DNA from: Plicaturopsis crispa FD-325 SS-3
Taxonomy: Eukaryota; Basidiomycota; Agaricomycetes; Amylocorticiales; Amylocorticiaceae
Reading direction: 5' to 3'
DNA: 64,000 nt
NCBI GenBank assembly: GCA_000827205.1
Contig: KN832570.1
Coordinates: 468,128 to 532,127 of the forward strand
Shown here in pieces: positions 1 through 64,000 of the stretch; within the stretch, counting starts at the first letter, position 1, and the number at the start of each line of letters is the position of its first letter. The notes beneath the pieces are model-generated. The model ran no database searches, was not told where the DNA came from, and saw only the letters and a program-made list of their open reading frames with translations. Position numbers and translations under genes: made by a program.

Positions 1-204
1 TGCGATTCCGGAGACGACCACGCTTGCACAAGGCAACATAGACGGTCGCCGTGCTGCCATTACCAATCTGTTCAAGTACGTCGTAGTTCTGTCCAAGTAT
101 TCAGCAAGATACACCATTGCATGCTATGGGTCAAAGACCGTACTTACCTCGATTCCATCTGACATCTGCTGGTCTCTATCATCGAGGTTACCGGATATCG
201 GCAT
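1..204 (-). CDS. Protein kinase, 5' end only (runs off left edge)
   Basis: The minus strand starts with ATG at 204 and encodes 19 residues, then a GTAAGT intron (147-68), then a second exon from 67 to the window edge. The second exon reads IGNGSTATVYVALCKRG, which matches the glycine-rich ATP-binding loop of a protein kinase (GxGxxxxV). The loop with ATVY is reminiscent of STE20-type kinases, but the catalytic core lies outside the window, so the subfamily is a guess. The intron has consensus ends and joins in phase 0. The start codon is the first ATG in frame and sits directly before a short acidic N-terminus, as expected for kinases whose domain begins near residue 20. Confidence 0.6.
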
Positions 205-1041
205 GATTCCCAAGAGTCAGAACAAAGATAGTAGGATGATTAGAGTGATTATAAGTTCATTGAGAGAGAACAGAGGATAGCGCTTGAGGCGGACATGAAA
301 GAACGAAACAGAAATTGAGACGCGATGCGTCCAACGCGTTCTGCCAATTGGGCACGTGGATTTCTTCGGGTCATGCCGATGATTTGAGACTCCGCGAATA
401 TGCGCGGTTTCATTTTCACGTCGTTCACCAATCGTTCACCACAAGTTCATTCTGACTAGAACTACGAAGCACCAGTTCCTGCTAATGGAGCGGCCAAAAA
501 ACGATGGTGGTGGTCGTAGGTAGCGTTTTCACCCAACGCATGAAATATTTTTCGACTGACTGACCATGCCGTTCCTCCCCACAGAGTCGCTTAGGATGGG
601 AATCGGTAACACTGTACCGGTTCAAGATATTGAGGTGGAGTGGTGCATCGAATTGCAGCTCATGAAACCCCTTGAACTCCCCTACCGGATGATACGCCCT
701 AATTCTCACAAAATGTCTCAACACTTGACGCGCCGAAGAATCAAATTCACCCGGAGTGGAGACCTTGCCTGACCCGTCTAACCGAGGGTTCTCTTCTCAA
801 AGTACTACCCGTGAAGCTATGAAACTACTCTCACATCTGAGCGGCCTCTGGTAACCGTACCTCCTATCTCGAGCGAGCGATGGTATAAATGCCCAACAAA
901 CTTGCAAGGGGAAAGCCATTGCGACAACCACCCTCAGCCGCATACCTCCAAAGCAACTACCGGTCAAAAGGTGCATTCACATCTGTTGTATATAAAATAA
1001 AGTACCTGACATTAACACTCTTGATCACCAGCTCAGTTGCG
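205..1041. other. Intergenic: kinase and tyrosinase 5' regions
   Basis: Divergent upstream region between the kinase and the first tyrosinase. I see no convincing gene. From about 905 to 1041 the sequence matches the region upstream of the second tyrosinase at 49470-49600 on the other strand, so it belongs to the inverted duplication. A TATA-like stretch (GTATATAAAAT) lies at about 986-997, roughly 50 bp before the tyrosinase ATG. Confidence 0.5.
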
Positions 1042-2184
1042 ATGTTCTCCAGCCTTTCCAAATTGTCCGCGTTGGTCGCCGTCCTGGGGATCGCGTCCAC
1101 CGCCGACGCGTCCCCGACGTGCACCAAGCCCGCCGTCCGCAAAAACTGGAACACCCTCTCCAAGCCCGAGAAGACGGACTTCCTCAACTCCATCAAGTGC
1201 CTCGCCAAGCTTCCGCACAACCCCGCGCTGAAGACGACGTTCAACCCCGAGGGCCTGCCCAAGCGCAACGAGTCCGGCAGCTTCTACGACGACATCATCT
1301 TCATGCATATGGACATCAGCCCGCCGATGCACACGCAGGGGCTCTTCCTGCCATGGCACCGCTGGTACATCAACGCGTTCGAGGGCGCGCTGAAGGACAA
1401 GTGCGGCTTCAAGGGCACGCTGCCGTACTGGGACTGGACGAAGGATGCGGCTGACTTTGAGCACGCGTCCGTGTACATGGACGATGATGAGGAGAGTGGC
1501 TTCGGTGGATGGGGCGACCCCAAGCAGGACTTCCAGATCACGACCGGCGCCTTCAAGGACTTCGTAAGTAGTTCGACATTGCGCGACGGCGGCCTTTACT
1601 AAATAGTAAACCCGCAGCACGTTTCGTACCCCAACTACCACCGTGTCCGCCGCAACTTCACGCTGCAGCCGTACTTCCCCCTTAGCCGCTCCGAGTACCC
1701 GATCGCCGACCTCAAGGCCAACGAGACCTTCTCGGCCACTGAGGTGCAGCGCATGATTGGCGACTTTGACGGCGACTACCAGGCGATGTCGCAGTACATC
1801 GACGCTGAGCAGGGCGCGCGCTGGGCGGTGCACTTGATTGCAGGCGGCGACTTTGCGGACGCTTGCCCGACCAACGCCGTTGGCTGCACCCCGGACACCA
1901 AGTGGTCCGCCAACGACCCGCTGTTCTGGATCCACCACGCTTTCCTCGACAAGGTGAGCATTTGATACTCATTGTGAAGGCTCATGCTCAGTGTCCTTTC
2001 CCAGATTTGGTCCGACTGGCAAAACCACAACGTTAAGGACAACTTCAACACGTTCGCCCCTGGCGCGACGGCGAAGAACACCACCAAGAGCTCGATGATG
2101 GTTTCGGATGGGATGTTCGAGGCCACTACTTTCGGCAATGTCATCGACACCAAGGGTGGTTTCCTCTGCTACACTTACGAGTAA
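1042..2184 (+). CDS. Short secreted tyrosinase (copy 1)
   Basis: Three exons (1042-1563, 1618-1953, 2005-2184; both introns phase 0) give 345 residues. Residues 1-23 form a signal peptide ending in TADA. The CuA site is seen as HMDISPP, MHTQG and FLPWHRW, and the CuB site as AVHLIAGG and NDPLFWIHHAFLDKIW, so the copper-binding histidines of a type-3 centre are present. Members of this family oxidise phenols and catechols to quinones. The protein lacks the long C-terminal cap of large intracellular mushroom tyrosinases and fits the short extracellular class. It is convergent with the coiled-coil gene at 3181-6675. A copy differing by a single residue (S to N in exon 3) lies inverted at 48330-49469. 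The start was chosen because the signal peptide begins there and the upstream in-frame extension is promoter sequence shared with copy 2. Confidence 0.88.
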
Positions 2185-3180
2185 AGAGATCAACGTAAAT
2201 TCGGTACGTGCACTCTTTTTTTTGAGAGCGTGCTAGGCATCGTCGCTCATTCATATTTTCTGTAGGCGGTGCGCTCGATGCGCTTTCGCTTTCTAGTCTT
2301 CGTGTTATCCAATTGGTAAATATCTATCATGTACCGTGCTTTATCCCGGTCAGCTATACACATTTGCATGGACTCAAAAAATCATCTTCGCATTGAAGCC
2401 GGCTGTCCTCAAAGTCACACTTTGAACTGGAAGTGCATTATCACACCGTGCCTGACACTCTGCCCTGGCTATTTTCACAAGATAAACAGCAGCATATCAC
2501 GAGCCTTCTCCTCGACTTTCACGCTTGACAGGCTCCTTTTTGAGGGAGGTATCTGTCCGATGTGGGCGGCGGCGATCTACAGGTCCTGCCTTTTGCGGCT
2601 TTCAGGGGGGTTTCCCCAAATGGGCATTCGACTCATCTGTCCCGCAGGGTCATGAAAGCTCGCGATGCCCTTTACCACTTACCTCCATGTCCCCAGCCGC
2701 CGAGCCTACGAAACGCTGCATGTACGCCCCATATCGTGACTATTTGTTGAGACCACGATGCACTTTGTCTAGCTTTGTCGCGGGTTCGTGAGACCGCATG
2801 GCAATATAGTGGCGTCACGGTTTCGTCCAAATTCCCCGCGGTCGGGAACATCAGAGCTTTCGCGATCCATCTACTGAAATTTCCCTGAGGTAGTCGACTG
2901 GTGGTTGTTTAGTGAGTTTGATCGTCTTCCTGCAATTTGTGACGAGTTTTTATGGCTTGACCTACGCACACTGGCATGTCTTCATCGTTGCCATTAAACG
3001 CCACTCGACGCCACCTCATAATTGAAGGCGAAAAGCAGATAGAGTATTGATATATTCCTAGGATTGATGTTCATACAAATGGGTGGGTGGGTATCGTACA
3101 ACATGCTGAAAAGGCTATACCCAATCGTCAGCTCAGGTGAGCGGATCTAGAATCACAAACGACGACACTTACTCCTTGTC
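2185..3180. other. Intergenic, tyrosinase and coiled-coil 3' ends
   Basis: Convergent 3' region. The first 250 bp or so (to about 2440) matches the region downstream of tyrosinase copy 2; the remaining part has no counterpart there. I see no gene in it. Confidence 0.5.
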
Positions 3181-6100
3181 TCATGAAAACACATCGTGCA
3201 CGTTCGAACGCGTCAAAAGTTCACTCAAGCCCCTTGCCACAAGTCCAGCACCTTCTTTCACTTTCTCCTTCTGCGCTTCCACAACCCTCGGCAACATCTG
3301 CGTATCAAAGCGGTCTGGATGCCACCGTCGAATATGCTCCTTGATACGGTCTTTCGATGACTTTGTCTTGTCACCGGGGTAGAGAGGGGATAGGATGTAC
3401 CCGCTGATGGCAAGCGTCGTAAGCTCTTCGACAGAGTTCGGTCGTTTGAGCATGGGCCAAGGGAAGCTATCCCAGGTAAGGCTATCGGTCGAACTCTTGA
3501 TGCGAGTCCATTGCCGTTCGTGCGTCTGGAAAAGCTGGACGATTTCCTCCTTGGTCGGAATCTTCCCGGCCTGCTTCATCTGTCGCTCAGCCTCGAGCCG
3601 TTCCTGCTCTCTCCGGAACTTCTCCTGTTGTTTCTGAGCCTGTTCTGCTTGCCGGCGTGCCCACTCCGCTTCGTCAAATCCTCCAGACGCCGCAGAGGTT
3701 GTCGAACCGCCGGATCCTGCTCGCGGAGTACCCGATGAGGTCTTGGAGCCGGTTGATGACGTCGAGGTCCGGCTGGTATTCGATGAAGGCGCGCCCGTCG
3801 ACGACGCAGATGCAAAACTGGACGCGGACGACCATGCATGTGTTCCCGATGCAGCACGATGGCCAGCTGTGTATGAATCGCGGTTGGGGTCCGTGGCGTT
3901 GATATTGAAGCTCGCCTGGCCCTGGTTGAAGCTACCTTGGCGGCGACGAAATTCCTCCTCGCGACGTTTGAGCTCCTGCGCCTGCTGTTCGTATTCTTTG
4001 CGCATGTTCTCGTCGCGGCGCTTGGCATCCCGTCGCAACTCTTCCTCCCGTGCTGCCCGTCGTAGCGCTGCTTCCTGCGCCTCAGCCTCTCGTCGAGCTT
4101 GGGCTTCCCGTTCCCGTTCCCGCTTCGCCTCTGCTGCCGCCTCTCTTTCCTCCGCCTCACGTCTGGCCTCGGCTTCACGTTTGAGGTTGGCGTCTTCTCG
4201 CGCCTTCGCCTCTCTCGCCTGCGCTTCACGGGCAGCTTGTGCCTCGGCTGCCTCTCGTTCTGCCTGTGCATCCGCTTCTCGCTCTGCTTCACTCCGTTTC
4301 TCGAGTTCCTGCCGCTCTGACTCCCTCCGTCGCTCGGCCTCCTTGAGTGCCAACTCGGCCTCACGCTGCTGACGTCGTGCGTCCGCCTCCCGTTTCCGTG
4401 CCTCCTTGGCCAGCCGCTTCGCCTCAGCCTCCTTCTGCTTCACCTCCGCTTCCTTCCGCTTGGCCTCTGCCTCCTTCCGCTTGGCCTCTGCCTCCACCCG
4501 TCGCGCCTCAAGCTCCCTACGATTCAGCTCCTCTTCCTTAAGCCTCAACATCTCCTCCCGTTGTAGCCGTTTAATCTCTTCCTCTCGTTCCCGTAGCTCC
4601 GCCTCAATCCGTTCTTTCTCCTCTTCCCTTCGCCTTGATTCAGCTTCCCTACGTTCCAGCTCCTCTTCCCGTCGTTTGAGATCTTCCTCTCTCCGCTTCA
4701 TCTCCTCTTCTCTCTGAAGAGCCAACTCCGCCTTGCGTCGCGTCTCCTCCGCCAGCTTCAGGTCCTGGAGCCGCTTCGCCTTCTCAGCACGCTTCTCTTC
4801 CACACGCCTCTCCTCGGCACGCCTCTCCTCCATTCGCTTCTCCTCCATGCGCTTCTCCTCCATCTCTATGCGCCTCATCTCCGCTCGTTTCATATCCTCC
4901 TTCTGTAGCCTCTCCCTCTCCGCTTCGAGTGCTCGTTTCCGGGCCTGTTCGGCGTTGCGTTGTGTCTCGAGACGCTGTCTCTCTTCGGCAGCCTGGCGGG
5001 CCGCCTGCAACTCGAGCTCTTCCATCGACCCGACATGGAAAGGTCCGTCATCATCCAGATCGTCACTGATTTCTTCCGACTCGTGCTCTGCCTCGGATTC
5101 ATCCTCGTATTCCTCGGAGTCCTCGTGAAAGCTTTGCTGAAAGGTGCTGCCGCCGAAGTTTGCAGGACTGCCCGAAGCCCGAAAATCCTGGGCCGAAGTG
5201 CGGGTACGAAGGGCAGGCGACTGCCAGTAGCCGTCTGGGACATGTGCCGCGCGGTCGTAACGAGGATCGGTAGGTGATCGCGACGGGGTGCCCATCGCTC
5301 TCGAGCTGGGACTGCTCGAGGATTGTCGATCCGCAGTAAAGGAGCGCTTATTGACGATTGGTCTGGTGGACGACGCGGGCGAGGGATACGGACGAGACGG
5401 GATGTCGACAGGGCGCGTTGGAGAAGCCGACGTGGCCGACGTAGGACTGGGGACGCTCAGGCGGTCCCCCGCACGCACGTCGGGGATGCTGCCAATACTT
5501 TGGCGGGCATCTGCTCGAGCGGGGGTATAGGCTTCGCGCTCCCGCGCTCTGGCCATCCCGCTCCAGGGCTGCTCATTCTCCTGTCTTGTCGCCTGCTCGC
5601 GCTCAGTAGCCTCCTGCGGGTCAAGTGCTCGGCTGCCTTCAGAGACACGACCGGGATCGTTCATACGTTCAGCAGCGACGCCACCGGCAGCTCGATAAGA
5701 AGAGGACATACTGGCCGTGCTGCCTCGTCTTGCTTTGGAGAGCGTGCGGGACATGAGAGCGTCCTGTTCTGGAGTAATCGTCGGCTTCCAGAACTCGGGC
5801 GGTATCTTCGGCGGCGAGCTTGCGACCGACCGGCCGATAGAAGTGTAGCTGTCCCCACGAGGACGGGTGATAGGGTAAGGCTCCATGTACTCCGGCTCAT
5901 CTGTTAAGGGCGGAGGCCTTCGACGATCTGGCGGACGCTCGTTTGGCGTTGCCATCCCGGTCCCGCTGCGTGGTCGCAAAGATGGCGTAGGCGATGGCAG
6001 ACCAGACTCCATCCCTTCAGGACGATTTAACGACGCGCGGCGCTCGAGAGGTCTCTCGCTCGAAGGTGTGCCAACCGGATTGTATATTGCGTATGAGCGC

Positions 6101-6675
6101 TCTGAGACACCAGAGTCCCTCCTACCAGCGGTAGCACGCGTTTCTGGCTCGTGAGTAGTAGGCACATGCGCAAAGTAGCCTTGGGCTTGCTCAGAAGCGG
6201 CGACAGGCGTCCCAGGCGTCCTACGAGGGTGATCGCTGTTGCCCAAAGTATTGCTTCTCGTCTGAGATCTACTCGCCTGGCCATCCTCCCGCTTAATGCT
6301 ATCCATGATAGACTGCTGCTCCTTTATCATTGCATCTGACCAAGCGGGATTTACCTCCTGACCCGCAGCCCACCTCCGCTCCTGCCGCTCGCGCTCGAGG
6401 GCGATCTGATACTGCTCTTGCGCAAGGCGACGGTAACGGCTGACGGTGGTTTCGTGCGTGCGGTTTATCTGCTCGTTCTGGCTTTCATTTATGCCATATT
6501 GCCTTAGCCGGGCGAGTTCGCTATCTCTCTGTGCGGCAGCCTCCTCGATCATGGGCACCATACTCGCATGGATCCGCTCCCTGAGATCATTCTTCCAAGC
6601 CTCGTCTGGCTCCGTGTCATCTACGTGTAGCTGAGTAGAGGGCGCATGAGAGGCTCGCGCGGTCACCGTGGTCAT
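3181..6675 (-). CDS. Giant coiled-coil protein with C-terminal J-like domain
   Basis: A single uninterrupted frame of 1164 residues. Residues 1-130 are a helical, conserved-looking N-terminus; about 130-500 are Ser/Pro/Arg-rich and probably disordered; about 510-535 form an acidic run; about 540-910 are a nearly continuous Glu/Arg/Lys coiled coil rich in RREEE and KRKEAE heptads; about 930-1040 are Ser/Thr-rich. The tail from about 1045 contains RRWHPDRF, the HPD signature of J domains that stimulate Hsp70, within an otherwise divergent setting (SKDRIKEHIRRWHPDRF). I infer a J-domain-like module; the role of the protein is unknown. A truncated, insertion-split copy lies at 45133-47913. The N-terminal block (ALERERQERRW, PAWSDAM) weakly resembles those of the genes at 10054 and 40668. 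No intron is needed. Confidence 0.75.
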   Translation of the reverse strand: MTTVTARASHAPSTQLHVDDTEPDEAWKNDLRERIHASMVPMIEEAAAQRDSELARLRQYGINESQNEQINRTHETTVSRYRRLAQEQYQIALERERQERRWAAGQEVNPAWSDAMIKEQQSIMDSIKREDGQASRSQTRSNTLGNSDHPRRTPGTPVAASEQAQGYFAHVPTTHEPETRATAGRRDSGVSERSYAIYNPVGTPSSERPLERRASLNRPEGMESGLPSPTPSLRPRSGTGMATPNERPPDRRRPPPLTDEPEYMEPYPITRPRGDSYTSIGRSVASSPPKIPPEFWKPTITPEQDALMSRTLSKARRGSTASMSSSYRAAGGVAAERMNDPGRVSEGSRALDPQEATEREQATRQENEQPWSGMARAREREAYTPARADARQSIGSIPDVRAGDRLSVPSPTSATSASPTRPVDIPSRPYPSPASSTRPIVNKRSFTADRQSSSSPSSRAMGTPSRSPTDPRYDRAAHVPDGYWQSPALRTRTSAQDFRASGSPANFGGSTFQQSFHEDSEEYEDESEAEHESEEISDDLDDDGPFHVGSMEELELQAARQAAEERQRLETQRNAEQARKRALEAERERLQKEDMKRAEMRRIEMEEKRMEEKRMEERRAEERRVEEKRAEKAKRLQDLKLAEETRRKAELALQREEEMKRREEDLKRREEELERREAESRRREEEKERIEAELREREEEIKRLQREEMLRLKEEELNRRELEARRVEAEAKRKEAEAKRKEAEVKQKEAEAKRLAKEARKREADARRQQREAELALKEAERRRESERQELEKRSEAEREADAQAEREAAEAQAAREAQAREAKAREDANLKREAEARREAEEREAAAEAKREREREAQARREAEAQEAALRRAAREEELRRDAKRRDENMRKEYEQQAQELKRREEEFRRRQGSFNQGQASFNINATDPNRDSYTAGHRAASGTHAWSSASSFASASSTGAPSSNTSRTSTSSTGSKTSSGTPRAGSGGSTTSAASGGFDEAEWARRQAEQAQKQQEKFRREQERLEAERQMKQAGKIPTKEEIVQLFQTHERQWTRIKSSTDSLTWDSFPWPMLKRPNSVEELTTLAISGYILSPLYPGDKTKSSKDRIKEHIRRWHPDRFDTQMLPRVVEAQKEKVKEGAGLVARGLSELLTRSNVHDVFS

Positions 6676-9600
6676 CGGGCGTGCGCAGGCGATATATGTC
6701 GTAGATGCAGATAGATATTCGTCGGTAGCCTATGTCGTCGCCGTGAACAATGAAGACAAGATCGGTCTGCCTGCAGAAGTACGACAGCGATAGGAAGGGG
6801 GGAAGAGGGGATTCAGGCGAGTATGCGTGGTACAATTCACGAATCTCTGCCTCGCGCCGCCGAAGAGCGTTTGACCTGCGTCCAAGCCCTGAACCGATCG
6901 CGCCTCATGTTCAGCCGAGAATTGCAGGCCAGAGACTGTCGAGACATACCAGAGTTAAGATATGTTGTTGTACTAACCGGACGGGCGCCTGTCCGTTCCA
7001 ACGAACGAGATCAGTTGACAGAAACAAGAAGGAAAGGCGAACGAAAGATAGAGCCGCCAGTGCGAGCAGCCACTGCATTCGTCGGACGACCGTGTGGCGA
7101 CGCGTAACTCACCAATTGGGGCGTTACTGGCCTCGTTTCCTGCCTTCTTCCCATTTCCTGCCCTCGGATCTCCCGTGTTCTGATGGTCACGCTCCAGAAA
7201 TCGTACAAACCGCGAACCGTGTCGTGGTCGTTCTGCAGCGAGGTCGACGAGGGCACCGGTCACGCGAGGCACATTGGCAAAAAATTGGCACCAATTGGCA
7301 GTGGTTTGGTTCGGAACTCGGTGCGTGTCTTCAAAAACGAGGCATCGAGGTCTGGAACGATGATTGACGGTGACCGGGCGACAATCCCGTAGCCGGAAAA
7401 GTTACAGGACATGGTCGAAGGAGAGAGAGAAAACGGTGAGCGTCGAGTGCACATTTGCCATGGCTTCAGAGCGCTCATCCGAGCTTTCAAATTCCAACCT
7501 TTTGGAATTCGAACTTTCGCGGTCGTTCGACGCGTTTTTCTCGCAAAACCTCCACTGGCAGCTCTGAGCCTCTGATAGCTCTCGACAAGGATGTCCTCAG
7601 CTTTATATAACATAGCTGCTTCAAGCGAAAGGCTACGCGCAGGTAACGCCCGACATAGTACTGTCTTTTACGATTTTTGATCAAAAGCCCAAGAAGTGGA
7701 CTGTGATCCGTCTGTCTAGAAGAAAGACAAGCTTGTCGTCTATCGACAGGTTCCCTTCATGGACAGACACGATTACAGTCTTCCCAAGAAGGGCTTTCAA
7801 TACACAGGCCGTCTGTAGTGCCAAACAAAACGGCAGCGGTGAGTGTCCAATGTTCGAGCAACGTGGCTTCATGGGGCTTTGCATCTGTCACTTGCCTTTG
7901 CAGCGCACGGCCGACAGGCACAGGTGCGCACACCCACTAACCTGCGCCTGATCCTATCGGCCTCGGGGCATCAAAACACGTCCTCTCCCAATGACGACGC
8001 GCCTTGGATATCATAACAAGAGCCACGCATCAGGGCCGATACGTACGATCAAGGACACCTCTTCCTGACTATGACTTTGAAACCTGTGCGGCTCGTCCTA
8101 GGCTTGCTGGCTTTGACTACCAGTTCTGTCAATGCGATAGCCAAGGCGCGACGCACGACCTTTTTCATGGACGATCTCGCTCTCTTGCATATGCTCCAAC
8201 TTGGATGGCACTCATATCAACGCTCGTGTCAAAATCTGGCTGGCTATCTGCTCATCGCTTCGCCTATATCGTCGGTGTTATGAGCCACGACTGCTGTGCA
8301 CGCCGTTGGACGTCTACTGCCGAGACCCTGGCCTGGTCTATTACATCTTGGCCATAGCTCTCGGCGGGCTATATACACTCGCAACACGCCGTGTTGATGA
8401 ACTTATCGAGGTGCGACGCGCGTCCTTTGTCCTGCGCATCTTCATTATCTTCTACGCTGGATATCTACGCGGCTATCATCCAACCATTCTGCGGCCGATG
8501 TCGATACTACGCATGCGTGGTTTACACGCTCGTTTCCATGAATCCTCGCGATCGTCTCCGCCGCCATCCTCGGCTTTCACTCATATCGGAAAGCTTCGGA
8601 TCCCCCTGGAAATAGGCCCGGGCTGCGCCTGCGCAGTCCACCTCCTTATCCTATCCAAGGTACATAAATGAAACGCAGCGCTGAACACCCTTTCCTAGAT
8701 ATGCGCACCTGCGTTGATATTACGTCGCACGTCGATCTCCCTTCTAGTCAGCCGTTTCATCGCTATCGAAAGCAGCGGCTAGCTATGCAGGATTAGTGCG
8801 CGCTACGTCCTGTGACGACATGTGCCAGGATACTTTGTCCGTGATTGGCGCTCACAGTCTGGGAATCCGCTCTGGCTAGCCTGTGTCTATAACCTACCGT
8901 GCGACTCACAGGAAGTGGGGCATCGAGAGCAGGTGAGTGCTGTTAAGCTATCTGCATTCTCGACTTCTAACTGTCTCCAGATTGCTTCCACTCCAAAACA
9001 ACGCCCTATGCTTCCTAGCTATACCTGGGTATATTGCGTCAATATATCCCGAACGCTGGGAAGACATCGTGACTAGTGAAACTATTGGTCGGGCACAGTG
9101 GGTTCTGGAGATAGGTCTTCATATGATTCCACGTTCAAACGTCCATCGTCTGACAACAGAACCTTGCGACGTTCATTGATCTAGTCACATTTTCTCCGCG
9201 CGGAATCATAAACCCCATCCACCGGCGGCTGGTGGGTCTTCATTTCCCCATGCCACACGCTGCTCACGCGCGTGTTGACACCGCTTTATCGACGCTAAAT
9301 TTCCGGTCTCAGATGTGCAGGTGCCAGGGACTCGAGCTTCTCATATCCGGGCACAAGACCGGTGCGTTTTCACCCAGACTCTCATTGGCGGGCTACTTCA
9401 GGCTAACCAATATCTTAGCCGATTTTTTTGTCTTTTGCGGATCGTAGATGGGGCCTCCCGCCCCGAGCTACGCACCGTAGACCGTCAATCACAACGGTTG
9501 ATCCTTGTGGATCCAATTACCGCTTGCCAATTGTGTTTGAGCCCCTCCTGCTCCCCCCTCGGCGGGTCATGTTCGATGCCCGTTCCCAGTATCGACGTTT

Positions 9601-10053
9601 ATCAGATGACATTTTGTACCCTACGCCCTGCTTATCACTTTCCTATCCCTCCTTTGTTGTCCACCACAAGATCCAAGAATGCCCGAATCATCCACTTCCA
9701 CGCGATGTTATCGTGCTAAGGGTCTGGGGGTCGGCTGCGCGCTCGCGGAGTCCGTGAATATCATCAAGATGGCAGCCTGTGTCGGCGCGAAACAAGCAAG
9801 AAAGGACAAAAAGATCCCAGTCCGAGGTGTTCCATGCCCCAAGCCGGCTTTTGTCCGTGAGTCAAGTGTTTTCTTTACCGGCCGCAACACGAGGCGTCGA
9901 GTCATCTTCTTATTCCCATCTTCGTCCTCACAACTTTTTTTTTCACTATATACCACTCTGACGTCGCCCGCGCCCGCTCCTGCTCTTTCTAAACCTATCT
10001 AAACTTGCTCCAGCTCTCATTCACACACGAGAAAGAAAAAAAAACACGATCCT
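6676..10053. other. Long region without a recognised gene
   Basis: 3.4 kb. Open frames here are short and none resembles a known family. The frame at 8201-8671 (plus) has hydrophobic stretches and the overlapping frame at 8071-8283 begins with a signal-like segment; together they could be remnants of a decayed membrane-protein gene, but I cannot support one. The last 100 bp (about 9930-10050) hold a TATA-like CTATATACC near 9946 and a CT-rich leader, consistent with the promoter of the gene at 10054. Confidence 0.4.
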
Positions 10054-13000
10054 ATGGCGAAAACACCTGCCCCCGCCAGGTCCAAAGGGAAGGGCAAAGA
10101 GAAGGAAATCAGTCGTTCCGACCGCGTGAGGAACGAATGGGACCTGTTCGAGCTCTGGCTCGCCGACGAACGCCAAAAGAAAATACCACAGCGACCAGAG
10201 CCTGTCGACAGCCAGCTGAGTGGAACGTCTAATCTGCCTTGGATGGTTCCCAGCCAGGGCACTTCGCGAGCGCCCCTCGAGCCCAGCATGGTCCAGAAGG
10301 CGCTGCGGCAGCAGGTTGAAGCCGAATATCAGCTCATGTTCGAAGACGCAGCGCAAAAACGAGCGAACGCGCTCAGAACCAGCCCGGAGGAGAAAGAGAA
10401 GCACGATGCGACATACAATAACACTGTGGCGTTGTTGAAGGGTCTGGTCGATACCACCGTCCGCGAGCGCATGACCCTCGCCGGTATCGATCAACGAGGT
10501 ATCTATAAACAAATTAAACGCGAAGAGATCGTAGCCGCCGAGCGCCAGCTTGCTCTAGCCGCCCGTCTCGAGTGGAAGAACAGGCTAGCGGATTCCGGGC
10601 TTGATCCAGACGACTGGGATATGACTCCAGCTGAGATGCTGAAGTGCCAGGAGGTGTTCATGTTCGGGGACGAGGGCATCGACGGTCCTGCTGTAGAGTC
10701 CGCTGCTACGATCACGCGCGCAGGTGCTCTTGCAGCAGCGATGTCGAACGGAAAACAGGCGTCCACCCGTCCCCCACTACGAAAATCAGCGTGGTCAACT
10801 AGTCGCGTCAGTCCAATTTCAAATTCATGCGCTCCTGGTATTGGTCTAACGCGGCTTTATGGTTATAGCACAGCAGCGACGATGAGCGCGAGGCGGGACA
10901 CGCGCACAACCCCACCTACGTTCCGTGGCACCCTGAGCCCGAGGCCGCGCCTAAGAAGAAGGCCCCACTGCCAGGGCCTTCCAGCTCAGGCCCGGAGCAG
11001 GTGCCCATTCCTCAGCCCGCACACTCTGTCTCATCCCCGCGCACCAATCCCCCCGAAATCGTCTCCGCCTCCAGCTCCGGGTCCCGCGCCAAGGAACATC
11101 CAAAAACAGCCTCCCAGAACGACTACGTTGGCCCCGTTCTCTTCGATCCCAACGAGGAGAACGAGGAAGCGGACTTCGAGGCATTCAGACGCAACGTCCG
11201 CGACGCCAAAATCGACGAATTTCACGCGCACGCCGCCCTCGAAGAGAAGAAACTACACCGAACCATCAGCCCTCTGAAAACGGATAGACGCAACGTCGTG
11301 CTGTCGACGCACTCCTCCACGATGCTGAAGGTGCGCGCTGACAAAGAGCAGGAGCGGAGGGAGATAGTCGACGAGGAGCGCGAGCGCCGTCGGGCGCATC
11401 TCAAGCGCCGAGACGCCGCACTGAGCAGCCAGGACCTGAGCGCCTCCGACGAGCGGCGCAAGGCCACCTTCGCGCGCCGCGACCAGGCCAACCGCGAGGC
11501 GGAGCTGCAGCGACTTAACCGGGCGGTGGAAGAGGCGGATGCTGCACACCGCCAAGCCATCGTTCAAGCCGCCGAGCGCGCCCGGCTGGACCATGAGGCC
11601 GAGATCCGGGAGATCGAGCGTGCGACCCGCGAGATCGAGGCGAGGATCCAGAGAGAGAAGATGAGGCAGGACGAGCTCGCCCGTCAGCACAAGGCCGAGC
11701 TTGCTGCTATTATTGAGCGCCTCGATCAGAAACGCAAACACGCAGCGGAGCAGGAGCGCCTTGCGTATGACCGTGCGCGGAAAGAGGAGGGGCGCCAGCA
11801 GGCTCGGCGGGAGGCCCTGGAGCGTCAGGAGCGGGCGGAGCAGGAGGAGCGACGGCTGCGCGAGTTCGCTGCACGGCAGGCAGAGGAGCGCGAGCAGGCT
11901 CGCCTGCAGCTGGAGGAGCGCGAGCGTGCTCGTGTGCAGGCGGAGGAGCGGCGGCTGCAGGAGGTCGCTGCCAAGGAAGCTCAGGAGCGTGCGGACCAAA
12001 CTGCAAAGGAGGAGGAAGCGCGCATGCGCGCGTTCGCTGCACGGCAGGCAGAGGCGGCTGCGCGCCTCGATATCAAGGTCGCTGCGCCGGCGATGCACAC
12101 CAGACGGAACACCGTCGACAGCACAAGGCGGCCCGCGGATGTCAAGCCGATCGCGTCTGCCAAATCCATTTCTACTGCTGGGCCAGTACCAGAAGTGCGT
12201 GACCCATGGCGTCCTGCGGAGCCGGCACCCAGCACTGGCCTGGCGTCGGGCAGGTCTCGCAGTGCATCGATCCTATCCGCCATTCCGTCCAGTCGCAAGG
12301 TCCAAAACAGCGATGACGAGCTTACCCCGCGCGAACTTGACACTCGCGTCAAGCGTCCCTCCGCAGTTTCCCTTGCCACCCATGCCGAAGAGCTTCGTGG
12401 CGCCACCCCTCAGCCCCCCGCTCTGGCACAGCGTACGAAGTCCTCAGCCACAGAAAATGTGCAGGCGGCCGAGGCGCCGGCGCCAGCTGCTGTACAGAGT
12501 CTACCTGCTGGCAAACGTGGAAAGGAAAAGGCGAAGGGGAAAAAGAAGGGTAAGGGCAAGGCGGTGACGGTGGAAGAGGTGTTCGAGGACGATGCTCCTG
12601 CTCAAAAGCCTCTCCGTGCTGACTCTGCCCTCGAGCCCATTCTCGTAGAAGCCACGCAAGCTCCAATCGCCACACCTTTCCCTCAGATGCCTCAGCAGAC
12701 ACGCTCGAGCAGGGATGCCCCCTCGAGATCCCCTCCCGTGTCTGTTTCGCCACCCAAGCCTACCCCGATCACCAAGACTCCATCGGCAGAGTCTGCCCCC
12801 GCTATGCCCGTCAAATCAGCGATGAAACGCTCGCGCAATGTGTCGTTCGCCGAGTCGAACCCACCGCCGCCTGTCATGGGCTGGTCCTCCCCGCCGTCGA
12901 TATCCTCGGGAACGCAGTCGCAGGACGATGCGTTCTCCGACATATCCGCCTCGGAGGCCAGCCATGCCGTGTGGACGCCCGCGAACTACGTCGACAGCGA

Positions 13001-13460
13001 CTCAGAGGAGTCGCGGCACACCGATGCGGACTGGGAGCACGACTTCTCGGAGTTCACGGGCGGCGAGTACATGCCGCGCCAGCACGATCCGTATGGCTTC
13101 ATGGCGTCGACGGCGAGGCTGCCGCAGGGGTCGCTGTTCCGCGGGCAGGACGACGAGACCAGCAGCTACTCGACGCTGGACGTTAGTAGCGTGTCGTCGG
13201 CGCAGGATGAGGAGACGTCCCAGCCTGCCATCTGGTACTCCGGAGAGACGGATGCGTCGGACACATGGGCGCACCAGAAATGGGTGCCGGGTGGTTTCCG
13301 CAAGGCGGACCCCAAGGTGAAGCGCAAGCGAGGCGTGCCACTCTCCAGCAAGGACAAGGCTGGCATGCCGGGGGGCCTGCAGATGGACACGGACTCCGAT
13401 GTGGAAGATCCCGAGGTGGAGTCTATCAAGAGCAAGTTGATACAGTTCGTAGGGATGTGA
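10054..13460 (+). CDS. Large coiled-coil protein, unknown function
   Basis: Two exons (10054-10806 and 10869-13460, intron 62 bp, phase 0) encode 1114 residues. The N-terminus is basic (KGKGKEKE), followed by a helical block with SDRVRNEWDLFELWLADE, and a motif LEWKNRLADSGLDPDDWDM near residue 175. A long Arg/Glu/Ala coiled coil covers roughly residues 330-660, then a Ser/Pro-rich and acidic tail ends in SKLIQFVGM. The 40668-39381 gene has the same RIRDEW and EWRERLKRTGLRMRDWADM blocks, so the two are paralogues. It shares overall design with the 3181-6675 protein but lacks the HPD tail. The start is preceded by a TATA-like box and a CT-rich leader. Function unknown; a structural or scaffold role is a guess from the coiled coil. 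Confidence 0.75.
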
Positions 13461-13832
13461 GCTTTTTTCTTTTCTTTTGGATTTTGGTGACGTGCAGGTA
13501 CACTAGTACTAATTTTTGGATAATTGGTATCGTCGGGCATTGCTACTTACGAGTCGTACTTACATGTATTGTTATACCCCCGCTGTCTTGCATCACGATT
13601 CTAATTGCTGTGCTATTTTGTTTTTATGTTATTCGCTTTTGTCTGCACTGTTTTTTTACCTACTTACTTACTTACCTAGAGCCAATTTTGAACAAAGATT
13701 TCCATTGACAAATTTGGGCGTCCATCCTTCTTGGGCAAATATCTGGCGTAGTGGAACGCTCTACGTCAGACCTTCGAGGTCAAGTTGTTTCTTGACCTCT
13801 GTCTTTCCGTGTCCTTCACCGTCAACGCCACG

Positions 13833-14997
13833 ATGTCTAACGACTCTGGAAAGAAATATCATAACGAATGCACTGGAGCTGCTTTGGAGACTGTCAAAGC
13901 GCATTAAGGTGCCGCTGATATTACCCTCTTCGGCGCATGCTTTTGCCCTTTCGTTCAGCGCGTTTGGCTAGGATTTGAGTATCTCGGAGTACCCTACAAG
14001 GCGAGTATCCCTTGTCGGTTGCGTGAATGATTGACTGACCAGTCCGTGACTAAACCATAGTACTGTGAGCTCATGCACACGTAGATTGCTCCGAGGATCT
14101 GCTGCTCAATCACAGTGCACAGACGAAGTAGACCCGTACAAGAAACCACAGGATCTCTTGAATGTGTCGCCGAAGGGACTCGTTCCCGGATTGAGGCTAG
14201 ACAATTATGATCCCCCGAGACCACTCAACGAGAGCACAGTGATCCTTGAGTACGTCGAAGAGTAAGGTAGCTTGCATGCTAACCTGTGATCATTGTTCTA
14301 ACGCTGCCCGTGACCAGGATTGCGAAAAATACAACAAATCGCAGCCTCCTGCCACCATCATCAGACCCATGTACATAATTGGTCTACTCTTTTTCGATGT
14401 CACTGACGTCCTGGTTGCAGATGCCCGTGCGTTAGTACGTCTGCAAGCGGACGTCGTTAATCGCACCTTGGTCCCCGCGTTCTATCGCTACCTTCAAGCC
14501 CAGGATTTATCTGCCCAGATTGAGGGTGGTAAGGAATTCCAGGGGGGCCTCGAGCAGCTCGCCGCGCTTTTCGAACGCGCAGAGAAGGAGAACGCGCCCG
14601 ACTCTGCGTTGGGTCTGTGGCGCGAGGGTGGTGATTTGGGCTGGACGGACGTGATGGCGGGTCCTTGTGAGTAACTCGACAAGCTACTTATTCTCTAGCT
14701 GGGAGCTGACTTGATTGCAGGGCTGTTCAGAGCGAGCAATGTGCTCAAGCATTACCGAGGCTTCGAGCTCCCTCCCAGCACCAAATTCCACGCGTGGCTC
14801 GACAGGCTATTCGCTCACCCCGTGTTCAAGCGTACATGCAGCACTGAGGACCTGTACCTCGATAGCTATGAAAGGTATTCCTGTCCATCTCAACTTGATA
14901 CCTTAATCTGAGCGCCATGCTTTCCAGATATGCGTTCAATCGCCCGAATACAAGCCAGGTGGCCAAAGCGATAAACGAAGGAAAAGGCCTACCTTGA
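13833..14997 (+). pseudogene. Omega-class glutathione S-transferase gene with in-frame stop
   Basis: Seven exons: 13833-14000, 14061-14064, 14123-14261, 14318-14370, 14421-14666, 14721-14874, 14928-14997. Spliced, they keep one frame of 278 codons. The thioredoxin-like half has FGACFCPFVQRVW, with the catalytic Cys typical of omega GSTs rather than Tyr/Ser, then YYEVDPYKKP, SPKGLVP and NESTVILEYVE for glutathione binding; the helical half follows. Members reduce or deglutathionylate small molecules. Codon 25 (13905-13907) is TAA where a Gln is likely (CAA to TAA), so the gene appears dead unless this is a base-call error or tolerated. Intron 1 needs a GC-AG donor (AAG|GCGAGT), and exon 2 is only 4 nt. 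No downstream ATG precedes the active site, so re-initiation would not rescue it. Confidence 0.75.
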
Positions 14998-15583
14998 GGA
15001 GATGGACTATAGGTAGCTCTGTAATTGTTTTCTGTAACTGTTCTAGTACTGTATCCATGTCACTGTACTTTCTTTTCGCATTTTTGCAAGGACTTCAAAT
15101 TCCAACGCGATCTTGACGCGTAGCGGACGCGACGCCAAATGAGATCACGGGCCTGCAGGCTGCCAGTGCAACTAGCCGAGGATTAGCCGACGCCGCCAAA
15201 TCGACGAAGGCAACTGCAAACGGCGTCTCCTGCTCTTGACCACCACAACCTCGCAATACACGACAGTCGTTTTGTCCTGTTCTCTCGTTCAAGCACTGCT
15301 CATAGTCTATCTATAAAGCTCGCCGATGCTATTATACGCAGCGCCAAGACCCGCCGAACAACACGTTTTTAGGACGTGCACGATGCAAGCTCTTTCGAGC
15401 GAGAACCCTCGTTGAAACGCCTAAAAATGACGCACCGTGCTCCTCGCATTTATTTCTCTGTACTGTCTTGTTTTCCACTCTCAATATTCTCTTATAACAC
15501 CATAGCCCTCTCATTGAGGATTCTGGACGCGTTGAGCCTTGCTAGGCGGGTTTTCTGATTCTATATATCCAGGAACGTGAATT
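14998..15583. other. Intergenic, promoter of the bestrophin-like gene
   Basis: A TATA-like CTATAAAG lies at about 15311-15318, some 270 bp before the next ATG. I see no gene here. Confidence 0.4.
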
Positions 15584-17860
15584 ATGGTGTCTTTATGGAC
15601 GGGCGCTTGGACAGTAAAGCGATTCAAGGCAACGGTCGTTAACGATATATGGCCAGAAGTGCTGTTCTTCAGTGCCGTAGCCACCAGTGAGTGATTGAAA
15701 TGCCTGTACGAAGGCGGGTATGCTGATATTGCTAGAAAGTGGTTTGCTTGGTGTCGAATTTGACATCGCACTCGCTCGCCATCTCAAACCAGATGCTTAC
15801 CGTGGTAGGCACCGTGTTGGGCCTCGTTATCTCCTTCCGGACGTCCACTGCATATGAAAGGTATGTGTGTTCCATGTAAGCGTTGCGAGTATTGAGCTGC
15901 ACATATGGGCATCTAGGTATCAAGATGGCAGAAAAATGTGGACCAATATAATGCTCAACTCGCGGAATCTGGCGCAGTGGGTGCGCTCTCTAGCTTTGGA
16001 ATACGACGCGTCTATGGAAACACCAGTTTACGCGTGCTTTGTAGATATGGATCCATGTCCCTGACGAACGCGTCGACAAGGACAAGCAAAAAGCCCAATC
16101 GATCCTAGAATCCGTCATAGAAAAGAAAAGTATGATCAACCTCATCCAGGCCTTCTCGGTTGCCGTCAAAGTAAGTCTCATAAGACCTATGGGATGCTGT
16201 TGCATGTGGCTAATGTAGTGCCTATGTGTACCCAGCATTATCTACGAGGGGAGCCTGGTATTTATTACGAAGATTTATTCCCTCAAATATCGTTCCTTCC
16301 TCGCTACGGAACACATGCGCCAGCACTTCCTACAGATGACGACATGCTCCCCCTCTGGCGTGCATCCGGCTACACAGGCAATGTTGAAAACGAAAGCCCC
16401 TCTGCTCAGACCGGCGCGAAATTCAACAGTGCGGATTCCGTGGATAAGGACAGTGCAACAAACCAAGACTGGTTCGGTTTCTCTGCACGGAAACGCCGCA
16501 AGACGGCATTCGACCCCGAAAAGGCACTTCCGGACGTGTCCGCGGACAGACCTCTCGCACCCGCGCGCAATCCCCCCTCCACCTCATTATACGACTACAT
16601 CCCCCTTCTGCGCATCCTCAAGCCCATCCACAAGCTCCTGCGGCCGCATTCCGCCACGGACGCCGACCGCACGCTGCTAGGGCGCCAGAAGGCCCCGTCC
16701 ATGGTGGAGAGCAACGTTCCGCTTGAGATCACGCTGCATCTGTCGAGCTACTTTGCGTGGCTGCTGCGGTGTGGGCTGATCGCTCCGCCGGTGGCTACTG
16801 GCATTGCGAATGGTCTCGCGGCGTTTCAGGATACGATAGCGAACTTGGAGAGGATTAGGAATACGCCGCTGCCGTTTGCGTATCAAGTACACTTGCGGAT
16901 GACTGTCTGGTAGGATTCATGATGTGTTTGTTGTTGCGGTTAAGCCTGATGATCCTTGCATAGGTTATATGTTTTCTTTCTGCCGGTACGCGCATCTTCT
17001 CATACTAACAAAGCTAGTCCGATCTGAACAACATGTACAGTTTCAGATATTCAGCGCTTTTAATTGGCTTACCATCCCGTACGTTATTTCGTATATGGGT
17101 TTGCGCTTCACCTGTTGAGTGCATTTCTCCATTGGCTGCCAGTGCGACCGCTTTCGCAGCTTTTCTACTTCTCGGATTTCTCGAGATTGGCCAACAAATG
17201 TGCGTCTGATTCATGTATGCGTCCCGAGAGACGGACTTACTATGCATTACAGAGAAAACCCATTCAACTACGATCTGAATGATCTCGGTGAGTAAAGTCT
17301 GTAACGTCGGCTCAACTGAACGTTGCCAATATCCACACAGATTTGGACCATTTCTGTCTCTCCATCCAGCGTGATATGCACGAAATAACTGCAGTGAGCT
17401 TCATCCCTCTTATGCTCTCTCAATTATTCCTCACAGCTGTTAGCACCCTTGCTTCGAGCCTTCCGCATACGTGTTCACAGCGTCGAATAAGCCATTCGCG
17501 CCTGCCGACCAACGGGACGCAGAAGCCATGACGCGCGATAAAACCCACGAATATTGGGGTCGCACGTATGGTAACAGGAATACCCAAAAGGACGAGGACA
17601 AGACACAGGAAGCGTCGGGCAGTGATGGGCATGGAGAGAAGGGGAAAGGCAGCAAGGGGGATGGTGATAAGGGGGATGGGGACAATGTAGACGGCGATAA
17701 GGATAAGGGTGACGGAGACGAGGAGGACAAGGACATGGATGGTATCGACGGGGAGGGAAAATACGCGGAAGGAGTGACGAGTATCCGCAGGATGCTGCTG
17801 CGAAACTGGCAAGACGTGGACGGTATTACGCGGGATTGGCACCGCTGGAACGGGACATAG
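15584..17860 (+). CDS. Bestrophin-like (RFP-TM, UPF0187) anion channel
   Basis: Eleven exons: 15584-15686, 15740-15860, 15917-15980, 16045-16170, 16236-16909, 16964-16985, 17041-17078, 17143-17199, 17253-17287, 17341-17393, 17444-17860. The lengths sum to 570 codons in one frame, which supports the hand-called junctions. The first third reads LTVVGTVLGLVISFRTSTAY followed by ERYQDGRKMWTNI, the core signature of the bestrophin/UPF0187 chloride-channel family. Later segments LHLSSYFAWLLRCGLI, LTIPATAFAAFLLLGFLEIG and ENPFNYDLNDLDLDHFC are also family-like; the last is the acidic region that lines the cytosolic vestibule or Ca site in bestrophins. The C-terminus carries a Gly/Asp/Lys low-complexity tract (near 17640-17740). 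Likely a plasma- or mitochondrial-membrane anion channel; transported ion not established. Confidence 0.85.
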
Positions 17861-18197
17861 CTAGAATGTTGTGCTATGTGAAGAAATACTTGGGTTGTAA
17901 TCTGCACAGTTGATTGCCCTTCCGGTGCGTAGGTAGTCTTGAGGAATCCTTCTTGAGTAGACGAGAAACAATTGGTTCCTCTCCACGAACTCGGTTAGCA
18001 TTGTGCAGCCAGGATATACAGACGGTCGAGGCACACATTCAGAAGACTCCGTTAACCGCCTGGCATCCCCCAAGCTCTCGCGCGCACGCTACATCGTGAA
18101 GGGGTTCGACCTGTGATAGACTTGATACTCGTTTCTCGGGCCTATAGTTGGGACGGTCAGCTGCACTGCCAGTCCAATGTTTGGCATGCATATATAC
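17861..18197. other. Intergenic 3' region
   Basis: Convergent 3' ends of the bestrophin-like gene and the first secreted-protein gene. Nothing recognisable. Confidence 0.4.
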
Positions 18198-18855
18198 TCA
18201 CTGCACAAGTCCTTCAATTTGGGCTACGTTTAGTCCCTGAAGCTTCCCTTGCGGGTTTTCCAGCTGGCGCCTATCGCAAAGTAGAGGTTACCAGCACACC
18301 AGCCAGTGAGACAGAGAATCTCACCTAGCAATGCTTTGGAGCGCTCGCTCGATAACCGAGTAGATGTCCTCGCGTTTACTGATCATATATAACTGCGGGT
18401 CAGTTGCCGACGCGCGACGAGATCCAAATGTTCACATACTCGACGGGGAATTCGGATGTCCCACATCCCGGTGCACCGTGCTCACAAGCTACTTCGATAG
18501 GGTTGAAGGCTGGAGTATTGTCGATGCGTTTCTCGGGTCTGTTCAAGCAAAATGCCCTCAATTCAGCTTCGGTCGCACGACGGAATACAAGCACCCACGT
18601 ACACGGTAAGAAGGTCGGTTGTCCCACTCCCCACACATCCCGGCGCACCATGCTCACAAGCGACGGCAATAGGATTGAAGGCTGGAGTATCGTCGATGCG
18701 TTTCTCGTGACTTTTCGAAGCCGAATGGTCAGAGATCAGTAAATCTACGTGCAGCGAGGGGACAATAGTTATAATTGGTCAACCTACGCGATGGGCATGG
18801 CGAGGGCCATAGACAAGACGAGAGAGCCTGAGGCGACGAGAAGGGTGAAGCGCAT
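18198..18855 (-). CDS. Small secreted Cys-repeat protein C (Kex2-type precursor)
   Basis: Hand-spliced to five exons and about 133 residues. Exon 1 encodes the signal peptide from ATG at 18855 and stops at the codon for Ala after MPI. Exons 2 and 3 are near-duplicate modules: HEKRIDDTPAFNP...ACEHGAPGC and PEKRIDNTPAFNP...ACEHGAPGC, each with a CX6C pair and a KR site. Exon 4 starts DKREDIYSV and exon 5 starts RRQLENP; the end is GLVQ. Every junction splits a codon after its second base (phase 2). KR sites suggest cleavage by the Golgi protease Kex2, releasing short Cys-paired peptides; this is inferred. The last two exons are homologous to those of gene B (20354-20999). No family known to me by name fits; function unknown. 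Confidence 0.7.
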
Positions 18856-18895
18856 GGTCGCTGAAATTGGTATGCTTAAAATTAGGGCGTGACGA

Positions 18896-18908
18896 GGCAA
18901 CCTGTGCC
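18896..18908 (-). promoter_or_regulatory. Shared leader motif, gene C
   Basis: GGCACAGGTTGCC, one of four matches to GGYACAGGYTRCC lying 40-135 nt before the ATG of each secreted-repeat gene. It directly follows a TTTTCCAG that could be a 3' splice site, so the motif may begin a noncoding leader exon. Confidence 0.6.
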
Positions 18909-18953
18909 TGGAAAAGAGAGAGAGAGTAGAGTAGGTGGTAAGTGGGCCAGAAA

Positions 18954-18981
18954 TGAGCGCAGCTGCAGAACATAATGCTCA
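18954..18981 (-). promoter_or_regulatory. 28-bp shared core-promoter element, gene C
   Basis: Begins TGAGCATTATGTTC and ends AGCTGCGCTCA, so the outer arms TGAGC/GCTCA are inverted. A TATAAA (18996-18991) ends 9 nt upstream. The same 28-bp element sits in the same place before genes A, B and D. Confidence 0.75.
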
Positions 18982-18996
18982 CCATGCTACTTTATA

Positions 18997-20353
18997 AACT
19001 TGTTAAAGTTGCTATCCATGGACAGCTGCGTGGGTCGCTCGCTATATGAAAATGCACCGCCTGCACCGGTCATTCCTGGAGCATGGGCCACTGCATATTG
19101 ATCATCATAGGACTTGACAGATCACTCATGCGACTTCTAACACGACGACTGCATTCCATCGACAAGGACTCCACAACCCTTCACATGCATCGCGGGCCGG
19201 GGTACTCTATCCTTACTTGGAGTGCAGTGGAATGAGATGAAGTGCAGCAGAGCAAAAACACTCACGTCAGCAGCCAGTTTGGTCTCGGACTTTCGGTCAA
19301 GTTCAGCAAGGCTACGGAAAAACGATTGGGTGTGGCGCCGCGGCGGTAGCATCCGGGTGTCCCGCCAGGAGGGGGCCGAATGTGGGTGAGTGTGAGCCTT
19401 AGATGACAAGACCTCAATGACAATAAACGATGAGATGTCCGCCATACTAGGTTACTAGGTCTTCATCAATCGCCTAACATTTGCTCTCGCCTAATGCAAT
19501 TCACGCAACCAGTGTAGATGGGAGGGGTTCATATGATCAGAACGCACTCGGCTGCGGGTCTGCAGACGGGGAACGGGGAACGGCTCGAGGACCTGATACA
19601 CATATGCGTAAGTCATTCCTACTAAGTCTCAAGTTTGTGTACGATTTAGCCACGACGCACCGTTGACTTCGATATCATCGTGTCCTGCTCAAACGCTCAC
19701 ATGCCTGTCTGTTGTGTTTGGGTGTTCGAAATTGATCCTCTCGAGAGCCAGAGAAAGTGATTGCAAGCGTCCTTTCCTTCGCAGGACGGTGCGACCGATA
19801 ACACTGCGAGTAAGTTATGGCGAGACAAGAGATTGCTGAGTGCGAGGAGCTCGACGTGGCGGCCCGACGAATACACATTACCAAATCGGGAATGAGCGAC
19901 TCGCGACGGGACCCGGCGGCACATCTACTTCTCGCAGGTCTGGGACTGTCCAGTAGCACACCCAGATACGGGGCCCGTGCCGCTGTCTCGCCCAAGGTCG
20001 TGCGACGTGTACGCAGAGGTCTGCAATACTTGAGCATCTTACTCACATTAACCTGCTGACCTGCGGTCGCAGACCCTAAATTTCATGCACAGGTCGTTTG
20101 CAGGTCGTATCTCAAGGACGTCCGCGACACGAAGAATTGGATAACCACGATTTCGACTAGTACGAAGCATGTACTAGTGAAGCTTGACCCGCGTTGTGGC
20201 CAGCATATATTATCCTCGATTCTTGGTTCCTCAGCAGAGGAGTAGCTGGGAAAAAATCATTTGAGGCGCCCCACCTAAAGTAAGTAATAAGTATTGAATA
20301 GACTTGGAAACGTCTCATTCATTCAATAGGAGAACTTACACCATCGCCTGCGC
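18997..20353. other. Upstream of gene C and downstream of gene B; no recognised gene
   Basis: TAGGACTTGACAGATC at about 19108-19123 recurs upstream of gene B at 21260-21275, showing that the two genes share a duplicated promoter region of at least 300 bp. The frames in 19137-20059 are short and unlike any family I know. I cannot support a gene. Confidence 0.45.
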
Positions 20354-20999
20354 TCACTGGATGCCGACGGCCGCTTTGATTCTGGCGAGTCTGTCCGGGG
20401 TCAGTCCTGGGCCGACGTCAAGCTGGCGCCTGATAAAGGCGGAAGGGTTAGTCCACGTCGTATAGGGAAGATGGCAGCATCTACCTCTCGATATCTTGCT
20501 CCATAGGCGAACGGATCCCCTCACGTTTAGGCTGGTGCCTGTCCAGGTCGAGGTCAGGCCAGAGTGAGCTAACTAGGAGAAGGCTTCATCTACTCACCAT
20601 TGAACGTTTTGTAGAGATTCTTCGACAGCCGATTCGAGCCCACGTATCTGGCTACTGCTTACATCCAAAGTTTAGTCCCGTACCTACTAGTCTCAAAAAA
20701 CAAGACCTACTGGCTGATCTCGCTCGTTATTTGCTGGATGGGAGGGGGGATATCGACGTTCTCTATGATGCCATTCTGCGAGACAATGCGTTTGTCTTTC
20801 AAGGATGTGCATTCAGGGTTTCCGAGGTGGGAGCCCGCGCAGGTGGTTGCGGGCAAGATCGGTCCGCGTCTGTTATATCACGCAGAGATTAGAAACATGT
20901 CACTTCTCCGGGTAAATCGAAAGCAGATATGCACACAATGGGGACAGAAAGAGCGCTGGAAACTAGGGAGGCTGAGACGGCGAGAATGGCAAAGTGCAT
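20354..20999 (-). CDS. Small secreted protein B (relative of gene C)
   Basis: Hand-spliced to five exons and about 136 residues from ATG at 20999. Exon 1 is a signal peptide (MHFAILAVSASL). Exon 2 carries two Cys (TTCAGSHLGNPEC) and a DKR site, then an amphipathic stretch IPPPIQQITSEIS. Exon 4 holds QPKREGIRSP and exon 5 starts RRQLDVGPGLTPDR and ends AVGIQ. Exons 4-5 match exons 4-5 of gene C in length, KR position and the R|RQL junction, which marks the two as paralogues; gene B has only one Cys-containing module. All four introns are phase 2. Shares the 28-bp promoter element and leader motif. The acceptor of intron 3 was chosen (GACAG) because it alone keeps the homologous frame. Function unknown; probably secreted and Kex2-trimmed. 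Confidence 0.65.
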
Positions 21000-21041
21000 T
21001 TTGCGGGACTGAGGGTGCGTAAGAAAAGGGTGTGAATACGA

Positions 21042-21054
21042 GGCAGCCTGTGCT
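21042..21054 (-). promoter_or_regulatory. Shared leader motif, gene B
   Basis: AGCACAGGCTGCC on the minus strand, the weakest of the four leader-motif copies (first base differs). It lies 43 nt upstream of the ATG. Confidence 0.5.
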
Positions 21055-21100
21055 TGCAGAGTTGAAAGGGAGATTAGATTGATAGTAAGTGGACGTGAGT

Positions 21101-21128
21101 TGAGCGCAGCTACAGAACAAAATGCTCA
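21101..21128 (-). promoter_or_regulatory. 28-bp shared core-promoter element, gene B
   Basis: TGAGCATTTTGTTC at the start and AGCTGCGCTCA at the end, with TATAAA (21143-21138) 9 nt upstream. Two central differences from the gene C copy. Confidence 0.72.
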
Positions 21129-21143
21129 CCCTGCCACTTTATA

Positions 21144-21951
21144 TGCGAAGGCCTGTATTGCCATATTGATTTAGAAGGAGCATACCGACAACACCGGTCA
21201 TGCATTCATGTCAAGCTGAGAACGGTGACGCTAGGGGCACTGAGTTCACTGATCATCAGTAGGACTTGACAGATCGTTCAAAGGTTAGAGCGCCGTTTGC
21301 GCTACGACTGAGTTCAATACTCCACAAGTTCTGACATGTAGCGGTGTTGTATGTGCAATTGTAATGCAACTGTGCGCAAGTTAGCTATGGAAACGAAGCG
21401 CAGCAGGACCAGATGATTATAAGTACTCACCGCAGAGGCAGCCTGTCTTCAAGTTCTATGGCTTGAAAGCGGTAACCATGTTTTTCAAGGCGATGGATTA
21501 CTCCGAGCTTCGGTTGCTGGACTGCAGCTGTTTTGGACGTACGCGTCTCGGTCATGATCACCAGTCTACTGTATATTTCAGTGGTGTGTACTCGGAATGC
21601 ATCAAGAGGCTGTGGCGGCAGTAAGCGTTCGAGCTGTGAGATCGAGGGTGACTTCTAGGACTCCCTGATGAAAAGATGACAAGTGCACAGATATCCGCCG
21701 TAAGGCCTCCGGATCATCACAGCGCGGCAGTGTCGATTGACATTCGCTCCCCGACCGTGTATAAAATCCAAGGTGTTGATGAAGAGAAGTCGCGCGACAA
21801 GAGACCCTGCCTGAGAATGGGATGATTATTGCAACGTATGGTGGCCTGAACAACTTGACAGTAATTGAAACCCGTATGCACTACAACATGAAATCTATGT
21901 GGAGTGATAACATAAGCATGTTAAGGCTTAAGCAGCTTTTCGATTTCCCTT
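21144..21951. other. Between genes B and A; no recognised gene
   Basis: Contains the gene B upstream region, including the 16-bp block at 21260-21275 shared with gene C. A short piece at about 21443-21453 (GAGGCAGCCTG) resembles the leader motif and may be a relic of another family member. Otherwise nothing. Confidence 0.4.
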
Positions 21952-23744
21952 TCAGCCATATATCTTCTCAAAGGCATTTTGAAATGCTGTAGGCACGTCT
22001 GGCTGAACTGTCCCGGTGCACTCCGCCCCAGCGTCATCGCGCCCACACGTGGCAATAAACCTGGACTCAAAGCGTTTCTCGTTCCTGTTGTATTACAGAC
22101 GTCAGTCGTATCCCCAGTTTGGCGCATCATTTAGACACCTACTGGTCGGCATCCTCGACTGGCCGCTCGGGGACCAGAGGGGGAATCGGCTCCAGTCTAC
22201 CGAGGGGAAAAAGCTCAGTTAAATTCCTGTCCGCCACGGCACAGAGTATGACGCACCCGGACAAACGTTTCTTGTAAATCCCGTTGATTGCTTCGCACCG
22301 CGCGGAAACTTCACCTCGTGCACACTCATAGACAGGCAGGTGGAAGTTGCTCAAGTTGAACCGCCTGGATAAGCCGAGATTTTAGTCCTGCCGCTGCCAT
22401 TTCAGCGTCGCAACACGCACTTGACAACATCCTGGGCCAGAGAGCGTGCCACACGCCTGAGGAGTTCTCTTCAGTCATTGCCCGCTGTAAATTAACAAAA
22501 CGAAATCGACGTACTCAATCAAATGTCTCTTGACGATCCCGGTAAAGGGGTTCGCTTCGCACCGCGCCCCGACCTGAACCTCGCCGCGCGCGCACGCTAG
22601 GTGAGACGGGTCAAACGAAGTCTTCTCTTGTCTGTGGAAAGAAACCGGGATGTCAATCGCGCGTCCAACCGCTACAGGACGGGACGCACTGCTGGCTAGC
22701 CGGCTGTGCTGGAGGGAACGACGTCAGCAGCCTGTCAGCGGCGGTTTGAGGCGAGCGTTTCTTGACGATTCCGGTGAATGGGTCCGCTTCGCACCGCGCG
22801 CCGACTTGGACCTCGCCACGCGCACACGCTAGGTGAGACGGGTCAAACGCAGGTTTCTGTTGTCTGTGGAGATTGGGATGTTAGGAGTGGTGCTGCGAGA
22901 GCAACCATTACGGGACGCACTGGGTAGGAGCGCCGGTGGTCGTGGGGGGGAATGACTCGAAGAATCTGCGGACGGAGACAGGCTTAGTCGGATCGCTGGC
23001 CGCCATAGCACAAAAGTGGACGTACTCGTTCGGATCTACACGCTTCTTGTAGATTCCGTTCGCGTTTTTCTCGCACCGAGCCGAAACCTCACCGCGCGCG
23101 CATGCTAGGTAGGAGGGGTCAAACGCAGGTTTCTCTTGTCTGTGGAAGTTAAGATGTTAGTCGTGCTGTTGCGAGATCGAGTATTGCAGTACGCACTGGC
23201 TGGGAACGCCGGTGGTCGTGGGGGGAAATGACTCGAAGAATCTGAAGACGATACAGTCTTAAGTAGTGGAATTGTTGTGCGCTACAGCATAAGAATGGAC
23301 GCACTCATTCGGATCCACACGCTTCTTGTAGATCCCGTTCGCGTTTTTCTCGCACCGAGCCGAGACCTCGCCGCGTGCGCACGCGAAGCGGAGGTCGTCC
23401 AAGTTCAAACGCTCGTTGAGGTCGCGACTGGTAATATGCAAAGGAGCTCAGCTACACTTGTTTCCATGTGGGGCAAGGATGTTGACTGTGACGCACGGAA
23501 ACCTGACATCTCCGTACACTGTGTCGCTGCACTGCTCCCCGGGTGCACACTTGACGGGAACAGGGGCGAACGAGATGTGGTTCAATTGCGGGATATCCGT
23601 TGAGCGCCTGCGTCGGTCCGGCAGCAGTCAGAATGTCTGTCCTCCATATGCATAAGTAGATTGGGAGAGGACATACGCTACGGGTGCAGCGAGTGCGCCG
23701 GAGACGGCGAGCGAGGCCGAGACAGCAAGAAGGGCGAAGTGCAT
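21952..23744 (-). CDS. Secreted multi-repeat precursor A with KKR sites
   Basis: Hand-spliced to 12 exons and about 375 residues; ATG at 23744, stop at 21954-21952. Exon 1 is the signal peptide. Five exons (3, 5, 7, 8, 10) each carry one module: ACARGEVSARCEKNANGIYKKR in exons 3 and 5 (CX8C), ACARGEVQVGARCE with GIVKKR or GIVKR in exons 7 and 8 (CX10C), and ECARGEVSARCEAINGIYKK in exon 10. Exons 4 and 6 are 45-nt spacers reading FFESFPPTTTG. Exon coordinates include 23607-23497, 23427-23305, 23241-23197, 23139-23026 and 22965-22921. All 11 introns are phase 2, mostly with GTGCGT or GTACGT donors. KKR/KR after each module suggests Kex2 release of disulfide-paired peptides (inference). The final exon starts NEKRFESRF and has its own Cys pair. 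No known family by name. Confidence 0.75.
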
Positions 23745-23877
23745 CGTAGTGAAAGTGCGGTGGCGTGAATGAGTGATCGTGGTGATTAGGGCGTCGATCG
23801 TAAATTACTGTGGGTGGTATACCATATCAGCCTTGCACACAACGACCGTGCAGAAGAAAGTGACGAGGGACTCACGA

Positions 23878-23890
23878 GGTAACCTGTACC
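23878..23890 (-). promoter_or_regulatory. Shared leader motif, gene A
   Basis: GGTACAGGTTACC preceded by TTTGCAG and followed by CTCGTGAGT, so it could be part of a short noncoding exon bounded by two introns. Confidence 0.6.
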
Positions 23891-23924
23891 TGCAAATGAG
23901 ACTGGTAGATGTATGGATGTGAAG

Positions 23925-23952
23925 TGAGCGCAGCTGGAGAGCACAACGCTCG
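23925..23952 (-). promoter_or_regulatory. 28-bp shared core-promoter element, gene A
   Basis: The most diverged copy: CGAGCGTTGTGCTC at the start but the same CAGCTGCGCTCA end. TATAAA (23970-23965) ends 12 nt upstream. Confidence 0.65.
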
Positions 23953-23970
23953 CCGTGCTCGAGCTTTATA

Positions 23971-24682
23971 CCTCGCCGGATACCTAGTGTCCCCCTGGCC
24001 AGACACCATCGGTAGACCATCCATCCTTGTCGGGTACCTAAGTTTGACGTGCGGGCGCGTATTAATAGCGCGCCGACTCCATCGGTCAGTTATGCGACGT
24101 GGTGGCCGGATAGTGACCACCGCGATGTGAAGCCGTCAGGTGAGCCGTACCAGATATTGAAGTGACATTGTAATACACTGCGTCGACATGCAGTGCTCGA
24201 CTAGATTCGACATGCAGTGAATGATCAGGCGTTGCAGTAGAGTGCGCACTTTGCGGAGAGCCGCATGCCGAGAGAAGTAGTATGGTCGCGTCAACGGCAG
24301 GCTTTGGCGGAGCCCAGGATGATCTAGGTGAGTACCCGATGACAGGCCGTGGCGGTGCGCGACGAGTTTCGGACGCGGCACGGTCATTCACCACTTTGCA
24401 CTACGCTCTGCGAAACGCTGAAGAATCATGAATCACTGTGAGTCGTTAAGGTGATTGTATAAGATAAGAAGCTGAAAGAAATACACGAGTACAAGCGTCC
24501 AGATCGTCCACACAAAGTAGTACAGATCACGCAGTCTACAGAGTCCCGGTGGCGTCTGCCTCTGACCTAACCATTGAGCACCCTAGAAACGAAGGGCTGA
24601 GTAAGCACGGCACATACACCCGTCAGAGCACAGCCCTCAAACGACACTTGCTCACCGAGCACCGAGCAAATACATATACAGG
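23971..24682. other. Upstream of gene A; no recognised gene
   Basis: Promoter-side sequence of gene A and 3' flank of the next gene. No supported coding region or repeat. Confidence 0.4.
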
Positions 24683-25215
24683 TCACGGCAAGCGAAACCG
24701 CTGTGGATGCGACGACCTAACAGTCGCCCTAAAAATCGGCGAGAGCACAGACGCGTCCGCGCACGGCGCTTGGTTCTCTAAGAATATATCCATCACGACC
24801 TGCGTCCTGCCCGCGCACCCAGCGGCCGGCCTCTTGCTCGCGTCCGCCGCCGCCCACCCCGCGCGCAGCAGCGCCTCGACGCCGCCGTTTCGGGGATCAA
24901 AGGCCCCTATCTTGACGACCTCGAGAAGCTCGAGGTGGAGGGCGGCGAGGAGGGCGGGGAAGGGTTTCCGGAGCCAGTCGGTGCGGTTGTCGTGGACGTG
25001 GAGGAGCACGAAGTTGGCGTCGTCGGTGAAGGCGCCGAGGAAGAGCACTTCGTGCGTGTGCCGCGGCTGGTTGACGAAGCTCGGCGTGATGGCTTTTAGC
25101 ATGCCATCGTAGTCGACGTTTGCGAGGTCCTCTTTTTTTTGGCGACGACGTTTTTGTCAGCTCGTGTGCGTCTGGAACGGAACAGATGCAACTGGGCCTT
25201 ACCGAGGAAATGCAT
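24683..25215 (-). CDS. Unknown 153-residue protein
   Basis: Two exons: 25215-25203 (MHFL plus one base) and 25131-24683, joined with a 71-bp intron (GTAAGG donor). The product starts MHFLEDLANVDYDGMLKAIT and contains NQPRHTHEVLFLGAFTDDAN and FVLLHVHDNRTDWLRKP, a pattern of alternating beta and alpha segments suggestive of a small globular cytosolic domain. A TATATATA box at 25281-25288 and a CT-rich leader before the ATG support a real promoter. The weak points are an acceptor preceded by eight A residues instead of a pyrimidine tract, and a GC-rich third position that lengthens frames by chance. I do not recognise the family. Confidence 0.5.
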
Positions 25216-28200
25216 GGTGGTAGAGAAAAGTAAAGCGGTCAAAGCTGTCGACCTGGAACACCGGTACTGCTCCTTGTGGCCTATATATAGACACCTGTTG
25301 GGAGGCCGTACTCACTCGTTACGCACAGCTCTGTGCAAAGAATATTCGCGAGTTTCAACCAGACTTTTCAGAAGCTGAGCTCGAGTGTACAGTACTGCGC
25401 AGAAGTACAGCAGCGAAGTCGCAGAGCTCGAGAATCCACGACGCCACATTTTTTTCGCGGCGTCCTCGGTCGTAAATGAATTGTAAAAGAAAGGGTCCTC
25501 AGACTTGCCTTATACTAGTGCATGATCAAGGATTCTTGCGCCCGGATAGACTTTTTTATTGGCAAAACTACGGCCAGCAAAGCACCGCGGGCATAGGCTC
25601 GCAGAGACGCGTTGATAAGGTAGCCGGGGTTCTTCTGAAAAAGCGCGCTTTTCCAGGAGAAGGCTCAGCGTCGTCAAGACTCAACAGCCCGCAGCTCGTA
25701 AAAACGCACGCGAAAGAAAGTCAACACGATGGCGAACATAGAACATGGACCCACAGCGCACGCTAATTGTGAAACCGTTGAAGGTCGCGAGCGTTAAGGA
25801 TTAATTAGCGACTCATCCCGCCGAAGCGCGCAGAGGACGCTAAGCATAGATCACCGACGCGACGCTACGTACGCTGCCGGCACACAGAGACATGCGGGTG
25901 CGAGGGCGACGGCGCTGCAAACCGCGGGCCACGGATCTCGAAAGCAAGAGCGTGAGCATGCGAGGAATAATCGATGGAACGCACTGGGGGACGCGGATCG
26001 TCGGAGACGTGCATAGGCGTCATATGGCGCCGGGCCATAGTGCGAGGGGCGCTTGTTGTCTTTTAACTGGAGCCTTTGCGTTTAACACACAGTATATATG
26101 TATTGTAGAATAGGAGCAAGGAGGATGAGGGCGAGAAGGGAAGGGGTGCGAGCGCCACGGGCGTTCGAGATTTGGGCCCTGGAATGCTGGGAAGCGCTTC
26201 TGCGTGGCCATGAGGAGGATTGTCGCCGTCCTCGCTGCGATCGTCGACCAGCACGACACGCGTACGCACATGGAGCCATACCACTTACTACTTTTCCCGG
26301 CAAAAAAAGTAGATCGGTCAGGTAGCATAGCTACACCGGGCACGCAGCTGGAGGTGACGAATCCACGTAGACTGGCAGCGACTCCGTGATCAACGCACAG
26401 CCGTATGTGTTCATGCACGATGCACGAAGAAGCATCAGCATCGCAGCGGTCGACGTCGAAAGCCTGAAGCCTGAATGCTAAAAAACGCGCTCGTGCCAGT
26501 GCTCGGGACTCCGGAAATTGGGCGCAGAAGTCGCGCGGTGGGTGGTTCGAGGCGCAGGAAAGCGCATCGTCGGTCCAGGATGGGGAAAGTGGGCGCATGA
26601 CGCTGCATAGAGAATCGGAGCTTGCCTGGGGAAGAAAGTGGTACGATCAGACCACTGATGCAGAGGCACGGGCACGGAGGTACGAGCAGCGGGCACAACT
26701 TGGGAGAGACGCATACGGCGGTCGACGTTCAACGTTAGAGCGAGATAGCCTCTAGCAACGACCAGTGCAAGTGGCGAGTTTCCGGGACACGAGAAACGAG
26801 GGCCGAGGCAGATGGACAGGATGGTATCATGGTACGGCATGCACTGCTGTCCAAGCCCGAAGAGGACGGGTACGACTCACTAGTGGGAGCAGAGATGCCA
26901 GCGCCGACGGTGGCAGACAGTGGAGATAAACGCGCACCCGAGTTACATCCATATGTAGGAAAATGGGAGCAGGAGAATGCCGGTGTGCCTGCATTCATGA
27001 CGAGCTGGAGATGGGAAAGGCGTATATACTCGCAGATTATACCCGCACACTTGTCAATGCCTGGGGCTCTATCGACTTCCTGCTCTCTAGCGCAGCGTTG
27101 GCAGTGAGGTCTCTGCGGAGATGAACTCCTCCAAGGAAAACACCCGGAAAGGAAACGTCGAAGGCGATGGACTCTTGGGGATTTCAATTTGCCAGTGAAC
27201 ACCCACGAAGAATCGTCTCGCATGAATATTCCAGAGAGTCGACGAAGACATACGGAGATGGCGGGTTTACGCTGCGTCGGACACGGCGATGGCCACGATT
27301 GCACGTTTGGGACTAAAACCGCACGATGTCGAGTTCGCCGCCGCACGATACAATGCCCTGACAATGCCCCAAGACGCACCGCCCACAAACAATGCACGCC
27401 ATATGTGCTAGCGCATTGTTAGGCTGTTCCGAGTATGGCGCGCGGCGCTGGAGAAGGGCGGGAGGAGCGTCGTGTTCGCCTCGAGGACACCGCCGTCTGC
27501 GCATGAGGCCCGCTGTGACATACCGTTGACTGTAAATATCTCCGCCCCGACGCTGCCTCGAGGCCGCACCTCGGTTATTACAATTTACATTGGCGGTGTC
27601 AAATTCACGGTTCCGCCACCTACATACGCTAGATAGCTACGCATACATACATCTGTCTACCAAGCACCTTGCAGTGCTTAGATCCTGCTATATCCTATAG
27701 CATGTCCGACTGCAAGTTCAGCGGACGCAGCTGCGATGGAGATATCCGAGGAAAAACATAGAGCTCTCGGCTTACCTCAGCAGGTCACCGGAATACGTAC
27801 TGGACGCCCTCGGATGGAAAGTTCGAAGGCAAGCGAAGGCATCATCCGAACGGTAACAAAAAACAGGTGCCCTCAGATGCCGTAGAACCGTTGGAAATAG
27901 GGTTCGACACGCCTGTCCAGGGTCAGCGAGATGCCTTTTCTCGAAGGCTGGGCGAAAAATCCTCTTATACAGGCGTCTGTTTGCTATACCTCTTCTGCGT
28001 GAAAACTGCCCTTCATAGACTTCCAATTCTCTTCTCTAGACTCGCCCTTGTCTCGTATATTTACCAGCTCAGGCTCCTTTTGTGCGGGCGTAGAGGGCAA
28101 GTTGTAGACACGACTTGTAGCCGCCCACCGAATCCAACAAAACGGCATACCATCCTCGCCGACGCCCATTCAGGAATTCATAACGACTCCCTTCATATTC

Positions 28201-28391
28201 ACTTTCCGTGCGTCGTCTCTCCTTTCCCTCTTACCTCCACCATCTCCTTCGCGTCCCTTCTAACCGCCATCCGTTTTTCTGTTGTAGTCGCGTACCCCCC
28301 GCGAGTCCCCTTCAAGACCCCCCACATACCTCTCGAAAAGCGCGACACTCGCAGCTTCCCGTAGACACCCCAAACGCGCCAATACGACACC
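25216..28391. other. Long region without a recognised gene
   Basis: 3.2 kb. The longest frames (26020-26598 and 26735-27397, both minus) have the Arg/Ser/Pro-rich composition of chance frames in GC-rich DNA and I see no domain. From about 28150 to 28391 the sequence is CT-rich and is the probable promoter and leader of the gene at 28392. Confidence 0.4.
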
Positions 28392-30495
28392 ATGGACGCC
28401 CCTCGAACTCCCGCACGCGAAACCGACTTCGACGCGCACTACCCCGCCCTTCGCGCCGCGCTCCTCAACCTCCACGACGCCGCGCGCAACCGCCGTATTC
28501 ACTCTTGGATAGCAGACCAGTACCGGTTCGTGTCCGAAGCCTCCTCATCTTCCCCTACATCATCCGTCGCGACTCTGCCGTGCTCGCCAAAGGCACAGCC
28601 ATCAGCGATACCTGCGCTGCGCGCAGATTCGCCTACGCTAGGGTACGAGTTTGACGCGTCGACACGCGACGACGCAAATGTGAGTGAACCAGGCACACCC
28701 TCCTACGACCCTCTTTTCTTTCCCGAGCCCATGGACGCCTCTATTCACCCTGAGGACGCTGCGCGCGCCGAGTCGGAGCGTGAAAACGCGCTTAAGTTTC
28801 TCATCCGTGAGATGCACCGGTGGTCGTTCCCGCACAATGACCCCCATGCGGTGGCCGGCGACGCGTCTGTGGACGACGCTTTGTCGGCCCTAGACGCTTT
28901 GATCGATAACGAGTCTCAGTGCCCACTGATGGACGATGCGGAGAGCTATTTAGGCACTGTGGACCTCGCTTGGGGCCGCGACAAGGTTTGTCCATTGTTC
29001 ACATTGTCCACATTTATTTCCATGTCTGACCCTGAACATCGTCTCCTTTAAAGCCTTTGCCGGCTCCGCCCTCTCTTTCCTCTTCACCTACATCGTCTGT
29101 CTCCCAACTCGAATCCGCTTTGACCCCTCCGCCTACACCTTCAAAACCGCAGCGCGATCTTAAACTCGATTTACTACCATCGCTATCCCGTCGCGCGCAC
29201 CCAAACCTCAATTCGAACCACACTCGGCATACAAGGCATCGCTTCCCGAGCATCAGCAGCGCCCTTAGTGCCGGTTCCAGCCCTCCCCCTCCAACACCCA
29301 CATCCCCATCTCAAGCCGTTCCCCTCACTCCCCCTGCCTGGCCTTGCTACCCGCATCCCACCACGCCCAATATGCCGTCGAAGTTATTCTCTCGGACCAA
29401 AAAACATTCCCCGACCACCTCGGTTTCTACCACACTGTACTCACCCGGCCTCTCCCCCACCGCCTCCACCTTCTCTGAGTCGACCGCCGCTTCCTCTGCG
29501 CTCCCCCTCAAGCGCGATAACTCGATCACGTCCTCCATCCGCCGTGCTAAACGCAACGCTGTCGTCCAGCCGCTCGGTGCCCACCAGAACGACTCCCAGA
29601 TCTTCGTTGGTCATGACGTCACCCGTGTTTCGGCGGAGGAGTTGGGACTGGACGGTTCGCAGAACGGACACTCTGTGTGCGAGGACATTATCGAGAAGGA
29701 TGAGGACGGCTACCAGGATGAGTTCGCTGTCGATAACTGCGTCTTCCCGAGGCCTGCCGCCTTGAGCACTCCCAACTTGTTCTCTGCGGGCTTTGACTCC
29801 AGCAGCACTGATGATCTGGCTCTTCTGGAGGACTGCAAGTCGGACGCTAGCCTGCGTGTGCTCAGACCCAGCCAAAGCCGCTGGTCCATCTCTTCTTCCA
29901 TCCGCTCTGACGAAGCCAAAGCGGGCGAGAAGGTGGAGAAGGCGAAGCCGTCCAAGCGCCAGCGCCTGCGCTCGCTCTTCACTAAGCCCCCTCCGGCCGG
30001 CATCTCCAACATGGACATCCTCAGCACGCTCTCCATCTCGAGCAAGTCCTCCGAAGACGCAGTCGCCCCTTCTGCTGCCCCTGCCCCGAAGGCGCCCGCC
30101 CCGAAGCTCCGCCTTCGCGAGAAACTTTCGCACTTGGACCTGAACTTGAAGGCCTTGGACCTTACTGGGCGTAACCGCCAACGCAAGCTCGTCATCAGCG
30201 GCCGCTACTTGGACAACCCCCCGACTTACGACGCCGTTCTTGCGTGGTGCGAGGTTAGTCTTTGATTTCTTCTTGCGCCGCTTAGATCATTCGAGACTGA
30301 TATCGTGTTTTGTTTCTACAGGGTCTTGGTAAAGTCCAGAGCGCGACGCGCAACAAGGTGACTGGCGACCTCTACGTGTCCTTCAACGCGGACGACGCCG
30401 ACCGTATCTGCCGCCTCCGTGACACCTGCGTCTCCATTCCCGGCGTCTCGTCCACCACCTTCAACATCGGCTGGCGCACTGGTCCCATCCCCTAA
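28392..30495 (+). CDS. Ser/Pro-rich protein with C-terminal RRM-like domain
   Basis: Three exons (28392-28985, 29054-30253, 30322-30495; both introns phase 0) give 655 residues. The N-terminal 60 residues are helical (HYPALRAALLNLHDAARN). Most of the middle is Ser/Pro/Thr-rich and likely disordered, with basic patches (KRDNSITSSIRRAKRN, KPSKRQRLRSLF) that could be nuclear signals. The last 85 residues fold like an RNA-recognition motif: RKLVISGR as strand 1, YDAVLAWCEGLGKVQSA as helix 1 and strand 2, GDLYVSFNADDADRICRLRD as the RNP1-like strand 3 and helix 2. The aromatic RNP residues are only partly kept, so RNA binding is plausible but unproven. A long pyrimidine-rich 3' region follows. I know of no named homologue. 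Confidence 0.75.
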
Positions 30496-32830
30496 ACGTC
30501 TCGCCCCGCCTGGCCCCTCTGCGCATCCATTCATCCCGCCCGCTCATCATCATCCTCGTTTATTTAACCATTCCAACCTGCCGCGCCCACCGGCATCGCT
30601 CGTCGCTCATTCGTGCTGTCCCTCGCGCTTTCTCTCTTCCGACCCGGACTCCACCTGTTATTTTTTTGCATCCACGCCCGCCGCTGTGTTGTGTTGTGTC
30701 ATGTGTTATGTTATGTGTCGATTATCTTGGTGTACCCGCTCGCCTTGTTCGCTCTTTTGTTTTCCCCCGTCATCTGCATACATTGTTGTTGTTGTTCTAC
30801 GCACGACACTATCACGTTCCTTAACTCTCTCCGTCTCCATCTCTGTTATATGTCTCTCCGACGCGGCCCCCGCCCTGTCCCTGTGTTATCCTACGTTATA
30901 ACCTTCCCCTTCACCCCACCCCCCGTTGTCTTTTTTCCGGCGCTCTCATACAGGACACTCGCTCTCTTGTTGCATGCATTCGCTATCGCTATCGCCGCCA
31001 CCCCCTCACCCCCATCATTCTCGCCGCCCACCCACGCATTCTCGGTTCGCCCGCCACAAAGCACTTAGCCTACCTGACCGCCAGACCCAAAAGTGTATAA
31101 TACTTAACTCGTACGTAGCCCCCCGCCCCGTGTAGTGTTGGAGGTTGGATTATTGGACAGAGGAGGAGTACACGTAGTCAACTTCCAATATATTGAAGAT
31201 TGGTTTTTCTTGAAGCCCTGTGTGGCGCGCTGCAAGTTGGCTTTGAATTTGGATGGATCTGAGGTGCGTTTTTGGGTTCGTTTTTGTGTGGGTTTTGCTA
31301 CATGGTGTTTGTTTGATAGGTGTGTGCGCCGCACTCCAACGTTGTGGGCGTGCGTCATCATCGACATCCTGGTGTCGCCAGAGTCTGGACGCGCCCCGCA
31401 TCTTATGGGACCCGTACGCTAGCTTGCGCGTCAACGAATTCAGTTTCATCATCATCTCGACTCTGTCAGTCGTGCTTCTTCCCCTCTTCTCACCCCCTCC
31501 CACATTCCGCTTGACGGTGGTGTCAGTGGGTTTTGCACTGTCATGCCCTTGCTCCCTGTTCGCTACCTCGCCTTGGTCCACAGGTCAGAAATGGACTTCC
31601 ATAAACTTTCCATGGTCCTGCGAAATCCTGACAATATTAATGGCATGGGAGGAGACCTGTCAGTGCTCCAGACAGGTCGACGTGCTCAATAGCCAAGCGC
31701 CCATTCTCAGACCTCCTTCGACTTCCAAGCCGTTTCTGCGTGGTAGTGTTTGAGCCGGGCGACTGGGCATTTCATTATGAGGAATGGAGAACGCGTCAAC
31801 TCATTCATGTGCCGTACGGGTTCGCATTCTGCCATATAAATGCCCTTCGTCAATGTTCTGACGCGTGTTCTGCACAAGTCCTTCGCCGGCGACCTGAGCG
31901 CTAGCTCATCTCCGCGGAACTCTTCCAGCGGATATTGGCGAGGGACTTTATGCGATGCGCAGGCCCATAGGGCCTCCGGCATTTTCTGTAGCGGCCAGCG
32001 GGTTGGTGTCTACAAGCGTATATGCCTTTCCCGACACCGTCGAGGGAGCTCGGCATTGCCATTCCGCACTAGGTACGCACGAGTAATGTCCTGTTCATAA
32101 GGACGTAGCTCGGATGCGCACTTATCACCACTGTAAACCTTCAAGGTCGGACAGTTTTCCTCCCACCGATAGGTACTTTCTTTGCGACCAGGCCCCGATG
32201 GTCCCATCTCTCACTTAGCCTCACCTGGGTTTCATCTATCCATATGCAGCACCAGGTCCATCGATTGCGAACACCTTGACGCCAGGGGGAAGCGGAATCA
32301 TCGACGCTGGCCTTCTTGCCGCGCAGTTGAGCGTCTGAATCTGCTTCTGAACATAAGTGCAGCCCCTTGCGTGCATCGAGTCTTTCGTCCCGTCACTGGC
32401 TTCTCCGCTGGACAGAATATTGCCGTTTGAGTGGGGCGTTCAAATCACCCTATCGTGGACAAAGGGAGATACACTCGCGAGGTTGCGTCTCCCAGCTCTG
32501 CGAAATTCTGTGACGCGTCTGAACGCAAGACGTTCGCGCGTCCATTCGTCCCTGCTTCGTCCTTTCTAACAAGCACCTTCTTGCGTCTCATACCAGCAGT
32601 CGTGTTTCCTGAACGATGAGCTACACACTTTCTAGCTATATTTCATCGTTAATGTTAGGGCGTGCATACCGGCACGCAGTGAGCAGCGGATTCGCGCATC
32701 TCACCCTTACTGCTGCCACGATGTCGAAGGACACCATCCACCTCGACTGTCGCTTCTTTCCATACGTACATGATTGTGGTGCAGCATTATTGCAGACGAC
32801 TGTCGTCTCCCATATCCTTGACACTGGCTC
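30496..32830. other. 3' region and intergenic; no recognised gene
   Basis: 2.3 kb. To about 31130 the sequence is pyrimidine-rich and probably 3' UTR of the RRM-like gene. From 31700 to 32110 there are frames on both strands of about 90 residues that I could not assign to anything. Confidence 0.4.
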
Positions 32831-35627
32831 ATGTCTACACGCCGTTGGCGCCATCGTTCGATACTCGTCTACCGCTGGATTTTGTCTGTGTTCCGCAGCG
32901 TTTGGCCGGCCGTTCGACTCACACAGCGCTGGTTCAAGCTCTTCGCCGCCTTATGGTCGTTTCTGAGCCGGGGCAGACGCCCGAAGGGCCCGAATGACCG
33001 GATTCCGCCTGCGAAGCCTGCAGACGATACTGTGGAAAGATGGTGCCCGGGCCATCTTTGCGGGGAGGAGCGTACGACGGCTAGCACTGCATGGGCGAGT
33101 ATAGTTCCCCATGCGTTGGAAGGCATCGTAGTCGAATCTCCAGGATCGGTGTATGCGGAACAGTCCAGTCGTCCAGAATTGACAGCGCCTGCCTCATCCC
33201 GGTCCCCTCCCGACATCCGCGTAGACGTAGCTCCATTGCCGTCTGAACAGGATTGTTCGCAGACGCGAGACTCGACGCAAGAAGACGGGCGCAGTCGGAC
33301 CCTACCGCCTCGCTATATACGTGTGTCACCAAACAGTCACGTAGCGGACCCTGCATCAGCTTTAGACGTGGTAGAGGCATTACCTATCGAGCGTCGATTT
33401 CTACATCCCGTGGTCCCCAGGTCGCGAGCAAAAAGACGATACACAAAACCTGAGACGTGCGTGCCTTCCATTTAATATGCTGTACTGATCCTCATCGTCG
33501 GTCAACACGTAGGCCACTTCAAGTGCAATCAGAATATTTAATACCTGCATTCCAGAGAACATTTGATCGCGCGTATGTTGATGTATCGATACCCACTCTA
33601 TGTTGTATTAAAACCTTCCTCATGCAGTGAAGAGCTGCCACCTGGGTGGACCGAGCTCGTACATCCAGGGGGGACACCCTATTTCTTCGAAAAGACCCTG
33701 AAGACCGTTACGGACGCATGGATCTACGACCCTGCAGCCCTGCGGTCTGTCGAGTACTTCGTCCGTAAAGTCTACGATATCGCAAAGCGAAATAAGATCG
33801 AGATACCCGCTACCGCCCACCTGGTGCTGGAGCTCTTCACGTCGAGCATCTTGTCGGGGCAGTCGGTGTCAGGCTGGTATTATTTCGTTGACCATAGCAG
33901 CCAGTGCTTGTTCTGGGTGGAGGAGTTCGATGTCAAGTATCACGTCGCTGAGACGCGAGCTCCTATAGAGCTCTCAGATTTCAGTACGTTTGATTATGCA
34001 CTGAGGGATCTGATTTAGCGTACTGAATTGTCAACGCGCCGTAGAGTATGAAATGGAGGCATGGTACTGGTAAATTGTTCGTCAGTGAGTGCCCATGTAT
34101 CTTTTATTACTTCGTCGCGTCCTCTCAGAGCTGACTTTTGTTAGAGACATCCCGCTTCAGCGTTATGCTCACTTTGTCTAGGCTACACCGAGAAGACTAC
34201 CCTGGTCTCTCTGACCTGTCCCACGATGTGATCCACAACTTGAAGAAAACCCTCTTGTTTTCCCTCGGAAGTACGAACGCGTTTGTCTGTCAAAGTCATT
34301 TCATCTTTGCTGAAGCACTCCCGGATGCAGATGTCCTGACCTCGGAGAAGACGATCATCCCGTTCACTCAAGAGAAGCTCGAGTCAATGCTGCGGCTAGT
34401 CAATGATGTATCGTGTAGTAAGTTCTTGTGTGTTTTCGCTATTATACTGAAAGGATTTGATAGTTGACTGTGTTCAGTCATGGATGAATCGAACGAGAAT
34501 GCAGTGGTCGAAGTCTCTATAGGTATGATTGAATATCTGTACAAGTGTGCTGTTGCTCATCATCTATCCAAATAGCACGAATTCTACACGACTACGGTGA
34601 GCTGCGTGGCGCGAATCTGTCCACACCATCTGGCTGAACGTAGCTCTCCCAGCTCACTTACGATTCATCAATTTCCACGGGGAAAAGCACCACCGGCTGC
34701 GGCGTGACCAAAGCATGTACGTCCAGGACCCGAACGAGCACTTCTCCAGGGTCGTGCTAGGCCTTCTCTCGCCCTTCCTTTTTTACGCCCCGAATGCGCA
34801 CATGAAATCACTGAGCAACGCATATGTCGACCGGATCGCCATCGAAAGTGTATGGAAGGAGTTCATCGAGCGACTTCACAAGGAACTGCAGGACTTCCTC
34901 CTGCTCGTGCGTCTCTGCGTTCGGATGCTTGATTATTGCTGAAACTTCACCGGGTGTCAGGCTGAAGTCCTGTTGACGGTCAACGTATCCTTCTTGGCCA
35001 TCCAGAGCGTGGATGGCTCTGATGCGGAGAATCTACGTTTCCCACTGCATCGATCCGCGGCTCAGATTGCGAGCTATGTCTCGACTATCATGACGCTTGG
35101 CAGCATCGTTCTGGGATTACTGCTTGTCCGACACGGTCAGACGAAGGCTCGTGCCAATCGCGAGGAGATTGTACGTTTTCAATCTTGCTATTTATCCCTC
35201 CGACCATCGTCTAAGATTTTGCAGCAACTGTTTCTTGACGAAATGGCGTATTCGACGCTGGGACTTGGGAAAGTTGCCATCATATACAGCTTGCCGTACG
35301 CTTTCCTTATGTGGGGGTGAGTTCTCCCTCTCAGCCCTTGAAGTTGTACCGTCCTCGCAAAGCTGACATGGCGTGCATAGGATGGTCTCATTCGCCGGTG
35401 CATTCTGCGCGATGTGCTTGGTGAACGGCGATCTTCCGACGCGTGTGGCTATCGCAGTGTCCGGCGGTCTCACCGTATGGCTCATATTCTGGTACGCGTC
35501 TTGGGAGGGCCAGCTCTGGGTCAGGTTATGGTTGATGCAGTTCGACTTGCGGTCGAAGATCGCGTCCTCGAGGAGAAACCTTGTCCGTTTCCTCCGCAGA
35601 CACGGCGCGATACGTAGGACGTTTTAG
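32831..35627 (+). CDS. WW-like domain protein with C-terminal membrane segments
   Basis: Multi-exon gene; the start is the first ATG of an open exon to 33456 and is uncertain, and one tiny exon near 33556-33572 may exist. Clear exons: 33628-33983, 34045-34069, 34182-34420, then short exons to 35627, with family-like junctions. After a basic N-terminus with a hydrophobic stretch, EELPPGWTELVHPGGTPYFF is a WW-like start, followed by IYDPAALRSVEYFVRKVYDI and SGWYYFVDHSSQCLFWVEEF. Later LRFINFHGEKHHRLRRDQSM and LSPFLFYAPNAHMKSL lead to a C-terminal membrane part (ASYVSTIMTLGSIVLGLLLV, LGKVAIIYSLPYAFLMW, VSGGLTVWLIFWYASW). This architecture is familiar from large families in mushroom-forming fungi with no assigned function. 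Probably membrane-anchored by its C-terminus. Confidence 0.7.
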
Positions 35628-35694
35628 AGGGCTCGAATAGATATATATGCAGTTCAGATTCAGTTGTTACTTGAGATGCCATCTAGATTATCTT

Positions 35695-36732
35695 CTAGCA
35701 GATGAAAACCGCGAAATGCGATTCCCTTTCAGCGACGGGTGGCTTCGTCGCTGTCTGAGCTCCTTCGCCTTTGACGCCCGACTTGTCGTGTCCAAGGGTC
35801 CCGTCGTTCCTGGACGGTGTCTTGTTGCGGCGAGAAAGGAGCACAAGCAGAGGCGCCATTCCCTGAATAAAGGAGGGCCTTGTCAGACGAGCTCCATGAC
35901 AGAACGACGCTACGCACATAGATTTGGAGCGCGATCGGGGCGAAGACATTTCTTGCCGGCAAGCCATACATATACAATCCCGCGTCAACAACCTGTGCGG
36001 CGGAATAGAGGATGGTCCAGTCGATATAAGAGGATTGGAGCTTCTGGCAGTAAAGGTGAAGCGTCAGGGCTAATATCATAGCCAGCTCCCCATTCGATAT
36101 GCTGCCGTGGATAGCCGTGTCTAACGTCGCGAAGAGTCCTAGCGCTCCGAAAACTGGGAGATGTCAGAACTGGAGCGGGGGTACTAACAAAATACTCACC
36201 CAGAGCGGCCAATGCAAGGAGCATGGGTAATACGACAGCTTTAAAGTCTCGTCTGTAGCACCAGAGACCACGAATCTATGTGTCTCCGCGTTGAGGGCTA
36301 TGCAGGGTAAACGGATGGAAAGGAGACTTACGAGGGATATCTGCCCGATGAAATTGATCAAGCCAAATATCAGGGATGAGCTCAGAGCTATCGTAGTTTG
36401 CCTGGAGGTCGAGATCGCCCATGCCTAGATTAAAAATTAGAGGGGAGTACTGAGTATCTGTTGGATACTGACCGATCCTTCGTTCACGCTGTCGATATTG
36501 AGGGCCAAGTGCGCAGTGCAGAGTAAGAGCGATACAAAGGTGATCCCAGTCAGAACTGGATCGAGCGTTGACCATCCATGTTTTAAGGAGAGTGTAATCG
36601 ATAAAATAACGAAGATTCCTAGGAGAAAAAAGTTATCGCGAGCGCTGCTAAGTCGACAGTCTGCTTACCGTATGTCACAGTTTCGGCGAAAAATCCTACA
36701 AGCGCGCTTTGTACATGAGCGTTGGCTAGCAT
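35695..36732 (-). CDS. Multipass membrane protein, basidiomycete family
   Basis: Six exons (36732-36669, 36618-36473, 36424-36332, 36275-36200, 36153-35918, 35862-35695) keep one frame of 260 residues. Hydrophobic helices include VQSALVGFFAETVTYG, IFVILSITLSL, LTGITFVSLLLCTAHLAL, TTIALSSSLIFGLINFIG, FKAVVLPMLLALAALVFGAL, GELAMILALTLHLYCQ and ARNVFAPIALQIYGMAPLL, giving about seven membrane spans and a short charged tail. The start FFAETVTYGIFVILSITLSL resembles integral membrane proteins that are expanded in basidiomycetes and sometimes likened to seven-helix receptors; no ligand or function is known. It is convergent with the WW-like gene (67 bp between stops). Confidence 0.7.
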
Positions 36733-37681
36733 AGCTTCAGATTGAGAGATTTGGGGCGTTGAGAGCCTGTACCGAGAGGTGTCGGTGATTTTAAGACGAG
36801 GAGCAGCGCAGAAAGGAAACGGAAGGGAGACGGATGGCCGAAAGTAAAATGAACGTCGATAATGTACCTTCTACGCATTGGATTGGCAGTTTTGTTCGCG
36901 GTCCACGGCGCGAGAGTGCCAATACAGTACGTACAACATTCGCCTCCAGCGCATGATCATGCCTGCGAGAGCTCGGGGGCTGAGTTTACTCTGGAGGAGG
37001 TGTACACATCATCGAAGTTGTGGCTGGAGCGCGATTTCAAGCAGTTAAGACGTACCTGCACGTTGGTTGCAGGTTCATTTCCGGTTTCCTGAGAACTTTG
37101 CGGAGTGTATGTCTTTCCAAATCATGGCAGTGCGCATGGTGTCCAGGTCCACATGATGCGCATGGAACGGTGGATCGAGGAGAAGAGGGAAAACGCGCCC
37201 AAGGTGTGGCAGGTCAACGCCTGACACGTCCTACTCCGTGACGGTGACGCAGAAGGTCGACTCGAGGTCGACAGATAAATCAGCGACCGTGTACCTCCGT
37301 CCCGGAGGCACTTTTTGGAGGAATTTCACCGTTGAGTAGAGACAGAGAATGTACATTCACCGGTGCCCACGGTCCTACATACTAAACACGAATAAAACAG
37401 TGGAGCATTAGTTGTTTGGAGCAGACATCGCGAAGCGTCAACAGAACTTACAGTAACAGAACACCATGATAGCGCCGGCCGGTGAAGGCAACGCGGTGAA
37501 ATCTTCCTCAGCCAACGTCAATGGGCTGCGGCTATCCAACCAGCTGAAGCAGGCGGTGGCAAGCAGCGTATGGCGGCGCATGGCGGCTGGCCCGACCAAC
37601 AAACCCGGTAAATCAGATCCTCGCTTAAGACTCAATCAAATCACCGGAGAAGGTTTCGTCCGACACTCGTGGCTTCGCTCT
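36733..37681. other. Intergenic with a possible short secreted-protein remnant
   Basis: A plus-strand ATG at 36862 begins a signal-like peptide (MYLLRIGLAVLFAVHGARVP), and a frame at about 37107-37223 ends MERWIEEKRENAPKVWQV before TGA. These could be first and last exons of a small gene, but I could not join them with convincing splice sites, so I do not call it. Confidence 0.35.
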
Positions 37682-37684
37682 TGA

Positions 37685-38240
37685 CACTGGAGGAAGTGGC
37701 GTATGTAACGCTCTGTTACATGCGAAACCCACGAAATACACTGTCACAAAGTGTTATGGATGTGACGGGCTGTTACACCGTGAACTCAGTCGGACTGGGT
37801 CTTCACTGAGACAGCCTCGTTCCATGGCAAGGTCAGTCTCAATGTGTTCACCATGTTCCGAGCAGCTACATGCACGAAACATTTAGCATATATCTGGCCT
37901 GTACTTTACATGGAACAGAGTGTTTTATTCAAAATATTCCAAGCATTTTACGGCAAGAACCAGGTTAAATACAGGCAACGAGACATTCTGAATGAACACT
38001 GCCTGAAACAAGGCAGATCACTTGTACGACAATCTGGATGTACGTGGTCGTACCATGCAGAATGAAACAGACCTGAACATGCTGAATGGATCGGGCGGGA
38101 ACATGCTGAATGGGCCTTCCGTGGCATTGCGCGGTTCAGTTTGCATGTTCCGAGCTGAGCCACCCAGAATGTCACGAAAGGCCTGTTCCCCGCCGTTTCA
38201 TTTTGAATGGTTTTTGCATGGAACGGCCGGAGACATGTGA
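37685..38240 (+). repeat. Left inverted arm of the foldback element
   Basis: Pairs with 38345-38898 in inverted orientation. Recognisable blocks in both arms include CACTGGAGGAAGTGGCGTA, the stretch around the CACAAAGTGTTATGGATGTG block, and CATTCCGTGGCATTGC-like pieces further in. Boundary of the arm towards the centre is approximate. Confidence 0.8.
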
Positions 38241-38344
38241 AGGACACGCAATGAATCCCTCGTGAATCACGCTCGAATCAGCCGTGATTCGAGCCAAATC
38301 TGCGAATCCTTTGTGAATCAGGCGTGATTGTCAAGTCCATGTGT

Positions 38345-38898
38345 TCAGTGTGGCTCGCGTCGTTCCATGCAAAATCCATTCAAAATGAAACGGCGGGGAA
38401 CAGGACCGTGACATTCTGGGTGGCTCGGCCTCGAACATACAAACTGATCCGTGCAATGCCACGGAAGGCCCATTCAGAATGTTCCTGCCCGATCCACTCA
38501 GAATGTCTAGCTCTGATTCATTCTGCGTGGTACGACCACGGACATCCAGAATGTCATAGCAATGTCACGCTTTCCTCCATGCAGGTTACATTCAGACTGT
38601 TCCATTGCATGTATTTACGCTGGCATTTGCCGTTAAATGCTCGGAATATTCTGAACAAAACACTCTGTTCCATGTGAATTACAGGTCAGATACATGCTAG
38701 ATATTCCGTGCATGTAACTGCTCGGAACATGGTGAACACATTGAGACTGACCTAACCCTGGAACGAGGCCGTCTCATTAAAGACCCAGTTTGACTGAGTT
38801 TCGGGTGTAACCGCTCGTCACATCCATAACACTTTGTGACATTGTATTTCGTGTATTTCGCATGTAACAGAGCGTTACATACGCCACTTCCTCCAGTG
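38345..38898 (-). repeat. Right inverted arm of the foldback element
   Basis: Inverted partner of 37685-38240. The roughly 100-bp centre between the arms (38241-38344) has its own small palindrome, CTCGAATCA-GCCG-TGATTCGAG, near 38270-38291. Confidence 0.8.
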
Positions 38899-38901
38899 TG
38901 A

Positions 38902-39380
38902 TTTCCAAGTCTTCCTCCACACTCCCATCTGCGTGCGCTGGGCTCGGACGCCAGGACACCTGCGTACATACGTATAAAATACGGCTGTGGTACCGACTCT
39001 GACAGTACGTGTGTCAAAAGAGGCGGTCTGGCGTCTCCGTCGAGTCTGCCTGACGTGTTGACGCGCGACTCATCGAGAGCGCCCACTGGTAAGCAAATCA
39101 TCCATAGAAATATGCTAATGGGAAAAAACATCGTCGCAGACGTTCGTAGCGGAGCAAAAGCTCGTCATACTTTCCCAGAGTCATATAAGTAGGCGATAAT
39201 CCGTCGGTGGGACTGGGCCCAGGGAATGGTCAATAGCACAATCGCGCAATTTGTTCACGCAGAACATGGCAAGCACTTGGTGAGCAGAACAATCTATATT
39301 GAGTAAAAAATGCTACAAGAAGACGAATTCATTAAGCTATCGTCATGTCGTTAATCTGCGTCGTGGTCATGTCTCAATGC
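38902..39380. other. Intergenic
   Basis: Between the transposon and the 3' end of the next minus-strand gene. Nothing recognisable. Confidence 0.4.
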
Positions 39381-40668
39381 CTATCTTCGGTACATCTTGT
39401 TCCACGACTCGTTTACCTCCTCCAGGGCTCTCCGCCTCCCCCTGGGTGTTCTATTAGCCTGGCTCGCCCTTCCCTCACTCCAATCTGGCGGCGCCTCCTC
39501 GGCAGGCGAATATTCTGGCAGAGGCTCATCCATCGACATGGTGGGTGAAAGGTCCTGGGCATCGTACGGTCTTCTTCGAATTTTGAGAGTCCTTGATACT
39601 TCATGTACGTCCATGCTGAAGGAGTCCTTTTTTGGAGAGCCTGGTTCCCTTTGGGAAGAGACGTGGACCGCTGGGCCTGGATGTCTCTTCAGAATCGCAT
39701 CCCAGAAAGCGGCATTGTTCGTTCCAGCCGCACCGCTTAGCTCGTTTTGCGCATCACGTTTATGGTCTGGCGAAGGGTGCTCCCTAGATCTGTGCTGCCG
39801 TGGACTTTGACGTGCTTCCCGATCACGTTGCGAACGAACTTGACTCCTAGCTGATGCAGCCGCGCGCAAGTCTCCGTCGGAAGCTCTACGTGGTTGACGA
39901 GGCTGTCGAAATCCGTATTTCGGTCGATGGGCATGATCTGGGAAGTGTCTTGGAGGCCAGGCCGTCTTTGTATACGCGTCGTTCAGTTCCAGAGGAGGAG
40001 AAGGTCGAAGTGGGCTCGAAGCAGGACTGTGGTAGTCTCCGTCGGGCAAAGGAATGTTGCGTTTGCGCATTGTCGGTGGAGTTCGAGGTATAGGACTACT
40101 GTGAGGTGACATTTCTGTGATGCGTGCTCTCTTGAACTGATTCCATTCAGTCAGTAGGCCATTTCGGTATCGCTTCGGAGTCTGGACTGACCTGGTTCTC
40201 TGTTTGCTTCTGCGCTGCGTGCGACGCGTACAACAGTGGCGAATCTTCCTGTACTGGAGATCTATGGACCATGATACCCTCGTCCGTCGCACTGGGGACG
40301 CCCAGGACTGTTTGTATTGTGTCCATTTCCATTGCGGTCATGTCGGCCCAGTCTCGCATTCGCAGGCCGGTTCTCTTCAAACGCTCTCGCCACTCGTTTA
40401 GCGCGAGGTACTGCAGCTGGACGATTCCGCCCCATTGGTACTCGAAGACGCGTTCGTTGGATTCCAGCCGTGCGCGTTGCACAAGCTGGCGGTCCCAGTT
40501 CCGCCAGTGCATCTCGTCTTTCTCGGGCATTGGCTGGTGGCTGGCGCGGGTATACCGCCACGGGGTGTAGCTCCGCGCTTTTGCGAGCGACGTCTCCAGA
40601 CCAAACCACTCGTCGCGGATCCGTTGTGCTTTTGATACATGGGTTCGCCAGGCTGCGATCGGTGACAT
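39381..40668 (-). CDS. Short paralogue of the 10-kb coiled-coil protein
   Basis: Two exons (40668-40192 and 40136-39381; 55-bp intron, phase 0) encode 410 residues. The N-terminal half carries KAQRIRDEWFGLETSLAKAR and NEWRERLKRTGLRMRDWADM, closely parallel to SDRVRNEWDLFELWLADE and LEWKNRLADSGLDPDDWDM in the 10054-13460 protein, including the following IQTV/CQEV segment. The second half is Arg/Ser/Pro-rich and probably disordered, ending NESWNKMYRR. It lacks the long coiled coil. The ATG at 40668 was chosen because the upstream extension in frame reads like noncoding sequence and because it aligns with the start of the paralogue's conserved block. Function unknown. Confidence 0.7.
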
Positions 40669-41482
40669 GACTGGCTCGCGGGAGAATTTATGACGGATTT
40701 GATATGTGAAGGGGGCCGTTATATCATAACGTTCGAGTGCAAAAATGTGGCGAGTACAATAACTGTCGAGTATACAACAGGAAGCGTAGTCCCTGTTGTA
40801 TACCCGACAGATAATAAGGGCATTGCATGCCTTCGCTTCGGCCTTTTGCGACGACAAAGGTTGGTACGACGACAGCGTCGTGCCAAAGAATAGACAAGCG
40901 AGCTCCGCCTTGTTCGAGTGTCAAAGCAAGCTATGTCGCACATACCTTTTGTTCTTCAAAGACGGCCCACGAGCGATGTATACAACTATTGCCTAATGCG
41001 AACGTGTTTCCATAGCTCGCGGACTTTCAAATCTCAACAGCTTGCTGCAATTTTTCCAAGCGATTTTGACCCGAATATGTGCTGCTGCATGAAGGACCTG
41101 CGACGGTCATTGAAGGTCAGGTAATACGCACAGAGAAAGACTTCCTATGCTGTCCAGAGATGCAAAGTAACGACATCACGAAAGGTAACGTTTTGACGGG
41201 GACCTGACTTCACGGGCCATGCATGTTTCGCAAGAATGTGCGTAATTCAGAACAGAGAGCGTTACATGAGGTCGATGTACGCACATGCAATGGGGTTCAT
41301 ATGCGAGCGTGCGAGGCAGGATCAGCTCCATGGCGGTAGAACTCATACGTCTGCTAGTTACGCAACCTTGGAACATCTGTCTGAACCGTGTGCGAGATGT
41401 CGTGATATCGTGAAGGCTTGGTAACTACAACTGCTCGTACATACACTACATTCCAAGGTGTCCGAATGATTGAGTAGCGTCA
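40669..41482. other. Intergenic
   Basis: Upstream of the coiled-coil paralogue and 3' flank of Pmp3. No supported gene. Confidence 0.4.
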
Positions 41483-41917
41483 TTACATAGCGCCCTCGCT
41501 CCTTGATATGATATACCTACGACGACAGTTAAGTAGGGCCAAGGGTCCGTAGCAATCCGGGAGAGCTCACCAAGCATGAATTACTCCTGGAATCCATCCG
41601 GCAATAGTAAGACATATATTGATCCAGAAATCTAACGACGAATATGAGCCACTGCGTGGAAGAAAATGGGGCGTGATCGCACCTGATCGCACTGACCTGC
41701 TGCACATCCGCGCTCTAAGATCATTGGTAAGCATCCGCCGGTCGGGATTCATCAGGCACCTAAAAGCTCGGGACGTACTGAAGAACACTGATACGGGCGG
41801 CAGCAGTCTGGGAATCCGAATCTGATGAGCACAGCTGGGAGTAAACGTTGGGATAGGCACTCACATGGCCAGGAAATAAAGGAGAACGTCACCCGTTGAA
41901 GATACTTTGGTGGCCAT
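41483..41917 (-). CDS. PMP3: Pmp3-family plasma membrane proteolipid
   Basis: Five exons spliced by eye give 64 residues: MATKVSSTGDVLLYFLAILL, PPVSVFFKRGCAADFWINIC, LTIAGWIPGVIHAWYIIS, RSEGAM. This is the UPF0057/Pmp3 pattern: two hydrophobic helices joined by a short loop with the diagnostic KRGC..DFWIN segment and GWIPGVIHAWYII. Family members are small plasma-membrane proteins affecting membrane potential and salt tolerance. One internal exon (AGCGCGGATGTGCAGCAG) is only 18 nt, encoding KRGCAA; the conserved motif makes that junction secure. Four introns in a 195-nt coding sequence is unusually dense. Confidence 0.88.
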
Positions 41918-42594
41918 TATCTTAAATTTTCCAAACTGTGTGTGGCAGAGTCCGTTTCAATGCGAAATTGAGCTAGAGCTAAGAGTAGAGAAACAAAGAC
42001 CAATTGCAAGGAAAGTGAATCATGGTCGACATGCCGCAGTGCCGTGGGAGGCTGCTGACAAGCAGGACCAAACAACCGCTCAAAATTTACTCGCAAGGAG
42101 AATCCGGTCAGATGCGGTCGTACATGGTTAGCCTTGCTCTTTTTATTCAAATTCTTTATTCTGTTTGCTCTGACAGGGATGAAAATGTCCCTCAAGCAGT
42201 CTGCACTCTGAACTGGCGAATTTTGGCAAAACTGGCAAACACTGGCGTGGGCGCTTATTTGGCTCCACATTTGATGAAGTTATGGATGACATGCGGCTCT
42301 ACGGTTCGGATTTGTGCCAGCTTAGCACAGCACTGAATCGTCGAAGCAACTTCCGCTGGTAGGTGTCAACATGGGTATTACCGACTCGGACACCGTAATT
42401 CCCCTGTGCACTGCAGCAGTGACTGTAGCCCGTCGAGTCCGAGTCGGTGCGTCCCCAAGGGTGTAATCATTGATCTGGTTTCATGTAGCGACTCCGGTGA
42501 CCATAAGCTCTCCGTAAGGCTTGTTTCAGCTCCTGCGAACTGCCTTCCCCAATGGCTTTGGTGTTCTCGGCGGACAGTATATAACGTGGCACAG
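41918..42594. other. Intergenic between Pmp3 and gene D
   Basis: Divergent upstream region. TATATAA at 42578-42584 belongs to the promoter of gene D. No gene seen. Confidence 0.5.
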
Positions 42595-42622
42595 TGAGCA
42601 TTATGTTCTGCAGCTGCGCTCA
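42595..42622 (+). promoter_or_regulatory. 28-bp shared core-promoter element, gene D
   Basis: TGAGCATTATGTTC start and AGCTGCGCTCA end; by eye identical to the gene C copy over all 28 bp although 24 kb away and on the other strand. TATATAA ends 10 nt upstream. Confidence 0.78.
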
Positions 42623-42657
42623 CTTAACGTCCTCATACTCTCTTTCGCATTTCTCCA

Positions 42658-42670
42658 GGTACAGGCTACC
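42658..42670 (+). promoter_or_regulatory. Shared leader motif, gene D
   Basis: GGTACAGGCTACC, preceded by TTTCTCCAG and followed by GGTTAGTACC. A leader intron from GTTAGT to AACAG just before the coding exon is plausible. Confidence 0.6.
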
Positions 42671-42777
42671 GGTTAGTACCATCGTTTTATGCATTTTTGG
42701 CACGATGCTTATTGACGTTCAACAGATTCACGAATCCTTAATATCTACGCCACTCGACTTATCTTAATATTATCAAC

Positions 42778-43961
42778 ATGCGTTTTGCCTTTATTTCTGC
42801 CTCTCTCGCCATCTCTGGCGCGTTCGCGTTGCCCGTCGCGTGAGTGCTTTCCTCTAGTGACTCGCAACATCATCTTGATGATGTGTTCAGACGTTCGCCG
42901 CTTGCGGTCTGCGTTGGTCAAGCACCGGGCACGCCCTGCCCGGAGTCGCGACCAGCACCTGTATGCCCAGAGGGTTTGATCTGCCCAGTCGGATTCAAGA
43001 GGGATGTGGAAGTACGCCAGAATCTACCTGTTGGCATTCCGTTCCCACCTGCATGTGAAGATCCAAACAACCATAGTTTGGCGTGTGCGGTTGCGCGCGG
43101 TACTCAAAGGGTTGTCGGGTATGTGCTTGCATCTCCCTGTGGACGTTCTTTAGGAGAAATTCTGACCTGGATTCGTAGGCGTGAGCCTATATCCTCGCTA
43201 CACGACGTCAACGGGCATCCTCTGCATTGCGATGGCCCCGACGACAACAGCATTGGATGCCAGATCGCCCAGAACGGCAATGGGCCTCTCATCGGGTAAG
43301 GGATTAATCCACGCATGTTGTAGCTGAGACACTGACGATCATTTTAGACGGGAGCCACTTGCGGTCTGCGTTGGCCAGGCACCTGGTACACCTTGCCCAG
43401 AGTCGCAGCCAGCGCCTGTATGCCCACCGGGTATGATCTGCCCAGTCGGGTTCAAGAGAAACGTGAACTCCCGCCGCTTCATCGGGTTTACCCCTCCCTC
43501 CAACAGTTCTGTGTGTCCCGACGGAACCGATTTCGACACTTGTATCAAGCAGATAATGTCCATGGGGCCTATCCCACTGTATGATTCATCGATTACTATT
43601 AGATTGTGCGGCCACTAACGCGCGATTCCTCTCATAAGCAAACGGGACGCCGACATTGTCCAGAACCTGCCCGTCGGCCTCCCACCTCTCCCCGCAGACT
43701 CGCCGTGCAACGACAAGAGCAACATGAGCATCGGATGCCAGCTTGCTCGCGCCACCCATTCGGTCAAGCGTGCAGAGGAGCCCGTCGAGAAGTGAGTGTT
43801 TGTGGGGTTGCGGACTCACTTGAACGATATTGATGATACTCATTAGGCGTGAGCCGTTGGCCGTGTGCGGTGGCGCACCGGGAACACCTTGCCCTTATAC
43901 GAAGCACGCACCTAGTATCTGCCCGAATGGAAAGCCCTGCCCCTTTCTAAAGAGCGAGTGA
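42778..43961 (+). CDS. Secreted Cys-rich repeat precursor D with KR sites
   Basis: Six exons spliced by eye give about 301 residues, all five introns phase 2. Exon 1 is a signal peptide (MRFAFISASLAISGAFALPV). Exons 2 and 4 are duplicated modules: PLAVCVGQAPGTPCPESRPA and PLAVCVGQAPGTPCPESQPA, each followed by VCP, ICPVGFKR and a spacer. Exon 6 is a shorter version starting REPLAVCGGAPGTPCP. Exons 3 and 5 share a CX(n)IGCQ pattern (NSIGCQIAQ, MSIGCQLAR). FKRD, FKRN, LKRD and VKRA are candidate Kex2 sites, and modules 3, 4 and 6 start with REP at the exon junction. Every module is Cys-rich, so disulfide-bonded peptides are likely after secretion. Same promoter and leader motifs as genes A-C, which argues that it belongs to their family despite different repeat sequence. 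Confidence 0.75.
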
Positions 43962-45132
43962 TTCGAAGGTGCTTGGAGCAGACGAGTCTGGGACGGAATA
44001 TGTAGTCGCTTGTAGATCGTCCCCAATAAGTGGTATGATGTTAATGAAATAGTGGATGCCTCTGGGGATTCCAGTGAGATCAACCTCTTTTTATCATGAG
44101 AAAGGGAATAAGGAGTGTGCGTGTTATTGCGTGGAAGACCTGCGATTCAAGGGTTACGGTCACGCCGAGGCTGTGGCTGGACGCCTATAGTAAGTATATT
44201 ATTGGCAAATATCTACCGCGACTACTCGCACAGTGACCGGCCATTCCCTATACACGCGTAGAGATATACTCACTTACAAGAGTTGGGAGTCGAAAGTCGA
44301 TACGGCGTTGAATCAAGTTGTAAGGGACAAGTTGACTTGGTTACAACACGGTGTTGAGTCCGGCGTCGAGAACTTCGAATTCGCGGCCACGTTGATTGCC
44401 GTTTTGGGTCTCTACAACTTCGACTCAACTATCGTCTCCTCAAAGTTGAACAGACCGTCGCCAATTGACCAGCCCAATCTTCTCGCATCGGATAATAACT
44501 CTCCCAACGAAAAATTACTATCCAGTTGTCACTTGCCACAATGGTGCTCCGCGTAGACGGCGTGCTATCGTTGCTGCGTGGGTACCCGATATATATTCCG
44601 AGTTGCTTTATACCAACACTGACTGATTCCTGACTCCCTAAGCACTTCGCGGTTCTAGTTCATTCTGACAAAGCGGTCTCCCTTTGACAATGATGTAACG
44701 CATTCGCGCTGCTTCGGTCACCCTTCACAATCGATTATGCCGCACGACGTAGCCAGCTATTGTCGACCCGCCGCGTCCCTTGTTATTATTCAAGGCTGGG
44801 TTCTTCAATACGGTAGGTACCTATAGAGGCTGTACAGCGACCTTCAGGTAGACGCATTGCACCATTATTTGGGCTACCAACTGACTTCGTCGGCCCGCTT
44901 GTGCAGCAACGATTGTCCGAAACAGATCATGGAAAACTTCGCCGCCCGCAGAAGGCATGCGCCCGCACTACTGCATCGCCATTTGCCCTGAATTTTCATG
45001 ATCATAGTCCTTTTTAGGCACCTTCCCAATGGCTGCACTTCTACATGTCTGCGTGCCAAAAACGCCACACATGAAATGCATAAATAGCCGGATAGTGCAT
45101 TCTCCGACCTGTACCGCACAGTCTTCAACAAT
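43962..45132. other. Intergenic with a weak short inverted repeat
   Basis: A frame at 44233-44556 (107 codons) matches nothing I know. It overlaps GTTGAGTC and GACTCAAC about 65 bp apart near 44354-44435. I do not call a gene. The missing N-terminal half of the coiled-coil copy at 45133 is not visible here. Confidence 0.35.
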
Positions 45133-47913
45133 ATGTCACCATCCGGACAGTCTTCATCGCTCGAACGATTGGCGGGGACACTTTCAGACGATGCCCAGAT
45201 CTGGAACCCCAAGATAACTCGAGAGGAGGATACAAAAGTGGAAGAGAAAAACCTGTGGTGTCTAGGCATTCGTGTCGGGCCGATGGAAGAGCTCGGGTTG
45301 CATGCGATACGCCATCCCGACGCAGAGAGACATCGTCTCAAAGCACAACGCTACGCCGAACAGGCCTGGAGACGAGCACTCGAAGCAGAGAGGCTACAGG
45401 AGGAGGAGATGAGGCGGGTGGAAAAGAAGCGAGCCGAGGACGCGAAGCGGCTACAGGACACGAAGCTGGCGGAGGAGACGCGACTTCAGGCGGAATTAGC
45501 TCTCCAGAAGGAGGACGAAATGAAACGAAGAGAGGAAGATCTCGAACGACGGGAAGAGGAGCTGGAACGGAGGGAAGCTGAATCGAGGCAGAAAGAGGCG
45601 CAGAGGCAACGAATTGAGGCAGAGAAACAGGAACGAGAGGAAGAGGTTAGGCGGCAACAACGGGAGGAGAACCTCACGAGGGAAGAGAGACTGGATCATA
45701 GGGAGCTCGAGATACGATGGATGGAGGTGGAGGCCAAGCGAAAGGAGGAGGAGGTGAAGCAGAAGGAGGCGGAGGTGAGGCAGAAGGAGGCGGAGGTAAA
45801 GCAAATGACGCAGGAGGCACGGCAACGGGAGGCGGAGGCACGACGTCAGCAGCGTGAGGCCGAGTTAAAAATACAAGAGACCGAATGGCTGAGGATATTG
45901 GTGCAAGAGCGGGAAGCCAAGGCTCGACGAGAGGCTGAAGCACGAGAGGCACGGGAAGCGCGAGAGGCACAGCTACGACGGGAAGCACGAGAAGAAGAGT
46001 TGCGACGGGAGGCCAAGCGCCGCGACGAGAACATGTGTAAAGAATACGAACAGCAGGCGCAGGAGCTCAAACGTCGCGAGGAGGAATTTCGGCGCCGCCA
46101 AGGTAGCTTCCACCAAGGCCAGGCGAGCTTCAATAGCAACGCCACAGACCCCAACCGCGATTCATACACGGCTGACCATTGTGCTGCATCGGGCACACAT
46201 GCATGGTCGTCCGCGTCCAGCTTTGCATCTGCGTCGTCCACAGGCGCGCCTTCATCGAATACCAGCCGGGGTTCGACGTCATCAACCGGCTCCAAGACCT
46301 CATCGGGCACTCCGCAAGCAGGATCCCCTGACTCGACAACCTCAGGGGGAAACGCTGGATTCGACGGATGGGAGAGGTCACGGCGGCAAGCAGAACATGC
46401 TCAGAAACACCAGGAAAAAATTCGGAGAGAGCAGGAACGGCTCGAGGCTGAGCGACAGATGAAGCAGGCCGGGGAGACTCCGACCAAGGAGGAAATCGTC
46501 GAGCTTTTCCAGACGCACGAGCGGCAATGGACTCGCATCAAGAGTTCGACCGATAGCCTTACCTGGGATAGCTTCCCTTGGCCCATGCAGGGCTCCTTGA
46601 ACTCGTACCACCATCTGGTTCAGTTTTTCCCACGCCTTTTGGCAGGGCAAGGAGGGGTGTTGCGCACACGCACAGCGAGGTCCCAACGACGCTCGCACCC
46701 TCTGTGCACACCTCACAAAGTCGGTAGCCCCTCGCCGCAACCGCCAGAATATCCGCTGCCAAAGTCGCAGCACGACGCCCGTCGACTGCGTCCCAACGAC
46801 AACGTCGACACGGGTTCATCCCAGCGTCATCCGACAGGATCCGGATCCATCCATCCACTTCCAGTCACCCACCCCGTTCGATACTGTCCATTCCTTAGTC
46901 GACATCCATCCACGACGTCTCGAGCTCATGTCGAAGGATTCAGGTCGCGAAAGCTAGGGTAGGTGGGAATAAAAACCACCCCGCGCGGAGCTCTGTGTGC
47001 GCTCGTTTCTATTTCTCCCTTCTATCTGTCCCAGCACAACATCCTTCGCCATCTATCCCCCGGCCGCTGTCTCCCATCGTCGTGTTGCACCTGCCGTCGT
47101 GCTCGTTGCCACGGATTCCCCGACCCACTTGGCACTCATCATCATCATCATCCTACTCCGACATTCGACATCTACCCCGTCTGCTCGTGCGGCTTACAGG
47201 AGCATCCACAGAAGGACATCAGCATGAAGCCCCTGCACTCTGGCTAGGGCGAGCCCGACCGCGTTTGCTTTTTTAGGACACCACCGTAGTATGTGCATGG
47301 GGGGTGGTTCTAGGCCCGACAGCCGAAGCTGCCCTGCCCTCGTTTCCGCAACGGTCCGACCTGGTGGACATTGGGTTAGGAGAAGGAGAGGTAATGTGTT
47401 GTGTCTGTTGCTGGGATGAGGTTTTCTGTTTCATTTTGGCTTCGAGTTTTCACGTTGACTTGGGAACCCCCGTATGATTCACCCCGTTCAAACCCCCCGT
47501 TCAATATGCCATTCCATGATTTCCCCGCAGATCTTTCACCGTTCGACATTTTACCTATCTCTTTGGTGTCTATGGTCCCAGTAGTACACTGCCGCGTCTT
47601 AGCTCTAGTTGGCTTGTAGCGGGATATAAATGTTGAATTCATCATCATCATCAACCCTTGGCCCATGCTCAAACGACCGAACTCTGTCGAAGAGCTTACG
47701 ACGCTTGCTATCACGGAGTACATCTTGTCCCCGCTCTACCCCGGTGACAAGACAAAGTCAGCGAAAGACCGTGTCAAGGAACAGATTCGACGCTGGCATC
47801 CAGACCGTTTTGATACGCAGATGTTGCCGAGGGTCGTGGAAACACAGAAGGAGAAAGTGAAAGAAGGCGCTGGACTTGTGACACGGGGCTTGAGTGGACT
47901 TTTGACGCGTTGA
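45133..47913 (+). pseudogene. Truncated, insertion-split copy of the coiled-coil/J-like gene
   Basis: Corresponds to roughly the C-terminal half of the 3181-6675 protein. Similarity begins near 45285 (GPMEELGLHA against GSMEELELQA) and runs through the coiled coil, the Ser-rich part (ATDPNRDSYTA, GTHAWSSASSFASASSTGAP) and TKEEIVELFQTHERQWTRIK to PWPM at about 46586. There a 1066-bp insertion intervenes. The remaining tail, LKRPNSVEELTTLAIT to RRWHPDRF and the stop, resumes at 47669-47913. The first 500 or so residues of the full protein are missing. Read straight through, the frame continues into the insertion and stops at 46962, giving a 609-residue product without the HPD tail. It could still be transcribed, but I regard it as a decaying duplicate. 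Confidence 0.8.
46589..47654 (+). mobile_element. 1066-bp retroposon-like insertion with 14-bp target duplication
   Basis: The 14-mer CCCTTGGCCCATGC occurs at 46575-46588 and again at 47655-47668, while the uninterrupted gene at 3181-6675 has it once. The inserted DNA starts AGGGCTCCTTGAACTCG and ends in a short tandem tail (TTCATCATCATCATCAA). A variable-length target duplication plus a simple-repeat 3' tail is typical of LINE or SINE retroposition. I see no reverse transcriptase, so it is a 5'-truncated LINE end or a non-autonomous element. An internal CATCATCATCATCATC at about 47137-47152 could mark a composite structure. Confidence 0.75.
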
Positions 47914-48329
47914 ACGTGCACGATATCTAGATGCGATGGAGACATGCCAGGGTCAGGCCGTAAAAACTATTCACAAAGAAAATTGATCCAACTCACAATA
48001 AAACTTCTGGGGGACTTCCTCAGTGAGGTCTGAGGGGAGAAAGCACTGAGAGAACTCCGACGTTCACGGCAAAGCTCATGTTCAAAAGTCGTGGGTGACT
48101 TGCAGGACGACCGACTTGCCTCAACGCGAGAATCTCTTTGAGTCCATCGAAATTTGTATAGCTGACCGGAATGAAGCACGGTACATGATAGATATTTACC
48201 AGTTGAATAACACGAAGACTAAAAAGCGAAAGCGCATCGAGCGCGCCGCCTGCAGGCATCACGAATGAGAAACAATGCACAGCGAAAAAATAGTGAAAGT
48301 GCACGAACCGTATTTATGTTCATCTCTTT
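47914..48329. other. Intergenic, convergent 3' ends
   Basis: The half next to the tyrosinase (about 48060-48329) matches 2185-2440 in inverted orientation. No gene. Confidence 0.5.
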
Positions 48330-49469
48330 ACTCGTAAGTGTAGCAGAGGAAACCACCCTTGGTGTCGATGACATTGCCGAAAGTAGTGGCCTCGAACATC
48401 CCGTCCGAAACCATCATCGAGTTCTTGGTGGTGTTCTTCGCCGTCGCACCGGGGGCGAACGTGTTGAAGTTGTCCTTGACGTTGTGGTTTTGCCAGTCGG
48501 ACCAGATCTAGGGAGAAACACTGAGCATGAGCCTTCACATTAAGTCTCAAAGACTCACCTTGTCGAGGAAAGCGTGGTGGATCCAGAACAACGGGTCGTT
48601 GGCAGACCACTTGGTGTCCGGGGTGCAGCCGACAGCGTTGGTCGGGCAGGCGTCCGCAAAGTCACCACCTGCAATCAAGTGCACCGCCCAGCGCGCGCCC
48701 TGCTCAGCGTCGATGTACTGGGACATCGCCTGGTAGTCGCCGTCAAAGTCACCGATCATGCGCTGCACTTCGGTAGCCGAGAAAGTCTCGTTGGCCTTGA
48801 GGTCGGCGATCGGGTACTCGGAGCGGCTGAGGGGGAAGTACGGCTGCAGCGTGAAGTTGCGACGGACACGGTGGTAGTTGGGGTACGAAACGTGCTGCAG
48901 GTGTAATGTTTAGTGTAAGCCCCGTCGTGCAACGTCGAGATACTTACGAAGTCCTTGAAGGCGCCGGTCGTGATCTGGAAGTCCTGCTTGGGGTCGCCCC
49001 ATCCACCGAAGCCACTCTCCTCATCATCGTCCATGTACACGGACGCGTGCTCAAAGTCAGCCGCATCCTTTGTCCAGTCCCAGTACGGCAGCGTGCCCTT
49101 GAAGCCGCACTTGTCCTTCAGCGCGCCCTCGAACGCGTTGATGTACCAGCGGTGCCACGGCAGGAAGAGCCCCTGCGTGTGCATCGGCGGGCTGATGTCC
49201 ATGTGCATGAAGATGATGTCGTCGTAGAAGCTGCCGGACTCGTTGCGCTTGGGCAGGCCTTCGGGGTTGAACGTCGTCTTCAGCGCGGGGTTGTGCGGGA
49301 GCTTGGCGAGGCACTTGATCGAGTTGAGGAAGTCCGTCTTCTCGGGCTTGGAGAGGGTGTTCCAGTTTTTGCGGACGGCGGGCTTGGTGCACGTCGGGGA
49401 CGCGTCGGCGGTGGACGCGATCCCCAGGACGGCGACCAACGCTGACAGTTTGGAAAGGCTGGAGAACAT
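48330..49469 (-). CDS. Short secreted tyrosinase (copy 2)
   Basis: Same three-exon structure and 345 residues as copy 1 at 1042-2184. By eye the proteins differ only at one position in exon 3 (TTKSSMM in copy 1, TTKNSMM here). At the DNA level there are scattered silent differences, and the introns have diverged clearly more than the exons, although they keep the same positions. The signal peptide and all copper-site histidines (MHMD, MHTQG, PWHRW, AVHLI, IHHAF) are intact, so both copies should give active enzyme. About 130 bp of upstream sequence including the TATA-like region is shared with copy 1, so similar regulation is likely. Convergent with the broken coiled-coil copy. Confidence 0.88.
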
Positions 49470-50509
49470 CGCAACTGAGCTGGTGATCAAGAGTGTCAGT
49501 GCCAGGTATTCTTTATACAACAGATGTGAATGCACCTTTTGACCGGTAGTTGCTTTGGAGGTATGCGGCTGAGGGTGGTTGTCGCAATGGCTTTCCTCCA
49601 GAGAGTGCACCCTGCATTTATACGAAGTAGGTAGAAGTGCATCTATCCGCTAGCAGTATGCCGGGTGGTAAACACTTGCATCGACGGGTAGAAAGAAGCC
49701 ATCGGTACAACGGAGCCCGTCGAAACCTGCTACCCTAATGGCTGCTCGCACGCAAGATGAATGTCTTCGAGTATTTCTCAGGCTCTGATTGGACACTGAT
49801 GCGTTTCATGTCTACTGTCTGCCTCAGGTTCTACAGGACTTGGAGATGATGATTAGACACTCACCGTCGTAACTCGCGTTCCGGCACAGATGCTCGGGTG
49901 TAGGAGCACTCCGAGGGTACGACCTTCGATACGAGGTTATAGTCAGCAGGACCCATACAGTGTCTTCCTCAAGTGTGACAGTCAGACATCGTCTGAGTGT
50001 TCCGGGAAAATGAAACGCCCAATGTCACGGGTAAGTGGCCATAATGTCTCGTTGTGTACCCGATGCGTCTCCAGTCTACACGAACAGCCCACAGGTATTT
50101 CATAGCCTGTGTAGCCGGATCGAAGATTGGAGACGGGAGGTTATTCTCCACCAAGTGTGACGATTTACTGGCTGTACACCGGCATCATTGATTAGTTGAA
50201 GCCCCGAACGATTCATAAGAATGGTACTCACCTGCTCGATGGTGTATTGTGTCGTTATGCCAAGTCGTTTGAACGTACGGAGCGTGCCCGCCCAGACATA
50301 CGCTACACCGTAGAGTAGACGAAAGTCTGCAAACATCAGAGCATGTCAATTCGAACGATAAAGCTGGAGCGTGAACGAGCGCTGAAAGCTCGAAAAACAT
50401 AAGCATCGAGCACAGTGCCAATCACGAGCTGTTGGCGATATTTCCGACGTTCTGCGAATGCGCACATCGACGGGTTGAGTGGATGAAGTCGACATTAATT
50501 CACGTCCAT
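49470..50509. other. Intergenic
   Basis: The first 130 bp are the tyrosinase promoter shared with copy 1. Beyond about 49600 nothing is recognisable. Confidence 0.45.
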
Positions 50510-51419
50510 TTAAGCGATATACTTGACCTCCTTCTGCGATATTTCCCCTGCCACCTCGCCCTCGCCCTCCTCGCCCTCGTAGCCCACACTGTGCTCACGA
50601 TCCGGCGCAATTCCCACGTCGATACCAGCCTTGGCCTTGGCCCGAGTCCTCAGCTTCCCCCTCAACTCCACCCTCGGTGCCCGCTTCGCCTCCACCCTCT
50701 TCATCAGCTTCATCTCCTTCACCCGTTTCATCAGCCGCATGCGCCGCCGCCTCTTGTTCAGGTGTCCAAGGTCGTCTTCGATGCCCGTTTCGCGTATCGC
50801 CAGCGGTGTCTGCCGCTCCTTCGCTAAACGTTTCTCCTCTCCCCTCTTGAAATATGCGTTCGCAGCAATCATGAAGTCGGGAATGCGCCAGACGTGGACA
50901 GGCGTAGTGGGCCGCGGGCCGTTCAGGAGCTCACGGCGTTGCTCGCGCGTCATGCTGCGCTGACGGCGTTCAAATTCCTGGTCGGTTATGGGGCGATGCT
51001 TCAGAAACTTCTCGATGTATTTGCGCTGCTCGAGGTCACGGAGGACGACTTTTTTCAAATATCTGTGCATGAACGCGCGTCGTTTAACGTAGTGTTCGTA
51101 GCATGCAGTGGAAGTAAACGCACGTTATGGACGGAATCTCTGGATTCCGCGTCACGACTCTGCGTGCCTTCGACTTGACTGACTTCGGAGGTCCCTGCAA
51201 AGAGCTGACGACGGGCGACTTCTTGGCCTTCGGCGCAGGCTTGGGAATGAAGTCATAGAGCTCCTTCGTCGTAAGATGTGGGCGCCTGTTCAAGATATCG
51301 CAGACGAGGTCGCGCGACCGTGGTGTGCTGTACGCGTTGTGCGTGCGCAGGCTAATCTCCAAAGGACGGAGGACCTGCAGTCCCCGCAATGCAGATACAG
51401 TCGTCTTCGCGAACGCCAT
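50510..51419 (-). CDS. Probable mitochondrial protein, unknown
   Basis: Two exons (51419-51124 and 51062-50510; 61-bp intron, phase 2) give 282 residues. The N-terminus (MAFAKTTVSALRGLQVLRPL then EISLRTHNAYS) is rich in Arg/Ser without acids, as in mitochondrial presequences. Next comes SRDLVCDILNRRPHLTTKEL, a small helical block, then a linker and KKVVLRDLEQRKYIEKFLKH, and VHVWRIPDFM near residue 180. The C-terminal third is a Lys/Arg then Glu-rich tail. This looks like a fungal mitochondrial ribosomal or ribosome-associated protein, but I cannot name it with confidence. The intron is supported by consensus ends and by continuity of the helical segment. Confidence 0.6.
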
Positions 51420-51828
51420 AAGTTCGCGCGACGGTGGCAGCGGCCGGTAGTGGACGGAGTTGGTTGGGAAACAGTTTCGTAGCGGTGACCCTCGGACTCG
51501 ACAAATTATTAAAGGTTACGTAATCCCGCCTTGGTGGCGGGCTGTGGCGGGACAATTGGGCGGGAAACGACGCCCAACTTCTTAAATATCTGCTGTACAT
51601 ACTGTACATGGCAAGACACGAGGCGCACATTTTTTTCACGGCCTTGTGCATAACAGAGTGTACACACCTTTGAATTTTCATCAAAGGACCCAAGAAGGAC
51701 CATAAATATTCGGGGAGCGTTTGAGCTCGCGCCGGAGTTCTAGTTCAGACAGGTTTAGACAGTTTCATGAAGGTACATCGTAATCTAGTTGCTCTCTGCC
51801 CGCGGATTGCACAGCTAACGCGTGGTGT
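51420..51828. other. Intergenic
   Basis: Upstream of the probable mitochondrial gene and 3' flank of the transporter. Nothing recognisable. Confidence 0.4.
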
Positions 51829-53742
51829 CTAGGGTGAAGCATCGTGCTGTGCATGCTTGCTCATTCCTCTGATCCTGGCTCCGTACTGATAAGCGGTCAG
51901 TCCCAGGTCCAAAGCGTCCTAGATAACATGGGTAACTCACAAAGTACAGGACGAAACTGATGGGAATGAAAAGTGCTGCAATGCCTCCAATAAGCGAGTT
52001 TCCGGGACCAACGCCCAGTCTATCGAACAACGACCGCGCCTGTCAAATTTTGCCGTCAGATATCATAGCTTCTTGAGGTCGTTTAAGGGTAGAAACGCAC
52101 GAAGAGCGGAAATACGGCACCAAACAGGGCGCGGAACAGACAGTTGCCCGCGAACACGGATGCAGCGTAATGTGGGTACGACATGCCGAGGTAATTTGTC
52201 GCGCAGTTGAAGAACGTGACCAGGGGGATCGTAAACACAGAGGACCCGATGATGGGCACGATCCAATGAACGCTGGGGCGCGCTGACCACCCGTACCAGA
52301 ACAGACAGATGGGAAGGGCCAGGGCGCCGGGCCATGTCGGAGGGAGGACATGCTCAGGCCTGAAGGTCGACTTCAAGGCACTGGGAACGAGGACGAGCTT
52401 TACCCAGAGTAGGTACGGAGGGACGACGAGCAGCATCCCCACGAACAGTCCGAGGTACATCAGGCCCTGCATCTGTACGTCGAAGCCGTAGATGCCGCCA
52501 AAAACGAGCGGGAAGGACTCAAACCAGGTGAAGACCACTCCGTAGAGCAGGGCTGTGTACAGGTCTACCACGAACACGATCGGCTCTGTGAACGTCAATG
52601 TGAATGCCCGGGCCAGGACGAGTAGTCGATCCCTAGTCGTGTGGTGGGCCGTGTCGATCTCGGACTGGCTCCTCAGGCGCCCATCTCCGGTGGCCTTGCG
52701 TAATCTTGCAGCCCTGCGGTGCAAAATGTTTGCCGCACTGGTTTCCGGAAGGAAGAAAAACAGTAAGATGAGACAGAACGTCTGGGAAATCAGTGTCAGC
52801 GTGTTACACCTCGGAATCGAGATTTTCGAAAACAAATAAGCACTTACACACATACAAGTGTAGATCCATATGGTCCACGCCCAGCCTTTCACGTGGGCGA
52901 CAAATCCTCCTATGAGCGGCCCGAAAACTGGACCGCAGATACCTGCGGAAGCCCATATGCATATGCCAAACGCCGCCCGTGCTGAGCCGTAGACATCTGT
53001 GATCGTAGCTCCGCCGGTAGCAAGGGCCGGACTACCAGCAAAACCGCTAAGGAATCGGAAGACAAGGAACATGGCGATGTTGACGGCGAAACCAGTGGGT
53101 AGTTGCAGCAGCACAAAGACGAGAAGGGTCCAGACATAAATGCCACTCCGCCCGAGGGTTGGCATCTCGGACATAGGTGACCACAGCATGGGACCGAAGC
53201 CATATCCACTGCGGGGGAAATGATGAAATGTCATTCACGTCGTTCAGCAACACAGTTTCGTGGGCTGGGACTCACAGGCTGAACAGTGATAGACCCAAGG
53301 TCGCCACGATCTCGCCGACACTGAATTCTTCTTCTAGAGAGGGCTCGCCCGGGACATAAAGGGAGCTGGCGATGTAAACGACAAAGTTCAATAAGCACAC
53401 TTGGGCGGCAATCAGGACCTTCCATCCCCCAGGCCAGTTCATCGGATTCTAAACGCGTGGCGGTGAGCAATTCGAATGTAAACCCGCGTCAGAAAATTCG
53501 GTTACCTCTGGGTCATCGGGTCCGTACCAATCTACAAGGTAGATGTCCATGCCGCCCTCGACAAGGTCCCGGATTGTCCCATCTGCAGTCGAGGCTTCGG
53601 CCGAGAGGCCATTGACCTTCTCGCTCGGAAGGGATCTCTTCCACAACGTAGGATCAATTTCGTCGGGATAGCGAAAGAGGCGGTTGCTCGACGCGAGGCG
53701 CACGAGACGACCAAACGCTGTGTCGCGGAACTGGGTGGCCAT
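51829..53742 (-). CDS. MFS drug/H+ antiporter, DHA1 type
   Basis: About six exons; first two are 53742-53506 and 53448-53276, and the largest covers the second half. A cytosolic N-terminus of about 75 residues leads into DPENPMNWPGGWKVLIAAQV, a hallmark of fungal DHA1 transporters, then some 12 membrane helices. Motif-like pieces include GYGFGPMLWSPMSEMPTLGR before helix 3, RFLSGFAGSPALATGGATIT in helix 4-5, and GPVFGPLIGGFVA, the antiporter motif C region. The second half includes YGVVFTWFESFPLVFGGIYG and PLFARSLFDRLGVGPGNSL. The closest named groups are polyamine, caffeine and fluconazole exporters of the TPO/FLU1 kind; the substrate cannot be inferred. Stop at 51831-51829 after a short charged tail. 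Confidence 0.88.
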
Positions 53743-55335
53743 CTTGGGACAACAAAATGAGAGCGGTAGACACCGCGGGGGACCCATCGACGCCCATACT
53801 TGAACTTTCAACGCTTGAGGGCAGACCTCGGGTTTTGAAGTGGACCTCGGGTCTTGAGGTGGGTCTTATGAGTCAAGGATACTCGGCACTCAGTAACACA
53901 CCGAGGAGAACTCACTAAAGCATCCTTTTCATGCGGCGGTCTTTGTCTTCCACTGTCGGTCCCGCGTCTCGTCCTCCCATCTTCCCACCGGCGCTTGTTT
54001 TCAACGTTACACGGCAAAACCGCGGTTTCTCGCGCATCGATGAGCGCGTATATCCAACGACGCGCGGACTTGATGCGCATTGACTTGCCTTGTGTTTTGA
54101 TAACATGAGAGACGCACGCACGATATTGGCGGGGGTGTTCTGACTGGCATCAAAAATTGTTCCTTGCTCGTAAACGACTTGTCAGTGCGAACCAAGGGTT
54201 AGCGAGCAGAATAGAACCTACGAGGTATACAAGCTACACCATTTGCGCAGTGCGGTGGCGGCACGTTGCATGCCGCGCTGGCCATCGGGTGGGCTCGTCG
54301 AACATCATTCCTGCTCGCAAGCAGGTCGTTAGCACGAAACATAGGTATAAGAACGACTTGAAGGCAGAACGACTCAATAGACTCCAGCCAGCCCGAATAT
54401 TTTGCTGGCTCGAAGACAGTCGTTCGAGTGCAGAAATCCGCTATACGAAACGACTGTCTTTCGTTGGCGTCAATTTGGGACTGGTTCGAGTCTAGCGAAT
54501 CAAAGCAGAATAGTGAACACACCCATAAAGATACACGTGGGTAGAGGTAGAGCTTTGGTGGGGCTACAGTATCCTCGTCCAGATCTGTTACGCGGGACAA
54601 GATGCGAAACAAAGACTCGGAACGTGTCAAGGTGGCTCAATGGGCTGAGACATGGCGTGGCTCCCGACGCTGGTCAAACATTGCCACGTTCCAAGATTAT
54701 TGCCACGTTCCAGGATTATGGGAGTTGAATGGCGCTGGAGATGCACTCACTGGTCAGCCCGGTGTAGGGATGAAGAAATCCCGAGCACCGGCCGACGGCC
54801 TAGCAAAGGAGGTCCGAGGCATGGCCACATATCGAGACTCCCGGTACCAATGAAGGGCCGTATCCCGGAGCGGCGTGTCCTAGTGCACAGCGCGCATGCC
54901 CAACGGCCCGTTATGTGCTTGCTGCGTGGCCCATAGAACGAGTCAAGAGTTGAGGCGAGGCAGCCTGCAGGCGCCGTTTGTTACCGCCACATCGCCCAAA
55001 AAGGGAAGTCCCGCCTTTCACCTCGCGGTCTGTGGCACGCTCCCTCTCTTTCACCGCTCTGCCTTTCACCACCACGTCTGCAATTGCAATCGAATACCCT
55101 TTGTGTGCGCGCGCCCAGCTGCAAGTCGTTCGAGAGACAAAGACCTTGCCCGTGTACTCGTCGTTAGAGCAAGCAAGAGAGAGCCTGAGCGAAAAGGTAT
55201 TTAGCAAGCAGAAAGGGATTGTGAGCGCGTCAATTACCCACTATCCGCAACGCCCCCCTACCTGCGTTCCACGTATCTCGTCTAGCAAGAGACTATTCAT
55301 CAAGACACCAGCAACCGCAACAACAGAAACAAGAC
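53743..55335. other. Intergenic; short tandem repeat
   Basis: A small direct repeat GCCACGTTCCAAGATTATT / GCCACGTTCCAGGATTAT lies at about 54681-54719. The last 300 bp before 55336 are the probable promoter and leader of the next gene. No supported gene. Confidence 0.45.
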
Positions 55336-56862
55336 ATGCTTACTCGTAGTGCCGCCGCCGCCGCAGCTGCCACAGCTGCCACAGCCGCGCCCATCCCCGC
55401 CGCGCCTGTACCTACCACGCGCAAGAAACACAACGCGCGTATCCCCACCGCACCTATCTCCACCCCCACCATCCCCAAGAAACACACCGTCACGCTCGAG
55501 CCCGGCACCCGCGTCGTCGTTTCCCCCTCCGCCACCGGCGAAGGTACCCACGTCAAGTGGCTCTACGAAGATCCCGACGCCGAGGACGCCGATGCCATTA
55601 TGGTCCCGCCCACCTCGGACGCGGATATGTGGGACGCGTTGTCGCCTGTGAGCTCCGGGTCGTCTGAGGAGGAGGAGGAGGAGGAGGAGGAGGAGGAGGA
55701 GGGAGAGGGGGAGGGGGAGGAGGAGCTGTTCAGGCCGATGAACGCGTCCATGCTCGAAGTGAGCCGCCTCGTCACGCCCTCCCCGCGTGCCTCCTTCGAC
55801 GCGGGCTCAGTCCTCGACACGCCGCGCAAGAACAAGCACAACAACAACAACACCACCAAGAACAAGGGCAAAGGCAAGGCCCCTGCCCACCCCCGCAAAG
55901 GAAGCCCACACGCGCGCAAAGGCAGCCTCCAAGTCCTCGGCCTCCTCTCCGAGCCCGCCGCCGAAGCCGCGCTCCTCGCGTACATGCAGCGCAAGTTCGG
56001 CGCGCCCGCGCGCCGCTCCCGCGAGGACGAGATCCGCGCTGTGCAGGTGCGCAACCTCATCTGGCGGCGGGACACGTATGGCAGGGAGCGCGAGCGCTGG
56101 GTCCGCCTGACAGAGAGGCAGAGGAGGGCGGAGAGGAAGCATTGGGAGCGGTATGGCACGGATTATGTGGCTGGGTCCGAGGAGAGTGAGGAGGATGAGG
56201 ACAGTTCGATGGAGGAGTCGAGTGTGGTCGAGGAGGAGCCGTACAAGGTTGGGCCGCTGGGACATAGGCTAGGGCCCGAGGGGACGGTGCTTTGCAGGGA
56301 GGACGGCACGGTCATCATGGACAACGAGGACTCGGCGTCAACGGAGACCGCAGAGGATGTCGATATGGACGCCGGTGCGCCATCGACGCCGAGCCGGCAG
56401 ATGGACGCTGGCGCACCATTGACGCCCAGGCGGATGGACGCCGCCACGCCATTGACACCCAGGCGGATGGACGCTGGCATGCCATCGACGCCCAGGAGGA
56501 TGGACGTTGGCACGCCATCGACGCCCACTCCAAATTCCAGCCCCCGCCGCCTGGGCCCGCACCGCACGATCATGAACCTCGGCGACCCGTTCACGTCCGA
56601 CGAGGAGAACGTCACGCCCAGGCGGCGGCTGGGCCCGGAGGGCACTTTCCTCGTCTCGCCATCGGGCTCCAACTCCAGCGACCACACCAACGAGCACACG
56701 CCGACGCGCCCAGGGAGCTCGACGAAGAAGCGGGTGCAGCTGCTGGGCCCGGGGGGCACGTACCTCCTGCACGTCGACTCGCGCGAGGACGTCCCCTCCC
56801 CCTCGAGGCAGTCGTCGAGGGCGGCGCGGAGGTTTGGGCCGTACGGGACGCGTCGCGTCTGA
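55336..56862 (+). CDS. Acidic low-complexity protein with LGPxGT and RRMDAG repeats
   Basis: One exon of 508 residues. It starts with an Ala-rich stretch, has a beta-like segment (KHTVTLEPGTRVVVSPSATG), a 12-Glu run encoded by a GAG microsatellite, a basic KGKGKAPAHPRKG region, and a helical block (EAALLAYMQRKFG to WVRLTERQRRAERKHWERYG) that is the best candidate for a folded domain. The C-terminal half has five tandem units of the type RRMDAGxPxTP and four dispersed LGPxGT motifs (HRLGPEGTVL, RRLGPEGTFL, QLLGPGGTYL, RRFGPYGTRR). I know no named family. The tail of the gene is duplicated downstream at 57308-57627. Confidence 0.7.
   Translation: MLTRSAAAAAAATAATAAPIPAAPVPTTRKKHNARIPTAPISTPTIPKKHTVTLEPGTRVVVSPSATGEGTHVKWLYEDPDAEDADAIMVPPTSDADMWDALSPVSSGSSEEEEEEEEEEEEGEGEGEEELFRPMNASMLEVSRLVTPSPRASFDAGSVLDTPRKNKHNNNNTTKNKGKGKAPAHPRKGSPHARKGSLQVLGLLSEPAAEAALLAYMQRKFGAPARRSREDEIRAVQVRNLIWRRDTYGRERERWVRLTERQRRAERKHWERYGTDYVAGSEESEEDEDSSMEESSVVEEEPYKVGPLGHRLGPEGTVLCREDGTVIMDNEDSASTETAEDVDMDAGAPSTPSRQMDAGAPLTPRRMDAATPLTPRRMDAGMPSTPRRMDVGTPSTPTPNSSPRRLGPHRTIMNLGDPFTSDEENVTPRRRLGPEGTFLVSPSGSNSSDHTNEHTPTRPGSSTKKRVQLLGPGGTYLLHVDSREDVPSPSRQSSRAARRFGPYGTRRV
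55666..55701 (+). repeat. (GAG)12 microsatellite in coding sequence
   Basis: Twelve GAG codons encode a poly-Glu run, followed by more interrupted GAG/GGG units. Length variation between strains would change protein length without breaking the frame. Confidence 0.9.
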
Positions 56863-57082
56863 ACAAGTTACGCCGGTTAGATTAATTGAGGACTATGCGA
56901 CTCTAGTATGCATATGCGTACCCCACTTATACCCGTATTTATTCGTTTCATTCGTTCTCGCCTGTTGTATGGATCTCGTTTCTGTCCGATTGTTGTACTA
57001 CAGCTCTGGTGTAGAACATTTAGTATAGGCTATGCTGTTCAGATATCAATTAATACGCTCACGTTCAATCTGCCTCCTTCCC
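56757..57082 (+). repeat. Tandem-duplication unit 1 (gene 3' end and UTR)
   Basis: Covers the last 35 codons and about 220 bp of 3' flank of the acidic protein gene. Shared blocks with 57308-57627 include TCCTGCACGTC, CGCGCGAGGAC, TATACCCGTATTTATT, TCTGGTGTA and the stretch AATTAATACGCTCACGTTCA. Confidence 0.85.
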
Positions 57083-57307
57083 GCAAGTATTGGCATTCCG
57101 GGGGAGTTCGATGCCGTTTCCTCGCGTTTTCCGCGTTTCCCGTGCGTCTTCCCGTGTTGCTCGTGCACGCCTCGTAAGCTCGAGGGCAGCTCCAGGTATA
57201 GATGGATGCTCGTGTATCGTTGCACTTGGGCTTGTGTGCATGGGCGTTTGACGTGCGACAAGTCCAGCTCTGCAAACTCTATGACCACCGTCCGGGTCAC
57301 CAACGCG

Positions 57308-57627
57308 CACACGTACGTCCTGCACGTCAATTCGCGCGAGGACCTCTAGCGGCCGGCAGAGGCGGTCGTCGAGGGAAGCGCGGAGGGTTGGTTACTACGG
57401 TCGTCGCGCCTGAATGGTTATAGTCAGGGTGTGCTATGCATATGCGCACGGTTTTCAGATCACTCACATATACCCGTATTTATTACATTTCCTTCGTTCA
57501 CGTCTGTTGTCTGTTATCTCTCTTTCCGGTGATTGTAATAGTGCAGGTCTGGTGTATACAACGTTCAGTATAGGGTATGCTTTACAAATGCTAATTAATA
57601 CGCTCACGTTCAGTCTGCCTCCTTCCC
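57308..57627 (+). pseudogene. Degenerate tandem copy of the acidic-protein gene tail
   Basis: Repeats 56757-57082 about 550 bp downstream. The coding part reads THTYVLHVNSREDL and then stops, while the parent reads GGTYLLHVDSREDVPSPSR; the copy also holds small gaps. It has no start and looks like a fragment left by a tandem duplication. The duplicated 3' region, with its AT-rich segment, may carry a second polyadenylation signal. Confidence 0.8.
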
Positions 57628-58011
57628 AAACGACATGGCGGGTACTGCCATGCTCCAGGTGCACCTGAGGCAGCTACGGATATGAGTGTATCGCTACGGT
57701 CGAGCTTGTGTATGAATTAGTGCAGTCCTGCAGATAGGGAAGGCGAGGCTGGTGAAAGTCGAAATTGACAAGAAGGCGCTGGGCCCGGGGCGGCGCTTAT
57801 CTTATCTAAGCAGGATTTTCATTCTTCGCGACGTGGCCAACACAACGAGCGTCGAGCAGTGAAGTAGTGCGTTCGTGGGTCGTGAATACAATTGACGACG
57901 CTCAGTAGCAGAAAAACAATACTAGTATAGAATGTGCACACATCGCCTCGCCTCCTCGCGACTCCATCTCAGGGCAAATCAAGATACTTAAACGGAGAAT
58001 TACGATCGCGA
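57628..58011. other. Intergenic
   Basis: 3' flank of DCP1 and of the duplicated tail. Nothing recognisable. Confidence 0.4.
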
Positions 58012-60261
58012 TCATCCGAGCCTCGCCATATAGTCTTGCCACAGCGCCTCCACGAACGCCTTATCCGTCTAAACACGCCGCCTTCATTAGCATCGGGTAA
58101 TTGATCCCAATAAGACGGAAAAGGACGTACATGGATGAGCGTGAGCACCTCGCGCACGAACTCGTTGCGCGCCATGCCGCGCAGGTGCCCCTTGTGCTCG
58201 CCGAACGTTGTAACGAGCGCGTCGCGTGCGCTGTCGTGGTCTAGCGGGCTCTCCTGGTCCAGTAGCGTGTCGTTGCCGTGCCCATTGCTGTGTCCGTTGG
58301 CGCGCGATTTCCCGTTAGTGGCAGGTGCAGCGGACGCAGGAACATTCGACGGCCCAGGCGCAGGCAAATCATTCGCCGAAGGCGACACACCATCCCCATT
58401 CTCCACCGCCCTCTGCTCCCTCCGCTCCCGCCTTTCGCGCGCCTCCTCCCGCCTCCCCTTCCGTCCCCCCTTCCGCCCCCGTCCCGCTTTCGCAGCGAAT
58501 TTAGCTGGGTCGCTCAGCGCGGAGGTGTCTGAGAAGTCTAGTTCGACGAGGTCGTCGGGTTGTGTGTCTTGGGAAGGGTGTGAGTCTGAGTCCAGAGGTG
58601 CGCGCGGGTACGGCCAGAGGCTCGCGTCCGCTGCGAATGCGGAGTGGGAGGAGGAGAGGTGGGACGATGATGACAATGGTGAGAGGTGGGAAGATGAAGA
58701 GGGCGAAAGGTGGGCGGAGGAAGACGAAGGCGGCGACAGGGTCGACTTCGTGTATGGCGCGTCCTCGAGCGCATGCAGCCGCGACCGGTGCGACGCGCGC
58801 GGCGTAACATCACCAAACGTCCTCCCCGCTGCATTGCTTTCGCCTTCGTGTTCGTCGACGGGGAGTGAGAGCAGCGGCAGCCCGGAGGACGAGCCCGCCG
58901 CCTGCAACTCCATATCCGCATCGTCGTCGAGCACGGTGCTCGACTCCGAGTACCCCGACCCGATGTCCGAGTCGCTGTCGTGGTCGCGGTGCGAGGGGAG
59001 GCCGAGGAGCGAGGAGATGACGTCTTGCGTGAGGACCTGCGGGATTGGTTTCGGGGATATGATGTGCGTGGAGGGCGGACGGGAGGAGGGCAGGTTGGTG
59101 AAGCCTTGGTGTGCGCCGGCGCCGGCGCTGGGAGGGGGCGTAGCGGAGGCGAAGAGGGTGTCCAGGAGAGCGAGTCCGCGGGGTTGGGGGTCGGGTGCGG
59201 GCCGCTCGGATGGGGGGTGGCTCATCGCGGCGAAGAGCTCGTCGATGCTCAGGTTCGATGTCGTCGTGGGAGGAGATTCCTCTACGAGTGGCTCTTCTCT
59301 GGGCGTGAGACGCGCAAATAGCTCGTCTATCTGGCCGCTGCTGGATTCGATTTGGAGTGGGACGGATGTGGACGGCGGGCTCCTGTACGAATGCGAGCCG
59401 TTGGACACGTCCATGTACTCCGCATCGGATGAATCTTCTTCGTACGAGGACGCTAGGACGGGGTCAATGGGATGCTTTTTTTTAAATGCATTGACAGGTG
59501 GGGTGGCTCACTTTCTTCCGCCTCGCTGTTGCTCCTCGACTCGTACGGCGGCGGGCGGTGCGGCCCGTACCGAAAGCGCTCCGGGTACGGCTCGTTCCTC
59601 TTGATGTACGAGTGCAGCCGCTCCATGACGTCCATGATCGGCTCCCGTGCGTCCCTCGCGAACATCCACAGCGCACGCGTCTGCTGGCGGCCCTTCATCT
59701 CGCGCGTGAGGTCCTCGAGGTTCGGGATGATGTACCGTTCGGAAAACTTGTCGCCGGGCGTCGGTGGCCCGAGCGCGGCGGCGCGTTCTAGGCGCTCCCG
59801 CGTGAAGTCGGGGTAGGTGCGGACCATGAGGTAGGAGCCGTGGATGTTGATCTCGTCCTCCGGGTAGAGGCGCTGGATGTAATCGTCCATGCCCATGCGG
59901 TTTAAGATGTAGAACCCGTATGGCGGGTAGGATTCGCTGGGGAGCGTCTGTCAGCGCAGGGCGCAAAACGCTATGTAGGACGGATAGATGAATGGACGCA
60001 CCGTTCGTACAAAAACATGCTTCCCTCGAAGCCCTGCTTCTCCCATTTACTTCCGTTATGATGGTATACACATACATGGCTGAACTGGTCAAATATGGAG
60101 ACAATAGATGGATCGCGTCGGCGCAGGACTTTGAGGTTGTGGTTGTACCGCGAGGCTGGGGACATGCCCATGCTGGTGGATGCCGCTGGAAGTGGTTGCG
60201 GCGATGGAGGCATGATCTGTTTCATTTTGCGCGCTGCGTTATTACGACGAGGGGGCCCCAT
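58012..60261 (-). CDS. DCP1: mRNA-decapping enzyme subunit 1
   Basis: Four exons (60261-60002, 59936-59512, 59452-58131, 58068-58012) give 687 residues in one frame. The EVH1-like Dcp1 domain lies at residues 30-190: YNHNLKVLRRRDPSIVSIFD, FSHVCVYHHNGSKWEKQGFE, GSMFLYERESYPPYGFYILN and RMGMDDYIQRLYPEDE. Dcp1 activates the Dcp2 pyrophosphatase that removes the mRNA 5' cap in P-bodies. A Ser/Pro-rich linker of about 400 residues with repeated DELFA motifs (IDELFARL, IDELFAAM, LLDTLFASA) follows; these short helical motifs may bind partners. The last 60 residues, EFVREVLTLIHTDKAFVEAL then WQDYMARLG, form a conserved helical end. Intron 2 has its acceptor at CTAG (59453), chosen because the nearer AAAAAAAAG option hits a stop. 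Confidence 0.9.
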
Positions 60262-60614
60262 TATTTTTAAGTAAGTTATTGTGAGGGCGGTATAGTTTTG
60301 GGTGGGAGATGGTGGTTATAAGGAGAAAGTGTAGAATCTGTTCACCGCCCACCACAGGAGTTGGCGAAAGGCGGCCCTTAGGCGGGGGAACAATGGCCGC
60401 TGACTTTCCTTTTCCAGCCACAAAGGGGCCGGGACTGGTGTAAGCGGCCCGACGTTTGGAATGAACGTCGTTTCTCCGATGCAGGAGAAAAGTTGCATAT
60501 TGCCATGGACATCCAATGGACATCGGTCAAAAAGAACGGCAAGAGCACAAGGAAATGGCATTGCAATAGGGATGGGCTCTGCGATAAATCAATAATATGG
60601 GACCGCACCGATAA
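60262..60614. other. Intergenic between DCP1 and PRP3
   Basis: Promoter of DCP1 and 3' flank of PRP3, genes in tandem. Nothing else recognised. Confidence 0.4.
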
Positions 60615-62808
60615 TTAAAATAGCAGCTCCTCGTCCTCAGGCTTCCAGTTCTTCGCCTGATCCCAGTACCCGCTCAACTTCGTTCCTAGCACCTCCTTCG
60701 CGGCAGAATCCGTCGGGCACTGCTTGGGCTTGAAGTTGCTGAATGCGCGGTCTCGCAGTTGTCCCTCCCACACGAGGTAGCACTTGTTGTTCTCCAACGA
60801 CACCGGATTCTCAGTGTCCACGGCCTTCCCCTTCCCCTTCGCGTCGCCGCTCGCGCCCTCTGCATCTGAATCGCCGTCGTCCACCTCGACGTCCTCAGCA
60901 CCACGCGGTCGCGCAGCTTCCGTCCACGCAATGCGGCTGAGCATGAGGCGCTTGTAATTGCGAATAAATTTGAACGCGCCCTCGACGTAGACCATCGAGA
61001 AACTCGGGTTGAAAATGCAGACACCGGTGAGGTTGTATTGCTCAGCGTTCTTGCGTACTTTGAACCGATGAGCAGGATCAGTGAGCGTTTTCACCCTGGA
61101 AGCGAGTCAGTCAGTCAGTTGAAGGCGCAGGCAATTAGAGACAATGACCCACTTGAAAACAGCGCCGAAAATTCCCTTCTTCTCTTCCTCGACCTTTTTG
61201 TTCTCGATCTTCTCTCGTCGTTGCTCGTCCGTCAGCTTGCGTTCTGCATTCATCTTCTCGTGTCCGTGTTTCCGCATCGCGACTTCACGCCTCACACGGG
61301 CCTCAACGCGCGTGGGGTCTTGCACAGCGTCAGACGTCAGGACCTTCATCAAATTCCCGAGGCGGACTTTCGGGGGGTCGGGCGGGATGAGACCCATCCG
61401 AATTCGGTCGCGCTTATCTTGCAGCTCAGCTGCACGACGCTGTTTCCGCATCTTCTTCTGCTCTTTCTTCGTGAGCATCAGTGGCTTTAGCGTCGCCTTG
61501 TTCTTGTCGCCTGGTGCGGGGATAGGAATAGGATGCTGGATGTAGATCGTGATGGGTGAATCGTCCTTGCGAATATTCAACTGCTCAAGTCCCAAGGACA
61601 GGTCGTCGTAGTTCTTGTTTGGCAGCAGCGCAGCATCCCACCATTCCGATGCAGGCGGAGCGCCTCTCTAGACGTTCTATCAACGACCGACCGGTTATTG
61701 GAGGTAGGAGAACAGGACTCACCCGAATGTTCTTTTCCAGTGAGTCAAATTCAGAGTCGAGACCCGCCTTGCGTGCACTCTCCGCGATACGCTGCTTGAG
61801 TGCTTCCAGTTGATTCTCCTGGCGCATCTGGTTCCCAAGTTGCGTGTATTTTCCCTTCGGATTGAAGCGGAAGCTACGGCCCGCGCGTTCCTTTGGCGCA
61901 CCTTCGAAGCCCGTTCCAAGGGATGCAGAGGGCACAGACGCATATGGATTGGATAGTGCCGGAGATGGAGACATGGGTGCGGGCGTAGGAGCGGGTGGCG
62001 GTGTAGGAGCATTACGCGTGTTGGCCTTGATAGAGGCGAACTTGGGCTGCATAGGCTTGTACCTGTCCTTCTTCGACTGTGGTGCTGCCGGCGTGGTGTC
62101 GAGCAAAAGAGGATGCGCCGCCATCTTGAGACCTGCACCTTGCTGAGAGGGTTCAACGGGGCGGTTCTTCTTCCCAGTCTGGGGCATAGACTAGTGGAGG
62201 CGCGTTAATAATACAGTGGCTGGACGTGAGGCAGACGAGGCGCACCATGTAAGGATTATCCTTGACTGCCAGTTTGCTCTGCGCCTCTGCCACCCGTCGT
62301 TTGGCTTCGGCAACTCTCCGCGCGAGATCATCTGCTGGCGGTGCTGGGGATGGGGAGGCATGGGAGGGACCAGGAGAGGGCGTTGCGGGCACGCTGGGCT
62401 TAGGAGTGGGTGACGGCAATGCGACGCTTGCCGATATCCCCTGTGCATTCTTCTTCATAGCTGCGACTTTTGCAGCAATTTCAGCACGCTTGCGTGCGAT
62501 GAGCGCCTCTGCGGAGAGCTGTGGACCATGGTCAGCAAAGTGACGCGTGCGCCATTGGAATACGACTTACCGGAGCTGGTGAGCCATTGGAACCAATCTG
62601 AGGGTAGAACAGGGTTATAGAAAGTGACGTTAGATAGGTTCATGGAGGCGAATTCACCTTTAGAACAATGAAAGGAGACTCACATCGCTAGAAAAAAGAA
62701 GGCAATGGTGAGTTACAGAGCGCCTGCACAACAGCAAGGAACCGACCTTTTCAGTTTCTTGTTGGCAGACGTTTCGCCATTGCCCTCGAGGGCTCTCTTC
62801 CTGTCCAT
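60615..62808 (-). CDS. PRP3: U4/U6 snRNP splicing factor PRP3
   Basis: Seven exons (62808-62747, 62687-62684, 62597-62571, 62518-62246, 62190-61723, 61667-61153, 61095-60615) give 609 residues. The N-terminus is MDRKRALEGNGETSANKKLK, then SDIGSNGSPAPLSAEALIAR. The PRP3 core is seen in FRFNPKGKYTQLGNQMRQEN, PPASEWWDAALLPNKNYDDL, TIYIQHPIPIPAP and LTKKEQKKMRKQRRAAELQD; the C-terminal DUF1115 part includes VCIFNPSFSMVYVEGAFKFI and CYLVWEGQLRDRAFSNFK. PRP3 binds U4/U6 RNA and is needed to assemble the tri-snRNP. Exon 2 is only 4 nt (CGAT), needed to link the basic N-terminus to the rest in frame. Divergent from uL16m, sharing a 167-bp promoter. Confidence 0.92.
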
Positions 62809-62975
62809 TGCGCTGCTAGACCAAGACGAAACAAGGAAGAAATCAAGGAACTGGCGTCGAGGATGGTGGTGGTTTGTGGGAAAGCCACTCGCGCCGGAAA
62901 TGCGTTTGCTTTTCGCGCGTTTGTCGTCAAATTACGGGCGCGTACAAACTCTCTCTTGCTCTCTCACTGCTGGTC
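62809..62975. promoter_or_regulatory. Bidirectional promoter, PRP3 / mitochondrial uL16
   Basis: 167 bp between the two divergent ATGs. Both encoded proteins are housekeeping factors; a shared nucleosome-free promoter is likely. No TATA box is obvious. Confidence 0.5.
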
Positions 62976-63779
62976 ATGTTTCCGGCCTTTCGCTCGCTGT
63001 GCCGCCCGTCTTTACCGCAGGCCAGCCATGTCATATCAAATCTCAGTCCCTTGAGCCTCTTCACTCGAGGTCGTGCGGCCTTGGCCCCGAAAAAGATGAT
63101 ACACATACGGCGTCACAAGGGCCGCATTCCAATCCCTATCGGAGGGTCTACTAAAGGCACTACTCTGGCCTACGGAGATTGGGGAATCCGAATAAAAGGC
63201 AACGGTGTGCGGTTCAGCGCGAAGCAGCTCACGGCTGCTGAGGAGGTCATCAAGCGGAAGATTAAGGCGGTGAAGGGATCGAAAGTGTTTATGAGGGTGT
63301 TCCCAGACGTGCCTGTGTGCATAAAGGTGAATACATCTGCTATTTATCCCGTACAATGTGCGGAATCTTATTCGTATGTCAGGGAAACGAAACGCGTATG
63401 GGCAAGGGCAAGGGAACCTTCGAGTTTTGGGCAACACGGTGCGTACATCCTCAATATTTCTTCTGTCCGGTAGCTCATTGCCCGCATTTTAGGGTACCCA
63501 CAGGAAGGGTTATCTTCGAGATAGGCGGTGCTCCAATACGCGAGGAGTTAGCGAGAGACGGTACAATCGTGCATGTTCTCATGGGATGCAAACGCTGATT
63601 ATCATGCCGTTCCAGCTCTCCGTCTGGCGTGCGATAAATTACCGACGACCTACGAATTTATCACGCGCAGCTCGCCCCCTCGGGTTGGATTCATGACTTT
63701 GGACCCGCCGAAACCAGCGTCGGAAACATTGTCTACATCGGACCGGACAGTATCCACTTCGAGCGAGGCTGTAGCTTAG
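62976..63779 (+). CDS. MRPL16: Mitochondrial large-subunit ribosomal protein uL16m
   Basis: Four exons (62976-63326, 63383-63438, 63493-63560, 63616-63779) give 212 residues. A presequence ([19 protein letters not shown]) precedes the L16/L10e fold: [80 protein letters not shown] and [31 protein letters not shown] is the hallmark loop near the ribosomal A site. The start was set at the ATG that opens the presequence. A Ser/Thr-rich C-terminal extension of about 30 residues follows the conserved domain. Confidence 0.92.
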
Positions 63780-64000
63780 CCATTGCCAATGTCATTACAA
63801 CTTTGTCCAGCGTCATGGAAACAGCATCCAGCAAGCTGACGGTAGCCTGGCTCTAACCGCATTGCAGGCACTTGTCGCCGTTTAGACTCGTGGCGAATCG
63901 AATCAAGCCTATTACAAAACCTCGATCCAGTAGATGGCCACCCTTAGATGAGCATGCCCCCCAGAATTTGGCCCGCTTAACACTTTCTCTCTGGAGTCCA
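63780..64000. other. 3' flank of uL16m to window end
   Basis: Nothing recognisable. Confidence 0.4.

What the first reader, a model, noticed from the sequence alone, without database searches (positions are those of the whole stretch)
18954..42622. Shared 28-bp element next to the TATA box of all four secreted-peptide genes
A 28-bp element (starts TGAGCATT, ends GCTGCGCTCA) occurs at 18954-18981, 21101-21128, 23925-23952 and 42595-42622, always 9-12 nt downstream of a TATA box and in the gene's orientation. The C and D copies appear identical over 28 bp although their genes encode unrelated repeats 24 kb apart. Coding modules have diverged while this site has not, which implies strong selection on a regulatory or 5'-UTR signal. 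The outer arms are inverted (TGAGC/GCTCA) and the core has GCAGCTGC, so it could bind a dimer or form an RNA hairpin.
Basis: seen in the sequence. Interest (0 to 1): 0.85.

Follow-up and report, generated by a model that had tools for sequence, protein, structure and literature searches.

The report
Family-specific core-promoter element, fungal peptide genes

Summary
In detail: the 28-mer is at all four places, in gene orientation, 9, 9, 12 and 9 nt after a TATA box, with no match in shuffles. In the 33.2-Mb genome, pattern scans at up to 3 mismatches find the four, one degenerate orphan copy on contig C7 and one chance match in an open reading frame on C6: no dispersed repeat, no wide regulon at that stringency. 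The shared block is larger than 28 bp: TATA box, element, a 5'-leader box and the signal-like first exon are homologous in all four genes, but the element is clearly better kept. Its last base lies 42-46 bp from the TATA box, where a review places start sites of several fungal genes. Best explanation (inferred): a DNA-level, family-specific initiator or factor-binding site at the transcription start of KEX2-processed-repeat (KEP)-like genes. Dyad and hairpin ideas are not supported: the right half is invariant, the left arm and CAGCTG core are not, pairs show no compensation, and only 1 of 4 distinct copies folds better than most shuffles. No start-site, expression or cross-species data were available.

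The parts
18954..18981 (-). 28-bp element, gene A copy (identical to D copy)
18991..18996 (-). TATA box of gene A (TATAAA), first T 42 bp before the element's last base
18892..18910 (-). 5'-leader box CAGGYACAGGYTRCCTCGT, gene A
18039..18855 (-). gene A, KEP-like secreted repeat precursor; hand model of 6 exons, 166 aa (exon joins chosen by me, first acceptor AAAAG is unusual)
21101..21128 (-). 28-bp element, gene B copy (26/28)
21138..21143 (-). TATA box of gene B
21038..21056 (-). 5'-leader box, gene B (1 mismatch)
20354..20999 (-). gene B, secreted precursor with one Cys loop and KR/RR sites; hand model of 5 exons, 135 aa
23925..23952 (-). 28-bp element, gene C copy (23/28; starts CGAGCGTT)
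23965..23970 (-). TATA box of gene C (3 nt further from the element)
23874..23892 (-). 5'-leader box, gene C
22515..23744 (-). gene C, first 8 exons modelled by hand (258 aa, 3' end not resolved); CARGEVSARC-type repeats ending KKR
42595..42622 (+). 28-bp element, gene D copy (identical to A copy)
42580..42585 (+). TATA box of gene D (TATAAC, within TATATAAC)
42656..42674 (+). 5'-leader box, gene D (3 mismatches)
42778..43961 (+). gene D, KEP-like precursor with Cys-rich modules; first 4 exons modelled by hand (181 aa), later exons only partly resolved
19099..19123 (-). second shared block, seen between A and B only (B copy 21250-21275), about 120 bp upstream of their elements

Best explanation
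The 28-mer is a DNA-level core-promoter element private to one small family of secreted, KEP-like peptide-precursor genes. [quoted passage not shown] its invariant right half (GCTGCGCTCA) most likely contains the start site (TCA, +1 at or near the final A), and its left part (AGC.TT.TG) is probably contacted by a family-specific factor or by the initiation complex, so that all four genes start at one defined, co-regulated site. Shown: presence, conservation above background, spacing to TATA, restriction to the family at up to 3 mismatches apart from one orphan copy. Inferred: the start site, protein binding, co-expression.
For: (1) In six of six A-D pairs the element keeps 22-28 of 28 bases while third codon positions of the adjoining signal exon keep 37-60%; P per pair 8e-4 to 8e-10 under that rate (gaps in the codon alignment placed by hand). 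(2) In windowed comparisons the element stands out in the six A-D pairs (z 9.7-13.4) and the four pairs with orphan copy E (6.7-8.4); 30-250 bp upstream the six A-D pairs give z -1.3 to 2.5 except A-B (9.9 at 100-250 bp). (3) At E up to 0.1, D's region aligns with 1-30000 only in the inverted duplication and at promoter and leader. (4) Genome scans: four family copies, E, one chance match on C6. (5) Distance from TATA's first T to the element's last A: 42, 42, 45, 42 and, in E, 46 bp; a review gives 40-46 bp for U. maydis crg1 and mig2, N. haematococca PDA1 and C. cinerea clp1, and 35-40 bp for Cryptococcus (PMC9604717, passages). (6) E keeps the same 10 final bases.
Against: No start-site or expression data. 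No second species, so selection is argued from paralogues only. TATA, leader and first exon are also conserved (leader windows z 1.6-7.9 in the six A-D pairs), so part of the conservation is plain ancestry, and short-tract gene conversion could keep A and D identical. E has no recognisable family gene: signal peptides of A-D give no match better than E 0.36 in the 10 kb around it. The TATA spacing argument rests on my inference that this is a basidiomycete; the same review gives 40-120 bp for S. cerevisiae and 40-70 bp for S. pombe. Six unread 3-mismatch matches to right half plus leader against controls 1 and 0 leave room for further copies.
Confidence: 0.62

Rival explanations
1. Plain ancestry: promoter, leader and signal exon were copied together when the genes duplicated, and the 28-mer is just the luckiest part, perhaps kept alike by gene conversion.
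For: TATA, leader and first exon are homologous too; A and B also share an upstream block; the locus has a large inverted duplication of high identity.
Against: Element identity exceeds third-codon-position identity in all six pairs; D-A identity falls right outside the element; E on another contig shares 19 invariant positions of 28 with the others while its own surroundings align only over 62 nt.
Confidence: 0.22
2. It acts in RNA, as a 5'-UTR hairpin or an upstream reading frame.
For: TGAGC/GCTCA arms in 3 of 4 genes; an ATG inside copies A, D and E; the C copy folds better than most shuffles (z -1.86, 8 of 200 as good).
Against: The other three distinct copies fold no better than shuffles (z 0.52, 0.46, 0.28), nor do the four longer leaders (z 1.49, 0.86, -0.63, -0.03); no compensatory change in 6 pairs, 3 pairs broken in some copies; the ATG is TTG in B and GTG in C; with any start 30 bp or more from TATA the left arm would not be transcribed.
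Confidence: 0.08
3. It is a fragment of a dispersed repeat or transposable element that landed at these promoters.
For: One orphan copy on C7 without a family gene.
Against: 5 copies plus one chance match in 33.2 Mb at up to 3 mismatches; near-constant spacing to TATA in the family; homology extends over leader and first exon.
Confidence: 0.03
4. It is the binding site of a symmetric dimer (for example a bHLH protein at CAGCTG).
For: CAGCTG in A, C and D; partial dyad.
Against: B has TAGCTG, E has CGGCTG; the right half is invariant while the left arm varies.
Confidence: 0.05

Closest known systems
KEX2-processed repeat proteins (KEPs) of fungi (PMC7329392 passages; PMC9769878 abstract and passages; PMC6339444 passages)
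   Same: Signal-like N terminus, repeated short modules with KR/RR sites, no Pfam family at cut-off for A-D and no PDB match for C's repeats.
   Different: Here modules carry one or more Cys pairs and lie on separate exons in my hand models, and the genes share a promoter element; the word promoter occurs 0, 1 and 0 times in the three texts, the one time in a cloning passage.
Oomycete INR+FPR core-promoter block (PMC3599244, abstract and outline)
   Same: A 16-19 nt composite element at the start site that marks a regulated subset of genes.
   Different: There no TATA box was detected and about 13% of genes carry it; this one follows a TATA box and is confined to one family.
Effector-associated promoter motifs of plant-parasitic nematodes, DOG box and STATAWAARS (PMC10946958, PMC6062891; search listing only)
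   Same: A short promoter motif that ties together secreted-protein genes.
   Different: Those link many different genes (recalled); here the genes are paralogues and the element is at the core promoter.
Ustilago maydis mig2 cluster (PMC9604717, one passage; the rest recalled)
   Different: No 28-bp core element known to me; recalled, not tested.

Membership tests
KEP (KEX2-processed repeat protein) | N-terminal secretion signal | tested here: inconclusive
   Hydrophobic, mutually related starts such as MHFALLAVSASLAVSGALAAPVA in 4 of 4; no signal-peptide predictor on hand.
KEP (KEX2-processed repeat protein) | Repeats separated by dibasic KEX2 sites | tested here: inconclusive
   KR/RR enriched over shuffles in A (0 of 2000), B (0.026) and D (0.022), not in C (0.13) although C modules end in KKR; DNA repeats found inside A, C and D, none listed inside B; models of C and D incomplete.
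Dikaritin/ustiloxin-type RiPP precursor | UstYa (DUF3328) gene close by | tested here: not met
   6 of 6 listed matches to PF11807 lie on C1, C4 and C10, none on the window's contig C17.
Dispersed repeat / transposon fragment | Many copies across the genome | tested here: not met
   4 + 1 copies and 1 chance match at up to 3 mismatches.
Structured 5'-UTR RNA | Stable fold with compensatory changes | tested here: not met
   1 of 4 distinct copies folds better than most shuffles, no compensatory pair; no Rfam match at gathering score in the window.
Initiator-type core-promoter element | Overlaps the mapped transcription start | not testable with these tools
   Only the position fits: 42-46 bp from TATA against 40-46 bp in print.

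The most novel reading that the evidence does not exclude
The 28-mer is a composite initiator, 28 bp long, dedicated to a single fast-evolving secreted-peptide family: a private core promoter read by its own factor, which lets the peptide part be replaced freely while expression stays locked, with the orphan copy E still firing a transcript of its own.
Probability: 0.25. Interest if true: 0.65.

Novelty: new member of a known kind. Interest (0 to 1): 0.42.

Why it matters
KEP-type peptides are widespread in fungi and their functions are largely unknown (abstract of PMC9769878). A promoter element kept when the peptides themselves are not would give a handle to find further members that sequence search of the peptides misses, and to learn when they are made. 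It is also a compact case of a gene family whose start is conserved and whose product is free to change.

Tried and rejected
RNA hairpin, dimer dyad and upstream reading frame. Dispersed repeat and wide regulon. Dikaritin-type RiPP cluster: no listed UstYa match on this contig. The C6:533706 match lies in a long open frame on the other strand, without a TATA box at the right place: chance. A possible sixth, degenerate copy on C13:427834-427880 (TATAAA plus AGCTGCGCTCA; shuffle P 0.005, the best of 4 candidates tested) is left open: its flanks could not be read and it is not among the 10 matches of the right-half-plus-leader pattern (gene A is not among them either). Six of those 10 (C3 twice, C4, C9, C10, C13:910717; controls 1 and 0) were printed without letters and not followed. 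The leader box alone is not specific: 40 matches at up to 3 mismatches, 4 of them the family, controls 21 and 26. The model R1 also gave one weak match at window 4867-4942, E 0.45. No match in viral contigs, no Pfam family at cut-off for A-D (best below it DUF7631, E 0.0031, in D), no PDB match for C's repeats. The automatic gene models used start coordinates that were off for C and D and failed for B; they were replaced by hand models. The signal-peptide search was cut in print and was repeated for the C7 stretches and the window. Paper searches on promoter motifs of KEP genes listed nothing on such an element (8-15 papers listed each).

Full report
What was checked. The 28-mer is at all four stated places and in gene orientation. 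Two copies (A 18954, D 42595) are identical; against them B differs at 2 and C at 5 of 28 positions. The gap from TATAAN to the element is 9, 9, 12 and 9 nt. 100 shuffles of the window give no match.

Surroundings. The window is G000:C17:468128-532127 of a 33.2-Mb, 49-contig genome. It looks eukaryotic, with short introns; I infer a basidiomycete, no call names the organism. Gene starts: A 18855(-), B 20999(-), C 23744(-), D 42778(+). An alignment of the four gene starts shows a TATA box, the 28-mer, a pyrimidine-rich leader with the box CAGGYACAGGYTRCCTCGT, and a signal-like first exon that can end in a phase-2 GT intron in each gene. The first exons are related as proteins (A-C E 2e-4, B-C 8e-6, C-D 1e-4, A-B 0.012). 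So the 28-mer is the best kept part of a longer homologous gene start. Hand gene models, whose exon joins I chose, give KEP-like precursors: short modules with Cys loops (A CEHGAPGC, C CARGEVSARC, D CVGQAPGTPC) and KR or RR sites. Mature parts of A and C are related (0 of 500 shuffles as good), A and B weakly (P 0.008), B and C not (P 0.95), and D is not detectably related to A, B or C (P 0.43, 0.30, 0.55). Searches of the genome with A, C and D proteins and with C's signal peptide listed only loci of this cluster (the tool scored 2-4 candidates each); B's protein was not searched. No Pfam family at cut-off, no PDB match for C's repeats.

Is it more than common descent? In the pairs AB, AC, AD, BC, BD, CD the element keeps 26, 23, 28, 22, 26 and 23 of 28 bases; third codon positions of the first exon keep 10/21, 11/22, 12/20, 10/21, 7/19 and 10/20. 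Windowed z-scores for the element are 9.7-13.4, against -1.3 to 2.5 for the stretch 100-30 bp upstream of it, 0.4-4.2 for the 30 bp with the TATA box and 1.6-7.9 for the 80 bp of leader behind it. At E up to 0.1, DNA similarity between 38000-52000 and 1-30000 is limited to the inverted duplication and the promoter-leader. Gene conversion of a short tract is not excluded.

How widespread? The family-derived pattern at up to 3 mismatches finds 5 places: the four and C7:1327441. A pattern widened to fit that copy adds one on C6, which lies in a long open frame of the other strand and has no TATA box at the right place. The C7 copy (E) was found by the element alone; it has TATAT 46 bp before its last base, and the sequence-only model R1, built from A-D, scores it 25.9 bits, E 1.7e-6 over 299,028 bases, next to one weak match at E 0.45. 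No family-like signal exon is seen within the 10-kb stretch around it (best E 0.36); it lies about 145 nt beyond the stop of an opposite-strand reading frame. A TATA-plus-right-half pattern gives 9 rows: 5 rows for the four family copies (D twice) and 4 others, against controls 0 and 2; of the 4 others one (C13:427834) resembles the family but stays open. A right-half-plus-leader pattern gives 10 rows: B, C, D, E and 6 others printed without letters, controls 1 and 0. Scans were of one genome; no relatives are held.

How it may work. A review gives TATA-to-start distances of 40-46 bp for U. maydis mig2 and crg1, N. haematococca PDA1 and C. cinerea clp1, 35-40 bp for Cryptococcus, 40-70 bp for S. 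pombe and 40-120 bp for S. cerevisiae (PMC9604717, passages). The element's final TCA lies at 42, 42, 45, 42 and (E) 46 bp. The ten bases invariant in all five copies, GCTGCGCTCA, thus sit where initiation is expected, and the left half would be untranscribed. The abstract start of PMC11514446 (listing) gives 30-35 bp for metazoans; under that too the left arm stays out of the RNA. I therefore favour a DNA-level element: an initiator with an attached factor site. The factor is unknown. Folding and pair counts speak against RNA structure, the C copy being the one that folds better than most shuffles (8 of 200 as good), and the variable CAGCTG (B TAGCTG, E CGGCTG) speaks against an E-box.

Against this reading: no start-site, expression or cross-species data; other parts of the gene start are conserved too; E has no family gene; the taxon is inferred. 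Hence confidence 0.62.

Novelty. Conserved promoter motifs that mark secreted-protein or developmentally regulated genes are known in oomycetes and nematodes (PMC3599244, abstract; PMC6062891 and PMC10946958, listing). Searches of the open PMC library for a promoter element of KEP genes listed none (word searches in PMC7329392, PMC9769878 and PMC6339444). This is a new element of a known kind.

Noticed in passing
910-5035 and 45273-49596: Large inverted duplication (71-98% per block) brackets the peptide-gene cluster; it holds a tyrosinase-domain gene (Pfam match on the left copy; the right copy's ORF gave none) and a long repeat-rich ORF without a Pfam match. Recombination between the arms could invert 40-48 kb.
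   Followed up: partly
37684-38235 and 38351-38899: Inverted repeat with 493-nt and 54-nt arms, 85 and 91% complementary, around a centre of 115 nt; looks like a foldback element.
   Followed up: no
L030:7441-7468 (G000:C7:1327441-1327468): Orphan copy of the element with TATAT 46 bp before its end, about 145 nt beyond the stop of an opposite-strand reading frame; may be a relic or drive an antisense RNA.
   Followed up: partly
19099-19123 and 21250-21275: A 26-nt block (96% identical) upstream of genes A and B; an ungapped scan of the window at up to 3 mismatches found only the A copy itself, as the B copy has a 1-nt indel.
   Followed up: partly
18039-18855, 20354-20999, 22515-23744, 42778-43484: In my hand models all introns of the four genes are phase 2 and many fall at module borders, some inside or next to KR/RR codons, which would allow modules to be added or lost as exons.
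   Followed up: partly
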